Below, in pieces: positions 1 through 45,045 of a stretch of DNA of 45,045 bases (its first letter is position 1; each line of letters begins with the position of its first letter). The notes below the pieces were generated by a model. It had not been told where the DNA came from and searched no databases. It saw nothing but the letters and a program-made list of their open reading frames with translations. The position numbers and the translations under genes are program-made. This DNA comes from a virus, in the IMG/VR virus record IMGVR_UViG_3300027800_000007, positions 1 through 45,045 of that record. The stretch is one strand, 5' to 3'.

Positions 1-127
1 AGGTTTCTTATCAAGAGGCATTGCAGAGAGTGTTATTGTCGCATACTCAGAAGTTTGGACTTCCAGACTTAGCAGTATTTCAGAAAGCCCTTGCTGATAA
101 GCAGAGTTCACGGCTTGATGTTATTGC
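1..127. repeat. Terminal direct repeat, left copy (circular overlap)
   Basis: Identical base for base to 44919-45045. A gene runs unbroken across the join. The repeat is therefore best read as the overlap left by assembling a circular or circularly permuted genome, since 127 is a usual maximum assembler k-mer, and not as a biological terminal repeat. Confidence 0.95.
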
Positions 128-491
128 CCTTCAAGAGTTCGACCGTCTGAAGAGATCAGTGCATTATTACAAGAGTATTACTTTCAAAGATGTCCGGACG
201 TGTTACGCATTCAGAGCGATAGGCGGCATTGAAGGTTATTGCAATCGCCCCGAAAAAGATCAGGCGTGGATTCAGAAAGAATTTATTTCAGCTTTCAAGT
301 CTGCGGACGCAGTGAAAGAGAATTTGGAAAGAATAGAGTTCCATGGTGGTTTGGATAACTCAGACGATAAGATGATATATGTCGGTTACAATGAGGAAGA
401 GATATTACAGATTAAGGGCGAAAAGAACAAGATGATAGGACACGTAAATAATTTAATCGAAAGGATGGTGGCTAATGGCGAACGATATTAA
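1..491 (+). CDS. Replication-associated phage protein, 3' part (continues from 44819)
   Basis: This is the main part of a 196-residue protein whose ATG is at 44819. The coding frame passes through the circular join, so bases 1-2 finish a codon begun at 44918. The TTG at 21 is not the start. The protein is soluble and mostly helical, with a motif 'AIGGIEGYCN' followed by a Trp/Lys-rich stretch. This recalls small DUF6475-like phage proteins found beside replication initiators, but I am not certain of the family. It overlaps the replication protein upstream (ATGA) and ssb downstream by 17 nt, so it probably works in replication, for example in helicase loading. That role is inferred from position only. 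Confidence 0.7.
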   Translation, partial: VSYQEALQRVLLSHTQKFGLPDLAVFQKALADKQSSRLDVIALQEFDRLKRSVHYYKSITFKDVRTCYAFRAIGGIEGYCNRPEKDQAWIQKEFISAFKSADAVKENLERIEFHGGLDNSDDKMIYVGYNEEEILQIKGEKNKMIGHVNNLIERMVANGERY

Positions 492-927
492 CAAGTTGAT
501 TATCATAGGGCGTTTAACCCGTGATCCGGAACTTAGATTTACTCCGACAAACGTGGCGATAGCTTCTTTGGCGATTGCTAATAACAGAAGTTGGACAGGT
601 CAGGACGGAGAGAGAAAAGAGACGGTAAGCTTTTATAACTGTATCGCATGGGGCAAGACAGGACAGATAATCGCTCAATATTTCAAGAAAGGGCAGAGAA
701 TCCTTATCGAAGGTAGATTGCAGACTCGGGCATGGCTTGATAAGCATGGCAACAAACGCATAGCGACAGAGATAGTAATAGAGAATTTTAATTTTATTGA
801 GTCAGCAAAAAGTGAAAGTGGAGCAGTGCAGCAGGAAGCGGAAGTTCCCGAAGCAGGACAGGAAGCAGTGCAGAGTTTCGATGATCTTCCTCCGTCATCA
901 TTCAACGACGATGATTGTCCATTTTAA
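475..927 (+). CDS. ssb: Single-stranded DNA-binding protein
   Basis: A 150-residue SSB of the bacterial OB-fold family. The N-terminus 'INKLIIIGRLTRDPELRF' is the family signature, and the 'SFYNCIAWGKTGQIIAQYFKKG' region is the core of the fold. A Glu/Gln-rich linker follows, ending in the acidic tip DDDCPF that normally docks SSB-interacting proteins. It coats single-stranded DNA during replication and recombination, and would serve the annealing protein at 34625. The start overlaps the upstream gene by 17 nt. The only small deviation is Cys where most SSB tails have Ile or Leu before PF. Confidence 0.97.
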   Translation: MANDINKLIIIGRLTRDPELRFTPTNVAIASLAIANNRSWTGQDGERKETVSFYNCIAWGKTGQIIAQYFKKGQRILIEGRLQTRAWLDKHGNKRIATEIVIENFNFIESAKSESGAVQQEAEVPEAGQEAVQSFDDLPPSSFNDDDCPF

Positions 928-940
928 AAAGGAGTGAGAG

Positions 941-1147
941 ATGAAAGAAGCAAAAGTAATATTTAAGAATATGGACACGGAGATGCTTGAAGCCGTTATT
1001 ACTATGAAAAATGAAAATGGCAAGTGCGGATTGAATATTGACTTTAATCCGTCATTATCATTAGTCAAAGGCAAAGAGAGAAGCACTCTATTGCAGAGAA
1101 TGGCTCTATCGTTCGTATCTTATGTTCAGGAAAACGGAGGAATATGA
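941..1147 (+). CDS. Small hypothetical protein
   Basis: A 68-residue protein with no recognised family. It has a good ribosome site (AAGGAGTGAGAG) 5-12 nt upstream, and its stop overlaps the ATG of the next gene (ATGA), so it is translated within the ssb-transglycosylase string. No membrane segment or metal motif is visible. Confidence 0.7.
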   Translation: MKEAKVIFKNMDTEMLEAVITMKNENGKCGLNIDFNPSLSLVKGKERSTLLQRMALSFVSYVQENGGI

Positions 1148-1806
1148 AAAACAAACTTAAACAGGCGCACAGAAGAGCGGTGAGAGAAATTGCACAGGAA
1201 GATTATGATAAGCTGAAAAAACAGCTTCTTTCGGGTATTCGTAGAAATAGACTCTTGACAGCCGTGGGAATTGTTGTAATGGTATTCATTCTAACCACGG
1301 TTGCTGTGATGGGAACTATTTTCAAAAATGAATTGAACAGCAAGGATATGAAAATCAAGCACTTGGAAGAACAGCTCAAAGAAAAGGTTCGGATAGAAAC
1401 TGTAATGAGACAATATCCGAGAATGAAAGTCGAAATATATATTCATGCTCGGAAAGAGTGCGACAGATACGGCGTTCCTGTCAATGCGATATTCGCCCTT
1501 ATTGACTCTGAGAGTAACTGGAAACAGTCGGCAAGGTCTCGAGTTGGCGCGATAGGACTAATGCAGCTTATGCCGGAGACAGCCGAAGGTCTTGGAGTAA
1601 ATCCGTATGACTGGAAAGAAAATATATCAGGCGGAGTTAAGCATTTCCGGTACTGTCTCGATAAGTCAGATGGCTACCTTTCCATTGCTTACATGAAATA
1701 TAACTGCGGTACAAACAGAGAGCGGATTCCCGAAGAATCGATAAAGTACGCCCGAAATTGCACGCAGAAATATTTGGTGTCAGAACGTATTCCGGTGACG
1801 ATATGA
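1144..1806 (+). CDS. Membrane-anchored lytic transglycosylase (SLT fold)
   Basis: A 220-residue protein with a basic N-terminus, one transmembrane segment at about residues 37-60, a short coiled coil (about 65-85), then a soluble-lytic-transglycosylase domain. The catalytic glutamate is Glu123 in 'DSESNW', followed by the conserved 'GAIGLMQLMPETA' and later 'AYMKYNCG'. The family cleaves the MurNAc-GlcNAc bond of peptidoglycan without water. The N-in topology would place the enzyme in the periplasm. It sits among early DNA genes and not in the lysis cassette at 26.2-28.2 kb, so it may locally remodel the wall. That placement is unusual. Confidence 0.9.
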   Translation: MKNKLKQAHRRAVREIAQEDYDKLKKQLLSGIRRNRLLTAVGIVVMVFILTTVAVMGTIFKNELNSKDMKIKHLEEQLKEKVRIETVMRQYPRMKVEIYIHARKECDRYGVPVNAIFALIDSESNWKQSARSRVGAIGLMQLMPETAEGLGVNPYDWKENISGGVKHFRYCLDKSDGYLSIAYMKYNCGTNRERIPEESIKYARNCTQKYLVSERIPVTI

Positions 1807-2789
1807 ATTATCTCGATTTGTTTCACGGAATCGGAGGCTTTGCTCTTGGTGCATATTGGGCAGGGATGAAATTTGAAAATCATTACTGTTCAGACATTGA
1901 GCCATATTGTCAGCAATTATATAAACTCAGGTTTCCCGATTCTGTGCAACTCGGAGATATTACCAAAATAAAAACAGAGGACTTGCCTAATGGAGAATGG
2001 ATTATATCAGGAGGATTCCCTTGCCAGGACATTAGTATTGCCGGAAAAGGAGCAGGGCTTGAGGGAGAAAGGTCTGGTCTTTGGTTTGAGTATTGGAGAC
2101 TTATTAGGGATTTACGACCAAGATATGCAATCATGGAAAACGTCGGTGCTCTCACTTTTCGCGGACTCGACAGAGTTCTTGGTTCGCTTGCCGAAATCGG
2201 GTATAATGCGGAATGGCAAGATATACGAGCAAGCGACGTGGGTGCGCCGCACCGGAGAGAACGAATATGGATTGTCGCTTATCCCAACACCGACTTCTTC
2301 AGATGCGGACCAGGGAGCAATAATGAACGACAACACCAAAATAATATTTTTGAAATCAGGAAAGCCGAGAAAAATAAGCAATCAAGGAGTTTCGGGGAGT
2401 GTGGGACTTGCGAGATATTATCAAATAATGCTGCCAACCCCGACTGTGACGCTTTACAAGAACAATACGATGAGTCCAGCACAAACCAAAAGGAAATCAA
2501 GTTTGATAAACGAAGTGAACAAAAGTATGCTAAGAACTCCAGATGCAAATATGGCAAAAAGAGGCCCGAAGAGCTTGGAAGGATACAAGGATTGCATGGA
2601 GAACGGAACACATGCGATCAATTTGAACGACCAGACACGGCACGAATATGGAATGAAACGATTGAATCCAGAATTGCCCGAATGGATGATGGGGTATCCC
2701 GCAAACTGGACGCGGATAGATTGCGAGGATGTGGAAATGCGATTGTCCCTCAAATAGCAGAGATTATATTCAGGAGTTTGACGATATGA
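1803..2789 (+). CDS. DNA (cytosine-5) methyltransferase
   Basis: I take ATG 1803, which overlaps the stop of the transglycosylase gene, giving 328 residues; an ATG at 1758 is less likely. Motif I is 'YLDLFHGIGGFALG' (3-16), the catalytic Cys is Cys74 in 'GGFPCQDIS', motif VI is ENV (112-114), motif VIII is RRERIW (151-156), and the C-terminal motif X is 'RLRGCGNAIVPQIAEII'. It methylates C5 of cytosine and probably protects phage DNA from restriction; no partner endonuclease is seen. The target-recognition region (about 165-290) is charged and low in hydrophobics. That region is overprinted by another long frame, which may explain its odd composition. Confidence 0.95.
   Translation: MNYLDLFHGIGGFALGAYWAGMKFENHYCSDIEPYCQQLYKLRFPDSVQLGDITKIKTEDLPNGEWIISGGFPCQDISIAGKGAGLEGERSGLWFEYWRLIRDLRPRYAIMENVGALTFRGLDRVLGSLAEIGYNAEWQDIRASDVGAPHRRERIWIVAYPNTDFFRCGPGSNNERQHQNNIFEIRKAEKNKQSRSFGECGTCEILSNNAANPDCDALQEQYDESSTNQKEIKFDKRSEQKYAKNSRCKYGKKRPEELGRIQGLHGERNTCDQFERPDTARIWNETIESRIARMDDGVSRKLDADRLRGCGNAIVPQIAEIIFRSLTI
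1990..2757 (+). CDS. Overprinted ORF inside the cytosine methyltransferase gene
   Basis: A 255-codon frame, +1 relative to the methyltransferase and wholly inside it. It is not a random shadow. It contains 'SWKTSVLSLF' (48-57), 'LPKSGIMRNGKIY' (67-79), two 'PTPT' motifs, 'LRTPDANMAKRG' and, near the end, 'LNPELPEWMMGYPANWT'. These are the hallmarks of a small phage protein family usually encoded beside Dcm-type genes (recognised from memory). Start candidates are ATG 1990, with GAGG about 9 nt upstream, and ATG 2125 at the first conserved motif. Function is unknown; by association it may help the methyltransferase recognise its target. Dual coding is seen directly; expression is inferred. Confidence 0.65.
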   Translation: MENGLYQEDSLARTLVLPEKEQGLREKGLVFGLSIGDLLGIYDQDMQSWKTSVLSLFADSTEFLVRLPKSGIMRNGKIYEQATWVRRTGENEYGLSLIPTPTSSDADQGAIMNDNTKIIFLKSGKPRKISNQGVSGSVGLARYYQIMLPTPTVTLYKNNTMSPAQTKRKSSLINEVNKSMLRTPDANMAKRGPKSLEGYKDCMENGTHAINLNDQTRHEYGMKRLNPELPEWMMGYPANWTRIDCEDVEMRLSLK

Positions 2790-3253
2790 GAAAGCTGTTC
2801 TTGGTCAAAAACAAGTCCGGTGGTCTTAGCCCGTATGGAGAAGAGAGCGAGGATATAGTTAAGCGTTGGAAGATCGGGAACTTCTACGCCCTTGATTACA
2901 GACAGGCGAGAAGCCCGAAGCATCACAGGCTTGTATTCGGTCTTGCCGGATTAGCTACAAAGCACAGTGCCGAAAATAATTATTGGCACGGAAAACCAGA
3001 AAGACAGTTCATCGAAGCAATTCAGCTCACATATGATATAGAGATTGATTTTATTATGGATATGAACGGAGAGATGCACAAGAAAGCAAAGTCGATATCG
3101 TTCGAGAATATGGACGAGAAAACCTTCAGGGGAATATCGGATTTGGTGTTTAAAGAGGTCGCCCGTGTGCTTGGTCTTGAAGAATCATATTTGCGAGATA
3201 ATTACGAAGAGATATTTAAGGACACAAAAGTTTTTTTAAAGGAGTCTGCATGA
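2786..3253 (+). CDS. DUF1367 family protein
   Basis: 155 residues from ATG 2786, which overlaps the methyltransferase stop. The order 'RSPKHHRLVFGLAGLA' then 'FIEAIQLTYDIEID' then 'AKSISFENMDEKTF' matches DUF1367, a small phage family of unknown biochemical role found in the replication/recombination regions of temperate phages. A longer in-frame start at 2729 would lie inside the previous gene and has no ribosome site. Confidence 0.8.
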   Translation: MRKLFLVKNKSGGLSPYGEESEDIVKRWKIGNFYALDYRQARSPKHHRLVFGLAGLATKHSAENNYWHGKPERQFIEAIQLTYDIEIDFIMDMNGEMHKKAKSISFENMDEKTFRGISDLVFKEVARVLGLEESYLRDNYEEIFKDTKVFLKESA

Positions 3254-3504
3254 AGAAGCGCCGTCCTACACGAGTGAGGACTATATGTCATATCTGCTTT
3301 GAGAAACCGGCACAGCAGATGCACCACAAATTCCCTCAGACGGACGGTAATAGGGAGTTGTACGGTGAGTTGTTGGATGAAGAATTTAATCTTGAGCCCG
3401 TATGCTGTGACTGTCACCCGAAAGCCGAACATTACACGGAGAAAGAGTTCTGTGATATTTTAGGGATAGAGCCGAGAAGCAAGAGCGGAAAGAAGTTAGC
3501 ATAA
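3250..3504 (+). CDS. HNH-like zinc protein
   Basis: 84 residues, basic N-terminus, then 'CHICFEKPAQQMHH' and 'CCDCHPKAEH'. The CxxC...HH...CxxCH pattern is that of a small HNH or zinc-finger endonuclease fold of the kind phages carry next to DUF1367 or NinG-like genes. It overlaps the DUF1367 gene (ATGA), so the two are coupled. Catalytic activity is uncertain because no clear HNH Asn is visible; it could be a structural DNA-binding zinc module. Confidence 0.65.
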   Translation: MKKRRPTRVRTICHICFEKPAQQMHHKFPQTDGNRELYGELLDEEFNLEPVCCDCHPKAEHYTEKEFCDILGIEPRSKSGKKLA

Positions 3505-3538
3505 AAGGCAATGTTCGCCTTGGAAGAAAATTGCCCTG

Positions 3539-3559
3539 AAAGCTAAAAGTATTAGCTTT
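3539..3559 (+). other. Intergenic hairpin before the ribosome site of the 3584 gene
   Basis: A perfect 8-bp stem, AAAGCTAA (3539-3546) and TTAGCTTT (3552-3559), with a 5-nt loop. No T-run follows, so it is not a standard terminator; the next gene's ribosome site GGAGAGAGG follows at once. One of a recurring set of stop-hairpin-SD junctions. Confidence 0.6.
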
Positions 3560-3583
3560 AACTCATACAGGAGAGAGGATAAA

Positions 3584-3979
3584 ATGAAAGAAGCAGAAAT
3601 AATAAAAAAGGAATTAGGACTTGCAGCAAATGCAGCTTATAGGACACAATTACTTCTTCATCAGGTAATTTCCGATTTAGACAGCATGGAAAAGAAGCTC
3701 AAAAGAAGTGAAACGGATCAAGACATTCAATTCCTTGCGAAGAGAGCAGACGAAGCAGGCAAAACACGGTTTAGCGGATATAGAGAAACTGGGGCAAGCA
3801 GTAATTCTATTGTTGCCATTGCATACGGTATTCTGCCCCTTGCAGATCAGATACTCCCGAGTGATGATTCAGACTTAACGGCATGCGAAAACATGTGGAA
3901 AAAGCTTCCAGAACATCGAAAAACCCCCGAAGTATTATCTGCGATGGAGAGGGCAAGATGTTACATTGATGAGAAATGA
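3584..3979 (+). CDS. Hypothetical helical protein
   Basis: 131 residues, hydrophilic and largely helical, with no family I can name. It has a clear ribosome site (GGAGAGAGG) and a preceding hairpin. It lies just upstream of the tRNA-like gene at 3985, with only 5 nt between stop and tRNA 5' end. Confidence 0.65.
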   Translation: MKEAEIIKKELGLAANAAYRTQLLLHQVISDLDSMEKKLKRSETDQDIQFLAKRADEAGKTRFSGYRETGASSNSIVAIAYGILPLADQILPSDDSDLTACENMWKKLPEHRKTPEVLSAMERARCYIDEK

Positions 3980-3984
3980 ATAAT

Positions 3985-4109
3985 GTCGGAGTGGCGGAAT
4001 GGTAGACGCTAATGCTTGAGGTTATACGCGCAGAGATTAGATAAGACAATTAGCTACTGTCGGAAGCTAATCGCATTTAACCGTACGGGTTCGAGTCCCG
4101 TTTCCGACA
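3985..4109 (+). tRNA. tRNA-like gene with a 57-nt anticodon loop
   Basis: Acceptor stem GTCGGAG (3985-3991) pairs with TTCCGAC (4102-4108, one G-U). The D arm is GCG/CGC (3994-3996/4007-4009). The T arm is ACGGG-TTCGAGT-CCCGT (4085-4101), with discriminator A4109. The anticodon stem is exact, AATGC (4011-4015) with GCATT (4073-4077), but the loop is 57 nt, not 7. It begins TTGAGG, as in a Leu-GAG loop, and contains a second hairpin ATTAGC/GCTAAT (4049-4054/4066-4071). The 125-nt length is too long for a normal class II tRNA and too short for a group I intron. It may be a tRNA with a roughly 50-nt insert or a tRNA-mimicking regulatory RNA. CCA is not encoded. Confidence 0.6.
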
Positions 4110-4199
4110 ATCGCCGTAACCGAGACCGGCGCGGAATAATAAATATTCAAAGGCAGGCAATATGAAGAAATGAAATCTCGTTAATATTTATCAAGATTA

Positions 4200-4218
4200 G
4201 AGGGGCTTAACGCCCCTC
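4200..4218 (+). other. Stable intergenic hairpin
   Basis: GAGGGGC (4200-4206), loop TTAAC, GCCCCTC (4212-4218): a perfect 7-bp GC-rich stem without a following T-run. It stands between the tRNA-like gene and the ribosome site of the next small gene. The stretch 4110-4199 holds nothing else I can name. Confidence 0.6.
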
Positions 4219-4235
4219 ACAAAAGAGAGGAAACG

Positions 4236-4382
4236 ATGATTGAAGATTGCATAAGCGATAATTGCCCAGAATATGATGTAAGCAAAAGACATAACTGTAG
4301 AAAAGACTTAGAAGGAGAAGGGTGCGATTCTTATTCGCCGGAATCCTTTCATGGAGGTGATGATGAAGTTGAGGAAGGTTAA
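4236..4382 (+). CDS. Small acidic, Cys-containing protein
   Basis: A 48-residue ORF with an AGAGAGGAAA ribosome site. It is acidic and has four Cys: two in 'CISDNC' near the N-terminus and two single ones later, a possible metal site. Its 3' end overlaps the next gene in another frame by about 20 nt. No family recognised. Confidence 0.55.
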   Translation: MIEDCISDNCPEYDVSKRHNCRKDLEGEGCDSYSPESFHGGDDEVEEG

Positions 4383-4605
4383 ATGCAGAGCAACAAGAAG
4401 AGCAATACGATTAACAAAGAGGCTTGAAAAGGGAAAGTTCGGCAACCTTTTCAAGACAGCCGAAGCATGCTTTAATCTTGCTTTTCTATATTCTGCTGCT
4501 GTTCAACCGAAGTCCATGCACAACGAAGGTGGATTTATGATACCTCAAGAAAACAGGAATATCCTTCCAGTGAAAATAAATTTTAATTTAACGGAGGCGG
4601 AATAG
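4363..4605 (+). CDS. Small basic hypothetical protein
   Basis: 80 residues from ATG 4363, chosen because GGAGG at 4353-4357 lies 5 nt upstream; ATG 4351 and 4360 are also in frame. The N-terminal third is strongly basic ('RATRRAIRLTKRLEKGK'), as in small nucleic-acid-binding proteins, followed by a hydrophobic stretch. No family recognised. Confidence 0.55.
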   Translation: MKLRKVKCRATRRAIRLTKRLEKGKFGNLFKTAEACFNLAFLYSAAVQPKSMHNEGGFMIPQENRNILPVKINFNLTEAE

Positions 4606-4986
4606 ATGGGAGAGAAAACGTGCGAAAGTTGCAAACATTATTTACATGTAGAAATTTCAATGCATAAGAGCTGTGGTCATGCTTCAAACCTTAGATTCAC
4701 TTCAAGAAAAAATGATTCTATGCCAGAAATAATACAGAAGCCGGAAGAAAAGAATCCGGGCAATGAATGTATTTTTTATTTACCAAAAACAGTAGAAGAA
4801 AAAGGTCTTAGCGAATCAGTTATAGATACCATGATTGAAATATTTGTTTCATTCACTTCTTTTCCTTTTATGTTTGTAGGAATAATCGTAGGCATAGCCC
4901 ACAATGGAGCTTCGGTCGGCTATAATTTCGGCGAGGCATTGTGGAAGCTCTACATGAAGAAAAAAGGAGTAAAAGATGAGAGATAG
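4606..4986 (+). CDS. Zinc-finger plus membrane-segment protein
   Basis: 126 residues. The N-terminus has 'CESCKHYLH' then 'SCGHAS' and a further Cys, a possible zinc site of the kind seen in small phage proteins. A hydrophobic segment follows at about residues 82-103 ('SFTSFPFMFVGIIVGIAHNG'), then a basic tail. It is probably a membrane-bound zinc protein of unknown role. A ribosome site (GGAGGCGG) overlaps the stop of the preceding gene. Confidence 0.6.
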   Translation: MGEKTCESCKHYLHVEISMHKSCGHASNLRFTSRKNDSMPEIIQKPEEKNPGNECIFYLPKTVEEKGLSESVIDTMIEIFVSFTSFPFMFVGIIVGIAHNGASVGYNFGEALWKLYMKKKGVKDER

Positions 4987-5206
4987 ACTTTTGATGGAAG
5001 TCTTTCCGGTCGGAACTAAAGTGACTATAAATATGTCAGGAGTGTCGGGAGAAATAATCACTATATCCATGAAAAGAACTGCTGTGCTTTATGAGATCAT
5101 GTATCTGGCGAACAACGACTTTATGACCAACTATTTTCAGGAATTTCAGTTTACTGCAATTGGAGATAAAACTTGTATTTGGGAGAAAAAACATGAGAGA
5201 ATGTAA
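4976..5206 (+). CDS. Small hypothetical protein, possible beta-barrel
   Basis: 76 residues starting inside the end of the 4606 gene, with AAGGAG upstream. The sequence 'FPVGTKVTINMSGVSGEIITI' looks like a small beta-strand-rich KOW/SH3-like barrel, but this is only a pattern impression. It overlaps the DUF1064 gene by 14 nt. Confidence 0.55.
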   Translation: MRDRLLMEVFPVGTKVTINMSGVSGEIITISMKRTAVLYEIMYLANNDFMTNYFQEFQFTAIGDKTCIWEKKHERM

Positions 5207-5552
5207 TATAAAATCATTTGAGAGAAAAGGGAATAAGTTCAATTCAAAAAGAATCGTTACAGAAGATGGTAAATTTGATTCAAAAAAGGAATACGAAAGA
5301 TGGACGGTTCTGAAGTTGATGGAAAAAGAGGGAATGATTTCAAATCTTAAAAGACAAACACCTTATGTGATTTTGCATTCAACGGACAAGTACAGAAAAG
5401 TGAGCTATATAGCCGATTTCGTTTATCTAAAAGATGGGATAGAGGTAGTTGAAGACGTAAAAGGATGCAAGGTCGGGATGGCTTATAATATGTTTAAACT
5501 TAAAAAGAAAATGATGTATGCTTTTCATGGCATAAATATCGTAGAAATCTAA
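5193..5552 (+). CDS. DUF1064 nuclease-like protein
   Basis: 119 residues from ATG 5193, which lies 14 nt inside the preceding gene. The order 'KFDSKKEYERW', 'YIADFVYLKDG' and 'VVEDVKG' is that of DUF1064. This family has a PD-(D/E)XK-like core with acidic residues in ADF and in the E-D-V-K strand. Members occur in phage recombination modules and are predicted to act on branched or damaged DNA. It ends the first early gene string; a regulatory stretch follows. Confidence 0.85.
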   Translation: MRECNIKSFERKGNKFNSKRIVTEDGKFDSKKEYERWTVLKLMEKEGMISNLKRQTPYVILHSTDKYRKVSYIADFVYLKDGIEVVEDVKGCKVGMAYNMFKLKKKMMYAFHGINIVEI

Positions 5553-5559
5553 AAAACTG

Positions 5560-5583
5560 TTGACATGTTCCATTATTTAGAAC
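5560..5583 (+). promoter_or_regulatory. Putative promoter with GTTC-N9-GAAC operator
   Basis: TTGACA at 5560-5565 is followed at once by GTTC (5567-5570), nine AT-rich bases, and GAAC (5580-5583). The -10 is weak, with no good TATAAT at 16-18 bp. The box covers the -35/-10 spacer, a typical place for repression. It would control the tRNA and the genes from 5904 to the radical SAM gene or beyond. Confidence 0.6.
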
Positions 5584-5621
5584 ACTTTTTGTTCTGATGT
5601 TCTCCCGATAAATTTAACAAA

Positions 5622-5654
5622 GTGGGGCTAACGGTTGCTTGAACGAAGCCCCAC
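5622..5654 (+). other. Hairpin upstream of tRNA-CAT
   Basis: GTGGGGC (5622-5628) pairs with GCCCCAC (5648-5654) around a 19-nt loop. It ends 5 nt before the tRNA, so it may be a processing signal for the tRNA 5' end or a leader attenuator. No T-run follows. Confidence 0.5.
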
Positions 5655-5659
5655 AACAC

Positions 5660-5733
5660 TGCGAGATGGTGCAGATGGTTAGCACAGTGGGTTCATATCC
5701 CAAAGATCACAGGTTCGAGTCCTGTTCTCGCAA
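5660..5733 (+). tRNA. tRNA with CAT anticodon (Met or Ile2)
   Basis: A complete 74-nt cloverleaf. Acceptor TGCGAGA pairs with TCTCGCA, and the D arm is GTGC/GCAC. The anticodon arm is TGGG-TTCATAT-CCCA with CAT at 5694-5696. The T arm is ACAGG-TTCGAGT-CCTGT, with discriminator A. CCA is not encoded. CAT can mean elongator Met or, after lysidine modification, Ile; the sequence alone does not decide. The acceptor starts with a T-A pair, so it is not a typical initiator. Confidence 0.93.
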
Positions 5734-5765
5734 ATGACTCTCTGGAAGGCACAACCAGATAAACG

Positions 5766-5812
5766 CGCAGTTATTGGTGCAATGCTTTCGAGTATTAAAT
5801 AACGAGCCTGCG
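5766..5812 (+). ncRNA. Structured RNA element after the tRNA
   Basis: A long hairpin: CGCAGTTATT (5766-5775) pairs with AATAA (5798-5802) and CTGCG (5808-5812), with a bulged CGAGC. An inner stem AATGC/GTATT closes a TTTCGA loop. It lies in the gene-free stretch between the tRNA and the 5904 gene. It could be a processed small RNA or part of a 5' leader; no known RNA family recognised. Confidence 0.4.
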
Positions 5813-5903
5813 ACCCTCACGTGACGTAATTATGTGATAACGTCCGGGGATGATTCCGCATATGACAGCCGGGAAAGTACCGGCAAATTCCAAGAGGTGG
5901 AAA

Positions 5904-6233
5904 ATGGTAAAAGTATATCTTGTTGTAATGAAAAAGAAGCGTACAGAATATATCCAGTTTGCGCACGTTGGGAAAGAAGAGCGAGCAATTCAGCGAATGA
6001 ACCAGATGAAAAGGAAGCATTTTAAATCAATAGGGCTGTCCGAGGATGAATATAAAAAAAATTATTCTTGGTCATGTTTTTGGATTAACTCAAATATTTC
6101 AGATTGCAAGCATAGTTTCGTAGAAGCCCATGGTATAGGTGGCGGTTATGTTTTTCAATATTGCAATAAATGCGGTATTACAACAAACAGAAAAGTTTTG
6201 AAGATGAGGCGAGATAATGCGTATATCGGATGA
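5904..6233 (+). CDS. Hypothetical protein with a C-terminal Cys/His motif
   Basis: 109 residues from ATG 5904, preferred to ATG 5850 because AAGAGGTGG lies just before it. It has a basic N-terminal half with 'RAIQRMNQMKRKHF', and a C-terminal 'CKHSF...QYCNKCG' that may bind zinc. No family recognised. It overlaps the DnaJ-finger gene by 17 nt. Confidence 0.6.
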   Translation: MVKVYLVVMKKKRTEYIQFAHVGKEERAIQRMNQMKRKHFKSIGLSEDEYKKNYSWSCFWINSNISDCKHSFVEAHGIGGGYVFQYCNKCGITTNRKVLKMRRDNAYIG

Positions 6234-6414
6234 TCTTAATGAACGAATAAACGATATATCTAGGAGATTCGCCGTTGCCGGAATAAATGTGCCTCCCGAC
6301 AAGATAAAGCGAGCTTTATCTTGTCCAAGGTGCCACGGACTGGGTTATATCTGGCAGGGAAAAGAAACAGAAGATTGCCCCGTTTGTAACGGTAAAGGAG
6401 TAGTGGCAAAATGA
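6217..6414 (+). CDS. Small DnaJ-type zinc-finger protein
   Basis: 65 residues with two half-sites, CPRCHGLG and CPVCNGKG, the CxxCxGxG repeats of the DnaJ central zinc finger. It has no J-domain, so it is not a chaperone but a stand-alone finger of the kind often seen in phage early regions. Its stop overlaps the start of the radical SAM gene, suggesting joint translation. Confidence 0.75.
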   Translation: MRISDDLNERINDISRRFAVAGINVPPDKIKRALSCPRCHGLGYIWQGKETEDCPVCNGKGVVAK

Positions 6415-7508
6415 TTCAGAGTGTTAAACTCTTCGGTATTCTCCCAAACATGCTTGAGCTATCATGTAATATCTGCACTCAGGGGTGCACTTACTGTTAT
6501 GCTAAGAACTGGAAGAAAGAACAGTATTCAGTCGATAGAATTATCAACGACATTCTCCGTAAGGAAGCGAAGAAAGAAGGTCTTTTGCCTTTTCTTCTGC
6601 GTAAGCGTTCGCCGATAACAATATCGAACCGAACAGATATAATGTGTGCCCCAAACTGGCGCGAGTATCTTTCGGCCATTAAGAAGCTAGGATTCCCGAT
6701 ATATCTTGAAACAAAGCTCACAAAGGAGTACAAGGATTTAGCAGAGATACTCGACCCGAAAACAGACTATATATATCAGACCATAACCGGATTCAACAAC
6801 AAACACGAGGAAGGAAACCACCTTTCCGCAGAAGAAAAGATTCAGGCTGGCAAATGGCTTGCAAAACGCTTCAACTATTGCCTTGCTGTAAATCCTTATA
6901 TGCCGGACAAGGTTTCACTTGATGAAATAAAGAAGCTCATAAAAACAATTAAGCCGGCTCATTTCGTAATGCGCCCTTATCACACCTCTTCCGTTCAGAT
7001 AGAGAAGAAATACTTCATGCCGGAGTTCCCGAAAGAGCAGATGACAAAGGATCTTCGAGAAATGATGCTTTGGTGCGATAAGAACGGGATTCCGTCTGAT
7101 ATTTCCGGACGTGAATTTATGAAATCTCAGCCCGAAAATCTCAATGTGAAGATTCTGTCAAACGAATCGACTTTCGGAGGTAATCACTTTGTTTTCCAGA
7201 AACTACTTTCGCCCCTATACGGGAAATTGCTAAGTTCGGATCTCGAAGCTATAGAGCTTCATTTTGACGAATTTACACAGCTATTTGCGAAAGAGATAGA
7301 CTATTTTTCTAACTGCTCCTTCACTCCTCAGTGTTATACTGGACGATATAGAGACATGCGACCACTTGGTAAAACATTCGGAATACTCGATTTTGTCAGG
7401 TATCTCTGGAATAACCGCGCCCTTACAGCAGTCTTGGACTACTGGACGGACGAAAAGGACAAGGAAGGAAATCTAATTTATATGAGGTGCAAGGATGATC
7501 TTGTCTAA
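6411..7508 (+). CDS. Radical SAM protein
   Basis: 365 residues. The cluster motif is C22-x3-C26-x2-C29 ('CTQGCTYCYA'), which binds the 4Fe-4S cluster that cleaves S-adenosylmethionine; a further Cys19 lies just before it. The rest fits a partial TIM-barrel, and there is a late 'FTPQCYTGRY' segment. The 'CTYCYA' form resembles the spore-photoproduct-lyase-like branch, but the substrate cannot be told. It overlaps the finger gene before it and a 37-residue peptide gene after it. The small peptide could be a substrate, or the two may simply share an operon. Confidence 0.85.
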   Translation: MIQSVKLFGILPNMLELSCNICTQGCTYCYAKNWKKEQYSVDRIINDILRKEAKKEGLLPFLLRKRSPITISNRTDIMCAPNWREYLSAIKKLGFPIYLETKLTKEYKDLAEILDPKTDYIYQTITGFNNKHEEGNHLSAEEKIQAGKWLAKRFNYCLAVNPYMPDKVSLDEIKKLIKTIKPAHFVMRPYHTSSVQIEKKYFMPEFPKEQMTKDLREMMLWCDKNGIPSDISGREFMKSQPENLNVKILSNESTFGGNHFVFQKLLSPLYGKLLSSDLEAIELHFDEFTQLFAKEIDYFSNCSFTPQCYTGRYRDMRPLGKTFGILDFVRYLWNNRALTAVLDYWTDEKDKEGNLIYMRCKDDLV

Positions 7509-7608
7509 AGACAATACCATTCAGGACAGAGGAAGCGGCAGCGGAAAGGGCAAAAAGAAAAGCTCTGGTGGATTTATGGGAAAAGTTAAAAGCTTTTTTG
7601 GTAGATAG
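7495..7608 (+). CDS. Small basic Gly/Ser/Lys-rich peptide
   Basis: A 37-residue ORF overlapping the end of the radical SAM gene by 14 nt, with AAGG just ahead of ATG 7495. Composition is striking: 'RGSGSGKGKKKSSGGF' followed by an amphipathic 'MGKVKSFFGR' end. It may be a DNA-binding tail peptide, a membrane-active peptide, or a substrate of the radical SAM enzyme. No family recognised. Confidence 0.5.
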   Translation: MILSKDNTIQDRGSGSGKGKKKSSGGFMGKVKSFFGR

Positions 7609-7618
7609 GAAGCCCTAA

Positions 7619-8239
7619 ATGAAAGTTGCCATCAGCAAAATTAAACCATCGCCCTGGAATCCCAAGAAGGAGTTTACCACGGAAGACAGAAAGAGGCTCG
7701 AAAAGAGCCTTGAAGAGTATCCGGGACTCGTTAGATTTCTCGTCTGCAAGGATTATTCAGGTGGAGACGGTTACTTTTGTCTTGATGGCAATTCCCGTTT
7801 GGCTATAATTACAGCTAAAGGGATCAAAAAAGCAGAGATTCAGATTGTCGATCAGGTTACGGACCTCAAAAGCCTCAAGAAGTTCATAACGATATACGAC
7901 TACAACAGAAAGAAATATAAAGGCTCGGCAATCATTGACGAGGTTGGAATATCCTTTTCCGCCCTCGAATTGCAGGAATTCATCAATATTGACCTTGATA
8001 GGTACGCCCTCAAAGACCAGAAGATTGATATCGAATACTCAGAGATGGAGACAGAACAGTTCTTTATCTCTTTACCGAGGGGGATTGCTGCAAAATGCAG
8101 AAGAAGATTCAAGGCAGCTACTCCGGATAAAAACGGCGAGAAAATAATGACTGCTCTCGACAAGATGGAAGACGAAGACATCATCAAGGCTATCATAATG
8201 CACGAAGAAGAAAAGAAACAGGTGAAAAACAGGTCATGA
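7619..8239 (+). CDS. ParB/sulfiredoxin-fold protein next to terminase
   Basis: 206 residues. The N-terminal 80 residues fit the ParB-like nuclease/CTPase fold: 'ISKIKPSPWNPKK', then 'LVCKDYSGGDGYFCLDGNSRLAI' in place of the usual G-x-R-R box. The C-terminal half is helical and charged. Such proteins often precede the small terminase and may modify DNA or assist packaging; they are not partition proteins. It overlaps terS by 4 nt. Confidence 0.75.
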   Translation: MKVAISKIKPSPWNPKKEFTTEDRKRLEKSLEEYPGLVRFLVCKDYSGGDGYFCLDGNSRLAIITAKGIKKAEIQIVDQVTDLKSLKKFITIYDYNRKKYKGSAIIDEVGISFSALELQEFINIDLDRYALKDQKIDIEYSEMETEQFFISLPRGIAAKCRRRFKAATPDKNGEKIMTALDKMEDEDIIKAIIMHEEEKKQVKNRS

Positions 8240-8556
8240 CAAAGGCAAAAAGAACATCGTTCAAGCCTGGACAAAGTGGAAATCCAAAAGGCAGACCGCC
8301 GAAAGGAGAATCTCTTACCGAAATACTGAAGAGTCAGCTTGACGATTATGTCCGAGATAAGGACGGCAAGCCCACAAAGAAGACGTATAGAGAGATTATA
8401 TCGCAGAGATTGATCGCTCTTGCTGCAGCCGGTGACGTTACGTGTCTCAAATATGTATTTGACCGGACAGATGGCTATCCGACACAGGCAGCGAAAGTTG
8501 AGACCGAGATGTCGATTGTAGTAAAAGCCCCTGAACCGGATGATGAAGGTGAATGA
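8236..8556 (+). CDS. terS: Terminase small subunit (DUF5681 N-terminus)
   Basis: 106 residues. The start 'SFKPGQSGNPKGRPPKG' is the DUF5681 motif found at the N-terminus of many phage small terminases and packaging proteins, and helices follow. It recognises the packaging site and feeds DNA to TerL, which begins 4 nt inside its 3' end. Confidence 0.85.
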   Translation: MTKAKRTSFKPGQSGNPKGRPPKGESLTEILKSQLDDYVRDKDGKPTKKTYREIISQRLIALAAAGDVTCLKYVFDRTDGYPTQAAKVETEMSIVVKAPEPDDEGE

Positions 8557-9791
8557 GTTGCTATATAGACCTATCACGTATTCGGGAGGTAATTAATCCC
8601 GTTTATTATAAACTCCTGTGGTGCTATAAGCGCTTTCAGGTGTATTACGGTGGAGCCGGAAGCGGAAAGAGTGTATTTGTAGCGCAAAAGGTTCTTTTCC
8701 GCATAATGACCGAGAGCAAATGCAGGGTGCTTGTTCTCAGGAAGATAGGTAAGACGACACGGTATTCAACGTGGGACTCTATTCTTGATCTTATATCAGA
8801 GTGGAATCTTGAAAAGTTCTTTGAAATCCATAAATCAGAATACCGAATAACTTATATCGGGAACGGTAATGATATTATCTTCTCGGGTCTTGACGATAGG
8901 GAAAAGATTAAATCAATCCGCCGTGTAACAATAACATGGCTTGAAGAAGCGACCGAGTTTTCGCCCGAAGACCTCAAACAGCTTAATCTCAGACTCAGGG
9001 AAAGAGGCGTTCGCTCGGAGATATATCTCTCATTCAATCCGATAGATGAAGATCACTGGCTGAAAGCATACTTCTTTGACCGTCTTGACCCGGACTACAA
9101 AATAGTCCACTCGACATACTTGGATAATCAGTATCTTACAGAAGAGTATATCAAAGAGCTGAACAAACTCAAAGAGATTGACCCGGTTTACTATGAGATA
9201 TACGCACTTGGGAAATGGGGTCATATACGCGGTGCGAGGGTATTCCCTCATAACATTGTTATTCACGAATTCCCCTATGATGAGCACAGCCTTGAGAACG
9301 TGCGCCACGGCTTAGACTTCGGATTCAATCATGCGACTGCATTGATGAGTTCCGGCTTTAAAGATGGAGAATTATATATCTTTGATGAGTTTTGGAAGAA
9401 GGGAAGGACAAATACTCAGCTCATAAGCGACATAACGTTGTCAGGATGGGACAAGAGCAAGCATATTCGATGTGACTCTGCAGAACCGGACAGATACTAT
9501 GAGTTCAGAGAAGCTGGGTTTAATATCAGCCAGGCAGACAAAGGAGCAGGATCAAGGAAAGCCGGAATCGATTATCTGCGAGGAAGAAAGATTCATATTC
9601 ATGCGACAAAGTGCCCGAATGCCGCAAGAGAGTTTCCGGCATTCAGGTACAGAGAAGGGAAGGATGGAACGCTATATGAAGAACCAGTCGAGATCAATGA
9701 CGATACAATAGCAGCAGTTAGATACGCAGTAGAAGATTTATGGATGAATAACGCACCGACAATATGGAATCCAATAGGATTAAGAATGTAG
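8553..9791 (+). CDS. terL: Terminase large subunit
   Basis: 412 residues of the PBSX/SPP1-like terminase family. The ATPase has Walker A 'GGAGSGKS' (33-40), Walker B 'ITWLEEAT' (127-134) and coupling motif 'LSFNP'. The RNaseH-like nuclease half starts at 'HGLDFGFNHATALM', with later acidic residues in 'IRCDSAEPDR' and 'NDDTIAAVRYA'. It drives DNA into the prohead and cuts the concatemer. The length is normal for this family. Confidence 0.97.
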   Translation: MSCYIDLSRIREVINPVYYKLLWCYKRFQVYYGGAGSGKSVFVAQKVLFRIMTESKCRVLVLRKIGKTTRYSTWDSILDLISEWNLEKFFEIHKSEYRITYIGNGNDIIFSGLDDREKIKSIRRVTITWLEEATEFSPEDLKQLNLRLRERGVRSEIYLSFNPIDEDHWLKAYFFDRLDPDYKIVHSTYLDNQYLTEEYIKELNKLKEIDPVYYEIYALGKWGHIRGARVFPHNIVIHEFPYDEHSLENVRHGLDFGFNHATALMSSGFKDGELYIFDEFWKKGRTNTQLISDITLSGWDKSKHIRCDSAEPDRYYEFREAGFNISQADKGAGSRKAGIDYLRGRKIHIHATKCPNAAREFPAFRYREGKDGTLYEEPVEINDDTIAAVRYAVEDLWMNNAPTIWNPIGLRM

Positions 9792-9799
9792 GAGGAAGG

Positions 9800-11230
9800 A
9801 TGAAAATAGGTCAAATAAACGAGAAAACAATCGCAACGGCTATAAGCCTCACGGCAAAGAAGAGAGAAAAAGCCGCAAGACGGATTGAAAGATACGATCA
9901 GGAAAAACTGCCGATACATGATAGAAAGTATATGATTGATAATGAGGAACAAAAAGGACTCATTAAGCGCCTATTGTCCGTGGACATCTTCTCAGAGATA
10001 GTGGATATATCGACCGGTTACCTTGTTGGGATTCCAGTTGCCATTAATCTGAATAAAGATAGGTACAAGAGAGAGCAGTCCCTTTTTTCGATACTGAAAG
10101 AAAAGGTATTGCCCGGGTCGCCGGAGAAGAAGCTTGAAGAAGACTCTTATCGTTTACAGCGATATGGAATAATAAACGATATTGACCTTCAGAATGCAGA
10201 GGTCGAGAAATTCTGTTCTATCGCTGGTTACTGCGGACGCTTAAACTATGTCTCAGGAACAGAGATAATGAGCAAGACGATCAAGCCCTCAGAGTGCTCG
10301 TTTTACGATGATGCAGCTTTGTATTTGTCTAGTGTAGAAGAGATAACGGAGAACACCGTCAAAACAGTGTTATACTGCAGAGCCTATGATGCAGTGAATA
10401 TGTATGAGTTCAAAAATGATGGTGGATGGAAATTCGTTAAGGAAGTTTCACATGGATTTGACGGAATACCTCTTATCGAATGCAAAAATAACGAGAGAGG
10501 AAATTCAGACGCATACAATGTTATTGATCTACTCGATCAAATAGACCGTATAGTATCAGACTGGGCTTCAGAGACTGAACAGGGCAGGCTTGCAGCACTT
10601 ATTGCTATGGGGAAAACAAAACCTTCAGACACTTTTATTGCGGAACTTAAAAAGAACGGCGGAGCATATCTTCCGGATGGTACAGATATAAAATATATCA
10701 CGAAAGAAATTCCTTTCGAGCAAATCCTTGCCCTGCTAAAATATCTCAGAGAAGAAGCGTTCTATACTTCCAAGACTCCGAACATGCGCGACGAATCATT
10801 CGGTGGCAATCTTTCAGGGGTTGCTCTTGAATATAAGTTCCGTCCGTTCGAGTTTAAGTGCGTTACGAAAGAGAGATACTTCACAGCTTTTCTTAGAGAG
10901 CATTATCGACTTGTATGCGGAATTATGAAGAAGTACGGAAAGGGAGATATCGCATATAGCGCGATAGATTTCACTTTCACACGAAACTATCCGAAGAACC
11001 TGTTTGAAGAAGCTCAGACTCAGAACCTTCTTGATGGTAAAGTGCCTGTTAAAGACCGCCTGAAGCTCTGCTCTTTCATTTCCGATCCGGATAAAGCAGC
11101 GAAAGAGCTCGAAGCAGAACAGGGAGAGTCCTTATACAATGGATCCTTCAGCAAAACAAAGACCGAAGTGAAAAACGACCTGAACGAAAACATAGAGGAT
11201 GAAGAGAGTGGATATAAAAAGTCTGCTTGA
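9800..11230 (+). CDS. Portal protein (SPP1 gp6-like)
   Basis: 476 residues from ATG 9800, chosen for AGGAGGAAGG just upstream; an earlier in-frame ATG at 9764 lies inside terL. The 'FSEIVDISTGYLVGIPVAI' N-terminal region, the 'YNVIDLLDQIDRIVSDWASE' stretch and 'FGGNLSGVALEYKF' are typical of SPP1-type portals. It forms the dodecameric vertex through which DNA enters. The last 32 nt overlap the head morphogenesis gene. Confidence 0.95.
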   Translation: MKIGQINEKTIATAISLTAKKREKAARRIERYDQEKLPIHDRKYMIDNEEQKGLIKRLLSVDIFSEIVDISTGYLVGIPVAINLNKDRYKREQSLFSILKEKVLPGSPEKKLEEDSYRLQRYGIINDIDLQNAEVEKFCSIAGYCGRLNYVSGTEIMSKTIKPSECSFYDDAALYLSSVEEITENTVKTVLYCRAYDAVNMYEFKNDGGWKFVKEVSHGFDGIPLIECKNNERGNSDAYNVIDLLDQIDRIVSDWASETEQGRLAALIAMGKTKPSDTFIAELKKNGGAYLPDGTDIKYITKEIPFEQILALLKYLREEAFYTSKTPNMRDESFGGNLSGVALEYKFRPFEFKCVTKERYFTAFLREHYRLVCGIMKKYGKGDIAYSAIDFTFTRNYPKNLFEEAQTQNLLDGKVPVKDRLKLCSFISDPDKAAKELEAEQGESLYNGSFSKTKTEVKNDLNENIEDEESGYKKSA

Positions 11231-12164
11231 TACATATTACTGGCTTACTAAGGACGAATTAAGAGCACTATGCCTTTCCGCTCTTGATGACTGTGAGAAA
11301 AAGCTCCGCAAGTACGAAATGAAACACGGTGCAAGCGGACTTTCTCTCTCTCAGTCGTATCAAGCAGGAAGACTGCGCGCACTCGAGGACGAAATAAACG
11401 GAATACTCACTGATTTGTCAGGAAATATGTACGACACTCTAAAGATACAATCAATCAATGCGTATCAGACGGGAGTTGTTTTCAATAATTATCTTATAGA
11501 TAACTCAGTCCCTTTTTCCGTTCCGTTCTCGGGAGTAAACAAGCATTTGATGATGGAGTCTGTCAGCAAAGAGATTGCCGGATTGACTCTTAAAGATAGA
11601 GTAACGCCCGAAAGACTCAATCTATTATTCAAGGAAAGGGAAGCGGTCGCCAAAGGAGCAATGCTCGGATGGGGAGAGAAAAAAACAGCTCTTCAGATAC
11701 AAACCGAGAACTTAAGAGAGGGGATAGATAAGTCTTATAAGCAATGTTTGAACATTGCCCGAACAGAATTAACTCGAAACTGTACTGCCGGATATATTCA
11801 GAATCAAGCAGAACTACGTTCCGAATACAATCTTGATATACGCTCTAAATGGCTCGCTGCGAACGGAGAAAGAACGAGAGAATCTCATTTATATCTCAGA
11901 GGAAAAGAAGCGTCAGTGTGGAGAAACGGAAGATATGAGTTCGAGTGGAATGGTCATTATTCCCCTGGTCCTGGAATGTGGGGAATCGCATCGATGGACT
12001 GTAATTGCCGATGTCGGAATACATCAATCGTGAAAGGATATGAAGAATTTTATCCAACGGAGAACACGTATCTGAATTGGGTACAGCAAAACATGGTTCA
12101 TAGCGATAATTCTTATTCTTGGGATATGGGAGCTAAGATAGTCGCAGAATATACAGCGGCATAA
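11199..12164 (+). CDS. Head morphogenesis / minor capsid protein (SPP1 gp7-like)
   Basis: About 320 residues. ATG 11199 and GTG 11208 are both possible starts, and both overlap the portal gene. The C-terminal domain, 'ARTELTRNCTAGYIQNQAE' ... 'WLAANGERTRESH' ... 'MDCNCRCRN', is the Mu gpF/SPP1 gp7-like head morphogenesis domain. It joins the prohead with the portal and may eject with DNA. The operator-like box at 12166 begins two bases after its stop. Confidence 0.9.
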   Translation: MKRVDIKSLLDTYYWLTKDELRALCLSALDDCEKKLRKYEMKHGASGLSLSQSYQAGRLRALEDEINGILTDLSGNMYDTLKIQSINAYQTGVVFNNYLIDNSVPFSVPFSGVNKHLMMESVSKEIAGLTLKDRVTPERLNLLFKEREAVAKGAMLGWGEKKTALQIQTENLREGIDKSYKQCLNIARTELTRNCTAGYIQNQAELRSEYNLDIRSKWLAANGERTRESHLYLRGKEASVWRNGRYEFEWNGHYSPGPGMWGIASMDCNCRCRNTSIVKGYEEFYPTENTYLNWVQQNMVHSDNSYSWDMGAKIVAEYTAA

Positions 12165-12165
12165 T

Positions 12166-12182
12166 GTTCAAAAAAATGGAAC
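12166..12182 (+). promoter_or_regulatory. GTTC-N9-GAAC box inside the late operon
   Basis: GTTC (12166-12169), nine mostly A bases, GAAC (12179-12182), in the 59-bp gap between the head morphogenesis and scaffold genes. It matches the boxes near the repressor and early promoters. There is no convincing promoter here, so it may act as a roadblock site ('stoperator') and not as an ordinary operator. Confidence 0.6.
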
Positions 12183-12223
12183 TTTTGCCGGAAATTAATT
12201 GACAAAACCGAAAGGAGGTTTTT

Positions 12224-12940
12224 ATGTTAAGAAATCTATTACGCTGTCTGCCTTTAATTTGTTTGGAAGCAGACGGAGCCGCAACCAGTGGGGGAGCTTC
12301 AACCGAAGGATCAACCGCAGGGGGCAAAAAAGCTGATGATGAGGGGCAGAAAGGCAACTCGGAAACAGTCACGCTATCAAAGGAAGAGCTTGATAAGAAG
12401 CTTCAATCATTCTCGGATCAGAGAGTGACAGATGCTATCAAAACTCATTCCGCAAAACTCGAAGCAGAATTTCAGAAGAAGACCGCTGATGCTGTCGCTG
12501 AGGCTATGAAAAAAGCCGAAGAGAAAGCAAAAATGACGGAGAAGGAAAAAGAAGAAGCTGCCAGACTTGAAAAGGAAGAGGCCCTCAAGGAAAGGGAATC
12601 CAAGATCAAGGAACAGGAAAGGCTCATTCTTGCAGGCGATCTTCTTTCAGCAGCCGGAATTGACCTTGGTATGAGAGAGTTCATCACTTCAGCAGATGAA
12701 GAAGGAATGAAAGCTCAGATACAGAAGCTCAATGGCGAACTAGACAAACGAGTCGAGAAGAAACTTGAAGAGCGTTTAAAAGAGACTGGAAAGGAAACAA
12801 TTCCACCGACGGATGGCAAAGGAGCAGTAGGAATCGACGCCGAACTTAATGCTCTTCTTGCGATTGATAATCCGACTACGGCGCAGCTCAATAGAATGTA
12901 TGAACTCGCCGAACAGATGAGAAAAGCAAAGACGGCGTAA
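12224..12940 (+). CDS. Scaffold protein (DUF4355-like)
   Basis: 238 residues from ATG 12224 with a strong AAAGGAGG site. It has a short hydrophobic start, a Gly/Ala/Thr-rich linker, a long Lys/Glu coiled coil (about 60-135), then 'LLSAAGIDLGMREFIT'. That is the layout of DUF4355/gp20-like scaffolds placed just before the capsid gene. It guides capsid assembly and is then lost. The N-terminal hydrophobic stretch is unusual, but is probably not a true signal. Confidence 0.85.
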   Translation: MLRNLLRCLPLICLEADGAATSGGASTEGSTAGGKKADDEGQKGNSETVTLSKEELDKKLQSFSDQRVTDAIKTHSAKLEAEFQKKTADAVAEAMKKAEEKAKMTEKEKEEAARLEKEEALKERESKIKEQERLILAGDLLSAAGIDLGMREFITSADEEGMKAQIQKLNGELDKRVEKKLEERLKETGKETIPPTDGKGAVGIDAELNALLAIDNPTTAQLNRMYELAEQMRKAKTA

Positions 12941-12963
12941 AACAAAAAGGAGTGTAACAAAGA

Positions 12964-14142
12964 ATGCCATTTAATATCGGACTACACACAGAATTTGATG
13001 ATCCTACTTCGATACTTGACCCACTTGTGGCGATAGCGGCGAAAAAGGTAAGAATGGGGGCACACAAAGGAGCTCTATATAATGCGCTGAAAGCCCCTAC
13101 TCAGTCAATCACTCAGAAAGTTTTCCAAATATATGGAAGATCGTTTACTGAGAGAAAAGGAGCACTAAGAGGTTCCGGTTGGGACGTATCAGCGACAACT
13201 GGACTTATTGTGTCAGACGCTCTCGCAAATGTGGTCACAAGAGGAACTATCCTCAAGGTCGGCAATGAGCTTGTAATCGTAAAAGGTGTAACAAGAATAG
13301 CCGGAACTTCAACGATTGAAGTTTTTGCCCGTGGAGCAGGCGGAACAACTGCTGCAGTTCATGCAGGAACAGACATTGCGGTTGGAATTGGTCACGCCGG
13401 AAATGACACAGACCTGAAAAGCGTTGAATCATTTTCTGAAAACACTAACGTATATGAAAACTATGCGCATTCTGTTTTCGAGGCGATTGACTATACTAAA
13501 TCAGAAGAAATCATCGGAAGAAAAGGTCTTGGCGGTGCACATATTCCTCTCAAGCAGGCAGAAGCAATGCAGAGAGTAGCGAACTACCTTTCTACGATGA
13601 CTCTATGGTCACGCAAGCAGAAAGGAGCAATCAACAACCCTTACATGATGGCAGGTCTATTCCAGCAGCTCGAAGATTCGGCAGGTGCAAATTCAACAAC
13701 CAGACAGCTTAACAGAGCAGACTTTGCAAATGCTTCTTTTACTGAAGACAATTTTAAGCTTTCGCTTGCTAAAGCTTTCTCGGTCGGAAATCCAGAGACT
13801 ATTCTCTGTTCTCCCGCAGTAAAAAGAAAGTTCAACGACTTCAACAAGGGCATTATCAAAACAGATAGAGCCGACAAGACCGCAGGATATGATATTACAG
13901 CATACGAATATGAAAGCAAAAGACTTTCGTTTCTCGTCGATGAAGATATGCCGGATAACAGAATCTGCGTACTTACTCTCGGACTCTGTCAGAAAGGATG
14001 GCTTGAAGGGGATATGCTTAGAATCGTTGATGAACCGTCAGCTTCATCAAGAGAAAAGAGAGCGTCCATACAGGGAACTGTTGGCGTGATCATCGATGGT
14101 GTTGGCTACGACCATCTCGACATTTACAACGTAGGAGCGTAA
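12964..14142 (+). CDS. Major capsid protein (DUF5309, SU10-type)
   Basis: 392 residues. It sits right after the scaffold and reads like DUF5309 major capsid proteins, an HK97-fold branch: 'APTQSITQKVFQIYGRS', 'SVESFSENTNVYENYAHSVF', then 'LCSPAVKRKFNDF' and the C-terminal 'GVIIDGVGYDHLDIYN'. No protease gene is seen, so capsid maturation probably uses none. It is the most abundant virion protein by expectation. Confidence 0.9.
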   Translation: MPFNIGLHTEFDDPTSILDPLVAIAAKKVRMGAHKGALYNALKAPTQSITQKVFQIYGRSFTERKGALRGSGWDVSATTGLIVSDALANVVTRGTILKVGNELVIVKGVTRIAGTSTIEVFARGAGGTTAAVHAGTDIAVGIGHAGNDTDLKSVESFSENTNVYENYAHSVFEAIDYTKSEEIIGRKGLGGAHIPLKQAEAMQRVANYLSTMTLWSRKQKGAINNPYMMAGLFQQLEDSAGANSTTRQLNRADFANASFTEDNFKLSLAKAFSVGNPETILCSPAVKRKFNDFNKGIIKTDRADKTAGYDITAYEYESKRLSFLVDEDMPDNRICVLTLGLCQKGWLEGDMLRIVDEPSASSREKRASIQGTVGVIIDGVGYDHLDIYNVGA

Positions 14143-14145
14143 ACG

Positions 14146-14520
14146 ATGGGCGATAATATTACAGCATCGGCTGCAGTATCAGAGGCTTCAGTAAGCGAAA
14201 TCAAGGACTCCGAAGGAATAATTGCAGAACTTGAAGCCCTCAAGGAAGCCTTGGAATCCGAAAACGAAGCCTTGAAAGCAGAGATTGAAGAATTGAAGGC
14301 TGATAACTCAGCCCTCAAGGAAACAATCGAAGAGCTAAAAAGAGCGTCTGAGACTAAAAGCGTTTCTGGCGGAGTAGAATCTGCCGTGAAGCAGAATAAA
14401 AAGCCTTTGTTCTTTGACCATGATGTTCTTTCCGATTCCGGAAATGTAAACGGAAGATACATCCCAAAGACTGAGGCTGAATACGAAAGACTGAAACCGT
14501 TCGCGGTTGAGGAGAAATGA
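14146..14520 (+). CDS. Coiled-coil head protein
   Basis: 124 residues. Residues 20-70 are a strong coiled coil with repeating 'EALKEALESENEALKAEI'-type heptads. A conserved-looking end follows, 'FFDHDVLSDSGNVNGRY' and 'EYERLKPFAV'. By position, between the capsid and connector genes, it is a head decoration, spike or head-completion protein. No family name is certain. It overlaps the next gene by 4 nt. Confidence 0.7.
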   Translation: MGDNITASAAVSEASVSEIKDSEGIIAELEALKEALESENEALKAEIEELKADNSALKETIEELKRASETKSVSGGVESAVKQNKKPLFFDHDVLSDSGNVNGRYIPKTEAEYERLKPFAVEEK

Positions 14521-14864
14521 TGAATCTTACCGCCGAAAATATTAAACCGTACACCGTGACTTTCACGAATGCGTCCCTCTCCGATGACATTATTGCGGCT
14601 TATATTCCGGCGGTAAGTGATCTTATCCAGAACTATGTCGGCTCGGTAGCTGAAGAATGGACTGAAACTGTGCCGGCAGGGGTTAACCTTGCCGCAGCCC
14701 ATTTAATAAAGCATCTTGTCGAACAGGGAGACCATGACGAAGCAATGTCCTCGGAATCAACTGGAAATTCTTCAAGGTCTCTCAGTAATTTAGGAACTTC
14801 AGGATTCCCGAAATCAGTAGAAGCAATGCTGAATCCGTATAGACGCATTGAGGTGTTCGGATGA
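14517..14864 (+). CDS. Head-tail connector protein (gp6-like)
   Basis: 115 residues; ATG 14517 or 14520. The helical plan 'ISDDIIAAYIPAVSDLIQNYVG'-like, plus 'GVNLAAAHLIKHLVEQG', is that of small connector (adaptor) proteins which bind under the portal ring (HK97 gp6/SPP1 gp15 type). Assigned on helix pattern and on position before the head-closure genes; it overlaps the next gene by 4 nt. Confidence 0.7.
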   Translation: MMNLTAENIKPYTVTFTNASLSDDIIAAYIPAVSDLIQNYVGSVAEEWTETVPAGVNLAAAHLIKHLVEQGDHDEAMSSESTGNSSRSLSNLGTSGFPKSVEAMLNPYRRIEVFG

Positions 14865-15199
14865 GTTGGAAATATCCTTACATAATCGTCAGATACACTA
14901 AGAATGCAGAAGGGAAGTGGATGCCGAACGGAGATGGAACTTGCAATACAGACCTCTCTGGAAGCAAGACAAATACTCAGGGCGGAGCGGTATCTTCCGC
15001 AGATGCCTTAATTGTTTGCCCTATAGCTTTCGGTGACACTCTGGCAAAAGGTGAAAGACTCGCTGTTTATTATAACGGTGGAAAGTTTGATACCTTTGAT
15101 GTCGTTAAACCGGATCGGAACAGGAACAGAAACTATACCGTGTATGCAAAGCTCAATCTAACGTACAGGATTGATGCTACTACAAGGGAAATGAAATGA
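14861..15199 (+). CDS. Head-closure / head-tail joining protein
   Basis: 112 residues, beta-rich, with 'FGDTLAKGERLAVYYNGGKFDTFDVV'. In the standard order connector, head-closure, gp10-like, tail terminator it occupies the head-closure (stopper) place. I recognise no stronger signature, so the assignment rests on synteny. Confidence 0.6.
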   Translation: MSWKYPYIIVRYTKNAEGKWMPNGDGTCNTDLSGSKTNTQGGAVSSADALIVCPIAFGDTLAKGERLAVYYNGGKFDTFDVVKPDRNRNRNYTVYAKLNLTYRIDATTREMK

Positions 15200-15200
15200 A

Positions 15201-15548
15201 ATGAGCGTTGAAGATAGAACTCAAAGGGTAATCAATGAGTTCAGCAATCTGGCGAAAAAAGCGTGTGTCATCGCTGGTCAAATAGCGGTAAAAGCCGCCG
15301 CAGATTATGCGTCAAAAGATTCGGGAACTATGAGCCGTGAAATATACGCAACTGAGCCCGAAGAAGACGGCGAAAGAGGATGGAAAGTTCGAGTAATTTC
15401 GCCCGTTTCGTATTCAGCGTATCAAGAATTAGGTCCGGCGGCGACAGGAAAAAGAGGGTGGAAGTTTAAACCATTTGTTCGTCCGGCAATGGCTCATATC
15501 AGAGCAGTATTGCAGGGAATAGTCGATAAGCAGATAGGGGTAAAATGA
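15201..15548 (+). CDS. HK97 gp10-like tail completion protein
   Basis: 115 residues with the family features 'VISPVSYSAYQELGPAATG' and 'FKPFVRPAMAHI', typical of HK97 gp10-like proteins at the head-tail interface. The ATG lies 2 bases after the previous stop, and the stop overlaps the tail terminator ATG. Confidence 0.85.
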   Translation: MSVEDRTQRVINEFSNLAKKACVIAGQIAVKAAADYASKDSGTMSREIYATEPEEDGERGWKVRVISPVSYSAYQELGPAATGKRGWKFKPFVRPAMAHIRAVLQGIVDKQIGVK

Positions 15549-15904
15549 CAATAGAGGAAGCACTAATTAACGAGATTCAAAAGACTTATCCGGACATGAA
15601 AATGTTCGAGGATGAAGCTGAACTTGATGAGTGTCCGCCTTATGGCGTTGTTTCTCTTGTAACAGGTGCTCCGGCTTTTCCGGCAGGCGAAACGGGAACA
15701 TGGCAGATAACTCTTGCGCATAGAGATAAAGCTGAACTGAAGGACCTGAGCAAGGCTGTCATCAAAATGTTTCATGGCATGCGCGGAGATATAGGCGGAA
15801 TGCTTGTCGGTTCTATTTGGTGCATAAGAAATTACAAGATAAGCCCGAAAGACGATGCAGGCATAATGTATAAAGCACAGGATTTTCAGATTTATTACAG
15901 ATAA
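15545..15904 (+). CDS. Tail terminator protein
   Basis: 119 residues, alpha/beta, with 'PYGVVSLVTGAPAFPAG' and an ending 'MYKAQDFQIYYR' typical of tail terminator proteins (gpU/gp11-like), which end in a beta-strand after describing an rms-like core. Position just before the major tail protein supports this. Confidence 0.7.
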   Translation: MTIEEALINEIQKTYPDMKMFEDEAELDECPPYGVVSLVTGAPAFPAGETGTWQITLAHRDKAELKDLSKAVIKMFHGMRGDIGGMLVGSIWCIRNYKISPKDDAGIMYKAQDFQIYYR

Positions 15905-15915
15905 GGAGGACGGCG

Positions 15916-16821
15916 ATGGCAAACGCCCAAACAACATACAAAGACGAGAGCTCGGTATTGCTCGGTTCTCACGTACTATTTTTAAGCTCTCAGAGACCTA
16001 AGTGGTCGGCTGATCAGCTTGCAAGATTTAAGAATTATCCGAATATGACCATCACTCAAAAACAGGCTGTTGTCAATGAAATCAAGGCGGCATATCTCGC
16101 TTTACCTTTTGTTGATGCTGGCGCACTGGATGATGGCAAGCTCTCGGAAGAAAATACTTCCAAGAAAAGAGAAAGACAGAACGTTCCAGACAAAACGACC
16201 GTAACAGACCAGACCACAAAGTACTCTGCGAAACTATATGAATTTCTTCACCCTGAAGTTGAACCGATTATCTTTCCTCTATCGGAACAGATAAATCTTC
16301 CGGGAACATCTCAGACACAGACATTTACACTTCAGGAAGGATTCGTTTTCGGGAAAAATTACAGAATCCCTTTCAAGAATGCAGACGGATCAAAACCGAC
16401 ATTCGGATTAGCAACTGGAAGCGTTGATACAACTCTTGCTGAGAATGAAGATTATACCATTTCTCTCGGTGAAGATGGGTATTATTATCTATCAGTAATT
16501 GATTCAGCGACCATCTCTACGAACGCACAGACAGTATCTCTCGATGTGACATTCATTCCTCAGGCTGAAAGGGTAGTTGGAACCGGCGGAAAGACTGATA
16601 TTCCGTACTGTTGTGTAATGGTGGTTAACACCAACGAAAAAGGCAAAACACGCAAATGGATTATTCCGAAAGGATCTTCCGTCAAAGGAATGGAGTTGGC
16701 TTTCAAAAAGTACAATAACGAAGACCCCGAAGTCGCTGTTGACATTGAAATCAATGGAGAGATTGACCTTGATCTTCCGGTAGGCTTTCAGCTTCGCTTC
16801 CGTATTGACGGGGTTGCATAA
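15916..16821 (+). CDS. Major tail (tube) protein
   Basis: 301 residues with an AAGGAGGACGGCG site. It lies between the tail terminator and the tail chaperone, the usual tube-protein place. The C-terminal half is beta-rich: 'SLDVTFIPQAERVVG', 'GMELAFKKYNNEDPEVAVDI'. A helical N-terminal part of about 120 residues seems extra. I infer a long-tailed (siphovirus-like) particle because no sheath gene follows. Confidence 0.75.
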   Translation: MANAQTTYKDESSVLLGSHVLFLSSQRPKWSADQLARFKNYPNMTITQKQAVVNEIKAAYLALPFVDAGALDDGKLSEENTSKKRERQNVPDKTTVTDQTTKYSAKLYEFLHPEVEPIIFPLSEQINLPGTSQTQTFTLQEGFVFGKNYRIPFKNADGSKPTFGLATGSVDTTLAENEDYTISLGEDGYYYLSVIDSATISTNAQTVSLDVTFIPQAERVVGTGGKTDIPYCCVMVVNTNEKGKTRKWIIPKGSSVKGMELAFKKYNNEDPEVAVDIEINGEIDLDLPVGFQLRFRIDGVA

Positions 16822-17348
16822 TGTTACAAAGCAGAAGAGATAGAAGAAGAGAGCGCCAGAGCAAAATGAAAACAGACTTTCAGGATATACTCGGCGCACC
16901 GGCAGAAGAAGTAATCGATAAATCATATTTCTTTTTCAAAGACAAGAAAGGGAAGGAATATTCTTTCCCTGCCTTTATTTCTTCGGAAGTAAGCCTTCTT
17001 ATCGCCGATCTTTGGGACGATTTAACGCCCATGATGGCGATTATGGCGAAAAAGGGGAGCGAAAGACGAGAGTTTATCAATTCTCTTGGAGACGCAAAGT
17101 ATGATATTATAAAGAAATCCGATGAAACTGTAAGGGAAATTCTTTCGTATTGGATGAATGAGACAAATCCGGAAATCACAGCCGAATGGCTCAAAGACAA
17201 TCTTAATGAGGCAGAATATTATATTCTTGCTTTTGAAGTATTGCAGAAAGCCATGAGTTTTTTTTTGAGCAAAGCACGGAATGCGGAACACGTAGCGAAG
17301 AACAATCTGAGCCTGATGAGTCAGGTAAAAGATTACGCATCGGAGTAG
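16821..17348 (+). CDS. Tail assembly chaperone, short form (gpG-like)
   Basis: 175 residues from ATG 16821, which overlaps the tube gene's stop; an internal ATG at 16866 is an alternative. It is helical and acidic: 'ISSEVSLLIADLWDDLTPMMAIMAKKGSERREFI'. It sits just before the tape measure, where lambda-type phages keep G and G-T. A run of nine T at 17258-17266 near its 3' end is a slippery site for a -1 shift into the 17258-17572 frame. Confidence 0.8.
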   Translation: MLQSRRDRRRERQSKMKTDFQDILGAPAEEVIDKSYFFFKDKKGKEYSFPAFISSEVSLLIADLWDDLTPMMAIMAKKGSERREFINSLGDAKYDIIKKSDETVREILSYWMNETNPEITAEWLKDNLNEAEYYILAFEVLQKAMSFFLSKARNAEHVAKNNLSLMSQVKDYASE

Positions 17349-17572
17349 TATATGCTAACGCAGTTAAAGTCACAGGTGAAACGATACGGACTCTTAAACG
17401 TCGTTACTCTTTACGTGAAGTTTTTTTCTGGTCGGAAATGTATCTTCATGTTGAACACGGAAAGAAATTTGAAGCAGACCTTCGAGACGCTAAAGAATCG
17501 CTTAAAGGGAAAGCTGAACAGATCAGAGCAGCAGTCAAACGGGAGAATAAAGTAAGAAATGGGAATGGATGA
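17258..17572 (+). CDS. Frameshifted extension of the tail chaperone (gpT-like)
   Basis: After a -1 shift on the T9 run the frame stays open to TGA 17570-17572. It encodes about 100 residues, including 'LKRRYSLREVFFWSEMYLHVEH' split by its charged surroundings, then a Lys/Glu-rich helix. It has no start codon or ribosome site of its own. This is the normal G/G-T arrangement, giving about 250 residues in the fused form, with a tape-measure-binding T domain. The tape measure ATG lies inside its last codons. Confidence 0.75.
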   Translation, partial: FFFEQSTECGTRSEEQSEPDESGKRLRIGVVYANAVKVTGETIRTLKRRYSLREVFFWSEMYLHVEHGKKFEADLRDAKESLKGKAEQIRAAVKRENKVRNGNG

Positions 17573-20234
17573 GGCTTTAAACGCCGGAGCGGTTTTCGCT
17601 GACATTAACGTTAGAATGGAAGGGTTTGAAAAGAGCATGGCGACTGTCGTAGAGACGTTGAACCGTGTTGACAAACGCTTCAACGAAACCGCTAAAAACA
17701 TGAACTTGACGAAAGTAGCCGAAGGGATGGCAAAGGCAGGGCAGAAAGCGACATTGTTTTTCTCTCTGCCTCTTGCTGCTCTTGCCGGACTTTCCGTTAA
17801 AGCCTCATCTGATTTGAATGAGACTATTTCCAAGACTCAGCAGATCTTCGGACAAGCAACCGATGATATGCTCAAATGGGCGAAAACAGCTGATACAACT
17901 CTCGGAATGTCACAGAGAGTTGCCCTGGACTCAGCAGCATCTTTTGCCTTATTCGGCAAATCCGCCGGACTTGCAGGACAGCAAGTTAATGATTTTTCCA
18001 AACAGAACGTAGCCCTTGCCGCCGACATGGCTTCATTCTTTAACACCTCGCCCGAAGATGCGATTACAGCTATTGGTGCCGCACTCCGCGGTGAAACTGA
18101 ACCTATTCGCCGGTATAATGTACTTCTTGATGATATGTCAATGAGACAGGAAGCCGTTAAACAGGGTATAATATCGACAACAAAACAGGCGCTTACTCCT
18201 CAGCAGAGGATTCTCGCCGCACATGCACTTATAATGAAACAATCCTCGGCAGCTCTCGGAGATCGCGCTCGAACTGCTGACCAACTTGCGAATAAAGAAA
18301 GAGAGCTTAAAGCCACAGTCGAAAACACCATGGCAACACTCGGGAATGTGATGCTTCCTATCGTTCTTTCTATAACAACTCATATTTCCGATCTTGTTGC
18401 ATGGATTGCCACATGGGACGAGAGTTCTGTAAAACTTGCCATTGCTCTTGGGGTAGCCGTTGCCGCTGCCGGTCCATTAATGACCGTTGTTGGAAAAGGA
18501 ATTTCTACTTTCCAGAATATATCGAGTGTTATCGGAGCTGTATCGGCAGCAATGGGCGGAAAAACTATCGCTGATAATTCAAACGCAGCAGCAGTCGCAG
18601 CTCATACTATTGTCACAAAGCTTAATTCTGTAGCGATTAAAACACAAGAAACTGCGACAAAGCAGGCAACGGCCGCAACAAAACTTTTTAATATGGCATT
18701 GAAAGCAACTGTTGTAGGACTTGTTATTGCAGGATTAATAAAACTCGGAACAACTATATATGATTATACAGCAGGGATTATTACCGCGATTATAAATCAA
18801 AGAGAATTTAATAAGTTGTTAAGTATGACAGGCGACGAACTTGACAAACTGACATCTAAACAGAAAGAATCTGCGATAGAGCTTTTAGAGAATCAAATTG
18901 AAGAAAACCGGAAAACAGCAGAAACAATTAAGTCGGGAATAGAGTCTTATAGAAAATCTGCAAACATGACTGATACATACGTTCGTCCTGATGAACTTGC
19001 CGGTTGGAAAAAATATGAAGAAGCAATGAATAGAGTATTTTCTGCCGAAACACGTCTTAAAGCGCTCAGAAAAGAGGGAGTATTCTCCGAAGAATATAAA
19101 CAAAAACAGGCTGAGAAAAATTTGCAACTTGATACAAACTCTGGAACCATAAAAGAGAGCAATCACAACAAGTGGATTGAGTATATTATGTCGGAAATAG
19201 AGCTTGAAAATGAACGATATAAGAAAGAAAAAGCGGATTTGGATGCAGCCGGATTAGAAGAACAACAACATCATAAAGCAAGTCTCAAATTAGCGAAAGA
19301 ACATGAGAGGAAACTATCCGATATAGAAAAAGAAGCAAACCGAACACGTAATGACGCGTGGAAGTCTTCCTTTGAGTTAAATACAGATGTCGCTTCTAAA
19401 TTTGAAGCCATCTATGAAGCCCAAATGAAAGGGACTATCTCGGCTACGCAGGCTGCAGCAATGCAAATAGTCGCTGTGATGACTTCGGCTTTTGCAGCGA
19501 TTAATGATGTTATGGGTTCGTATTTTTCGGCTCAATCTCAAATGATTGATGATAGATACGACTACGAAACCGAAGAAACAAAAGCATATCAGGCGTATCA
19601 GGACGAACAGGATAGAATAGCATATCAGAAACTTTCCTCGAAAGGAAAGAAAGAATATAATCTTCGTAAGGCAGCGGAGAAAGCCGAAGAAGAACTTGAT
19701 GAGAAACGAGAAAAAGCAAAGAGAAAGCTTGAATATAAGCAGGCTCTCTGGACAAGAGCAGTTGCACTTTTCCAGATTCCAGTCAATACAGCAATGGCTA
19801 TAATGAAAGTTATGACTTCTTTGCCAGCTCCGGCAAGCTTTATCGCTGCGGCGGCTACTGCTGCTCTTGGTGCGGCTCAAATAGCTGCGACCGTTGCAGC
19901 TCCGCTCCCGAAGATGTGGACAGGTGGTGTGATCAAAAGTAAGCCTGGAGTCGGAACAGATGTAACAGTAGGAGAAAGGGGATATGATGAGTATATTGTG
20001 CCCGATACTGACTATGTAATAAATCGACTCGCTCAAAAAATAAAGGGAGTTACCTCTCAGAAAGATTCAAGCTCTCAATCAGGATCATCGGAGACAAAAG
20101 CAAATAGTACAGGAGAGGGTTTTCTTTCGATTGTTGCCTCTGATGTCAATATCGGAATGGATAAAGTCGGAGAAGTTTTATTCAAGGTAACAAAATCGGG
20201 GCAAGGGCTTGTTGCTAAAGAGGCGGTAGTATGA
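17559..20234 (+). CDS. Tape measure protein
   Basis: 891 residues. Layout: N-terminal helical part with 'LNRVDKRFNETAKNMNL', a hydrophobic Ala/Gly-rich zone, then 'QLANKERELKATVENTMATLGN', typical of phage tail tape measures. Membrane-like segments lie at about 285-310 and 385-405. A long charged coiled coil follows (about 560-760), then a C-terminal 'AAATAALGAAQIAATVAAPLP' segment. By the usual ruler of about 1.5 angstrom per residue, the tail would be roughly 130 nm. Confidence 0.95.
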   Translation: MGMDEALNAGAVFADINVRMEGFEKSMATVVETLNRVDKRFNETAKNMNLTKVAEGMAKAGQKATLFFSLPLAALAGLSVKASSDLNETISKTQQIFGQATDDMLKWAKTADTTLGMSQRVALDSAASFALFGKSAGLAGQQVNDFSKQNVALAADMASFFNTSPEDAITAIGAALRGETEPIRRYNVLLDDMSMRQEAVKQGIISTTKQALTPQQRILAAHALIMKQSSAALGDRARTADQLANKERELKATVENTMATLGNVMLPIVLSITTHISDLVAWIATWDESSVKLAIALGVAVAAAGPLMTVVGKGISTFQNISSVIGAVSAAMGGKTIADNSNAAAVAAHTIVTKLNSVAIKTQETATKQATAATKLFNMALKATVVGLVIAGLIKLGTTIYDYTAGIITAIINQREFNKLLSMTGDELDKLTSKQKESAIELLENQIEENRKTAETIKSGIESYRKSANMTDTYVRPDELAGWKKYEEAMNRVFSAETRLKALRKEGVFSEEYKQKQAEKNLQLDTNSGTIKESNHNKWIEYIMSEIELENERYKKEKADLDAAGLEEQQHHKASLKLAKEHERKLSDIEKEANRTRNDAWKSSFELNTDVASKFEAIYEAQMKGTISATQAAAMQIVAVMTSAFAAINDVMGSYFSAQSQMIDDRYDYETEETKAYQAYQDEQDRIAYQKLSSKGKKEYNLRKAAEKAEEELDEKREKAKRKLEYKQALWTRAVALFQIPVNTAMAIMKVMTSLPAPASFIAAAATAALGAAQIAATVAAPLPKMWTGGVIKSKPGVGTDVTVGERGYDEYIVPDTDYVINRLAQKIKGVTSQKDSSSQSGSSETKANSTGEGFLSIVASDVNIGMDKVGEVLFKVTKSGQGLVAKEAVV

Positions 20235-20977
20235 TAGTTTTCTTTGATGACATTCTGGAAAAAGATGGCTGGGCTATTTCCGCTCCAGGCCTATGGAATC
20301 GCACACCCTTGGAGAACCTGAAGGATGACACTCTGTACGATAAGTGGATCAGATTGAACGCAGGCGAACAGACTATGACCTATACAGGAACCATTCCGGC
20401 TCAAATCGATTATTGTGCTCTTGGCGGTGTCAATTTCGCAAAGGCATCTATTCCCCCGATAATTCAGTTGAGCAATGACAATTTTGCAACTTTAATCGGA
20501 GAGTATGAGCTTGCGCCCGAAGGAAACAACCACATGATCGCTCAATTTGATGTGCACGAAGCCCGATATGCGAGATTAATCATTAACACTTCCGGAGTGA
20601 AAAGCATTGGAAAAATCAAGATTGGATTATCTGTAGCTATGCCGCCAATGTCGGGAACAAAAAAAGGAGAGCACGGAACGACTAAAAAACCGCAAGTGTC
20701 TAAGTCCGGACAGAATTATCCGTCAAAGACAGGCTATGAGTATGAAGCTGTAGACATTCCTTTTGAGTATCTATCTGAAGATGAATGGAATCAGTTGTTA
20801 TCATTTTATAAAAAGGTACTGAACCAGAGATGCTTTTTTATGCGTTTGTGGGATAATCGCGGAGACCTTTATCCGCTCATGTATGGCAAATTGACGAATG
20901 ATAAATTGACGTGGGACGAAACAGGATCGTTGCTTTATCCGAAAAAATCAAAACTTGAATTCAGCGAGGCTTTCTAA
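20231..20977 (+). CDS. Distal tail-like protein
   Basis: 248 residues directly after the tape measure, overlapping it by 4 nt. The middle is a galactose-binding-like beta region ('FDVHEARYARLIINTSGVKS'), and the C-terminal part has 'YEYEAVDIPFEYLSEDEWNQ' and 'KLTNDKLTWDETG'. By position it corresponds to the distal tail (Dit) or tail-tip adaptor protein. Family identity is not certain. Confidence 0.6.
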   Translation: MIVFFDDILEKDGWAISAPGLWNRTPLENLKDDTLYDKWIRLNAGEQTMTYTGTIPAQIDYCALGGVNFAKASIPPIIQLSNDNFATLIGEYELAPEGNNHMIAQFDVHEARYARLIINTSGVKSIGKIKIGLSVAMPPMSGTKKGEHGTTKKPQVSKSGQNYPSKTGYEYEAVDIPFEYLSEDEWNQLLSFYKKVLNQRCFFMRLWDNRGDLYPLMYGKLTNDKLTWDETGSLLYPKKSKLEFSEAF

Positions 20978-21855
20978 TGTCAGAACTAATCAAACTCAAT
21001 GAGCATATTATCGGTAATCCCGATACATATAATATATCAGCTCTCATGCAGACGCTCATGGAAGCATATCGCGGTAAAGATGTATTCACTATTTTGAATC
21101 ATGCGAACGATGCAGGCGCTCCCGGACTCAAAGGTATTGCAGTGATTGACTGTGCAGGATCACTCTATATTCTATCAGAGGACACAGCGGCTCTATATCG
21201 CAATGGAGATGCTCAGAACGGCACGATTCAGGATATAAGCAGTGCTCCTGACGGATCATATTATCTCATGTTAACAGAAAGCGTGAATGGTTTACAGGTT
21301 ATTGCCGCTTCATTGATAGATGCCGATTTTATTTACAATCATGATTATTCGGGGTACTATGAGAGATATACGACCAACAAGATAATCGGGAAATTCACTA
21401 AATCCGGTACAGCTTTCACAAATAAGCTAAAACTTTATAACGAAGGAACGGCTCAAATATGGCTGAGAGGTGACGGATGCCTTATATCACCTTTTATGCA
21501 GACCGACAAAATCGTTTCTCCTTTGATACGCACCAACAACTTTGAAATCGGTGGTGCTGGTCTATACCGTTCGTTTGCAAATGGGAATCATGTAAGAATT
21601 AAGACTCTTTGCAGTTTAAATTTCTCATCTTTTTCGTGGTCTACTACTAACGGCCCATACGCTGCGCCAACTATTCATACAGTCTCTTGTGGATTAACCA
21701 AGTCCGGAGTCAAAAATATAATGGGCGGATTATTCGTTCCGGGAGACTATACGTTCACCGCCCCCGAACAGATGGATTATGTGGGAGTGGTAACGGTTGG
21801 TTACGCTCTCGGAAATGCTGCAATGACGCTTCCTGACATTATGGTGCTAATATGA
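20977..21855 (+). CDS. Tail-tip protein, unknown family
   Basis: 292 residues, beta-rich, with many Asn, Gly and Tyr and no cysteine cluster. It lies between the distal tail and glycosyltransferase genes, overlapping its upstream neighbour by one base. The sequence 'DAGAPGLKGIAVIDCAGSLYIL' suggests a beta-propeller or carbohydrate-binding surface, but this is an impression. It is probably part of the tail tip or a receptor-binding accessory. Confidence 0.55.
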   Translation: MSELIKLNEHIIGNPDTYNISALMQTLMEAYRGKDVFTILNHANDAGAPGLKGIAVIDCAGSLYILSEDTAALYRNGDAQNGTIQDISSAPDGSYYLMLTESVNGLQVIAASLIDADFIYNHDYSGYYERYTTNKIIGKFTKSGTAFTNKLKLYNEGTAQIWLRGDGCLISPFMQTDKIVSPLIRTNNFEIGGAGLYRSFANGNHVRIKTLCSLNFSSFSWSTTNGPYAAPTIHTVSCGLTKSGVKNIMGGLFVPGDYTFTAPEQMDYVGVVTVGYALGNAAMTLPDIMVLI

Positions 21856-22175
21856 AAATAGTGCATGAATCTAAAAGCGGTTCTCATGTTCAGCTTACTT
21901 CGGGAGAGGTGGTATTCTTGAAAAACGAAACAAATCCTGTTCCCGAAATAGAAATAACAACCGAGAAAGAATTCTATGAGATAGCTCCGGAATTCAAAAA
22001 ATACTCATGCGTTTATATTAATATCAAGAATCCTGAGACGGAATATGCCCGTCTTGTCAATAATCACTTTGTTATAAAATTGCCCGGATCGCCTTTCAGA
22101 TATGAAGAGAAATTAAGCGATGACTCTGGAAAAAAACTCAAACAGATGCTTAAACGCATAGGGAAGGAAGCATGA
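21852..22175 (+). CDS. Small tail-module protein
   Basis: 107 residues, overlapping both neighbours by 4 nt, which shows a tightly coupled operon. It has 'VHESKSGSHVQLTSGEVVFL' and later strands but no family I can name. Possibly an adaptor between tail tip and glycosyltransferase substrates, by position only. Confidence 0.5.
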   Translation: MKIVHESKSGSHVQLTSGEVVFLKNETNPVPEIEITTEKEFYEIAPEFKKYSCVYINIKNPETEYARLVNNHFVIKLPGSPFRYEEKLSDDSGKKLKQMLKRIGKEA

Positions 22176-22867
22176 AAAGAGCAGTGATAGTAATATCTCA
22201 TAACCAAGCCTCAAGCATTCCCGATATGCTCAAAGCTCTTAAGTCTGTCAAAGCAGATCGCTTCTGGGTTCTTGATCGCTGTTCTGATAATTCAGCGCAG
22301 CTTCTTTTGGGCGAAACGGTGGTAACAAATAAAGAGGGTCGTGGATTCCTTGCCGGGAAGATGAGAGACCTCGGACTTGATGAAGCCCTCAAAAGCAACT
22401 ACGATGAAGTCATTTTTCTCGACGGAGACAGAATACCGCAGAACATGACAGACAAAGCCCTTGATGATGCAATGAAAAACTATGGATGCGGGATATTTAG
22501 ACGTGCCGGTTTCTCTGTATCAACAGAGAGCGTAAGTCAGTATTTGAAATGTCCGAAAAGCACAATGAAGGTTTATACAGCCGGACTTATTGTTAAAAGG
22601 GAATATCTTGATAAGGTCAGAGCGTTGACGATCAACGGCGGAAGGTGTTTCAATTCTCTTTTTGATGGATACTATGGATGCGAAGATTACTTCTTTGGTC
22701 TGTGCCTATGGGCGTGTGGATGCAGTATCGGCGAAACTGATATAATTCTCTCCGGAGATTCTGAAGATAATGACGACAAGCAAATGCACAGCGTAATTAA
22801 CGTGGAACGAATGAAGCAGTTAAGATTTATGATGTTCGGAAATCTTGATATATCGGTGGCGGAATGA
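22172..22867 (+). CDS. GT-A family glycosyltransferase in the tail operon
   Basis: 231 residues. It begins 'RAVIVISHNQASSIPDML' and has 'VLDRCSDNS', the nucleotide-sugar-binding strand. 'FLDGDRIP' at about residue 86 is the DxD metal motif, and 'GYYGCEDYFFGLCLWACG' carries the ED acid/base motif seen in glycosyltransferase family 2. It would add a sugar from a nucleotide donor. Its place between tail-tip genes, overlapping both, suggests the acceptor is a tail protein or that it alters the host surface. The sugar is unknown. Confidence 0.8.
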   Translation: MKRAVIVISHNQASSIPDMLKALKSVKADRFWVLDRCSDNSAQLLLGETVVTNKEGRGFLAGKMRDLGLDEALKSNYDEVIFLDGDRIPQNMTDKALDDAMKNYGCGIFRRAGFSVSTESVSQYLKCPKSTMKVYTAGLIVKREYLDKVRALTINGGRCFNSLFDGYYGCEDYFFGLCLWACGCSIGETDIILSGDSEDNDDKQMHSVINVERMKQLRFMMFGNLDISVAE

Positions 22868-24786
22868 ACGCAGCAATCGAAATAGATATTCCAGTAATCC
22901 CGAAGTACATTATATCCTATCAGCCAGGGCAATGGATGTATCCGATTTTCGGCACAGAAAAAGTGATGATAGGGGATGATGAAGCATTTTTCGGAGGCAT
23001 GGCACAGCAGAACGTATCAGTTATCAAGTCTGTGCGGAACGGTCTTGATGAAATGATTCCGACATCTTCTATTGATGAAAATTACCAGACTGGAAATTCA
23101 TTTTATTTCGGCGAATATCAAGGCGTGATGATGTTGTTCTTCAATATATCGAAGAACGGGATTCCGCGCCAAACCTTCTGGGGAGCGCATTTAAAAATAG
23201 GTATCATTGAAGGTTATCTGTATAGAGTAGACATTACCAGAGATAATCGAAACATGTATAATGACATGCTTTATCCGGTAAGAGTATCGAACATTCCGCC
23301 CATAAGCATGAAAAGAGACCACTTGTTTTTCGGGAAAATACAGTTTCCTGAAGGATCTGTTGAACTTATAAATCCTGATGGCGAATTCTCCGGCAGAAAT
23401 TTCAAAGGTAATTTCATTCGCATATACGGCTTCAATGATGGAGATGAAGCGAAAGATTGGCTTTGCGCTTATTCTGGGAAAGTCACCGGACAAAAAGACG
23501 GAAGCTCTTTTACACTTTCGTTCGGGGACAAGAGACCATATCTCAATAAGGAAATCTGTGCCGGAATAATATCCGCAGTGACTTGCCCGACCGTGTTTGA
23601 TCCGAAAAGCGATGAGCAGAAATATGTTCCAGTTGCATATAACTTCGTTGAGCGATTCGAGGCAATACCGATTAAAGAGACTACAACGGCTGTCAGATAT
23701 AAGTTCTGCGCAGGGAAAGGAGATGATGTCGGCGGAACGGTGGACACTGCTCGCGGAATAGCTCATTACGCCCATTCTGTTGTGAATATTTGGAATGAGA
23801 CTTCAGACGATGAAAAGAACTTTTTCACCGTGGGAGACGGAACATTATTAGCCGTTAATCTTCTTGAGGGATGGTTCGAGATACACCCCGATTTTGCTCT
23901 CGGGGATAATCAGTATGAATACGAAACAATCTGCGTCTCGTACTATGGTTGGCATAGATTCTCAGATAGCTCTAAATATTGGGACGGAAAGCCGTGGCTG
24001 AATGCCGCCGAAATAGGACTCGACCTCTTAATGATGTTCGGGAATGTTCAGTATAACACGGCAAATATCGAAGTTCAATTATACGAAGAAGAGAGAGAAA
24101 AGTGCGAAAGCGAAAAACGTAAAATCTCATTACTTATAGATGGAGACGACGAGAAATGCTTGGACGTTATTGGCAAAGTGTGCGACTCCGCCGATGCAAT
24201 GTTTCCGAATCTCTCAGACGGCAGATATGCTTTTCGATTTATGACAGAAGCGAAACCGGCAGTATATGAAATACGTAAACCGCCCATTATGAACGACCTT
24301 GTGATTAGTTCAGATTTGCTAAACGTGGTTACATCGACTGAGATTACTTACGGTTCAGCCGGTGGAGAAACGGAAATATTCAAAGATAAAACCCGTGAAG
24401 AAGAGATTTCGACAAAGCATAATGTTTATAATAAATATGAGAAAGAAACGATTCTTGCAGATAAGGCAAGCGCAAAAAAGAAATCGGAAAACGTTCTGAA
24501 GCAATCAGCAGAACCGAGAGACAATAGCTCGTGGGATATCCCTCTTGATAATGAAAACATTGTCCTTGATTGTTCTATGGCAATCAAAGCCATTCGGAAT
24601 GACGATGGAGAAGTTTCTGTTTATGATATTACATCGGTCAAAAAGGATCTTCTCGGAGACACTATAAGCATTGAGGGAGAAGAACGATACAAAATAGAAT
24701 TTCCTGAAGATTACATTCAGGGGATTCTTCTCGGAACATTCCTTCTCGGTATTGATATATATAGAGAAACATTAACGGAGGTTTAA
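22864..24786 (+). CDS. Tail hub / baseplate protein
   Basis: 640 residues. The N-terminal 350 residues are beta-rich. A middle part reads like a hub domain ('FFGKIQFPEGSVELINPDGEFSG'), and a C-terminal helical/beta part includes 'LLNVVTSTEITYGSAGGE' and 'DYIQGILLGTFLLGIDI'. It is the largest protein between tape measure and fibre, the place of the central hub or tail-associated lysin. No cell-wall hydrolase motif is visible. Confidence 0.65.
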   Translation: MNAAIEIDIPVIPKYIISYQPGQWMYPIFGTEKVMIGDDEAFFGGMAQQNVSVIKSVRNGLDEMIPTSSIDENYQTGNSFYFGEYQGVMMLFFNISKNGIPRQTFWGAHLKIGIIEGYLYRVDITRDNRNMYNDMLYPVRVSNIPPISMKRDHLFFGKIQFPEGSVELINPDGEFSGRNFKGNFIRIYGFNDGDEAKDWLCAYSGKVTGQKDGSSFTLSFGDKRPYLNKEICAGIISAVTCPTVFDPKSDEQKYVPVAYNFVERFEAIPIKETTTAVRYKFCAGKGDDVGGTVDTARGIAHYAHSVVNIWNETSDDEKNFFTVGDGTLLAVNLLEGWFEIHPDFALGDNQYEYETICVSYYGWHRFSDSSKYWDGKPWLNAAEIGLDLLMMFGNVQYNTANIEVQLYEEEREKCESEKRKISLLIDGDDEKCLDVIGKVCDSADAMFPNLSDGRYAFRFMTEAKPAVYEIRKPPIMNDLVISSDLLNVVTSTEITYGSAGGETEIFKDKTREEEISTKHNVYNKYEKETILADKASAKKKSENVLKQSAEPRDNSSWDIPLDNENIVLDCSMAIKAIRNDDGEVSVYDITSVKKDLLGDTISIEGEERYKIEFPEDYIQGILLGTFLLGIDIYRETLTEV

Positions 24787-26246
24787 TGAAAAGGCTTTAC
24801 ACTTATAACAGCAAAAATTTTCCGCATATTGACAGAGAGGAATACGAAGTAACCAGTGTTTCTGCAGTCTTTCAACTTGGATATATCCGCAGATGTTTTC
24901 TCGGCAGGTCTGTTGAAATATGGGATTCTCCTTCAGGCGGAAAGAAGTATTCTCTCGGAATAGATTATGTGATAACTCAGGACGCTTTCGATATCGCTAA
25001 TAGCAAGCTTGTCGGGGAAAGTTGTTATTCGGGCATCAAATTCATTAAGCAGACCGGAAAGATCTATGTTTCTTATGACGTGGTTGCAAGCTATTCTTCA
25101 GGGCAACTGATCAATGAACACGAAGCGAGACTGGACGGGCAAGATGCAAGATTGACAGCTCATGATTCTAGGATTGATTCAATTGAGGTGAAAAATACAA
25201 ATCAGGATTCGGCAATAACTCAAATAAACAATACTCTTGATAATCATTCAGCAAGGATATTGTCTCTTGAGCAATTCAAAGTTGACCCTTATACAGCACA
25301 GACTCTTGCGGATATGTATGCGATAACTGATTGCACAGTCGGAGATATCTGCTATGTGAGCGAAACTGCTCTATTTTATTCGTTCTCCGGAGAAGAATGG
25401 GTTGTTATGTCTGGAAGCGGTGGAAGCGGCGGTGAAACTCTGGACGCTATCGTCACTAACATCGACGTGGACTACGTAACGCCCATTCTTACACAGAACA
25501 CAAAGCTCTATTTTTCACCGTCACAAGACAGAGCATGTAACATCACTGCCGGTGCCGTAAGCGTTGGAACGAAGCTCTTTCTGTATCATTCCGGTTCTGG
25601 AAACTTCAAAGAGACTGTAACGTATGCAACAGGCAAGACTTATGTTATGACACGCAAGATGTTTGCCGAACTTGAATCCGTACCCGGCGGATGGATGTTT
25701 GTCCGAGAAAGTCGCATAGGGCACATGGACTCAGGCATGTTCGTTCCTCGCGGTGCTGTAACACTAAACGGAGACTTGCGGGATAAAGACGCCCTTTGGC
25801 ATTACATCACTGAATATCTATCTGTATATATCGTAACCGAAACCGCCTGGCAAGCCGGTGACTGCTTGAAGTTCGTTAACTATTCCGAAACTCAATATCG
25901 CATTGCAGACTGGCGCGGTATTACAACGCGTTTTTCCGGCGTAAACTCAGTTCTCAAAAAAGCGGATGGCACAGCATACGATGGCGGAGGCATATCATCG
26001 GTACTGCTTGATGCGATGCAAAAAATTACAGGAGCTATTGCAGGTGTTGTTCGCCACGGAACCGGTTCTAGTTCTTCCGGCGCGATAACATTTACAAAAG
26101 TGGACGAGGTTAGACCAAATAACGGTGGTCAGGATGGACGATACAACATCACATTCGATTCGTCAAATTCTCCAAACTCCCGAACTAGTGCTGAAAACCG
26201 CTCTGTATCCGGATCTGAAATTAAATACATTTTTGTGGAGGACTAA
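24786..26246 (+). CDS. Tail fibre / receptor-binding protein
   Basis: 486 residues. The N-terminal 115 residues probably attach to the tail. Then comes a coiled-coil trimer stalk with repeats of 'RLDGQDARLTAHDSRIDSIE' type (about 117-160), a Gly/Ser hinge, and a C-terminal domain ending 'RTSAENRSVSGSEIKYIFVED'. That ending resembles the tip of phage collar-type fibre domains. It most likely sets host range. It overlaps the holin-like gene by one base. Confidence 0.8.
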   Translation: MKRLYTYNSKNFPHIDREEYEVTSVSAVFQLGYIRRCFLGRSVEIWDSPSGGKKYSLGIDYVITQDAFDIANSKLVGESCYSGIKFIKQTGKIYVSYDVVASYSSGQLINEHEARLDGQDARLTAHDSRIDSIEVKNTNQDSAITQINNTLDNHSARILSLEQFKVDPYTAQTLADMYAITDCTVGDICYVSETALFYSFSGEEWVVMSGSGGSGGETLDAIVTNIDVDYVTPILTQNTKLYFSPSQDRACNITAGAVSVGTKLFLYHSGSGNFKETVTYATGKTYVMTRKMFAELESVPGGWMFVRESRIGHMDSGMFVPRGAVTLNGDLRDKDALWHYITEYLSVYIVTETAWQAGDCLKFVNYSETQYRIADWRGITTRFSGVNSVLKKADGTAYDGGGISSVLLDAMQKITGAIAGVVRHGTGSSSSGAITFTKVDEVRPNNGGQDGRYNITFDSSNSPNSRTSAENRSVSGSEIKYIFVED

Positions 26247-26539
26247 TGAACACTGCATTGGCAATTACATCCCTTATAACAGCGATTCTCGGATTTGTTT
26301 ATGCTGCAGTCAGAATTGGCGAAATTAAAGGATCTACGGAAGAAAAAATGAAAAATATGTCTGAAGCAATTGCAAGAGCATTTTGCGAGATAAAAGAAAA
26401 AGATAATCAGTTGGATGTTGCACGAACGGCGATAACTAAAATCGAAATAGGGATAGAATATCTTATCAGAGGTTTTGAAAAACTCGAAAAGAAATTTGAA
26501 GAGAAGCAGGAAAAATGTAAGGAGGATGCCGGAGAATGA
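26246..26539 (+). CDS. Membrane-anchored coiled-coil lysis protein
   Basis: 97 residues with one N-terminal membrane segment ('LAITSLITAILGFVYAAV', about 4-22), then charged coiled coil to the end. This matches haemolysin XhlA-like or pinholin-associated proteins in phage lysis cassettes; here it precedes the endolysin gene. Role inferred from topology and place. Confidence 0.6.
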   Translation: MNTALAITSLITAILGFVYAAVRIGEIKGSTEEKMKNMSEAIARAFCEIKEKDNQLDVARTAITKIEIGIEYLIRGFEKLEKKFEEKQEKCKEDAGE

Positions 26540-27117
26540 GGAAAATAGGATTCAATTCACAGCGAAACAATTTTGATTTTGCAGGGAAGTTCAAAGGATA
26601 TCAGCAGTGTTTTGCAACATCGGCATGGATGTTCATGGCGTTCTTTGCTGAACTGTTCCGCTCACGGGATGATACTCAGCTTGCAAAATACACTGACGAT
26701 GTTTGCAACGAAGTCGGAGAAAGCGGCATCGGAGAAGAAGAGGCAAAGTATCACAAGCTTTCTGGAAATTCCGGCTATTACTGGCTTGTTCATGTGGCAG
26801 CGATAAAAAAATGGCTCGGTTCGGCAGGAAAGAAAATCGCTATCAGCTACGATTCGCAGTCCACGGCAGATAAAATAAAATCAGTATTGAAAGACTCTCC
26901 TGTGATTGTTGGAACGAATCGACTCGGAGGACTCAAAGGCGGTCACATCATACTGATTGTCGATATTGATGGAGAGGACTTCATCGTAAACGATCCTTAC
27001 GGCGACGCTCGAACAAATTACAAGGACCACAACGGCGAAGCAGTGCGCTATCCTATCTCATGGCTCTCGAAGTATCTGACAGGGCATTCCATTTACGGCA
27101 AGGAGATAATTGTATGA
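26536..27117 (+). CDS. Cysteine-peptidase-like endolysin (C39 fold)
   Basis: 193 residues. Cys25 in 'YQQCFATSAWMF' follows an oxyanion-hole Gln, and His137 in 'KGGHIILIVDI' and Asp153 in 'VNDPYGDA' complete the papain-like triad of C39-type peptidases. Phages use such domains to cut peptide cross-links in the wall. No signal peptide is seen, so a holin would be needed. It lies between two membrane-protein genes in the lysis cassette. It overlaps the glycyl-radical peptide gene by 4 nt. Confidence 0.8.
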   Translation: MRKIGFNSQRNNFDFAGKFKGYQQCFATSAWMFMAFFAELFRSRDDTQLAKYTDDVCNEVGESGIGEEEAKYHKLSGNSGYYWLVHVAAIKKWLGSAGKKIAISYDSQSTADKIKSVLKDSPVIVGTNRLGGLKGGHIILIVDIDGEDFIVNDPYGDARTNYKDHNGEAVRYPISWLSKYLTGHSIYGKEIIV

Positions 27118-27251
27118 GAATGATTCCGGCAGAGGTTTATTCAAGGGTGGTCGGATATTTCCGTCCGGTTGAACAGTGGAATCTCGGTAAAAAAGCAGAG
27201 TTTGATGATAGGAGGTTTTATGATGCAAACAGCAAAGCCGAAAGTGAATAG
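27114..27251 (+). CDS. Stand-alone NrdD-type glycyl-radical peptide
   Basis: 45 residues with a good ribosome site (AAGGAG). 'EVYSRVVGYFRPVEQWN' and 'GKKAEFDDRRFY' match the extreme C-terminus of class III (anaerobic) ribonucleotide reductase NrdD; Gly14 is at the place of the glycyl radical in RV-x-GY. The rest of NrdD, about 600 residues with the active-site and zinc cysteines, is absent here and elsewhere in the window. It could act like GrcA, which replaces a cleaved glycyl-radical domain, or it may recruit or block the host enzyme or its activase. Not a remnant by appearance: the frame is intact and coupled to neighbours. Confidence 0.8.
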   Translation: MRMIPAEVYSRVVGYFRPVEQWNLGKKAEFDDRRFYDANSKAESE

Positions 27252-27471
27252 AATAGGAAAGTTGATGTCGGATTATCTCAAGTATTCGATAACTCGCGTC
27301 TGCGTGTTGATGGTTACGCTTACCGGTTGTTTTTGCTCAATCTATGGGCTTATAACCGGCAAGGAGCTTGTCGCACTTTCTGTCTTCGTGGGAGTGATAT
27401 TCGGATCAGCTTTCGGCGGAAAATTCTTTAACAAGAAACTGGAAAATAACGGAGGCGGAAATGGGAATTAA
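27220..27471 (+). CDS. Putative holin with two membrane segments
   Basis: 83 residues from ATG 27220, which has GGAGG at 27211-27215. Two hydrophobic segments lie at about 25-43 and 49-68, with a short turn between, and basic ends. This is the size and layout of a class II holin, placed after the endolysin. It overlaps the glycyl-radical peptide by 32 nt in another frame and the next gene by 11 nt. Confidence 0.7.
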   Translation: MMQTAKPKVNRIGKLMSDYLKYSITRVCVLMVTLTGCFCSIYGLITGKELVALSVFVGVIFGSAFGGKFFNKKLENNGGGNGN

Positions 27472-28225
27472 GATAGAAAGAATATTGCCCGGACGTAAAT
27501 ACGTTGTCACTGAAGATTATTTTGAACCGGAAGCGAGAGTATTGATACCGAAAGGCTTTACGTGCGATCATGCAAGTATTCTGCGCATTTTGTGGGCGAT
27601 AATTTGTCCGCAGGACTTGAGCGATGAAGCTCCGGTAACACATGACTATCTATACGCACACGCCGGAACTACAACACCTTTCTATCTCGGAGAAGATCAC
27701 TTGTCAGGTGCAAAAGTATTCAGCAAGTCGGAAGCAGATCGGATTTTCAAGGCTATTATGATCCGTGAAAACGTCCAGCCATGGAAAAGAAGAGCAGCTT
27801 TTTTCTGCGTGAAATATTTCGCCGGTTTTGCATGGAACAGACACAAAAAAAAGAGCCTTTCCCGAATGATGCAGATTGCATCACTTTGCATCATAATGAT
27901 GTTCGGAGCTTGCTCGACAGTGCAGCCGACCGCTCACGCCCAGAAGATCACAGACATCGAGGCGACAGGCGTGTTTGAGCCGGAAGCGGACGACACTCCG
28001 AAAATGTCACACGTTAAGGCGAAAGCGAGAGAGACTGCTGAAGCCGGAATAACCGGCATTGCAGAGAGCGAAAAGAAGAGAGATAAAGCAGAGGCGAAAG
28101 CAGAAAACGCCGAGAAGCTTGCTAATGTCGGGCGATACACGATAGGCGGATTGATAGCAATAGTCACATTCATTCTCATTGCTGTTTTTCTGTTTGTTTT
28201 CAAAATCATTCGCAAGCGAGCCTGA
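27461..28225 (+). CDS. DUF1353 protein fused to a spanin-like lipoprotein
   Basis: 254 residues. Residues 1-125 are DUF1353: 'IPKGFTCDHASILRILW' and 'VTHDYLY'. Then come two in-frame Met (136, 137; ATG 27866/27869), a hydrophobic stretch, a lipobox-like 'FGAC' (Cys151), a charged Ala/Lys/Glu coiled coil, and a C-terminal membrane segment at about 227-250. The second half alone has exactly the plan of a unimolecular spanin (lipid anchor in the outer membrane, C-terminal anchor in the inner). An internal start at 27866 is possible, though its ribosome site is weak. The -3 residue of the lipobox is Phe, outside the enterobacterial rule but tolerated in spirochaetes. Confidence 0.75.
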   Translation: MGIKIERILPGRKYVVTEDYFEPEARVLIPKGFTCDHASILRILWAIICPQDLSDEAPVTHDYLYAHAGTTTPFYLGEDHLSGAKVFSKSEADRIFKAIMIRENVQPWKRRAAFFCVKYFAGFAWNRHKKKSLSRMMQIASLCIIMMFGACSTVQPTAHAQKITDIEATGVFEPEADDTPKMSHVKAKARETAEAGITGIAESEKKRDKAEAKAENAEKLANVGRYTIGGLIAIVTFILIAVFLFVFKIIRKRA

Positions 28226-28257
28226 TTTCTTACCTATACAACAAATTTAGATTTTCA

Positions 28258-28292
28258 AGGGGCAGAAAAAGCCTCTTTTTTTTTATTTTTTT
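28258..28292 (+). terminator. Intrinsic terminator ending the late operon
   Basis: AGGGGC (28258-28263) pairs with GCCTCT (28271-28276, one G-U) around AGAAAAA, followed by a T-run broken by one A (to 28292). It is 33 nt after the lysis genes and directly before a promoter, so it separates the late and anti-CRISPR operons. Confidence 0.8.
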
Positions 28293-28304
28293 GCAAAAAA
28301 AGTG

Positions 28305-28363
28305 TTGACATTACATAGCAAATCTGCTACATTATTATCATGATTGAGAGTGATTCTCGATCA
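28305..28363 (+). promoter_or_regulatory. Promoter of the anti-CRISPR operon with two inverted repeats
   Basis: TTGACA (28305-28310), 17 bp, TACATT (28328-28333). Between them TAGCA-AATC-TGCTA (28316-28329) is an inverted repeat, a likely operator. After the -10, TGATTGAGA (28341-28349) and TCTCGATCA (28355-28363) form a second, 8-of-9 inverted repeat: an operator or a leader hairpin. No GTTC-N9-GAAC box is present here, so this operon is controlled separately, perhaps by the HTH proteins it encodes. Confidence 0.75.
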
Positions 28364-28371
28364 AAAAAAAA

Positions 28372-28404
28372 GAGGGTAGCGACCTCAAAAAACACCGCAA
28401 GGAG
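28372..28404 (+). promoter_or_regulatory. Pseudoknot leader, copy A
   Basis: GAGG (28372-28375) pairs with CCTC (28383-28386). The loop's GCG (28379-28381) can pair with CGC (28396-28398) across an A-rich stretch. The SD GGAG (28401-28404) follows directly and the gene's ATG is at 28412. Same plan as copies at 33613 and 34254; this one has a longer A-rich connector. Confidence 0.55.
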
Positions 28405-28411
28405 AAAAACA

Positions 28412-28666
28412 ATGAAAGGAATTTTTACTGGTAAAACGTACAAAGATTATGCAAAAGCGAACGGCGATTCCGACGAAACAATTGAATCGAGAGTTGGTGG
28501 CTTGTTTGGATCAGACGCCGTTATAGGTGAGTTAATCGAAAGCACGAGTGATCATGATTCTTATAGTGTTGGCGGATATATTCTGAACATGAACAATTCG
28601 GCGTGCGATACGGTAGAAGTCAGAGATGAAGATGGTGAAACAATCGAATCTTGGTTTCTTGATTGA
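28412..28666 (+). CDS. Small acidic protein, first gene of the anti-CRISPR operon
   Basis: 84 residues from ATG 28412 with a GCAAGGAG site. It is very acidic, Ser/Asp/Gly-rich, with 'DSYSVGGYILNMNNSACDTVEVRDEDGE', suggesting a small beta sheet. No family recognised. By position, first behind the promoter of an operon with an AcrVA2 homologue, it is a candidate anti-defence protein; that is inference only. A GAAA-tetraloop hairpin (28675-28692) follows its stop. Confidence 0.65.
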   Translation: MKGIFTGKTYKDYAKANGDSDETIESRVGGLFGSDAVIGELIESTSDHDSYSVGGYILNMNNSACDTVEVRDEDGETIESWFLD

Positions 28667-28674
28667 ATTATTAT

Positions 28675-28692
28675 GCGGGGAGAAATCCCCGC
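28675..28692 (+). other. Intergenic GAAA-loop hairpin
   Basis: GCGGGGA (28675-28681), GAAA, TCCCCGC (28686-28692), a perfect stem with a GNRA tetraloop. Only a short TCATTTT follows, then the SD of the next gene. It could be a weak terminator or a stabiliser/processing signal that sets relative expression. Confidence 0.6.
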
Positions 28693-28711
28693 TCATTTTA
28701 ACGGAGGATTT

Positions 28712-28996
28712 ATGAATCTTGAAAAAAACGAATTTATGCTCGTCGTTGACTCAACAAACGGGTTTGCACTCTGGGACGAAGAATCAACACCAGTGAAAGA
28801 GCAAGGACTCGGAGTTAAGGATCAGATATTTTTTAACGTTGAAGAATCAATCAGAATTGAAAAACTCGATGAAAAATGGGGAGTAAACCCAGGCGATCTT
28901 TTGGAAAAAATGGAGAAAGCAGATGAAGACGAATATAAACAGCTCTGGAAGCAAATTGAAGAGTTCTGGGCTAAAAACGATCAGAGTAACCGCTAA
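28712..28996 (+). CDS. Hypothetical acidic protein
   Basis: 94 residues from ATG 28712 with ACGGAGGA upstream. It is acidic, with a beta-like first half and a helical, Glu/Lys-rich second half ('LLEKMEKADEDEYKQLWKQIEE'). No family recognised. The HTH gene begins within its last 74 nt in another frame. Another anti-defence candidate by association. Confidence 0.65.
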   Translation: MNLEKNEFMLVVDSTNGFALWDEESTPVKEQGLGVKDQIFFNVEESIRIEKLDEKWGVNPGDLLEKMEKADEDEYKQLWKQIEEFWAKNDQSNR

Positions 28997-29195
28997 AAAT
29001 TATGATGACATGAAAACGGCGATGAAACGGTATCTGATTCTTGAGATTAACAGAAGGATTCTTTCGCTCGGCACTCGGGAGAAGCTTTCAGTTGCGCTTG
29101 GTCATGCGGAGAATTATGTTCAGCTTATACTTAAGAGGCAGTCATTTTCCGCGCTTGAGCGACTCGTCAAGGAATGCCGGGAGAAGCTCGGATGA
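28923..29195 (+). CDS. Small HTH protein upstream of the anti-CRISPR gene (Aca-like candidate)
   Basis: 90 residues from ATG 28923, where GGAGA lies 8 nt upstream; an internal ATG at 29010 would give 61 residues without the long overlap. The C-terminal part 'LSVALGHAENYVQLILKRQS' looks like a helix-turn-helix. It overlaps the AcrVA2 gene by ATGA, so both are made together. Small HTH proteins beside anti-CRISPRs (Aca) usually repress the operon; the inverted repeats at 28316 and 28341 would be the targets. A related HTH lies at 30235. Confidence 0.65.
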   Translation: MKTNINSSGSKLKSSGLKTIRVTAKNYDDMKTAMKRYLILEINRRILSLGTREKLSVALGHAENYVQLILKRQSFSALERLVKECREKLG

Positions 29196-30085
29196 AGCTA
29201 CACGCGAAAGAAGTTCTTGAGCGTTGGAATAGAGAGCACGCTGAATGGTTTCAAACCGTTAATCTATTCGTCAATGCAAAACATAATCGGGAATTTTCGT
29301 GGGCTGACTGGTGCTTTGTTCCGATTTCTGCGACCATTGCCGCAGTGAGACCGGAAGGAGAGCCAACAATGCAGGACTTGTATTTGAGTGGAAACCTTGC
29401 GATACTTTCGGCATGGCGCGTCTCTCAAGGCGTTTACAGATTTGATCCGACCTTATGGCGCGAACTCTGGACGACTCCGGTTGACGATCAGATCCCAGTC
29501 GACGTGTTCTTAAATCTGCCGGAGTGGTGCGTTTATATCGAAGTTCCAGCGGAAACAATCGGCGGTTGTCATGGTGTATGGGTACATCTTGAGCACGATC
29601 AAGTTAAGGGACATTCGGAATTGCGTCTCGGTGTTGACATGGACTCATATATTGCCGTTATCCCGATGCACTTAAAGCCGACACTAACGGAATCTTTTTC
29701 CGCCACTGCGGAATATATTTCCTCAATCTCGAAATTCGATATGAGCGAAATCTCCGGAATGCTTGATCCTATCAAAAGCTTTGTTGCTCATGTCATTCCG
29801 CACATATTGTATCTATGCTCGGCAGAAGCGGACTTTATTCGTCCAAATCGCCCGAACCCGAAGAAGATTAAGAGCGGAATACGCTATTTCGATCCTGACG
29901 AACCACGGATAATAGAAGTTGGTTACGGCATCGGAAAGATCATCCGCGAGAGCGGAACCGGATCACACAGCGGAAAAGCTCCACACATCCGAAGCGCGCA
30001 CTTCCACACTTTCCGTTGCGGTCCCGGAAGAATTGACAGCTTTATTAAGTGGATTCCGCCGATTGCAGTGAACGCCCATGAATAA
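29192..30085 (+). CDS. acrVA2: AcrVA2-family anti-CRISPR protein
   Basis: 297 residues from ATG 29192 (GGGAGAAG site). From memory of AcrVA2 (322 residues), several blocks match in order: 'AWRVSQGVYRFD', 'VFLNLPEWCVYIEV', 'VIPHILYLCSAEADF', 'EPRIIEVGYGIGK', 'PHIRSAHFHTFRCGPG' and 'IKWIPPIAVNA'. AcrVA2 lowers Cas12a by recognising its nascent N-terminal peptide and causing loss of its mRNA. Relatives are wider spread than Cas12a, so the target here may be another nuclease. The translated start at 29174 is rejected because it lies in the previous gene without a ribosome site. Confidence 0.88.
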   Translation: MKLHAKEVLERWNREHAEWFQTVNLFVNAKHNREFSWADWCFVPISATIAAVRPEGEPTMQDLYLSGNLAILSAWRVSQGVYRFDPTLWRELWTTPVDDQIPVDVFLNLPEWCVYIEVPAETIGGCHGVWVHLEHDQVKGHSELRLGVDMDSYIAVIPMHLKPTLTESFSATAEYISSISKFDMSEISGMLDPIKSFVAHVIPHILYLCSAEADFIRPNRPNPKKIKSGIRYFDPDEPRIIEVGYGIGKIIRESGTGSHSGKAPHIRSAHFHTFRCGPGRIDSFIKWIPPIAVNAHE

Positions 30086-30242
30086 TATCACAATAGAAAT
30101 CAAAGATTCTGAAGCAAATCTATTTCTTGGAGACGGTCGCTCAGTCGAAGTTATCCTCAATGATTTTACTCTACCCGAAAAAACAATGAGAGAAATATTG
30201 AGCTTCATCGGGCGAAAATTGATTGACGCCGATAATGGATAA
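30078..30242 (+). CDS. Small hypothetical protein in the anti-CRISPR operon
   Basis: 54 residues, starting 8 nt inside the AcrVA2 gene (ATGAATAA overlap) and ending over the start of the HTH gene. It has an Asp/Glu-rich beta-like N-half ('NITIEIKDSEANLFLGDG') and a helical end. No family recognised. The tight coupling suggests co-function with AcrVA2. Confidence 0.55.
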   Translation: MNNITIEIKDSEANLFLGDGRSVEVILNDFTLPEKTMREILSFIGRKLIDADNG

Positions 30243-30486
30243 GCATAGCAATATCAGCATGAGTATAACATTTTACAGTGCGGCAGACGTTCGAGCATCA
30301 CACGAAGCCGAAAAGAAGTATCTGTTCAGATCAATAAAAGAAGCATCTGAAGCGGCAGGGGGAGACGATAACCTTGCACGTCTGATAGGTATCGATTCGG
30401 CTAAAATGAAGAAAGACCTTGATAGAGGGTCGTTTTCTGGCATGCTTCGTGTACTTGAAGCTATTGAAAACAGGAATAAACGGTAA
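30235..30486 (+). CDS. Second small HTH protein of the anti-CRISPR operon
   Basis: 83 residues from ATG 30235, overlapping the previous stop; a later ATG at 30259 is also possible. The C-terminal part 'GGDDNLARLIGIDSAKMKKD' looks like a helix-turn-helix, and 'RGSFSGMLRVLEAIENR' can be aligned with 'RQSFSALERLVKECRE' of the 28923 protein, so the two may be distant paralogues. Probable autoregulator or Aca-like protein. Confidence 0.6.
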   Translation: MDKHSNISMSITFYSAADVRASHEAEKKYLFRSIKEASEAAGGDDNLARLIGIDSAKMKKDLDRGSFSGMLRVLEAIENRNKR

Positions 30487-30615
30487 TAATCGTCGATTTT
30501 CACTATGAGACATAAGATATATTATCGGAAGTAAAAAATATAATATAAAAACTTGCATTATTTCCCTATTTCAAAAACGGCTTGACTCCCGAAAGCTATC
30601 CGATAAGAGAAAAAC

Positions 30616-31332
30616 ATGATAATAGCAGTAAACAGCCACAAAGGCGGAACCGGTAAAACAACAACAGCAATTCATCTTGCGGACATATTGTCCGAAACCG
30701 GTTCTGTTCTTCTTATTGATCTTGATGACTCATGCAACCTTACAAATTTCTATATTGATACAGCTCAGAAAAAAACTATCATTGAATTTCTCAAAGGCGA
30801 TAAAAAAACCATAAAGCAAATACGCTCAGGTCTTTCGATTGTTTGCGGAAGTCCGGAAATGGCTCGGTTCGATAAACTTTTCTATGATGCTGTCGGTGTC
30901 GAATTAGTTTTAAAGGAAGCTCTGGACGGACTGCCTTTTGACAATATTATAATTGATACGCCGCATTCTATGGGCGGAATTATCGCAAACTCTCTTTTTG
31001 CTGCAGATGTTGTTGTAATACCGGTCCTACCTCACTCGTGGAGCGTTGACGGAAGCATGGATATAGTGGCGTATATTGAAAAATTGAAGTCCAGTCCGAG
31101 AAAAAAAGATATGGGGGAGTGTCGCCCTACCCTTTTACCCGTCGCCCTTGCCTCTCTTTCAAGCCATGACAGACAGCTTCCGGCTATGCTTGGAATCGTA
31201 CATAAAAACATTGAAGTATTGCCGAAGATCCCTTACAATAAGTCGATAATGAAGCACCAATCAGAAAAGATTGTTAAGAAAACGAATGTCTATAAGGCAT
31301 ACAAGGAAGTAATCAAATGGCTTTCAAAATAA
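30616..31332 (+). CDS. parA: ParA-type partition ATPase
   Basis: 238 residues. It starts 'MIIAVNSHKGGTGKTTTA', the deviant Walker A with the signature Lys before GG; 'LLIDLDDSCNL' and 'NIIIDTPHSMGG' are Walker A-prime and B. There is no N-terminal DNA-binding domain, so it is a short ParA (type Ib-like). It moves plasmid or prophage copies apart over the nucleoid. The 129-bp gap upstream is AT-rich; TTGACT at 30582-30587 may be its -35. It overlaps its partner gene by 16 nt. Confidence 0.93.
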   Translation: MIIAVNSHKGGTGKTTTAIHLADILSETGSVLLIDLDDSCNLTNFYIDTAQKKTIIEFLKGDKKTIKQIRSGLSIVCGSPEMARFDKLFYDAVGVELVLKEALDGLPFDNIIIDTPHSMGGIIANSLFAADVVVIPVLPHSWSVDGSMDIVAYIEKLKSSPRKKDMGECRPTLLPVALASLSSHDRQLPAMLGIVHKNIEVLPKIPYNKSIMKHQSEKIVKKTNVYKAYKEVIKWLSK

Positions 31333-32066
31333 AAGAAAAAACAGAATTAAAATTCGACATAGAACCGGTCGATCACGGCAAAAGAGTTATTGAAGCCAGG
31401 GAAATGAGGTTCAGAGAAAACGACCGTGCCACGGTTGACAGTATTCTCTCGATATATGAAGAAAACAAGGCTAAAGTTGAGACCGGAACTGATGATGAAC
31501 AGATAATGCTGTTGTCAACCATGCATGCACAGCGTGAATTCATGGGATGGTTTCTCGGTGAAGCTCTGATGATTATAGACGAAAAAATCAAAGACGGAAA
31601 GAAATCATCTATTGTTTCCCTTAATGAATGGCTTGATGTTAACGAAGGTCGCCTCGGATTTGGGAAAAAGACTGCGTATAAATACATTGTTGTTAGACAG
31701 GCTTCTACGCTCGAACAGTTTAAAAAACTCGGAGTGTCTAAAACTCTTGCAGTCGCTCAGATCAAGGACGAAAAGAAACGCGAAGAAGCTATCAAAAAAG
31801 TTACTGAATCGAAAATGACAACTGAAGCCGTTAAAAGCTATGTTGAAGAGCTTGCGGAGAAAGAGCGCGACAAGCTCCGGAAAGCCGTCGAAAAGAAAAA
31901 AACTGAAGCAAAGAAAGAAATTCCTATATCCTTCAAGCCGGATAAAAACGGCATAAGCATCCAGACGTCCGCAGAATACGCAGATTTACTGAGAGACTTC
32001 CTCGGGTCACCATCGGAAATAGAGCGCCTTAAAATAGCTCTATACCGCCTTAGAGAGCAAATCTAA
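31317..32066 (+). CDS. ParA-partner DNA-binding protein
   Basis: 249 residues, starting 16 nt inside parA. It has no classical ParB box. A central segment 'SLNEWLDVNEGRLGFGKKTAYKYIVVRQAS' resembles the DUF3102-like or spirochaetal PF50-type plasmid proteins, with a helix-turn-helix feel. Then come a Lys/Glu coiled coil (about 175-205) and a C-terminal part. Immediate coupling to parA makes it the likely centromere-binding or adaptor protein; family assignment is tentative. Confidence 0.65.
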   Translation: MAFKIKEKTELKFDIEPVDHGKRVIEAREMRFRENDRATVDSILSIYEENKAKVETGTDDEQIMLLSTMHAQREFMGWFLGEALMIIDEKIKDGKKSSIVSLNEWLDVNEGRLGFGKKTAYKYIVVRQASTLEQFKKLGVSKTLAVAQIKDEKKREEAIKKVTESKMTTEAVKSYVEELAEKERDKLRKAVEKKKTEAKKEIPISFKPDKNGISIQTSAEYADLLRDFLGSPSEIERLKIALYRLREQI

Positions 32067-32096
32067 GCCCCCTTTCTAATGTGACATAAAAAAACC

Positions 32097-32127
32097 TTGA
32101 CATTAATACTACTTGGTGCTACCAAGT
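32097..32127 (+). promoter_or_regulatory. Promoter with perfect palindromic operator (possible centromere)
   Basis: TTGACA (32097-32102), 17 bp, extended -10 TGC-TACCAA (32117-32125). A perfect palindrome ACTTGGT-GCT-ACCAAGT (32111-32127) covers the -10. It should be bound by the RHH protein encoded just downstream, as is usual for small autoregulated plasmid genes. It may double as the partition site for the ParA system. Confidence 0.7.
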
Positions 32128-32160
32128 GTCATTGAGTGAGATTAATATCAAGGGGGCGGC

Positions 32161-32331
32161 ATGACCGTTAAGAAAAACATAACTTTGTCGGATAACGTTG
32201 CCCGTTGGATTGAGAGACGACTCGAAAAAGAACCATGGCGAAATGGAAATTTCTCCGGAATGGTTAATGAATTGCTTCATAAGCAGATGTCAGAATCCTC
32301 TGATTCGTTAGAAGACGAGGATAAAAAGTAA
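32161..32331 (+). CDS. Ribbon-helix-helix regulator
   Basis: 56 residues with a very G-rich ribosome site (AAGGGGGCGG). A short strand 'KKNITLSDNVARWIE' and helices '...FSGMVNELLHKQM' fit the MetJ/Arc (RHH) fold, with an acidic tail. Sitting behind parA and just before rep, under a promoter with its own palindrome, it probably works as copy-number or partition regulator (CopG/ParG type). A terminator overlaps its stop. Confidence 0.75.
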   Translation: MTVKKNITLSDNVARWIERRLEKEPWRNGNFSGMVNELLHKQMSESSDSLEDEDKK

Positions 32332-32361
32332 AAACCCCAGAATTGCAGTTCTGAGGTTTTT
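32326..32361 (+). terminator. Intrinsic terminator between RHH gene and rep
   Basis: AAAACC-C-CAGAA (32331-32342) pairs with TTCTG-A-GGTTTT (32349-32360) around TTGCAG, with an A-run before and a T-run after. It could work in both directions. It isolates rep from upstream transcripts. Confidence 0.8.
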
Positions 32362-32391
32362 GAAAAATTTCGGTTAGTAAATCCCTTTCGG

Positions 32392-32449
32392 GTATGTTCA
32401 GAACATACTCCGATAGGATCAGAATTGTCAAGAATTTTTCTTGTCGGAG
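32392..32449 (+). promoter_or_regulatory. Structured leader of rep with sequestered ribosome site
   Basis: GTATGTTC-A-GAACATAC (32392-32408) is a 17-bp perfect palindrome. Next, CTCCGA (32408-32413) pairs with TCGGAG (32444-32449), enclosing CAAGAA-TTT-TTCTTG (32429-32443). The only SD for rep, CGGAG, lies in the closing stem 7 nt before the ATG. This suggests translational control of Rep, as in plasmid copy-number systems. Confidence 0.6.
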
Positions 32450-32456
32450 CGCTTAA

Positions 32457-33176
32457 ATGGCGAAGTATGAGATTCAGAACAAGTATCTCCGCGCTACATT
32501 TGGAGATATAATAGATCACGGATTCACGTCCGTGCCTAATATGCTGCTTGCCAACGGTCACAAGATGGGGCTGTCCGACCATGCGGTATTATTCATCATC
32601 CAAGCTCTTCGGGCCTCTTACGCATCCAAAAACAAAGGCGGCATCATTGAGGACGGAGATCTCTGTATGAGTTCGAGCACTTCAACCTTATACCGCATCC
32701 GGAAAGAGCTAAAAGAACTTAAAGGCTCAGACGGTAATCCATTAATTAAAATCAAAACATTCTACGAAAAAAGTGATTCGGGAACAATATCGGGAGCCGG
32801 AACGCATTATGATTTTTCTGGACTTTTTGAGGAAGTATCAAAAAGATTTTCACCGACCGGTCAAAATGACAATTCGGTGACACCGCCGACCGGTCAAAAT
32901 GACCGAGAGCCAAGCAAAAAAAGCGAGCCCACCGGTCAAATTGACAAAGCTATGCCGGTCAAAATGACCGATATTAATATAGAATTAGATTTAAAAGATA
33001 TTATAGATAGGCAGTCTCAGGAAATAAAAACATACTTTGTATTTAATGACTGGGAATTCAGATCAGACGGTAATGCAGTTCATAAAGTTTACGGGGATAA
33101 ATATCCGGTAAGAAAATTTCCGTTTATGCTGCCTTTGGAGCTTGTTAATAAAATAGACGAATTATTCCCTGGATAA
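32457..33176 (+). CDS. Plasmid-like replication initiator with iterons in its gene
   Basis: 239 residues. The N-terminal 110 residues look like a winged-helix initiator ('NGHKMGLSDHAVLFIIQAL', 'CMSSSTSTLYRIRKELKEL'). A hydrophilic linker repeats 'PTGQND/PTGQID' and is encoded by four near-identical DNA iterons. The C-terminal part is distinct and may bind a helicase or loader. An initiator whose own gene holds the origin is the arrangement of lambda O. It would start plasmid-state replication. Its 3' end overlaps the convergent HTH gene by 15 nt. Confidence 0.75.
   Translation: MAKYEIQNKYLRATFGDIIDHGFTSVPNMLLANGHKMGLSDHAVLFIIQALRASYASKNKGGIIEDGDLCMSSSTSTLYRIRKELKELKGSDGNPLIKIKTFYEKSDSGTISGAGTHYDFSGLFEEVSKRFSPTGQNDNSVTPPTGQNDREPSKKSEPTGQIDKAMPVKMTDINIELDLKDIIDRQSQEIKTYFVFNDWEFRSDGNAVHKVYGDKYPVRKFPFMLPLELVNKIDELFPG
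32857..33015 (+). other. Putative replication origin: four iterons plus AT-rich region
   Basis: CCGGTCAAAATGAC occurs at 32857-32870, 32890-32903 and 32955-32968, and with one change (AAATT) at 32932-32945. Start-to-start spacings are 33, 42 and 23 bp, close to whole helical turns. The core GGTCA-AAA-TGAC(C) is itself a palindrome. Directly after comes an AT-rich stretch (about 32970-33015), like a DNA unwinding element. All of it is inside the rep gene. Confidence 0.7.
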
Positions 33177-33500
33177 GTCCTTCAGAGTTTTTTTGAGGGC
33201 TTTTAGTGCTTCAGCTTTTTTTTCATCGGGGAGCTTTGAGAAATTATTATAAAGATCAACAAATTCAGGAGATACGCCAGAAACATTTGCTACATCATTT
33301 TTGTGCATGAAGAGTGTGTAAGCTTTGACTCCTGCAATTTCGCAGATTTGGAAAATCATGTTTACCCATTTCGGATCACAGTTTAAACGCTGAGATAGAG
33401 TATTTTTAGGAAGTCCCATTCGACGGGCATACTCGGATCGCTTCATCGGAGATGAATCCATCAGCTCTTTTAATCTTTCTGCAATATCAATATTTTTCAT
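33162..33500 (-). CDS. HTH (Xre/Cro-like) regulator
   Basis: 112 residues on the opposite strand, convergent with rep. The N-terminal helix-turn-helix 'KRSEYARRMGLPKNTLSQRL' is of the phage repressor type, and the C-terminal part is helical ('LPDEKKAEALKALKKTLKD'). The promoter region between it and the 33648 gene has a GTTC-N9-GAAC box. Its layout resembles the repressor at 40635-40970, so the phage has two such proteins, perhaps a repressor pair like cI and cro in role. Confidence 0.85.
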   Translation of the reverse strand: MKNIDIAERLKELMDSSPMKRSEYARRMGLPKNTLSQRLNCDPKWVNMIFQICEIAGVKAYTLFMHKNDVANVSGVSPEFVDLYNNFSKLPDEKKAEALKALKKTLKDLSRE

Positions 33501-33546
33501 GTCTCTTCTTTTGTCTTATAACGAAGAAAAGTCAAGTCTAAAAAAA

Positions 33547-33610
33547 GTTCTATATTTTGGAACAATTCGCTTGACAATATAATACATACATAATATATAT
33601 GTATTATATC
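33547..33610 (+). promoter_or_regulatory. Promoter cassette 1: box, promoter, palindrome
   Basis: GTTC-N9-GAAC (33547-33563), 7 bp, TTGACA (33571-33576), 17 bp, TATATA (33594-33599). A perfect 12-bp inverted repeat ATATAATACATA/TATGTATTATAT (33577-33588/33598-33609) covers spacer and -10. The cassette at 34189 has the same parts at the same distances. The box is upstream of -35, better suited to activation or cooperative repression than to simple blocking. Confidence 0.75.
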
Positions 33611-33612
33611 AA

Positions 33613-33638
33613 AGCCGAGCGGGCTAAAAACGCAAGGG
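33613..33638 (+). promoter_or_regulatory. Pseudoknot leader, copy B
   Basis: Stem 1 AGCC (33613-33616)/GGCT (33622-33625), loop GAGCG (33617-33621). The loop's GCG pairs with CGC (33631-33633) across AAAAA. The SD AAGGG (33634-33638) is adjacent and the ATG is at 33648. Differs from copy C in stem 1 by compensatory changes while loop and tail are kept. Confidence 0.65.
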
Positions 33639-33647
33639 AAAAGAAAA

Positions 33648-33992
33648 ATGGCATACATTACATCAGAACAAGTTAAAGCAGTAAGAGAAGCAATCAAAAA
33701 AGAATTTCCAAATTACAAGTGGACAATTACTGGCAAAGACTATTCTTCTATTTATATCAGACTAATGGCGGCTGATTTTTCTGAAGAAGAAGTTTCTAAT
33801 TATGATAACATTTTTATGTATTTTGACAAGTTTCCAGAAAGACTCAAAGAGGTATTTTCTAAAGTTAAAGAAATACTTTTCAGAATAGCGCCATATCATA
33901 ATAATTCTGATAGTATGACAGACTATTTCGATTATGCTTATTTCTATTGGTTTTCTATCGGAAAATGGGATAAGCCTTATGTCCAAAAGTAA
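33648..33992 (+). CDS. LPD29-like small protein
   Basis: 114 residues with AAGGGAAAAG upstream. 'ITGKDYSSIYIRLMAADF' and the end 'MTDYFDYAYFYWFSIGKWDKPYV' match the LPD29-like domain found in polyvalent proteins and as small single genes on phages and plasmids. Such genes travel with anti-defence islands, but the biochemical role is not known. Expressed from cassette 1 through a pseudoknot leader. Confidence 0.65.
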   Translation: MAYITSEQVKAVREAIKKEFPNYKWTITGKDYSSIYIRLMAADFSEEEVSNYDNIFMYFDKFPERLKEVFSKVKEILFRIAPYHNNSDSMTDYFDYAYFYWFSIGKWDKPYVQK

Positions 33993-34000
33993 GGAACATC

Positions 34001-34018
34001 AGCCGGAGAAATCCGGCT
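34001..34018 (+). other. Intergenic GAAA-loop hairpin
   Basis: AGCCGGA (34001-34007), GAAA, TCCGGCT (34012-34018), then TTGATTATAAAT and an ACGGAGG ribosome site. Same design as 28675-28692. Weak T-run, so probably attenuation or RNA stabilisation and not a full stop. Confidence 0.6.
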
Positions 34019-34046
34019 TGATTATAAATAATAACGGAGGTAAAAT

Positions 34047-34202
34047 GTGAATGCGGTAACGTCTATTTATTGTCCGATTGAGACAATGAAACAATTTAAT
34101 CAGCTTGCGAAAGAAGAGAATATGACCAAAGGAAAGACTTTAGAAAAACTGATTGAAAGCTATAAAGAAAAAAAAGAGAAAGAAAAAAGTTCCAAAAAAT
34201 AG
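34047..34202 (+). CDS. Ribbon-helix-helix-like regulator
   Basis: 51 residues from GTG 34047, with GGAGG at 34036-34040; an ATG two bases earlier is closed by TGA. 'VTSIYCPIETMKQFNQLAK' then 'MTKGKTLEKLIESYKE' fits a short RHH protein with a basic tail. The GTTC-N9-GAAC box of promoter cassette 2 overlaps its last 14 nt. It could bind the palindromes of the two cassettes. Confidence 0.65.
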   Translation: MNAVTSIYCPIETMKQFNQLAKEENMTKGKTLEKLIESYKEKKEKEKSSKK

Positions 34203-34252
34203 AACTTATTTCTTGACAGAAAAACAATGATATAATACATATATATTATATC
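34189..34252 (+). promoter_or_regulatory. Promoter cassette 2: box, promoter, palindrome
   Basis: GTTC-N9-GAAC (34189-34205), 7 bp, TTGACA (34213-34218), 17 bp, TACATA (34236-34241), and an inverted repeat GATATAATA/TATTATATC (34229-34237/34244-34252). From the start of the box to the end of the palindrome it has exactly the 64-bp length of cassette 1. It drives the 34286 gene and probably the recombination genes. Confidence 0.75.
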
Positions 34253-34253
34253 A

Positions 34254-34279
34254 AGGTGAGCGACCTCAAAACGCAAGGG
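34254..34279 (+). promoter_or_regulatory. Pseudoknot leader, copy C
   Basis: Stem 1 AGGT (34254-34257)/ACCT (34263-34266), loop GAGCG (34258-34262). GCG (34260-34262) pairs with CGC (34272-34274) across CAAAA. SD AAGGG at 34275-34279, ATG at 34286. Geometry (4-bp and 3-bp stems, 2-nt first loop, A-rich last loop) is right for an H-type pseudoknot. Confidence 0.65.
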
Positions 34280-34285
34280 AAAAAG

Positions 34286-34621
34286 ATGAACGAATTTTGC
34301 GAAAATCACTGCATGAAATGCGAACATGGCGAACCGTGGGGAGAAGACACTTCTTTCAGTCATCATTTTGGGATTGAGAGAGGCATGGAAACCCACATCA
34401 CTTGTAATCATGATAATGGAAGCGAAGACCCAACAGGAGCTTGGGCTTGCCCTCTAATGATAGCAGCTCACGAAGTAAACGTCGCAAAAGGCGAAACAGA
34501 TTGTCCTATCACTTGCGAACATATCGGCTACTATATCGAAGAGATTATAGAAGGTGAACCTTTGACGTATTGTCATCGTCGCAAAGGTGAATGCACACAC
34601 AAATTAAAAATAGGAGCGTAA
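34286..34621 (+). CDS. Cysteine-rich protein before the recombination genes
   Basis: 111 residues from ATG 34286; a GTG 30 nt upstream lies in the pseudoknot leader and is unlikely. It has nine Cys and many His: 'CENHCMKCEHG', 'THITCNHDN', 'WACPLM', 'CPITCEHIGYYIEE', 'CHRRKGECTH'. Probably binds two or more zinc ions. No family recognised. It is 3 nt from the annealing protein gene, so it may be a partner in recombination. Confidence 0.65.
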   Translation: MNEFCENHCMKCEHGEPWGEDTSFSHHFGIERGMETHITCNHDNGSEDPTGAWACPLMIAAHEVNVAKGETDCPITCEHIGYYIEEIIEGEPLTYCHRRKGECTHKLKIGA

Positions 34622-34624
34622 AGC

Positions 34625-35431
34625 ATGAGTACGGATTTAATGACGAAAGAAAAACACGAATTAGCGCCTGTCTCAGAACAGGTACTATCAAGCTACCTTG
34701 CAACATTTACGGGGGCAAATGCCCTTCTCGAATCGGAAAGAATGCAGTTCTTGGAAATAGCCAGAGCTTATAATCTAAATCCGTTCAAAAGAGAGATATA
34801 TTGCGTAGCCTACGGGCAGGGGCAGTATCGTAAATTATCAATTATTACCGGCTATGAAGTATATCTTAAGAGAGCGGAAAGAACAGGGAAACTGGACGGA
34901 TGGAAAGCGGTTGTCGAAGGGAAGAAAGAAGAGATGAAAGCGAAAGTGATTATATTTCGCAAAGACTGGACTCACACCTTCGAGCATGAAGTACTATTTG
35001 AAGAAGTCGCTAAATATAAAGACGGCAAACTCCAAAGTATATGGGCTTCTTCTCCAACCTTCATGCTTAAGAAAGTGGCTATTGCGCAGGCTTTCAGAAT
35101 GTGTTTTCCTGATGAATTCGGCGGAATGCCTTATATCTCAGACGAGCTTCCAGACGAAATGACAAAAGGCTTCAATAGCCCATTGCCAACTTCCGGAGAA
35201 GGAACATCAAAAAATCCGGAATATATTCCGCCTGAAAATAAAACACAGCCGGAAGCAAAACCTGTTCCAGAAACACCGAAAGAAGAGCATGAAATGCTCA
35301 AAGAGGGGGAATTAATTCCGAAATGGTTTTGGAATATTCCGAAAGAGGTAAGAGCAAAATATATTCCTGAAGGATATCAGATTAAGAAGGTTGAAGATGG
35401 ATTTCGGTGCATTCCTAACGTACAACGATGA
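34625..35431 (+). CDS. bet: Single-strand annealing protein (Bet/RecT type)
   Basis: 268 residues. The region 'YNLNPFKREIYCVAYG' followed by 'KLSIITGYEVYLKRAERTGKLDGW' is diagnostic of the Redbeta (Bet) family. It anneals complementary single strands during recombination-dependent replication. The C-terminal 90 residues are Pro/Glu-rich and divergent, as usual for the SSB- or exonuclease-docking end. The exonuclease gene starts inside its 3' end, so the two are made as a pair. Confidence 0.93.
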   Translation: MSTDLMTKEKHELAPVSEQVLSSYLATFTGANALLESERMQFLEIARAYNLNPFKREIYCVAYGQGQYRKLSIITGYEVYLKRAERTGKLDGWKAVVEGKKEEMKAKVIIFRKDWTHTFEHEVLFEEVAKYKDGKLQSIWASSPTFMLKKVAIAQAFRMCFPDEFGGMPYISDELPDEMTKGFNSPLPTSGEGTSKNPEYIPPENKTQPEAKPVPETPKEEHEMLKEGELIPKWFWNIPKEVRAKYIPEGYQIKKVEDGFRCIPNVQR

Positions 35432-36002
35432 ACTTCATGAGTATAGATTTGAGGGGAGAGTGATCCCCTCGGTCACTCAGGTTCTACCGCAGAAAGACTT
35501 TTTCGTATCTGCGGAAAGATTGGAAGAATGCAGACGAGAAGGAAAGCAAAATCATGCAGACGCAGAGCTTTTCATTCTTTCGGGCGATACATTCGGAAAT
35601 GAATATGCCGAAGGCATAAAGAGATTTATGCAGAACGCCCCGAAAGAGTGGGGGAGTCTCATAGGCTCGGAAGTGCGGTTATGGTCCAAGCACAAATATG
35701 CCGGAACGGCTGACTTGCTTTTCGAGAATGCGGTTGTAGATATAAAGAGAACGTTCGGGGACAAGCAGATCCATGCTTTACAGCTTGCAGGCTATCACTT
35801 TGCAGCAGTTGAGCGTGGATTGATTAACCGGAATACGAATCATTATATTCTGACAATCAAAGATGGAAATCCGAAATGGGTCAACGTGTATCACGAACTT
35901 GCAGAGATAATGTTTCTTTCACTGGTTAAACGGTGGTGGACTAATGACGAAGCTCTGAAAGACAAGATAGACCACAGCGTAAATCAATATTTATTATTAT
36001 AG
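35397..36002 (+). CDS. PD-(D/E)XK exonuclease, partner of Bet
   Basis: 201 residues from ATG 35397, 35 nt inside the bet gene, with AAGG upstream. 'VIPSVTQVLPQKDFF' opens the fold, and the catalytic strand pair is 'AGTADLLFENAVVDIKRT' (Asp, then D-x-K). 'QLAGYHFAAVE' is the usual following helix. It would degrade one strand from double-strand ends to give Bet its substrate, as Red exonuclease does. Confidence 0.85.
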   Translation: MDFGAFLTYNDELHEYRFEGRVIPSVTQVLPQKDFFVSAERLEECRREGKQNHADAELFILSGDTFGNEYAEGIKRFMQNAPKEWGSLIGSEVRLWSKHKYAGTADLLFENAVVDIKRTFGDKQIHALQLAGYHFAAVERGLINRNTNHYILTIKDGNPKWVNVYHELAEIMFLSLVKRWWTNDEALKDKIDHSVNQYLLL

Positions 36003-36011
36003 GAGTATGAT

Positions 36012-36728
36012 ATGGACACAAGCATTGAAGTAATTAAAAAACAGGCGGAAAGCCAGATTCAGGACTACGAAGCGGAGAGCGAGATTGTTGTCGATGATCC
36101 GATGACGCTTGAATTTGCAACGGAGATCATAACTAAAGGACAATCTTACATTAAGAACATTGATGCTCTGTTTGCCGAACCGGCGAAGAAAGCCCATGAG
36201 GCTCACACGGCTATAACTAAACTTAGAGAGAGCCTGAAAAGCCCGATAATGCTTAAAATTAACGCGCTTAAATCAAAATGCAGTTTGTATCTCACAGCTG
36301 TAGAGAACAAGAGAAAAGAAGAGCAGAAAAAAGCGGACGCAGAAAGACTCAGACTTGAAGCTGAAGAAAGGACAAGACTTCAGGAAGAAGCAGATCGGTT
36401 AAAAGCGGAAGGAAAAACTGAAGAAGCCGAAGAAAAACTGATTGAAGCTGAAACCGTGCTTTCCGTTCCAGAAGTGGTAAAAGCAGAAGTGCCTAAGACT
36501 GTTAAAACTGAATTTGGAAGCGTAACAGGAAAAGCAGAACTTGTATTCTCTATAACGAATATGACTGAGTTCTTGAACGCATTATGCGCAAAAGACCTTC
36601 TTGAATTTGTTGAAATCAAGGAAGCGAAAGTTAAGCAGTATTTGAAGGTGAATAAAATCAAAGAATTCCCTGGACTCTCCATAACGGAAATCGTTCAGGG
36701 CAATTTCAGGAGCAAAGGGGTGGCGTAA
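36012..36728 (+). CDS. Coiled-coil protein of the recombination operon
   Basis: 238 residues, with AGGAG upstream. Residues 1-85 are helical, 95-150 are a highly charged Lys/Glu/Arg coiled coil, and the rest is compact ('ITNMTEFLNALCAKDLLEFVEI'). It resembles the DUF1351-like coiled-coil proteins that accompany annealing proteins in many phages, without certainty. The stop codon lies in the loop of a terminator-like hairpin. Confidence 0.6.
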   Translation: MDTSIEVIKKQAESQIQDYEAESEIVVDDPMTLEFATEIITKGQSYIKNIDALFAEPAKKAHEAHTAITKLRESLKSPIMLKINALKSKCSLYLTAVENKRKEEQKKADAERLRLEAEERTRLQEEADRLKAEGKTEEAEEKLIEAETVLSVPEVVKAEVPKTVKTEFGSVTGKAELVFSITNMTEFLNALCAKDLLEFVEIKEAKVKQYLKVNKIKEFPGLSITEIVQGNFRSKGVA

Positions 36729-36745
36729 GCCGCCCTTTTATTATT
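36718..36745 (+). terminator. Terminator or attenuator at the end of the recombination genes
   Basis: GGGTGGC (36718-36724), loop GTAA, GCCGCCC (36729-36735, one U-G), then TTTTATTATT. The stop codon of the previous gene is in the loop, so ribosomes would disrupt it: terminator strength may depend on translation. Confidence 0.7.
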
Positions 36746-36755
36746 CGGAGGCAGT

Positions 36756-36974
36756 ATGATATTAGAAGACAGCATCACTTTGTTAAACGGTGTAACAATC
36801 AAAAGAGAAAACGGCAAATTTCCATCGTATGGCAATATTTCCGATAAGGCTTGCCCTTGCGATGACTGTCCGATGAATCATATTTGTTCTGAAAATCACT
36901 GGTTGCAATGCGGATGCGATGAAATGTTTTCAGGCTTAGAAATAGAAGTTAATAAACTCGGGAGGGCTGTATGA
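36756..36974 (+). CDS. Small Cys-rich protein
   Basis: 72 residues with CGGAGG upstream. 'CPCDDCPMNHIC' and 'WLQCGCDEMF' give six Cys, likely a metal-binding site. No family recognised. It overlaps the next tiny gene by 4 nt. Confidence 0.6.
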   Translation: MILEDSITLLNGVTIKRENGKFPSYGNISDKACPCDDCPMNHICSENHWLQCGCDEMFSGLEIEVNKLGRAV

Positions 36975-37102
36975 TTATTGCTGCCATTATTCTTTCAGTA
37001 GCATTACTGGTCGGATTCATTTATGTTATAACGAAGGTCGATGATCCTGATGTTGAACTTGCAGAGACTAAAGCGGAAATGTTTAAGGGGATGGCGAAAT
37101 GA
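36971..37102 (+). CDS. Small single-span membrane peptide
   Basis: 43 residues: an N-terminal hydrophobic segment 'MIIAAIILSVALLVGFIYVI' and an acidic then basic cytosolic tail. ATG 36971 overlaps the previous stop, and its own stop overlaps the methyltransferase ATG (ATGA). A strictly coupled micro-gene; role unknown. Confidence 0.6.
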   Translation: MIIAAIILSVALLVGFIYVITKVDDPDVELAETKAEMFKGMAK

Positions 37103-38787
37103 TAGAAAACAAGACTTATTATCCGACGCCTGAAAAAATTATATGGAAGATGTGGAGTAAGATAAACTCTTCGATTGTTTCAACAATACTTGAACCATCG
37201 GCAGGGCAGGGTCATATTGCCGAATTTATCAAAAGAAGAGGCAGTCGAGAAGAAATATCATGTATTGAAATAGATCAGAATTTTCAATCTATTCTCAGAG
37301 GTAAGAAGTTCAAGGTCATCGACTCTGACTTTCTGGCATACTCAGGCTCGGACAGATTCGACCTTATTATTGCAAATCCCCCATTTAACGAGGGCGGAAC
37401 GCACCTGATGAAAGCAATTGATATCATGTATTCTGGACAGATAGTCTTTTTGCTGAATGCGGAAACGCTGAAGAATCCGTTCTGTAATGACCGGAAAGCC
37501 CTTGTTCAGAGGCTTGAAGAACTGAATGCAGATATCGAATATATCCCGGATGCTTTTGTTAATGCAGAACGTAAAACACCGGTTGAAATTGCCCTGGTGT
37601 ATATCAATATCGAAAGAGATATCGCAGATGATTTATTCAGAGATTGCACGGACAAAGCGAAAGACTATTCGGTCGAACTGGACGAAGAAAAGGAATTGAT
37701 GTCATCGAATAATATTACTTCCAGAGTCGAGATATATCAGAAAGAATTGAGTGTCGGACTCGAATTCATTCAGAATTATTTTAAGGCGTCGAGATATGTC
37801 GGGCAATACTTTGAGCTTGAAAAGAACGACTTCAGATATTGCAATACATGGAATGCGAAAGTCAATGCGGAAGTTAATCGTTTTGTTTCTGCTTTACGTA
37901 AAGATCACTGGAAGAAGATTCTCGACATGAAGGAAGTTAGCTCTCGAATGACAGAAAAGAAAGTGCAAGAATTCCATCATAAGGTCGAAGAACAGGGAGA
38001 TATGGAATTCAATGAGTCAAATATCCGCTCATTCATTATATCGCTTATCGGCAGCTATGAACAGACTATGACTGAAGCAGTTGAAGAGATATTCGACCGC
38101 TTAACAAGACGCTATTCGTGGGCGGATGAAACCGACAAGAATATTCATTATTTTAACGGATGGTCAACAAATAAGGCGTTTTACGTTAACAAGAAAGTAA
38201 TTGTTCCGGCAGGGAGCGGATACGGGGCTTCCCACCCTTTTATTGGTTATAGTGGGGATTTGAGAGTGGATAGATGGGTATTAAAAGAATTCAACGACAT
38301 CGACAAAGTGATGAACTACTTTGACGGCAGTAAACATTATGAAATACTTGATGAACCGATACCAGATGATTTCCAACACCGAAAGGAAGAATACAATAAG
38401 CAGGGCTATGATATTCTTGTTATAGATGGGAATTCGAGATGGATTAAGTACATTAATTATGTTTCAATTTTTGATGCAATAGAGAAGGCATTCAAAGAAC
38501 CATCGGCAAGGCTTTCAGAGAAAATATATTCAACTTACTTTGAAATAGTTTGCTATAAGAAGCGGACTGTTCACCTTACTTTTCGGTCTGAAGATATCCT
38601 GAGACGCTTTAATGTTTGCGCGTGTAAGCATAAGAAATGGCTTCCTGAAGATTACGGAAAGAAGAAATATTCGGATATGTCCGAGAGAGAGAAGGCGGTT
38701 GTGGCTGAATTTGAAGGAAAAGACAAGTACAGCAAGAACCTGAATCAAATCGGCTTTGCGCCGAAAAACTTTGAAATGATAGCGTGA
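37099..38787 (+). CDS. Adenine-N6 DNA methyltransferase with DUF4942
   Basis: 562 residues. The N-terminal 190 are a gamma-class-like methylase: 'ILEPSAGQGHIAEF' (motif I), 'CIEIDQN' and 'LIIANPPFNEGG' with NPPF (motif IV), typical of adenine-N6 or amino methyltransferases. The remainder fits DUF4942, a domain fused to phage and plasmid methylases. It probably protects phage DNA from restriction or marks it for regulation. No partner endonuclease is nearby. Confidence 0.9.
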   Translation: MIENKTYYPTPEKIIWKMWSKINSSIVSTILEPSAGQGHIAEFIKRRGSREEISCIEIDQNFQSILRGKKFKVIDSDFLAYSGSDRFDLIIANPPFNEGGTHLMKAIDIMYSGQIVFLLNAETLKNPFCNDRKALVQRLEELNADIEYIPDAFVNAERKTPVEIALVYINIERDIADDLFRDCTDKAKDYSVELDEEKELMSSNNITSRVEIYQKELSVGLEFIQNYFKASRYVGQYFELEKNDFRYCNTWNAKVNAEVNRFVSALRKDHWKKILDMKEVSSRMTEKKVQEFHHKVEEQGDMEFNESNIRSFIISLIGSYEQTMTEAVEEIFDRLTRRYSWADETDKNIHYFNGWSTNKAFYVNKKVIVPAGSGYGASHPFIGYSGDLRVDRWVLKEFNDIDKVMNYFDGSKHYEILDEPIPDDFQHRKEEYNKQGYDILVIDGNSRWIKYINYVSIFDAIEKAFKEPSARLSEKIYSTYFEIVCYKKRTVHLTFRSEDILRRFNVCACKHKKWLPEDYGKKKYSDMSEREKAVVAEFEGKDKYSKNLNQIGFAPKNFEMIA

Positions 38788-38791
38788 TAAT

Positions 38792-38941
38792 ATGAAATAC
38801 AAAAAGCCCGAATGCTGCAAAGTCTCAGATGATGAATGGAACGCGCCCCTCGGTTACTGTTGGGCGTTAGCATTAGCTCAAGATGAAGGTATAGAGCATG
38901 ATTGTTCTAATTGTGAACGTGTTTTAAGTTTAAGAATATAG
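38792..38941 (+). CDS. Small Cys/His protein
   Basis: 49 residues directly after the methyltransferase, 4 nt from its stop, with only a weak ribosome site. 'PECCKVSDDEWN' and 'HDCSNCERV' suggest one metal site. No family recognised; moderately likely to be real. Confidence 0.45.
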   Translation: MKYKKPECCKVSDDEWNAPLGYCWALALAQDEGIEHDCSNCERVLSLRI

Positions 38942-38960
38942 CCTCAAATTAATCGGGACA

Positions 38961-38979
38961 TTGCACGAAGAATGTGCAA
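38961..38979 (+). other. Hairpin in the 141-bp gap after the 38792 gene
   Basis: TTGCAC (38961-38966), loop of 7, GTGCAA (38974-38979). No T-run directly after, though T-rich DNA lies about 25 nt downstream (39003-39017). Perhaps a weak terminator. Confidence 0.4.
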
Positions 38980-39032
38980 GCAAACGTTATTCTCGAAACT
39001 GAATTTTTTTCTATTTTTCAGAGATTAATTTC

Positions 39033-39063
39033 TTGCGCTGTTTACTATACAGACGTATAGTAA
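39033..39063 (+). promoter_or_regulatory. Promoter overlapped by a perfect 9-bp inverted repeat
   Basis: TTGCGC (39033-39038), 17 bp, TATAGT (39056-39061). TTACTATAC-AGAC-GTATAGTAA (39042-39063) is perfectly palindromic and covers the spacer and -10: a very clear operator. It serves the 39083 gene, which lies 20 nt further on behind GGGAGG. Confidence 0.75.
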
Positions 39064-39082
39064 GACATAAGGGAGGCAAGGA

Positions 39083-39217
39083 ATGGAGTCCGAAAGCAGC
39101 AATAAGCCACGGAGGGCAATCCCGTCCGAGGCAATCAGTAATTATCAGAGAATAGTGGAGGCAGTAAAGGAACAGAACCGCCGGATTGAAGAATCCGAGC
39201 GGTTGGAGGCTTGTTAG
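39083..39217 (+). CDS. 44-residue peptide behind a strong regulated promoter
   Basis: The ORF has a strong ribosome site (AGGGAGGCAAGG) and its own operator-promoter. It is basic at the N-terminus ('NKPRRAIPSEAI') and then forms a single long charged helix ('YQRIVEAVKEQNRRIEESERL'). It may bind its operator as a dimer or act as a small regulator. It is convergent with the lipoprotein gene on the other strand, and their stops overlap by 2 nt. Confidence 0.6.
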   Translation: MESESSNKPRRAIPSEAISNYQRIVEAVKEQNRRIEESERLEAC

Positions 39218-39561
39218 CGAGTCATACGCATGACATATCCGTCTTCTTTACGCTTAACAATAAGCTCATTAGAAGAAGAGTACGAAATGTCGTAAGTTTG
39301 AGAACCTTCTTTGTCATCGAATTTTAAAATGAGAATGTCTTCAGTTATAGAGTAAGTTCCTTTTACGGGATTAAATGTTGGAATAAAAACAATAAATGAT
39401 TTGTCTTTTGAAAAAACGTAATACACGAAAAGTGTGTTTTCTTCAGCGGGCTTAAGTTTATCAAATGGCGGATCAAGAACCTTCCATTTACCGACAATAT
39501 CGGTCTTTCCGAAACAAGAAGAGAAAACCAAAATAGCCAAAACCATACATAATTTTTTCAT
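39214..39561 (-). CDS. Putative lipoprotein, lipocalin-like
   Basis: 115 residues from ATG at 39561 (AGGTG site on the - strand). Signal: 'MKKLCMVLAILVFSSC' with Cys16 as the lipidated residue and Phe at -3. The mature part is beta-rich: 'DIVGKWKVLDPPFD', 'GTYSITEDILILKFDD' and 'NELIVKRKEDGYVM'. That is the plan of small lipocalin-like bacterial proteins. Last gene of the - strand cassette. Likely located in the envelope of the lysogen. Confidence 0.75.
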   Translation of the reverse strand: MKKLCMVLAILVFSSCFGKTDIVGKWKVLDPPFDKLKPAEENTLFVYYVFSKDKSFIVFIPTFNPVKGTYSITEDILILKFDDKEGSQTYDISYSSSNELIVKRKEDGYVMRMTR

Positions 39562-39566
39562 TGTTA

Positions 39567-39872
39567 TCACCTGTTACACTTAGGACATACTTTTCTATCA
39601 AGGTCGTACTCTGTTTCACAGTACGGGCATTTTCTTTTATTAAAACCAAGCATAAGCAATCTGCGAAGATCCTCATAATCAAGTTTGCGCTGAATTTCGT
39701 TCTTGTCGGCTTTATCGACAAGGTAGGCGATGGCGAAATATGTTATACTCTGAATTATACCGGCAATAATAAACAACACTGAAAGCTTTAGTTCCCTCAT
39801 GGCATCATCAAGACCTAAAACGATTCCGCCGATTATAGACAATATACCAAGAAAAATAAGAATGTTTCTCAT
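39567..39872 (-). CDS. Two-span membrane protein with C-terminal zinc ribbon (copy 1)
   Basis: 101 residues with GAGGTAA upstream on the - strand. Two membrane segments lie at about 4-22 and 30-54; then comes a charged linker and a zinc ribbon 'CPYCETEYDLDRKVCPKC' at the end. It is a tandem paralogue of the 39882-40187 gene. Both termini of the hairpin would face the same side, with the ribbon in the cytoplasm. No family name; superinfection exclusion is a possibility by location. Confidence 0.75.
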   Translation of the reverse strand: MRNILIFLGILSIIGGIVLGLDDAMRELKLSVLFIIAGIIQSITYFAIAYLVDKADKNEIQRKLDYEDLRRLLMLGFNKRKCPYCETEYDLDRKVCPKCNR

Positions 39873-39881
39873 TGTTTTACC

Positions 39882-40187
39882 TCACTTAAAACATTTAGGG
39901 CACACAAGGGAATCATGGTTGTATTCTGTTCCGCATGTGGGGCACGATTTTTTAGGGACAATTCTTGAAAAAATCCCATTGATTTTAGTAAATTCAGAAA
40001 GAAGTTTGTTTTCTGTTATCTCAGACTTATGATATAGATGTGCGATAGCGAAATAGACAACGCTTTGCGTTATTCCTGAAATAATACAGAAATTAGACAA
40101 CTTCATGTATTGCACGGCATCAGATTGACTGAGCACAAAACCGCCGATGACCGTTATAATTCCTAAAGCAATAAAAAGATATTTCAT
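39882..40187 (-). CDS. Two-span membrane protein with C-terminal zinc ribbon (copy 2)
   Basis: 101 residues from ATG at 40187 (GAGG site; a GTG at 40199 is in frame). Same plan as copy 1: 'LFIALGIITVIGGFVLS', 'FCIISGITQSVVYFAIAHL', then 'CPTCGTEYNHDSLVCPKC'. The two copies keep the IIxGxxQSxxYFAIA core and the ribbon spacing and differ in the linker, an old tandem duplication. Confidence 0.75.
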   Translation of the reverse strand: MKYLFIALGIITVIGGFVLSQSDAVQYMKLSNFCIISGITQSVVYFAIAHLYHKSEITENKLLSEFTKINGIFSRIVPKKSCPTCGTEYNHDSLVCPKCFK

Positions 40188-40195
40188 TGTTTGCC

Positions 40196-40576
40196 TCACA
40201 TTAAAAAATATTTAAGAAGATCATAAGTGCCATCATCGGTTTCTTTGATTTTTGCACTACTTGCTGTTCCATCCGGAAGAGTGGAAGCAATCACAGTTTC
40301 CTGACCAACTGCAAATGCAACGGAAATATTTATTTTGCCACCAGTTGCCCATAGACAATAGTTCTTTTCTCCATTTGGGAAAGCCACCATTGCACCAACG
40401 AAGTAAACATTTTTGAAGTCTTTTGACTTAACTGTTTTAAATTCTGAAACAACAGAATAGCCTTCGACTAATGACTTTTTGATAATGTCTATTTGTTCGC
40501 CAGAAGCATCTTCTAATCTGCTTGGAGAAGAGCAAGCGAGAATAGAAACTAATAGAATAAAGCTAAGATATTTCAT
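40196..40576 (-). CDS. Putative lipoprotein, first gene of the conversion cassette
   Basis: 126 residues with GAGG upstream. Signal 'MKYLSFILLVSILAC' with Cys15 as lipid site. The mature part has 'KDFKNVYFVGAMVAFPNGEKNYCLWATGG', a beta-rich fold with one more Cys. No family recognised. It lies just downstream of the repressor gene on the same strand, the standard place for genes expressed in the lysogen. Confidence 0.75.
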   Translation of the reverse strand: MKYLSFILLVSILACSSPSRLEDASGEQIDIIKKSLVEGYSVVSEFKTVKSKDFKNVYFVGAMVAFPNGEKNYCLWATGGKINISVAFAVGQETVIASTLPDGTASSAKIKETDDGTYDLLKYFLM

Positions 40577-40634
40577 TTAAACCTCGTAGTATATAAATTT
40601 AATAATAATATCCGAAAGGGAAAAAACTAAGAAG

Positions 40635-40970
40635 TCAAGGCTTTTTTAGCCCTGTGAAGGTAGTCACAAATTCCACGTCCGCAGCGAGTCGAGAAGAAAT
40701 AAACTTCTGCTGCTCTTCAGTAAGCTGTGATAATGCGTCCATAGCCTCAAAAAACGTCATAGGAAGCTCTGTTTCGACTGAGGCAAGGACTTTCCATGCG
40801 TCAACGCCGCAGGCATCACAGATTTTAACAATAGTCTGATAGGTGAGATTATCTGAGTCCCAATATCTATTGACCGTAGGGGGAGCTACCCCAAGTTTGC
40901 CAGCAAGAGAAGCCTGAGAAATCCCCATTGTTTCTATCATATTCTTCAGTGTTTGACCTATAGTAGCCAC
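40635..40970 (-). CDS. HTH immunity repressor
   Basis: 111 residues from GTG at 40970, chosen because GAGG is 6 nt upstream and because the longer ATG forms would place the operator inside the gene. The helix-turn-helix is 'ISQASLAGKLGVAPPTVNRY', and the C-terminal part is helical with no peptidase motif, so it is not LexA-like in induction. The GTTC-N9-GAAC box (40984-41000) is directly upstream, indicating autoregulation. The antirepressors at 41819-43217 may inactivate it. Confidence 0.85.
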   Translation of the reverse strand: MATIGQTLKNMIETMGISQASLAGKLGVAPPTVNRYWDSDNLTYQTIVKICDACGVDAWKVLASVETELPMTFFEAMDALSQLTEEQQKFISSRLAADVEFVTTFTGLKKP

Positions 40971-40983
40971 AATAACCTCACGT

Positions 40984-41000
40984 GTTCCAAAAAATAGAAC
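40984..41000 (-). promoter_or_regulatory. GTTC-N9-GAAC box at the repressor gene
   Basis: GTTC-CAAAAAATA-GAAC, extended by one more pair on each side to GTGTTC/GAACAC. It is identical to the box at 34189-34205. It lies 14 nt before the repressor GTG and thus in its promoter or leader. Confidence 0.75.
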
Positions 41001-41064
41001 ACTTCTTTCCATCGACATAATAACCATAATAACTTAATAACGCATAAAAAAAAATGAAAAAAAC

Positions 41065-41105
41065 TTGACAAAATTGCTGTATATACTAATAGTCATTAGC
41101 ATATA
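41065..41105 (+). promoter_or_regulatory. Promoter region of the rightward early operon
   Basis: TTGACA at 41065-41070; the -10 is unclear, with TAGCAT at 41097 spaced 17 bp from TTGCTG as an option. CTAAT-AGTC-ATTAG (41086-41099), flanked by TATA/ATATA, is an inverted repeat, probably the target of the RHH protein at 41121. It is divergent from the repressor, about 100 bp away. Confidence 0.6.
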
Positions 41106-41120
41106 AGACAAGGGGGGCGC

Positions 41121-41285
41121 GTGGAAAAGGAATATACTACCTTCAAAGTCCTTAAAGAGGACATGCGCAAGTTTAGTGCTCTTGCCCGAAAGACTGGCGT
41201 TAAGCAGTATGTTCTTTTCAATAACATTTTTGATTATTATATCAAGAATAACAAAGAGAAGAACATCATTAAAGTATCCGACTGA
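41121..41285 (+). CDS. Ribbon-helix-helix-like regulator
   Basis: 54 residues from GTG 41121 with AAGGGGGG upstream, nearly the same G-rich leader as the RHH gene at 32161. 'EYTTFKVLKEDMRKFSALARKTG' then 'YVLFNNIFDYYIKNNKEK' fits a small Arc/CopG-like protein. It sits where lambda-type phages keep cro and may have that role. Confidence 0.65.
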   Translation: MEKEYTTFKVLKEDMRKFSALARKTGVKQYVLFNNIFDYYIKNNKEKNIIKVSD

Positions 41286-41309
41286 AATATAGCCCACGGG
41301 TTTATATTT

Positions 41310-41415
41310 GGGCGTGCTGCCCTAAAACGCAGGGGCGTCAGGCGGACGGAAAAGCGCAAGGGAAACGCGAACGGCGTATAAGCGTAAGTGACAGCGTGCG
41401 GCTGTTAAACGCAGG
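41310..41415 (+). ncRNA. Tandem array of four small pseudoknots
   Basis: Four units at 26-29 nt steps. Unit 1: GGGC/GCCC (41310-41322), TGC with GCA. Unit 2: CGTC/GACG (41336-41348), GCG with CGC. Unit 3: ACGC/GCGT (41365-41377), ACG with CGT. Unit 4: ACAGC/GCTGT (41391-41405), TGCG with CGCA. All have a 5-nt loop and an A-rich 4-6 nt connector before the second strand. Neither stem is conserved in sequence, but both are kept in pairing. The array lies between the RHH gene and the 41470 gene; no ORF fits. Confidence 0.65.
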
Positions 41416-41423
41416 AGAGGGAC

Positions 41424-41465
41424 GGGGCGAAAGCCCCTTCTCAATCCTCCGAAAAGCAAAGGAGG
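41424..41465 (+). promoter_or_regulatory. Hairpin plus sequestered ribosome site before the 41470 gene
   Basis: GGGGC-GAAA-GCCCC (41424-41437) is followed by CCTCC (41446-41450), which can pair with the SD GGAGG (41461-41465) over a 10-nt loop. The ATG is at 41470. Together with the pseudoknot array, the leader is 184 nt long, unusual for a 99-residue phage gene. Confidence 0.6.
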
Positions 41466-41469
41466 TATC

Positions 41470-41769
41470 ATGATAAACAAATACGACGAAGAACTTGAAA
41501 CAAACGTGGATATTGACACGGTAATTACTGATAGGGTAAAAACCGCCTGCAATGCACACCTCAGAAGTCTGCTCTCGGATGCTCTTTCAGAGCCTGACGG
41601 GAAAAAGAGAGTCTTAACGATTAAAATCGAAATGTATTCAGATCAGATGAATATCGACAAGGCAAAAACAAAAGTTTCAGTAAAAGCGAAATTGCCCGAA
41701 GCTGATCCGGACGAATTTGAGATGAATCTTGATTTTACAGGGCAGGGTAACCTTTTCTTGGTCAAGTAA
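41470..41769 (+). CDS. Hypothetical protein behind the pseudoknot leader
   Basis: 99 residues, acidic first half ('DEELETNVDIDTVITD') and a beta-rich second half ('RVLTIKIEMYSDQMN', 'KTKVSVKAKLPEADPD'). No family recognised; it does not look like ToxN-type toxins. It is the first larger protein of the rightward early operon, and its translation seems tightly controlled. Confidence 0.7.
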   Translation: MINKYDEELETNVDIDTVITDRVKTACNAHLRSLLSDALSEPDGKKRVLTIKIEMYSDQMNIDKAKTKVSVKAKLPEADPDEFEMNLDFTGQGNLFLVK

Positions 41770-41777
41770 CGAACATG

Positions 41778-41799
41778 GGCAGTCCAATTCCGGACTGCC
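41778..41799 (+). other. Intergenic hairpin
   Basis: GGCAGTCC (41778-41785), AATTCC, GGACTGCC (41792-41799): perfect 8-bp stem, no T-run. Followed by AGCGAGGTAAAGATG, the ribosome site and start of the next gene. Confidence 0.6.
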
Positions 41800-41818
41800 T
41801 AATAACAGCGAGGTAAAG

Positions 41819-42439
41819 ATGAACACAAAGGAAATAGCATTAGCAGTAAATAAAACAGAAAGATCGGTAAGAAATTGGGCTAAAAAAGTGGCGGAAAAAA
41901 ATTCCGTCATGGCGGAAAAGATTTCCGCCAGTACTTCGACTCATCCGGCGGATTATGATCTCGAAGAAACTCTAATGATTATTGAAACCGGCTTAGGGAA
42001 AAATGCTGCGGCTCTATACGAAGTAAATGCCCGAAAACAACCAATGGGGAAAATCGTCTCTTTCCCTGAATCATCATTAAGTCAGAAAGACATCGAAGTA
42101 ATATCTATGATATTTGCAGAATGTGTCAAAAAGATTGATGCGAGAATGAGCAGAATTGAAGAGAAGATTGAAGAGCGCAGAGCCTTGCTTCCTGCTCCGG
42201 AAATAGCACCAAGAGACAGAATCAATATGATAATCAGAGATTATGCTGATAGAAACAGAATGCCTTTTGCCACAGCTTATAGTGAACTTTATAAAATATT
42301 CAATTACACGTACGGATGCAATGTGAATGCTTCAGCGAAACACCGAGGCGTTGCCATTATAGAATATATCGAATCTGAGGGATTGATTGAGAATCTTGAA
42401 TCAGTCGCAGTTTCCAAGTTTAGTCCGAGAATGGCATAA
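41819..42439 (+). CDS. ORF6C-domain regulator / antirepressor
   Basis: 206 residues from ATG 41819 (AGCGAGGTAAAG). N-terminal helix-turn-helix 'MNTKEIALAVNKTERSVRNW', then 'DYDLEETLMIIETGLGKNAA', a coiled coil (about 112-130), and a C-terminal ORF6C-like domain ('PRDRINMIIRDYADRNRM' to 'YIESEGLIENL'). ORF6C domains occur at the end of phage antirepressors. Probably antagonises the repressor at 40635. Confidence 0.75.
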   Translation: MNTKEIALAVNKTERSVRNWAKKVAEKNSVMAEKISASTSTHPADYDLEETLMIIETGLGKNAAALYEVNARKQPMGKIVSFPESSLSQKDIEVISMIFAECVKKIDARMSRIEEKIEERRALLPAPEIAPRDRINMIIRDYADRNRMPFATAYSELYKIFNYTYGCNVNASAKHRGVAIIEYIESEGLIENLESVAVSKFSPRMA

Positions 42440-42450
42440 AAATTTCCCAC

Positions 42451-42466
42451 GGTCGAATTTTCGACC
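42451..42466 (+). other. Intergenic hairpin
   Basis: GGTCGA (42451-42456), ATTT, TCGACC (42461-42466). Followed by AAGCGAGGTAAATATG, the same ribosome-site string as the preceding gene, so hairpin plus leader seem duplicated as a unit with a changed stem. Confidence 0.6.
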
Positions 42467-42482
42467 ATCAAGCGAGGTAAAT

Positions 42483-43217
42483 ATGAACGAAATCAAAATA
42501 TTTGAAAATCCCGAATTCGGCAAAGTGAGAACAGCAGAAATCAATAACGAGACAATGTTCTGTCTTCTTGATGTTTGCAAGGCACTTGATATTTTTAATG
42601 TTTCGGAATGTAAAAGAAGGCTTCAAAAAGATTGGGTCAGTAGTGCTGAGGTAATCGATGACTTAGGTCGGAAAAGATTTGCAACATTCATCAATGAAAG
42701 CAATCTTTACCGTGTAATATTTCAGAGTAGGAAACCTTCAGCTGTAAAGTTTACTGATTGGGTAACAACAGAGGTTTTGCCGTCAATACGCAAAACCGGT
42801 CAATATTCCATCGTTAAAGACCTATCAAACATTCCTAATTTTCGTAATCCGGCGGAAGCGGCTCGCGCATGGGCTGATCAGTATGATAGAGCGGATAAGG
42901 CAGAAGAGATTCTGTCGAAGGAAAAGCCGAAGATTGAATTCTATAATGCAGTTGCCGGAAGCAAAGACGCTGTTGAAATGAGCGCCGTTGCAAAAATGCT
43001 CGATAAGAAGATCGGACGTAATAATCTTTTTCAGTTTTTGCGTGAGAAGAAAATTCTCCGCGATAACAACGAACCCTATCAGGAGTACATTGACCGTGGT
43101 TGGTTTAGAGTTATTGAACAGAAATACACAACACCCGAAGGAGAAACCAAGATTAACATCAAGCCCCTTGTTTACCAGAAGGGAATCGAAAAAATAAACA
43201 GGATGCTTGAAGCATGA
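42483..43217 (+). CDS. BRO-N / KilAC antirepressor
   Basis: 244 residues from ATG 42483. The N-terminal BRO-N domain (1-110) has 'FCLLDVCKALDI', 'DDLGRKRFATFINESNLYRVIF' and 'FTDWVTTEVLPSIRKTGQY'. The C-terminal KilAC/ANT domain has 'VEMSAVAKMLDKKIGRNNLFQFLREKKIL' split by charged residues and 'YIDRGWFRV'. Such proteins bind phage repressors or DNA to trigger lytic growth. It overlaps the LexA-like gene by 4 nt. Confidence 0.92.
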   Translation: MNEIKIFENPEFGKVRTAEINNETMFCLLDVCKALDIFNVSECKRRLQKDWVSSAEVIDDLGRKRFATFINESNLYRVIFQSRKPSAVKFTDWVTTEVLPSIRKTGQYSIVKDLSNIPNFRNPAEAARAWADQYDRADKAEEILSKEKPKIEFYNAVAGSKDAVEMSAVAKMLDKKIGRNNLFQFLREKKILRDNNEPYQEYIDRGWFRVIEQKYTTPEGETKINIKPLVYQKGIEKINRMLEA

Positions 43218-43420
43218 AAGAACTTACAGAGAGACAGGAAGCAATCTATAATTTCGTGAAAGACTTCATTGAAAAAAAGAATTACTCTCCGTCTTTCAGA
43301 GAAATATCAGATAAGTTTTCGATAACAATCAGAGGCGTTTCAGATCATTTGAAGCTCATAAAAAAGAAGGGGTATATTGATTATTCATCAAAGTTAGCTC
43401 GGACAATAGTTATAAAATAA
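43214..43420 (+). CDS. LexA DNA-binding domain without peptidase
   Basis: 68 residues. 'LTERQEAIYNFVKDFIEKKNYSPSFREISDKF' to 'LKLIKKKGYIDYSSKLARTIVI' follows the N-terminal winged helix of LexA almost position by position. The Ser/Lys self-cleaving domain (about 130 residues) is absent, and the gene ends cleanly. It could bind SOS boxes as a repressor not removable by RecA, or help or replace host LexA in prophage control. It is coupled to the antirepressor gene. Confidence 0.85.
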   Translation: MKELTERQEAIYNFVKDFIEKKNYSPSFREISDKFSITIRGVSDHLKLIKKKGYIDYSSKLARTIVIK

Positions 43421-43435
43421 ACAGGAGGCTCTACA

Positions 43436-43603
43436 ATGTTTTTCAGGAAGAAAGAAAAAAAATACAGAATGATGTCATATTCGGAATACTGTCAAAAGTG
43501 GGGTAAGGTTTCCACGAAGCGTTATGCTGAATTAACTGATTTCGCCCTTCGTCTGCATGATAAGTTCGCTTACAGCCTGAAGATATACACGGAGGTTGCA
43601 TAA
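43436..43603 (+). CDS. Small basic hypothetical protein
   Basis: 55 residues from ATG 43436 with an ACAGGAGG site. Basic N-terminus 'MFFRKKEKKYRMM', then a helical, Tyr-rich part. The stop overlaps the next ATG (TAATG). No family recognised. Confidence 0.6.
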   Translation: MFFRKKEKKYRMMSYSEYCQKWGKVSTKRYAELTDFALRLHDKFAYSLKIYTEVA

Positions 43604-43794
43604 TGTCAGAGTTTGAAGAAAAAGCAATACTTCCAAAAATTACAGAGTATATCAAAGAGCACAAACAGAAAACGTCCGTATTCGGCATTGTTCAGGATTT
43701 GCACAAGCAAGGAATACATGTATCAGTTCAGAGGGTTGTTAAGCTGATAGAAAACTCTCCCGAACTCATTAGAATATTGTCAGAGGTTGCATAA
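43603..43794 (+). CDS. Small winged-helix-like protein
   Basis: 63 residues. 'ILPKITEYIKEHKQKTSVFGIVQDLHKQGIHVSVQRVVKLIE' has the spacing of a small winged helix. Overlaps both neighbours by one base, with CGGAGG upstream. Function not known; probably an accessory of the replication protein that follows. Confidence 0.6.
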   Translation: MSEFEEKAILPKITEYIKEHKQKTSVFGIVQDLHKQGIHVSVQRVVKLIENSPELIRILSEVA

Positions 43795-44822
43795 TGGAGT
43801 ATTCTTTCGACATTAATGTGGCTGAGAAATACGGAGTTGACGAAGCCATAATGATTAAGAATTTCCAGTATTGGATTATGAAGAATAAAGCTTCAAAAAA
43901 ACACTCTTATGATGGGCGAACATGGACGTATAATTCTGCTGAAGAGTATACAATATTTTTTCCTTTTTGGTCGTCAAAACAGATACGAAGAATTCTTGCT
44001 TCTTTGATTTCTCAAGGCGCTATAATTACGGGGAATTATAATAAAGTCAGGTACGATCAGACTCTATGGTATGCTTTTGATGATGAATCAGAATTTCTTT
44101 CAGGAATATCTCCGAAAAGATTCGTTCATGGTCACGTGTATATCATCGAAGAAAAAGGTCTTTATAAAATCGGATGTTCTTCTGATTATGAAAGAAGACT
44201 TAAAAAATTCAAAACTGCCCAACTTGTAGCGGTATATGAAACGGACAATATCTTTAAAGACGAGAGAAAAATACATTTATTATTTGATGAAAAGAGGGTT
44301 TGCGGAGAATGGTTTGAGTTAAATCCAAATGACCTTATGGAAATTTCCAATTTCCCATTTGAGAAAATGGAAAATCCCGAACGGGAAGATCAAACTGACC
44401 ATAAAGGCAAACCTATACCAGATAATAAACCAGATATATTAACAGATAATAAGACAAATGATGTCCCAGCACCGCTGGACGCGGATGCTGTGAGGTTGAC
44501 TCAGTTCTTTTACGATGAAATAGTCAGGATAAGAAATCCAAAGATTTGGCTTAAAAATGCTCCGGACTTAGCGAAATGGAGACCGCATATTGAGAGGATG
44601 CACACTATTGACGGACTGAGTTATGCCGAAATAGAAAAAGTAATCCGGTGGGTTACGCAACACGATTTCTGGTCTAAAAATATTCTTAGCGCGGAAACGC
44701 TGAGACGGCAAACGAGAGAGAAGGATTTTCTCGGATGTATTGAGTCTCAGAAAAAATCAGTACCGAACGTAGATGACGCGCAGAAGCGACTTGCTGAACT
44801 TAATGAGAGGTATGGAACATGA
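43794..44822 (+). CDS. Replication protein with inserted GIY-YIG domain
   Basis: 342 residues. Residues 1-105 form a winged helix of the phage replisome-organiser kind ('WSSKQIRRILASLISQGAII'). Residues about 115-185 are a GIY-YIG (T5orf172/MUG113-like) nuclease module: 'GHVYIIEEKGLYKIGCS' with the GIY/YIG-type strands, Arg in 'DYERRLKKF', and 'RVCGEWFEL' with the catalytic Glu. A Lys/Asp linker leads to a C-terminal helical domain ('YAEIEKVIRWVTQHDFWSKNI') typical of DnaD-like or replication O-like proteins. The nuclease insertion suggests an initiator that nicks. Confidence 0.75.
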   Translation: MEYSFDINVAEKYGVDEAIMIKNFQYWIMKNKASKKHSYDGRTWTYNSAEEYTIFFPFWSSKQIRRILASLISQGAIITGNYNKVRYDQTLWYAFDDESEFLSGISPKRFVHGHVYIIEEKGLYKIGCSSDYERRLKKFKTAQLVAVYETDNIFKDERKIHLLFDEKRVCGEWFELNPNDLMEISNFPFEKMENPEREDQTDHKGKPIPDNKPDILTDNKTNDVPAPLDADAVRLTQFFYDEIVRIRNPKIWLKNAPDLAKWRPHIERMHTIDGLSYAEIEKVIRWVTQHDFWSKNILSAETLRRQTREKDFLGCIESQKKSVPNVDDAQKRLAELNERYGT

Positions 44823-45045
44823 ATTTTCCGGAAATGATATTGTTTCTTGAAACTCATTATACTGGAACATTTGCGCCTCTAATGGCGGATTTGATTAAGC
44901 AGCTTATCGACAGCATGGAGGTTTCTTATCAAGAGGCATTGCAGAGAGTGTTATTGTCGCATACTCAGAAGTTTGGACTTCCAGACTTAGCAGTATTTCA
45001 GAAAGCCCTTGCTGATAAGCAGAGTTCACGGCTTGATGTTATTGC
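44819..45045 (+). CDS. Replication-associated phage protein, 5' part (continues at base 1)
   Basis: The ATG at 44819 overlaps the stop of the replication gene (ATGA), with GAGAGG upstream. The first 40 residues ('MNFPEMILFLETHYTG' and a following helix) lie before the 127-bp overlap. Residues 34 to about 75 are encoded in the repeat, and the gene goes on to TAA at 489-491 on the other side of the join. The full protein has 196 residues. See the entry at 1-491. Confidence 0.7.
   Translation, partial: MNFPEMILFLETHYTGTFAPLMADLIKQLIDSMEVSYQEALQRVLLSHTQKFGLPDLAVFQKALADKQSSRLDVI
44919..45045. repeat. Terminal direct repeat, right copy (circular overlap)
   Basis: Same 127 bases as 1-127. Removing one copy gives a closed circle of 44,918 bp. 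Confidence 0.95.

Follow-up and report, generated by a model that had tools for sequence, protein, structure and literature searches.

The window, by which we mean the whole 45,045-nt stretch of DNA analysed (positions 1 to 45,045 of IMG/VR virus record IMGVR_UViG_3300027800_000007, from an uncultivated virus of bacteria), carries a family of short sequence elements in its early region, just 3′ of TTGACA promoters. The elements and their neighbours are given below, with each element written as S1, loop, S1′, linker, S2′ and tail.

28305..28333, plus strand: promoter upstream of copy A, TTGACA-17-TACATT
28372..28404, plus strand: copy A, S1 GAGG (28372-28375) with CCTC (28383-28386), 7-nt loop GTAGCGA, 9-nt linker AAAAAACAC, S2′ CGC (28396-28398), SD AAGGAG (28399-28404), ATG at 28412
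33571..33611, plus strand: promoter of copy B, TTGACA-17-TATATA with a palindromic AT-rich stretch, a probable operator
33613..33638, plus strand: copy B, AGCC-GAGCG-GGCT-AAAAA-CGC-AAGGG, with S1 33613-33616/33622-33625, loop 33617-33621, S2′ 33631-33633, tail/SD 33634-33638, ATG at 33648
33648..33992, plus strand: gene behind copy B, 114-aa LPD29-domain protein (Pfam PF18847, E 2e-8)
34213..34252, plus strand: promoter/operator of copy C, TTGACA, 17 nt, weak −10 TACATA, paralogous to that of copy B
34254..34279, plus strand: copy C, AGGT-GAGCG-ACCT-CAAAA-CGC-AAGGG, with S1 34254-34257/34263-34266, S2′ 34272-34274, AAGGG as tail/SD, ATG at 34286
34286..34621, plus strand: gene behind copy C, 111-aa orphan
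34625..35431, plus strand: RecT/Bet annealing protein gene, next after the orphan in the operon of copy C
41065..41093, plus strand: promoter upstream of a 54-aa ORF and the array, TTGACA-17-AATAGT
41310..41335, plus strand: array unit 1, GGGC-GTGCT-GCCC-TAAAAC-GCA-GGGG, S2 register shifted
41336..41362, plus strand: array unit 2, CGTC-AGGCG-GACG-GAAAAG-CGC-AAGGG
41365..41390, plus strand: array unit 3, ACGC-GAACG-GCGT-ATAAG-CGT-AAGTG
41391..41417, plus strand: array unit 4, ACAGC-GTGCG-GCTGT-TAAA-CGC-AGGAG
41424..41437, plus strand: GNRA hairpin 3′ of the array, GGGGC-GAAA-GCCCC
41446..41450, plus strand: CCTCC, which can pair with GGAGG (41461-41465), the SD of the next gene
41470..41769, plus strand: gene behind the array, 99-aa protein with a weak match to a phage 'replication terminator' (E 0.057)
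43794: replication-initiation/DnaD-like gene, following the 99-aa gene

Six copies (33613, 34254, 41310, 41336, 41365 and 41391) followed a common plan of ∼27 nt, in which a stem 1 of 4-5 bp encloses a 5-nt loop and is succeeded by an A-rich linker, a complement to the loop end (CGC or CGT) and a purine tail. The positions and shared plan proposed in the initial annotation were recovered for all copies, that at 28372 only as a looser variant. The longer connector ascribed to the latter was found as a 9-nt linker, its S1 hairpin appeared in the nested MFE fold and it was 71% identical to copy C across 38 nt; copy A is probably a seventh member of a family of at least six copies. As also claimed, the SD directly adjoins the element in the single copies A, B and C, and lies 6-9 nt from the ATG. 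The array holds its four copies inside 108 nt, with a unit spacing of 26, 29 and 26.

The putative transcription start of copy B lies near 33606, which places the beginning of S1 within ∼8 nt of the mRNA 5′ end. Judging from the promoters, copies B and C would both lie within ∼8 nt of the 5′ ends of two early mRNAs and copy A in a third leader, and the array would form four head-to-tail units in a transcribed gap before the replication operon, ∼245 nt from its promoter. The promoter/operator of copy C is 71% identical to that of copy B across 72 nt, and a 22-nt arm in the promoter region of copy B is 100% complementary to 34228-34249. Nested folding retained both the GNRA hairpin and the CCTCC/GGAGG pairing 3′ of the array, with an unpaired probability of 0.13-0.39 for GGAGG. 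A coding origin of the array was considered and rejected: an open frame (41273-41473) spans it, but the first ATG, GTG or TTG is GTG 41396 in unit 4, and the unit spacing is not a multiple of three.

A loose version of the element grammar is not rare, giving 26 matches on the plus strand as against 18 ± 5 in order-2 Markov sequences. The strict grammar matched seven loci on the plus strand of the window (the six copies and 32299, which is a chance hit) and none on the minus strand. By comparison, 8.4 million control strand-bases gave 0.75 matches for each 45-kb strand, and the reversed controls gave 0 and 1. Control loci in the same 8.4 million strand-bases yielded no cluster of three or more within 150 nt. 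When sites were picked by linker and tail alone, seven were obtained on the plus strand, five of which were motif copies, and none on the minus strand. Both the enrichment and the clustering relative to the controls count in favour of a genuine RNA element.

Stem 1 was fully paired in every copy. When the S1 strands were permuted among the six copies, full pairing was obtained only in the true arrangement (1/720). In an alignment that included a look-alike from another phage (L052, see below), each position of stem 1 showed two or three pair types with 100% of cells paired, and the pairing score was reached in none of 500 shuffles and collapsed on a one-column slide. Copies B and C belong to paralogous promoter-leader modules (33541-33642 and 34183-34283), and within the element they differ by two compensatory double changes and one linker base (P ∼9e-5). 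As the stems swap letters and yet stay paired, we take the fold to be real, and comparison of the copies shows stem 1 to be well supported and selected for pairing, not for sequence. Covariation of stem 1, described in the initial annotation as changing fully from copy to copy, held true between the copies of this one genome, with pairing kept while letters differ. Orthogonality of the stems was considered and rejected, as cross-pairing of S1 strands between copies, counted by hand, was not below random. In nested folding the S1 pairing probability was 0.4 in copy B and at most 0.14 in units 2 and 4; since S1 is not consistently preferred in nested folds, stability would depend on S2, pseudoknots being outside the scope of the folding program.

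Stem 2, said in the initial annotation to change between copies as well, is moderately supported by one compensatory change as against one in-register break. Only array unit 3 (41365) carries a compensatory change (ACG/CGT), whereas unit 1 (41310) has a U·C mismatch in register with the other copies. Closure into an H-type pseudoknot through GCG/CGC pairing is the most likely arrangement. The alternative that the elements are simple hairpins, with a genuine stem 1 but with loop GCG and tail CGC conserved on other grounds, cuts across the functional explanations discussed below, and draws on precisely this thin stem 2 evidence. We regard it as somewhat unlikely, given that a rough estimate of stacking energies puts the pseudoknot ahead by ∼3-5 kcal/mol if the loop is taken to cost 9 kcal/mol, or by 0-2 kcal/mol if it costs 12, that unit 1 regains three pairs (TGC/GCA) by a one-base shift, and that loop and linker lengths match H-type geometry, as had been noticed earlier.

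Searches beyond this record were carried out at several levels. The element matched no Rfam family, in agreement with the earlier view of a new RNA, and Rfam riboswitch models gave nothing at gathering across the window and nothing near the copies even when E values up to 5 or 10 were admitted. The freshwater-2 RNA (RF02980) was dismissed at 20.0 bits against a gathering cut-off of 49.9, sub-cut-off matches being present in 9 of 14 control genomes too. IMG/VR and GTDB genomes were scanned with a loop and tail pattern; stem 1 pairing was not enriched over slid controls in the GTDB scan and one IMG/VR scan, and the other two IMG/VR scans had a count of stem pairs but no control. Among the matches listed from the IMG/VR scans, L052 was the only convincing look-alike, with a TATATA that ends just upstream of its element; in another candidate, L207, a 6-bp stem was formed but did not clearly precede a gene. 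Over all scans and the covariance search described next, one further, doubtful look-alike was seen in a bacterial genome. A covariance model (R1) was trained on copies including L052, whose R1 score is hence not independent, and was run against ∼1,270 genomes, comprising samples from four phyla, 11 individual genomes and two records. Matches were about as numerous as expected from the E-values, slightly above this in one phylum (4/395 at E 0.002), and those inspected lay mostly in coding sequence or were without S2, except L470. In the window R1 scored 39.5 bits on copy B, itself in the training set, matched 41392-41418 at unit 4 and gave a match at 41340-41363 (15.3 bits, E 0.04) overlapping unit 2, which had been excluded from training. 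The element was present in 0 of 73 loci of LPD29 homologues and absent across 1.2 Mb of RecT relatives, and relatives of the other three proteins behind the copies were found neither in IMG/VR nor in annotated phages. Covariation was obtained only between copies of this genome and not in homologues, with no alignable family outside this record among the genomes searched, which comes close to the outcome that the initial annotation had named as refuting.

The purine tail is retained in units 1, 2 and 4 with no start codon within 20 nt behind it. The exception is unit 3, where GTG 41396-41398, 5 nt beyond the tail, begins a frame of 25 codons that runs to 41473, and another GTG (41388-41390) overlaps the tail. 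Because three array units keep the tail without a start codon at working distance, the tail is probably more than just a Shine-Dalgarno site. The presence of a family of miniature stem-loop or H-type pseudoknot elements in cis before early genes, just 3′ of their promoters, was upheld, whereas the gating of ribosome sites and ligand sensing attributed to it were not. The SD-like tail lies outside both stems, is kept in the three units without a usable start codon, and is not engaged by any anti-SD switch common to the copies; an alternative nested hairpin pairs the SD of copy B, but by reading its partner bases are lost in the other copies. Small-molecule sensing found no support, as no pocket-like conserved residues were seen and the specificity residues of preQ1-I are absent.

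We tentatively favour, at a level short of even chances, a phage-specific cis-acting RNA operator of ∼27 nt in the leaders of recombination and replication genes, against which four other functions were weighed. A constitutive 5′ element, whose fold would guard the mRNA from 5′-end-dependent decay and present a clean SD by its A-rich stretch with no regulator involved, is unlikely but comes nearest. T7 gene 10 and ompA mRNAs carry 5′ stem-loops of this protective kind, and the T7 gene 10 leader is likewise a short 5′-end structure followed by an SD. Copies B and C lie within ∼8 nt of the putative starts, L052 also has its TATATA just upstream, the SD is immediately adjacent, and stem sequence is free, stem 1 turnover being expected under this explanation; it leaves unexplained, however, the four copies in an internal intergenic array and the constant loop and purine tail in three array units without a usable start codon. 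To our knowledge, phage 5′ mRNA stem-loops do not occur as multi-copy pseudoknot families or tandem arrays. Improbable is a nut/put-like antitermination or pausing site that acts from the nascent RNA on RNA polymerase at early operon starts. It would account for copies placed right where early transcripts begin and for stems that vary while the loop stays constant, as at boxB-type sites, and the region has an excess of terminator-like hairpins (27 versus 14.1 ± 4.5), but four tandem sites ∼245 nt from a promoter would be unusual and a literature search on put sites yielded nothing.

Very improbable is a metabolite riboswitch comparable in size to the preQ1-I class, whose array units might act cooperatively. 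PreQ1-I riboswitches are H-type pseudoknots with an A-rich loop 3 along P1, an SD at the 3′ end and, as a hallmark, a C (as AC or UC) just before the P1 3′ strand (PMC11625349). Topology, A-rich loop 3 and adjacent SD are shared, and tandem arrangement occurs in some riboswitches. Here, by contrast, the residue before the P1 3′ strand is G in six of seven copies (a set including L052) and T in 41310, L1 is GA, GT or AG with no UU next to the P1 5′ strand, the SD lies outside P2, the 5-nt loops leave little pocket space, no Rfam match was obtained and the downstream genes are not metabolic; the earlier remark had been that the conserved residues differ from preQ1-I. Least credible of all is the view of the array as a decoy antitoxin RNA (pseudo-ToxI-like) that neutralizes a host type III toxin. 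Type III antitoxins (ToxI, AntiQ, CptI) are built as H-type pseudoknots in tandem, followed by a hairpin and an ORF, an order also seen here, and ToxI-like repeats have been described in phage escape mutants (PMC5086642). Nevertheless, ToxI repeats are nearly identical whereas TRF detected no repeat in the array, the stem sequences of whose units are fully different, the same element also occurs singly in leaders, and no ToxN, CptN or TenpN gene was found downstream, where the 99-aa protein gave no toxin or defence match. Frameshift pseudoknots of the Beet western yellows virus type are likewise very compact H-type structures, with loop 3 in the stem 1 minor groove (PMC5009743), but the present elements lie 5′ of start codons and not behind a slippery site; by reading, no slippery heptamer was seen inside a translated frame, and only copy A has a preceding A-run, in its leader.

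The cis-acting RNA operator, in turn, has a precedent that counts in its favour in the T4/RB69 gene 32 operator, a ∼28-nt 5′-terminal pseudoknot in front of the initiation site (PMC535899). In T4 the pseudoknot lies on the 5′ side of the region where translation of a gene for phage DNA metabolism begins; the pseudoknot predicted here would take a comparable place, the 27-nt element with its predicted stem 2 being within ∼8 nt of the putative starts in copies B and C. Unlike the present elements, gp32 needs the pseudoknot to be followed by >40 nt of UUAAA/UAAA-rich, less structured RNA that holds the initiation site (PMC535899); in this phage the distance from SD to ATG is only 6-9 nt, the leaders are by reading without UUAAA repeats, several loci and a four-copy array occur per genome, and no gp32 homologue was identified, the RecT-family protein encoded behind copy C being a candidate binder only. 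We also count in favour of the operator the stem 1 covariation, the purine tail kept in units 1, 2 and 4, the leader positions behind TTGACA promoters and the nature of the genes behind the copies, which include the RecT operon (copy C) and the replication operon (array). Against it we count the GTG 5 nt behind the unit 3 tail, the single compensatory change in S2 set against one break together with the weak nested S1, and the LPD29 relatives without the element along with a single other convincing phage record; moreover, S2 pairing plus SD function, or recent duplication of the array, can also explain the conserved loop and tail.

According to this operator model, a compact stem-loop would be closed by GCG/CGC with the A-rich strand running along stem 1 and a purine tail behind it, and the constant GNGCG loop, CGC and ARGG over exchangeable stems would form the recognition surface for one putative protein, coded by phage or host. 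In the single leader copies the tail would act as SD, and protein bound there would occlude the adjoining initiation site, whereas the four-copy array would bind several protein molecules, either for control of the replication operon or for titration of the protein. By analogy only, the RecT-family annealing protein from the operon starting at copy C may be considered a candidate autoregulator. The further-reaching proposal of an undescribed class of 27-nt phage pseudoknots through which a single trans-acting protein would recognize early operons, the array serving as operator or sponge, is distinctly doubtful; in the literature surveyed, six to seven tiny pseudoknots per genome, four of them in tandem, had no counterpart. 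If true, stem turnover over a constant loop and tail would make the element a compact RNA counterpart of DNA operators that occur as repeats, and, should one regulator bind all copies, the phage would govern its operons for recombination and replication from one RNA operator common to both rather than from a DNA site. As fixed and variable bases can be told apart by comparing the copies, the element may offer a minimal scaffold for RNA-protein control.

The window is a single virus record from IMG/VR (45,045 bases), in which reading of the coordinates together with a grammar scan confirmed the common plan that the initial annotation had claimed. In each of six clean copies (33613, 34254, 41310, 41336, 41365 and 41391), stem 1 has 4-5 Watson-Crick pairs and encloses a 5-nt loop; a 4-6-nt A-rich linker leads to a 3' triplet complementing the loop end and to a purine tail. 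The copy at 28372 follows the same plan with a loop of 7 nt and a linker of 9 nt. We regard this as a real, repeated and covarying RNA element in one phage, whose function we infer.

Copies of the element and the genes behind them
28372, plus strand: copy A, single, before an orphan gene
33613, plus strand: copy B, single, before a gene for an LPD29-domain protein
34254, plus strand: copy C, single, before an orphan gene and then a RecT/Bet annealing protein gene
41310, 41336, 41365 and 41391, plus strand: array units 1-4, before the gene for a 99-aa protein and, further downstream, a replication-initiation gene

Matches to a loose grammar were common (26 on the plus strand versus ∼18 in order-2 Markov sequences). 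A strict grammar found seven loci on the plus strand and none on the minus strand of the window, two reversed controls giving 0 and 1, and phage loci with RecT (1.2 Mb) giving 24 matches forward versus 33 reversed. Its background in other loci (8.4 million strand-bases) was 0.75 per 45-kb strand, and nowhere in these did three matches fall within 150 nt, whereas the array holds four inside 108 nt. Selection of sites on linker and tail only gave seven on the plus strand, of which five were motif copies, and no site on the minus strand.

When five copies from the window were aligned with L052, a look-alike from another phage record, each stem-1 column showed two to three pair types with every cell paired, and the covariation score was reached by none of 500 shuffles and lost on a one-column slide. 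As the copies had partly been selected for pairing, this test is not independent, and more weight falls on copies B and C, which lie in paralogous promoter-leader modules (33541-33642 and 34183-34283; 71% identical in 72 nt of upstream sequence and 84% within the element, 31 nt long). Of the five bases at which their elements differ, four make up two compensatory double changes, both in stem 1 (CG to GC and CG to TA); five random substitutions would do so with P ∼9e-5. Stem 1 is real, and both comparisons bear out the claim that it changes between copies with pairing kept.

Stem 2 is less secure than stem 1. There is little variation in loop GCG and tail CGC, which speaks neither for nor against the pairing. 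The claimed change of stem 2 between copies is seen in unit 41365, where both sides are altered (ACG/CGT); in unit 41310 the in-register pair is broken, and a one-base shift restores three pairs. With an assumed loop cost of 9, approximate energies favoured the pseudoknot by 3-5 kcal/mol, and with one of 12 by 0-2; we consider it fairly likely that the element folds in this way.

Three loop-and-tail pattern scans of IMG/VR and one of GTDB genomes were carried out and the sites retrieved. Stem-1 pairing was not enriched over slid controls in one IMG/VR scan and the GTDB scan; in the other two, stem pairs were counted without control. Among the matches listed, the sole convincing look-alike was L052 (AGACC-GTGCG-GGTCT-AAAA-CGC-AAGGGAGA), which stands ahead of an ATG; the phage record that holds it is unrelated and has no further copy. 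An intergenic bacterial site, L470 (1501-1527; AGGC-GAACG-GCTT-AAAAA-CGT-AAGGGG), forms stem 2 with ACG/CGT as in unit 41365 and is followed by a second AAAACGCAAGAG, but a lone match of this kind among so many genomes is not compelling. The covariance-model search, as proposed, was run over ∼1,270 genomes, and its matches were about as many as the expected false ones. No Rfam family matched the element; a freshwater-2 RNA hit at 28344-28414, ending at the start codon, reached 20.0 bits versus a cut-off of 49.9 and was treated as chance. Since the searched sets may lack close relatives of the window, this absence of kin is weak evidence.

The initial annotation placed a Shine-Dalgarno (SD) sequence directly after the single copies; in copies A, B and C the tail itself is the SD, with the ATG 6-9 nt downstream. 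No ATG, GTG or TTG occurs within 20 nt of the tails of array units 1, 2 and 4, the next ATG after unit 4 being that at 41470, ∼50 nt downstream. Unit 3 is both an exception and a caveat to this pattern: its tail AAGTG overlaps a GTG at 41388, and 5 nt beyond the tail, inside unit 4, lies another GTG (41396). This second GTG opens a 25-codon frame (41396-41473; VRLLNAGEGRGESPFSILRKAKEVS) that ends in a TGA (41471-41473) overlapping the 41470 gene's ATG and that may encode a short coupled leader peptide. The purine tail is probably more than a ribosome site, and a model of pure translation gating is weakened, because initiation leaves the kept purines of units 1, 2 and 4 unexplained. Ahead of the 41470 gene, pairing is possible between CCTCC and GGAGG (41446-41465), with 10 nt in the loop, and would sequester the gene's SD; a GNRA hairpin (GGGGC-GAAA-GCCCC) directly precedes this pair.

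Each single copy, like the transcription unit that contains the array, is preceded by a TTGACA promoter, that of copy C having a poor -10. In copies B and C, the usual spacing would put the transcription start no more than ∼8 nt from stem 1. A palindromic AT-rich stretch is common to these two copies. Over 22 nt its two versions are exact complements of each other (33590-33611 versus 34228-34249), and they overlap the two early promoters; the stretch is probably a shared operator, that of the divergent HTH gene (33162-33500). Elsewhere, three intercistronic hairpins have a similar layout (28675-28692, 34001-34018 and 41778-41799; e.g. GCGGGGAGAAATCCCCGC). In each case they lie after a stop codon and ahead of the next SD, and they are possibly processing or coupling elements. 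Short predicted lipoprotein and membrane ORFs clustered between early operons (39214-40576, minus strand) may be accessory (moron) genes, and a tRNA-Met (cat) gene lies at 5660-5733.

Among known systems, the preQ1-I riboswitch was rejected as its specificity residues fail in the element (criterion, PMC11625349), in line with the difference in conserved residues noted initially, and a type III antitoxin fails on repeat identity, its toxin also being missing (PMC5086642). As a precedent the T4 gp32 operator comes closest, but its UUAAA-rich stretch is absent here, so that we speak of likeness and not of membership (PMC535899). Recognition by one protein has as its main rivals an unregulated 5' stabiliser and an antitermination site. 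That the stems change freely while the loop, CGC and purine tail stay constant suggests such recognition, for which the stem would serve as scaffold. In the leader copies, binding of this protein would block the adjacent initiation site, and the array would take up several of its molecules.
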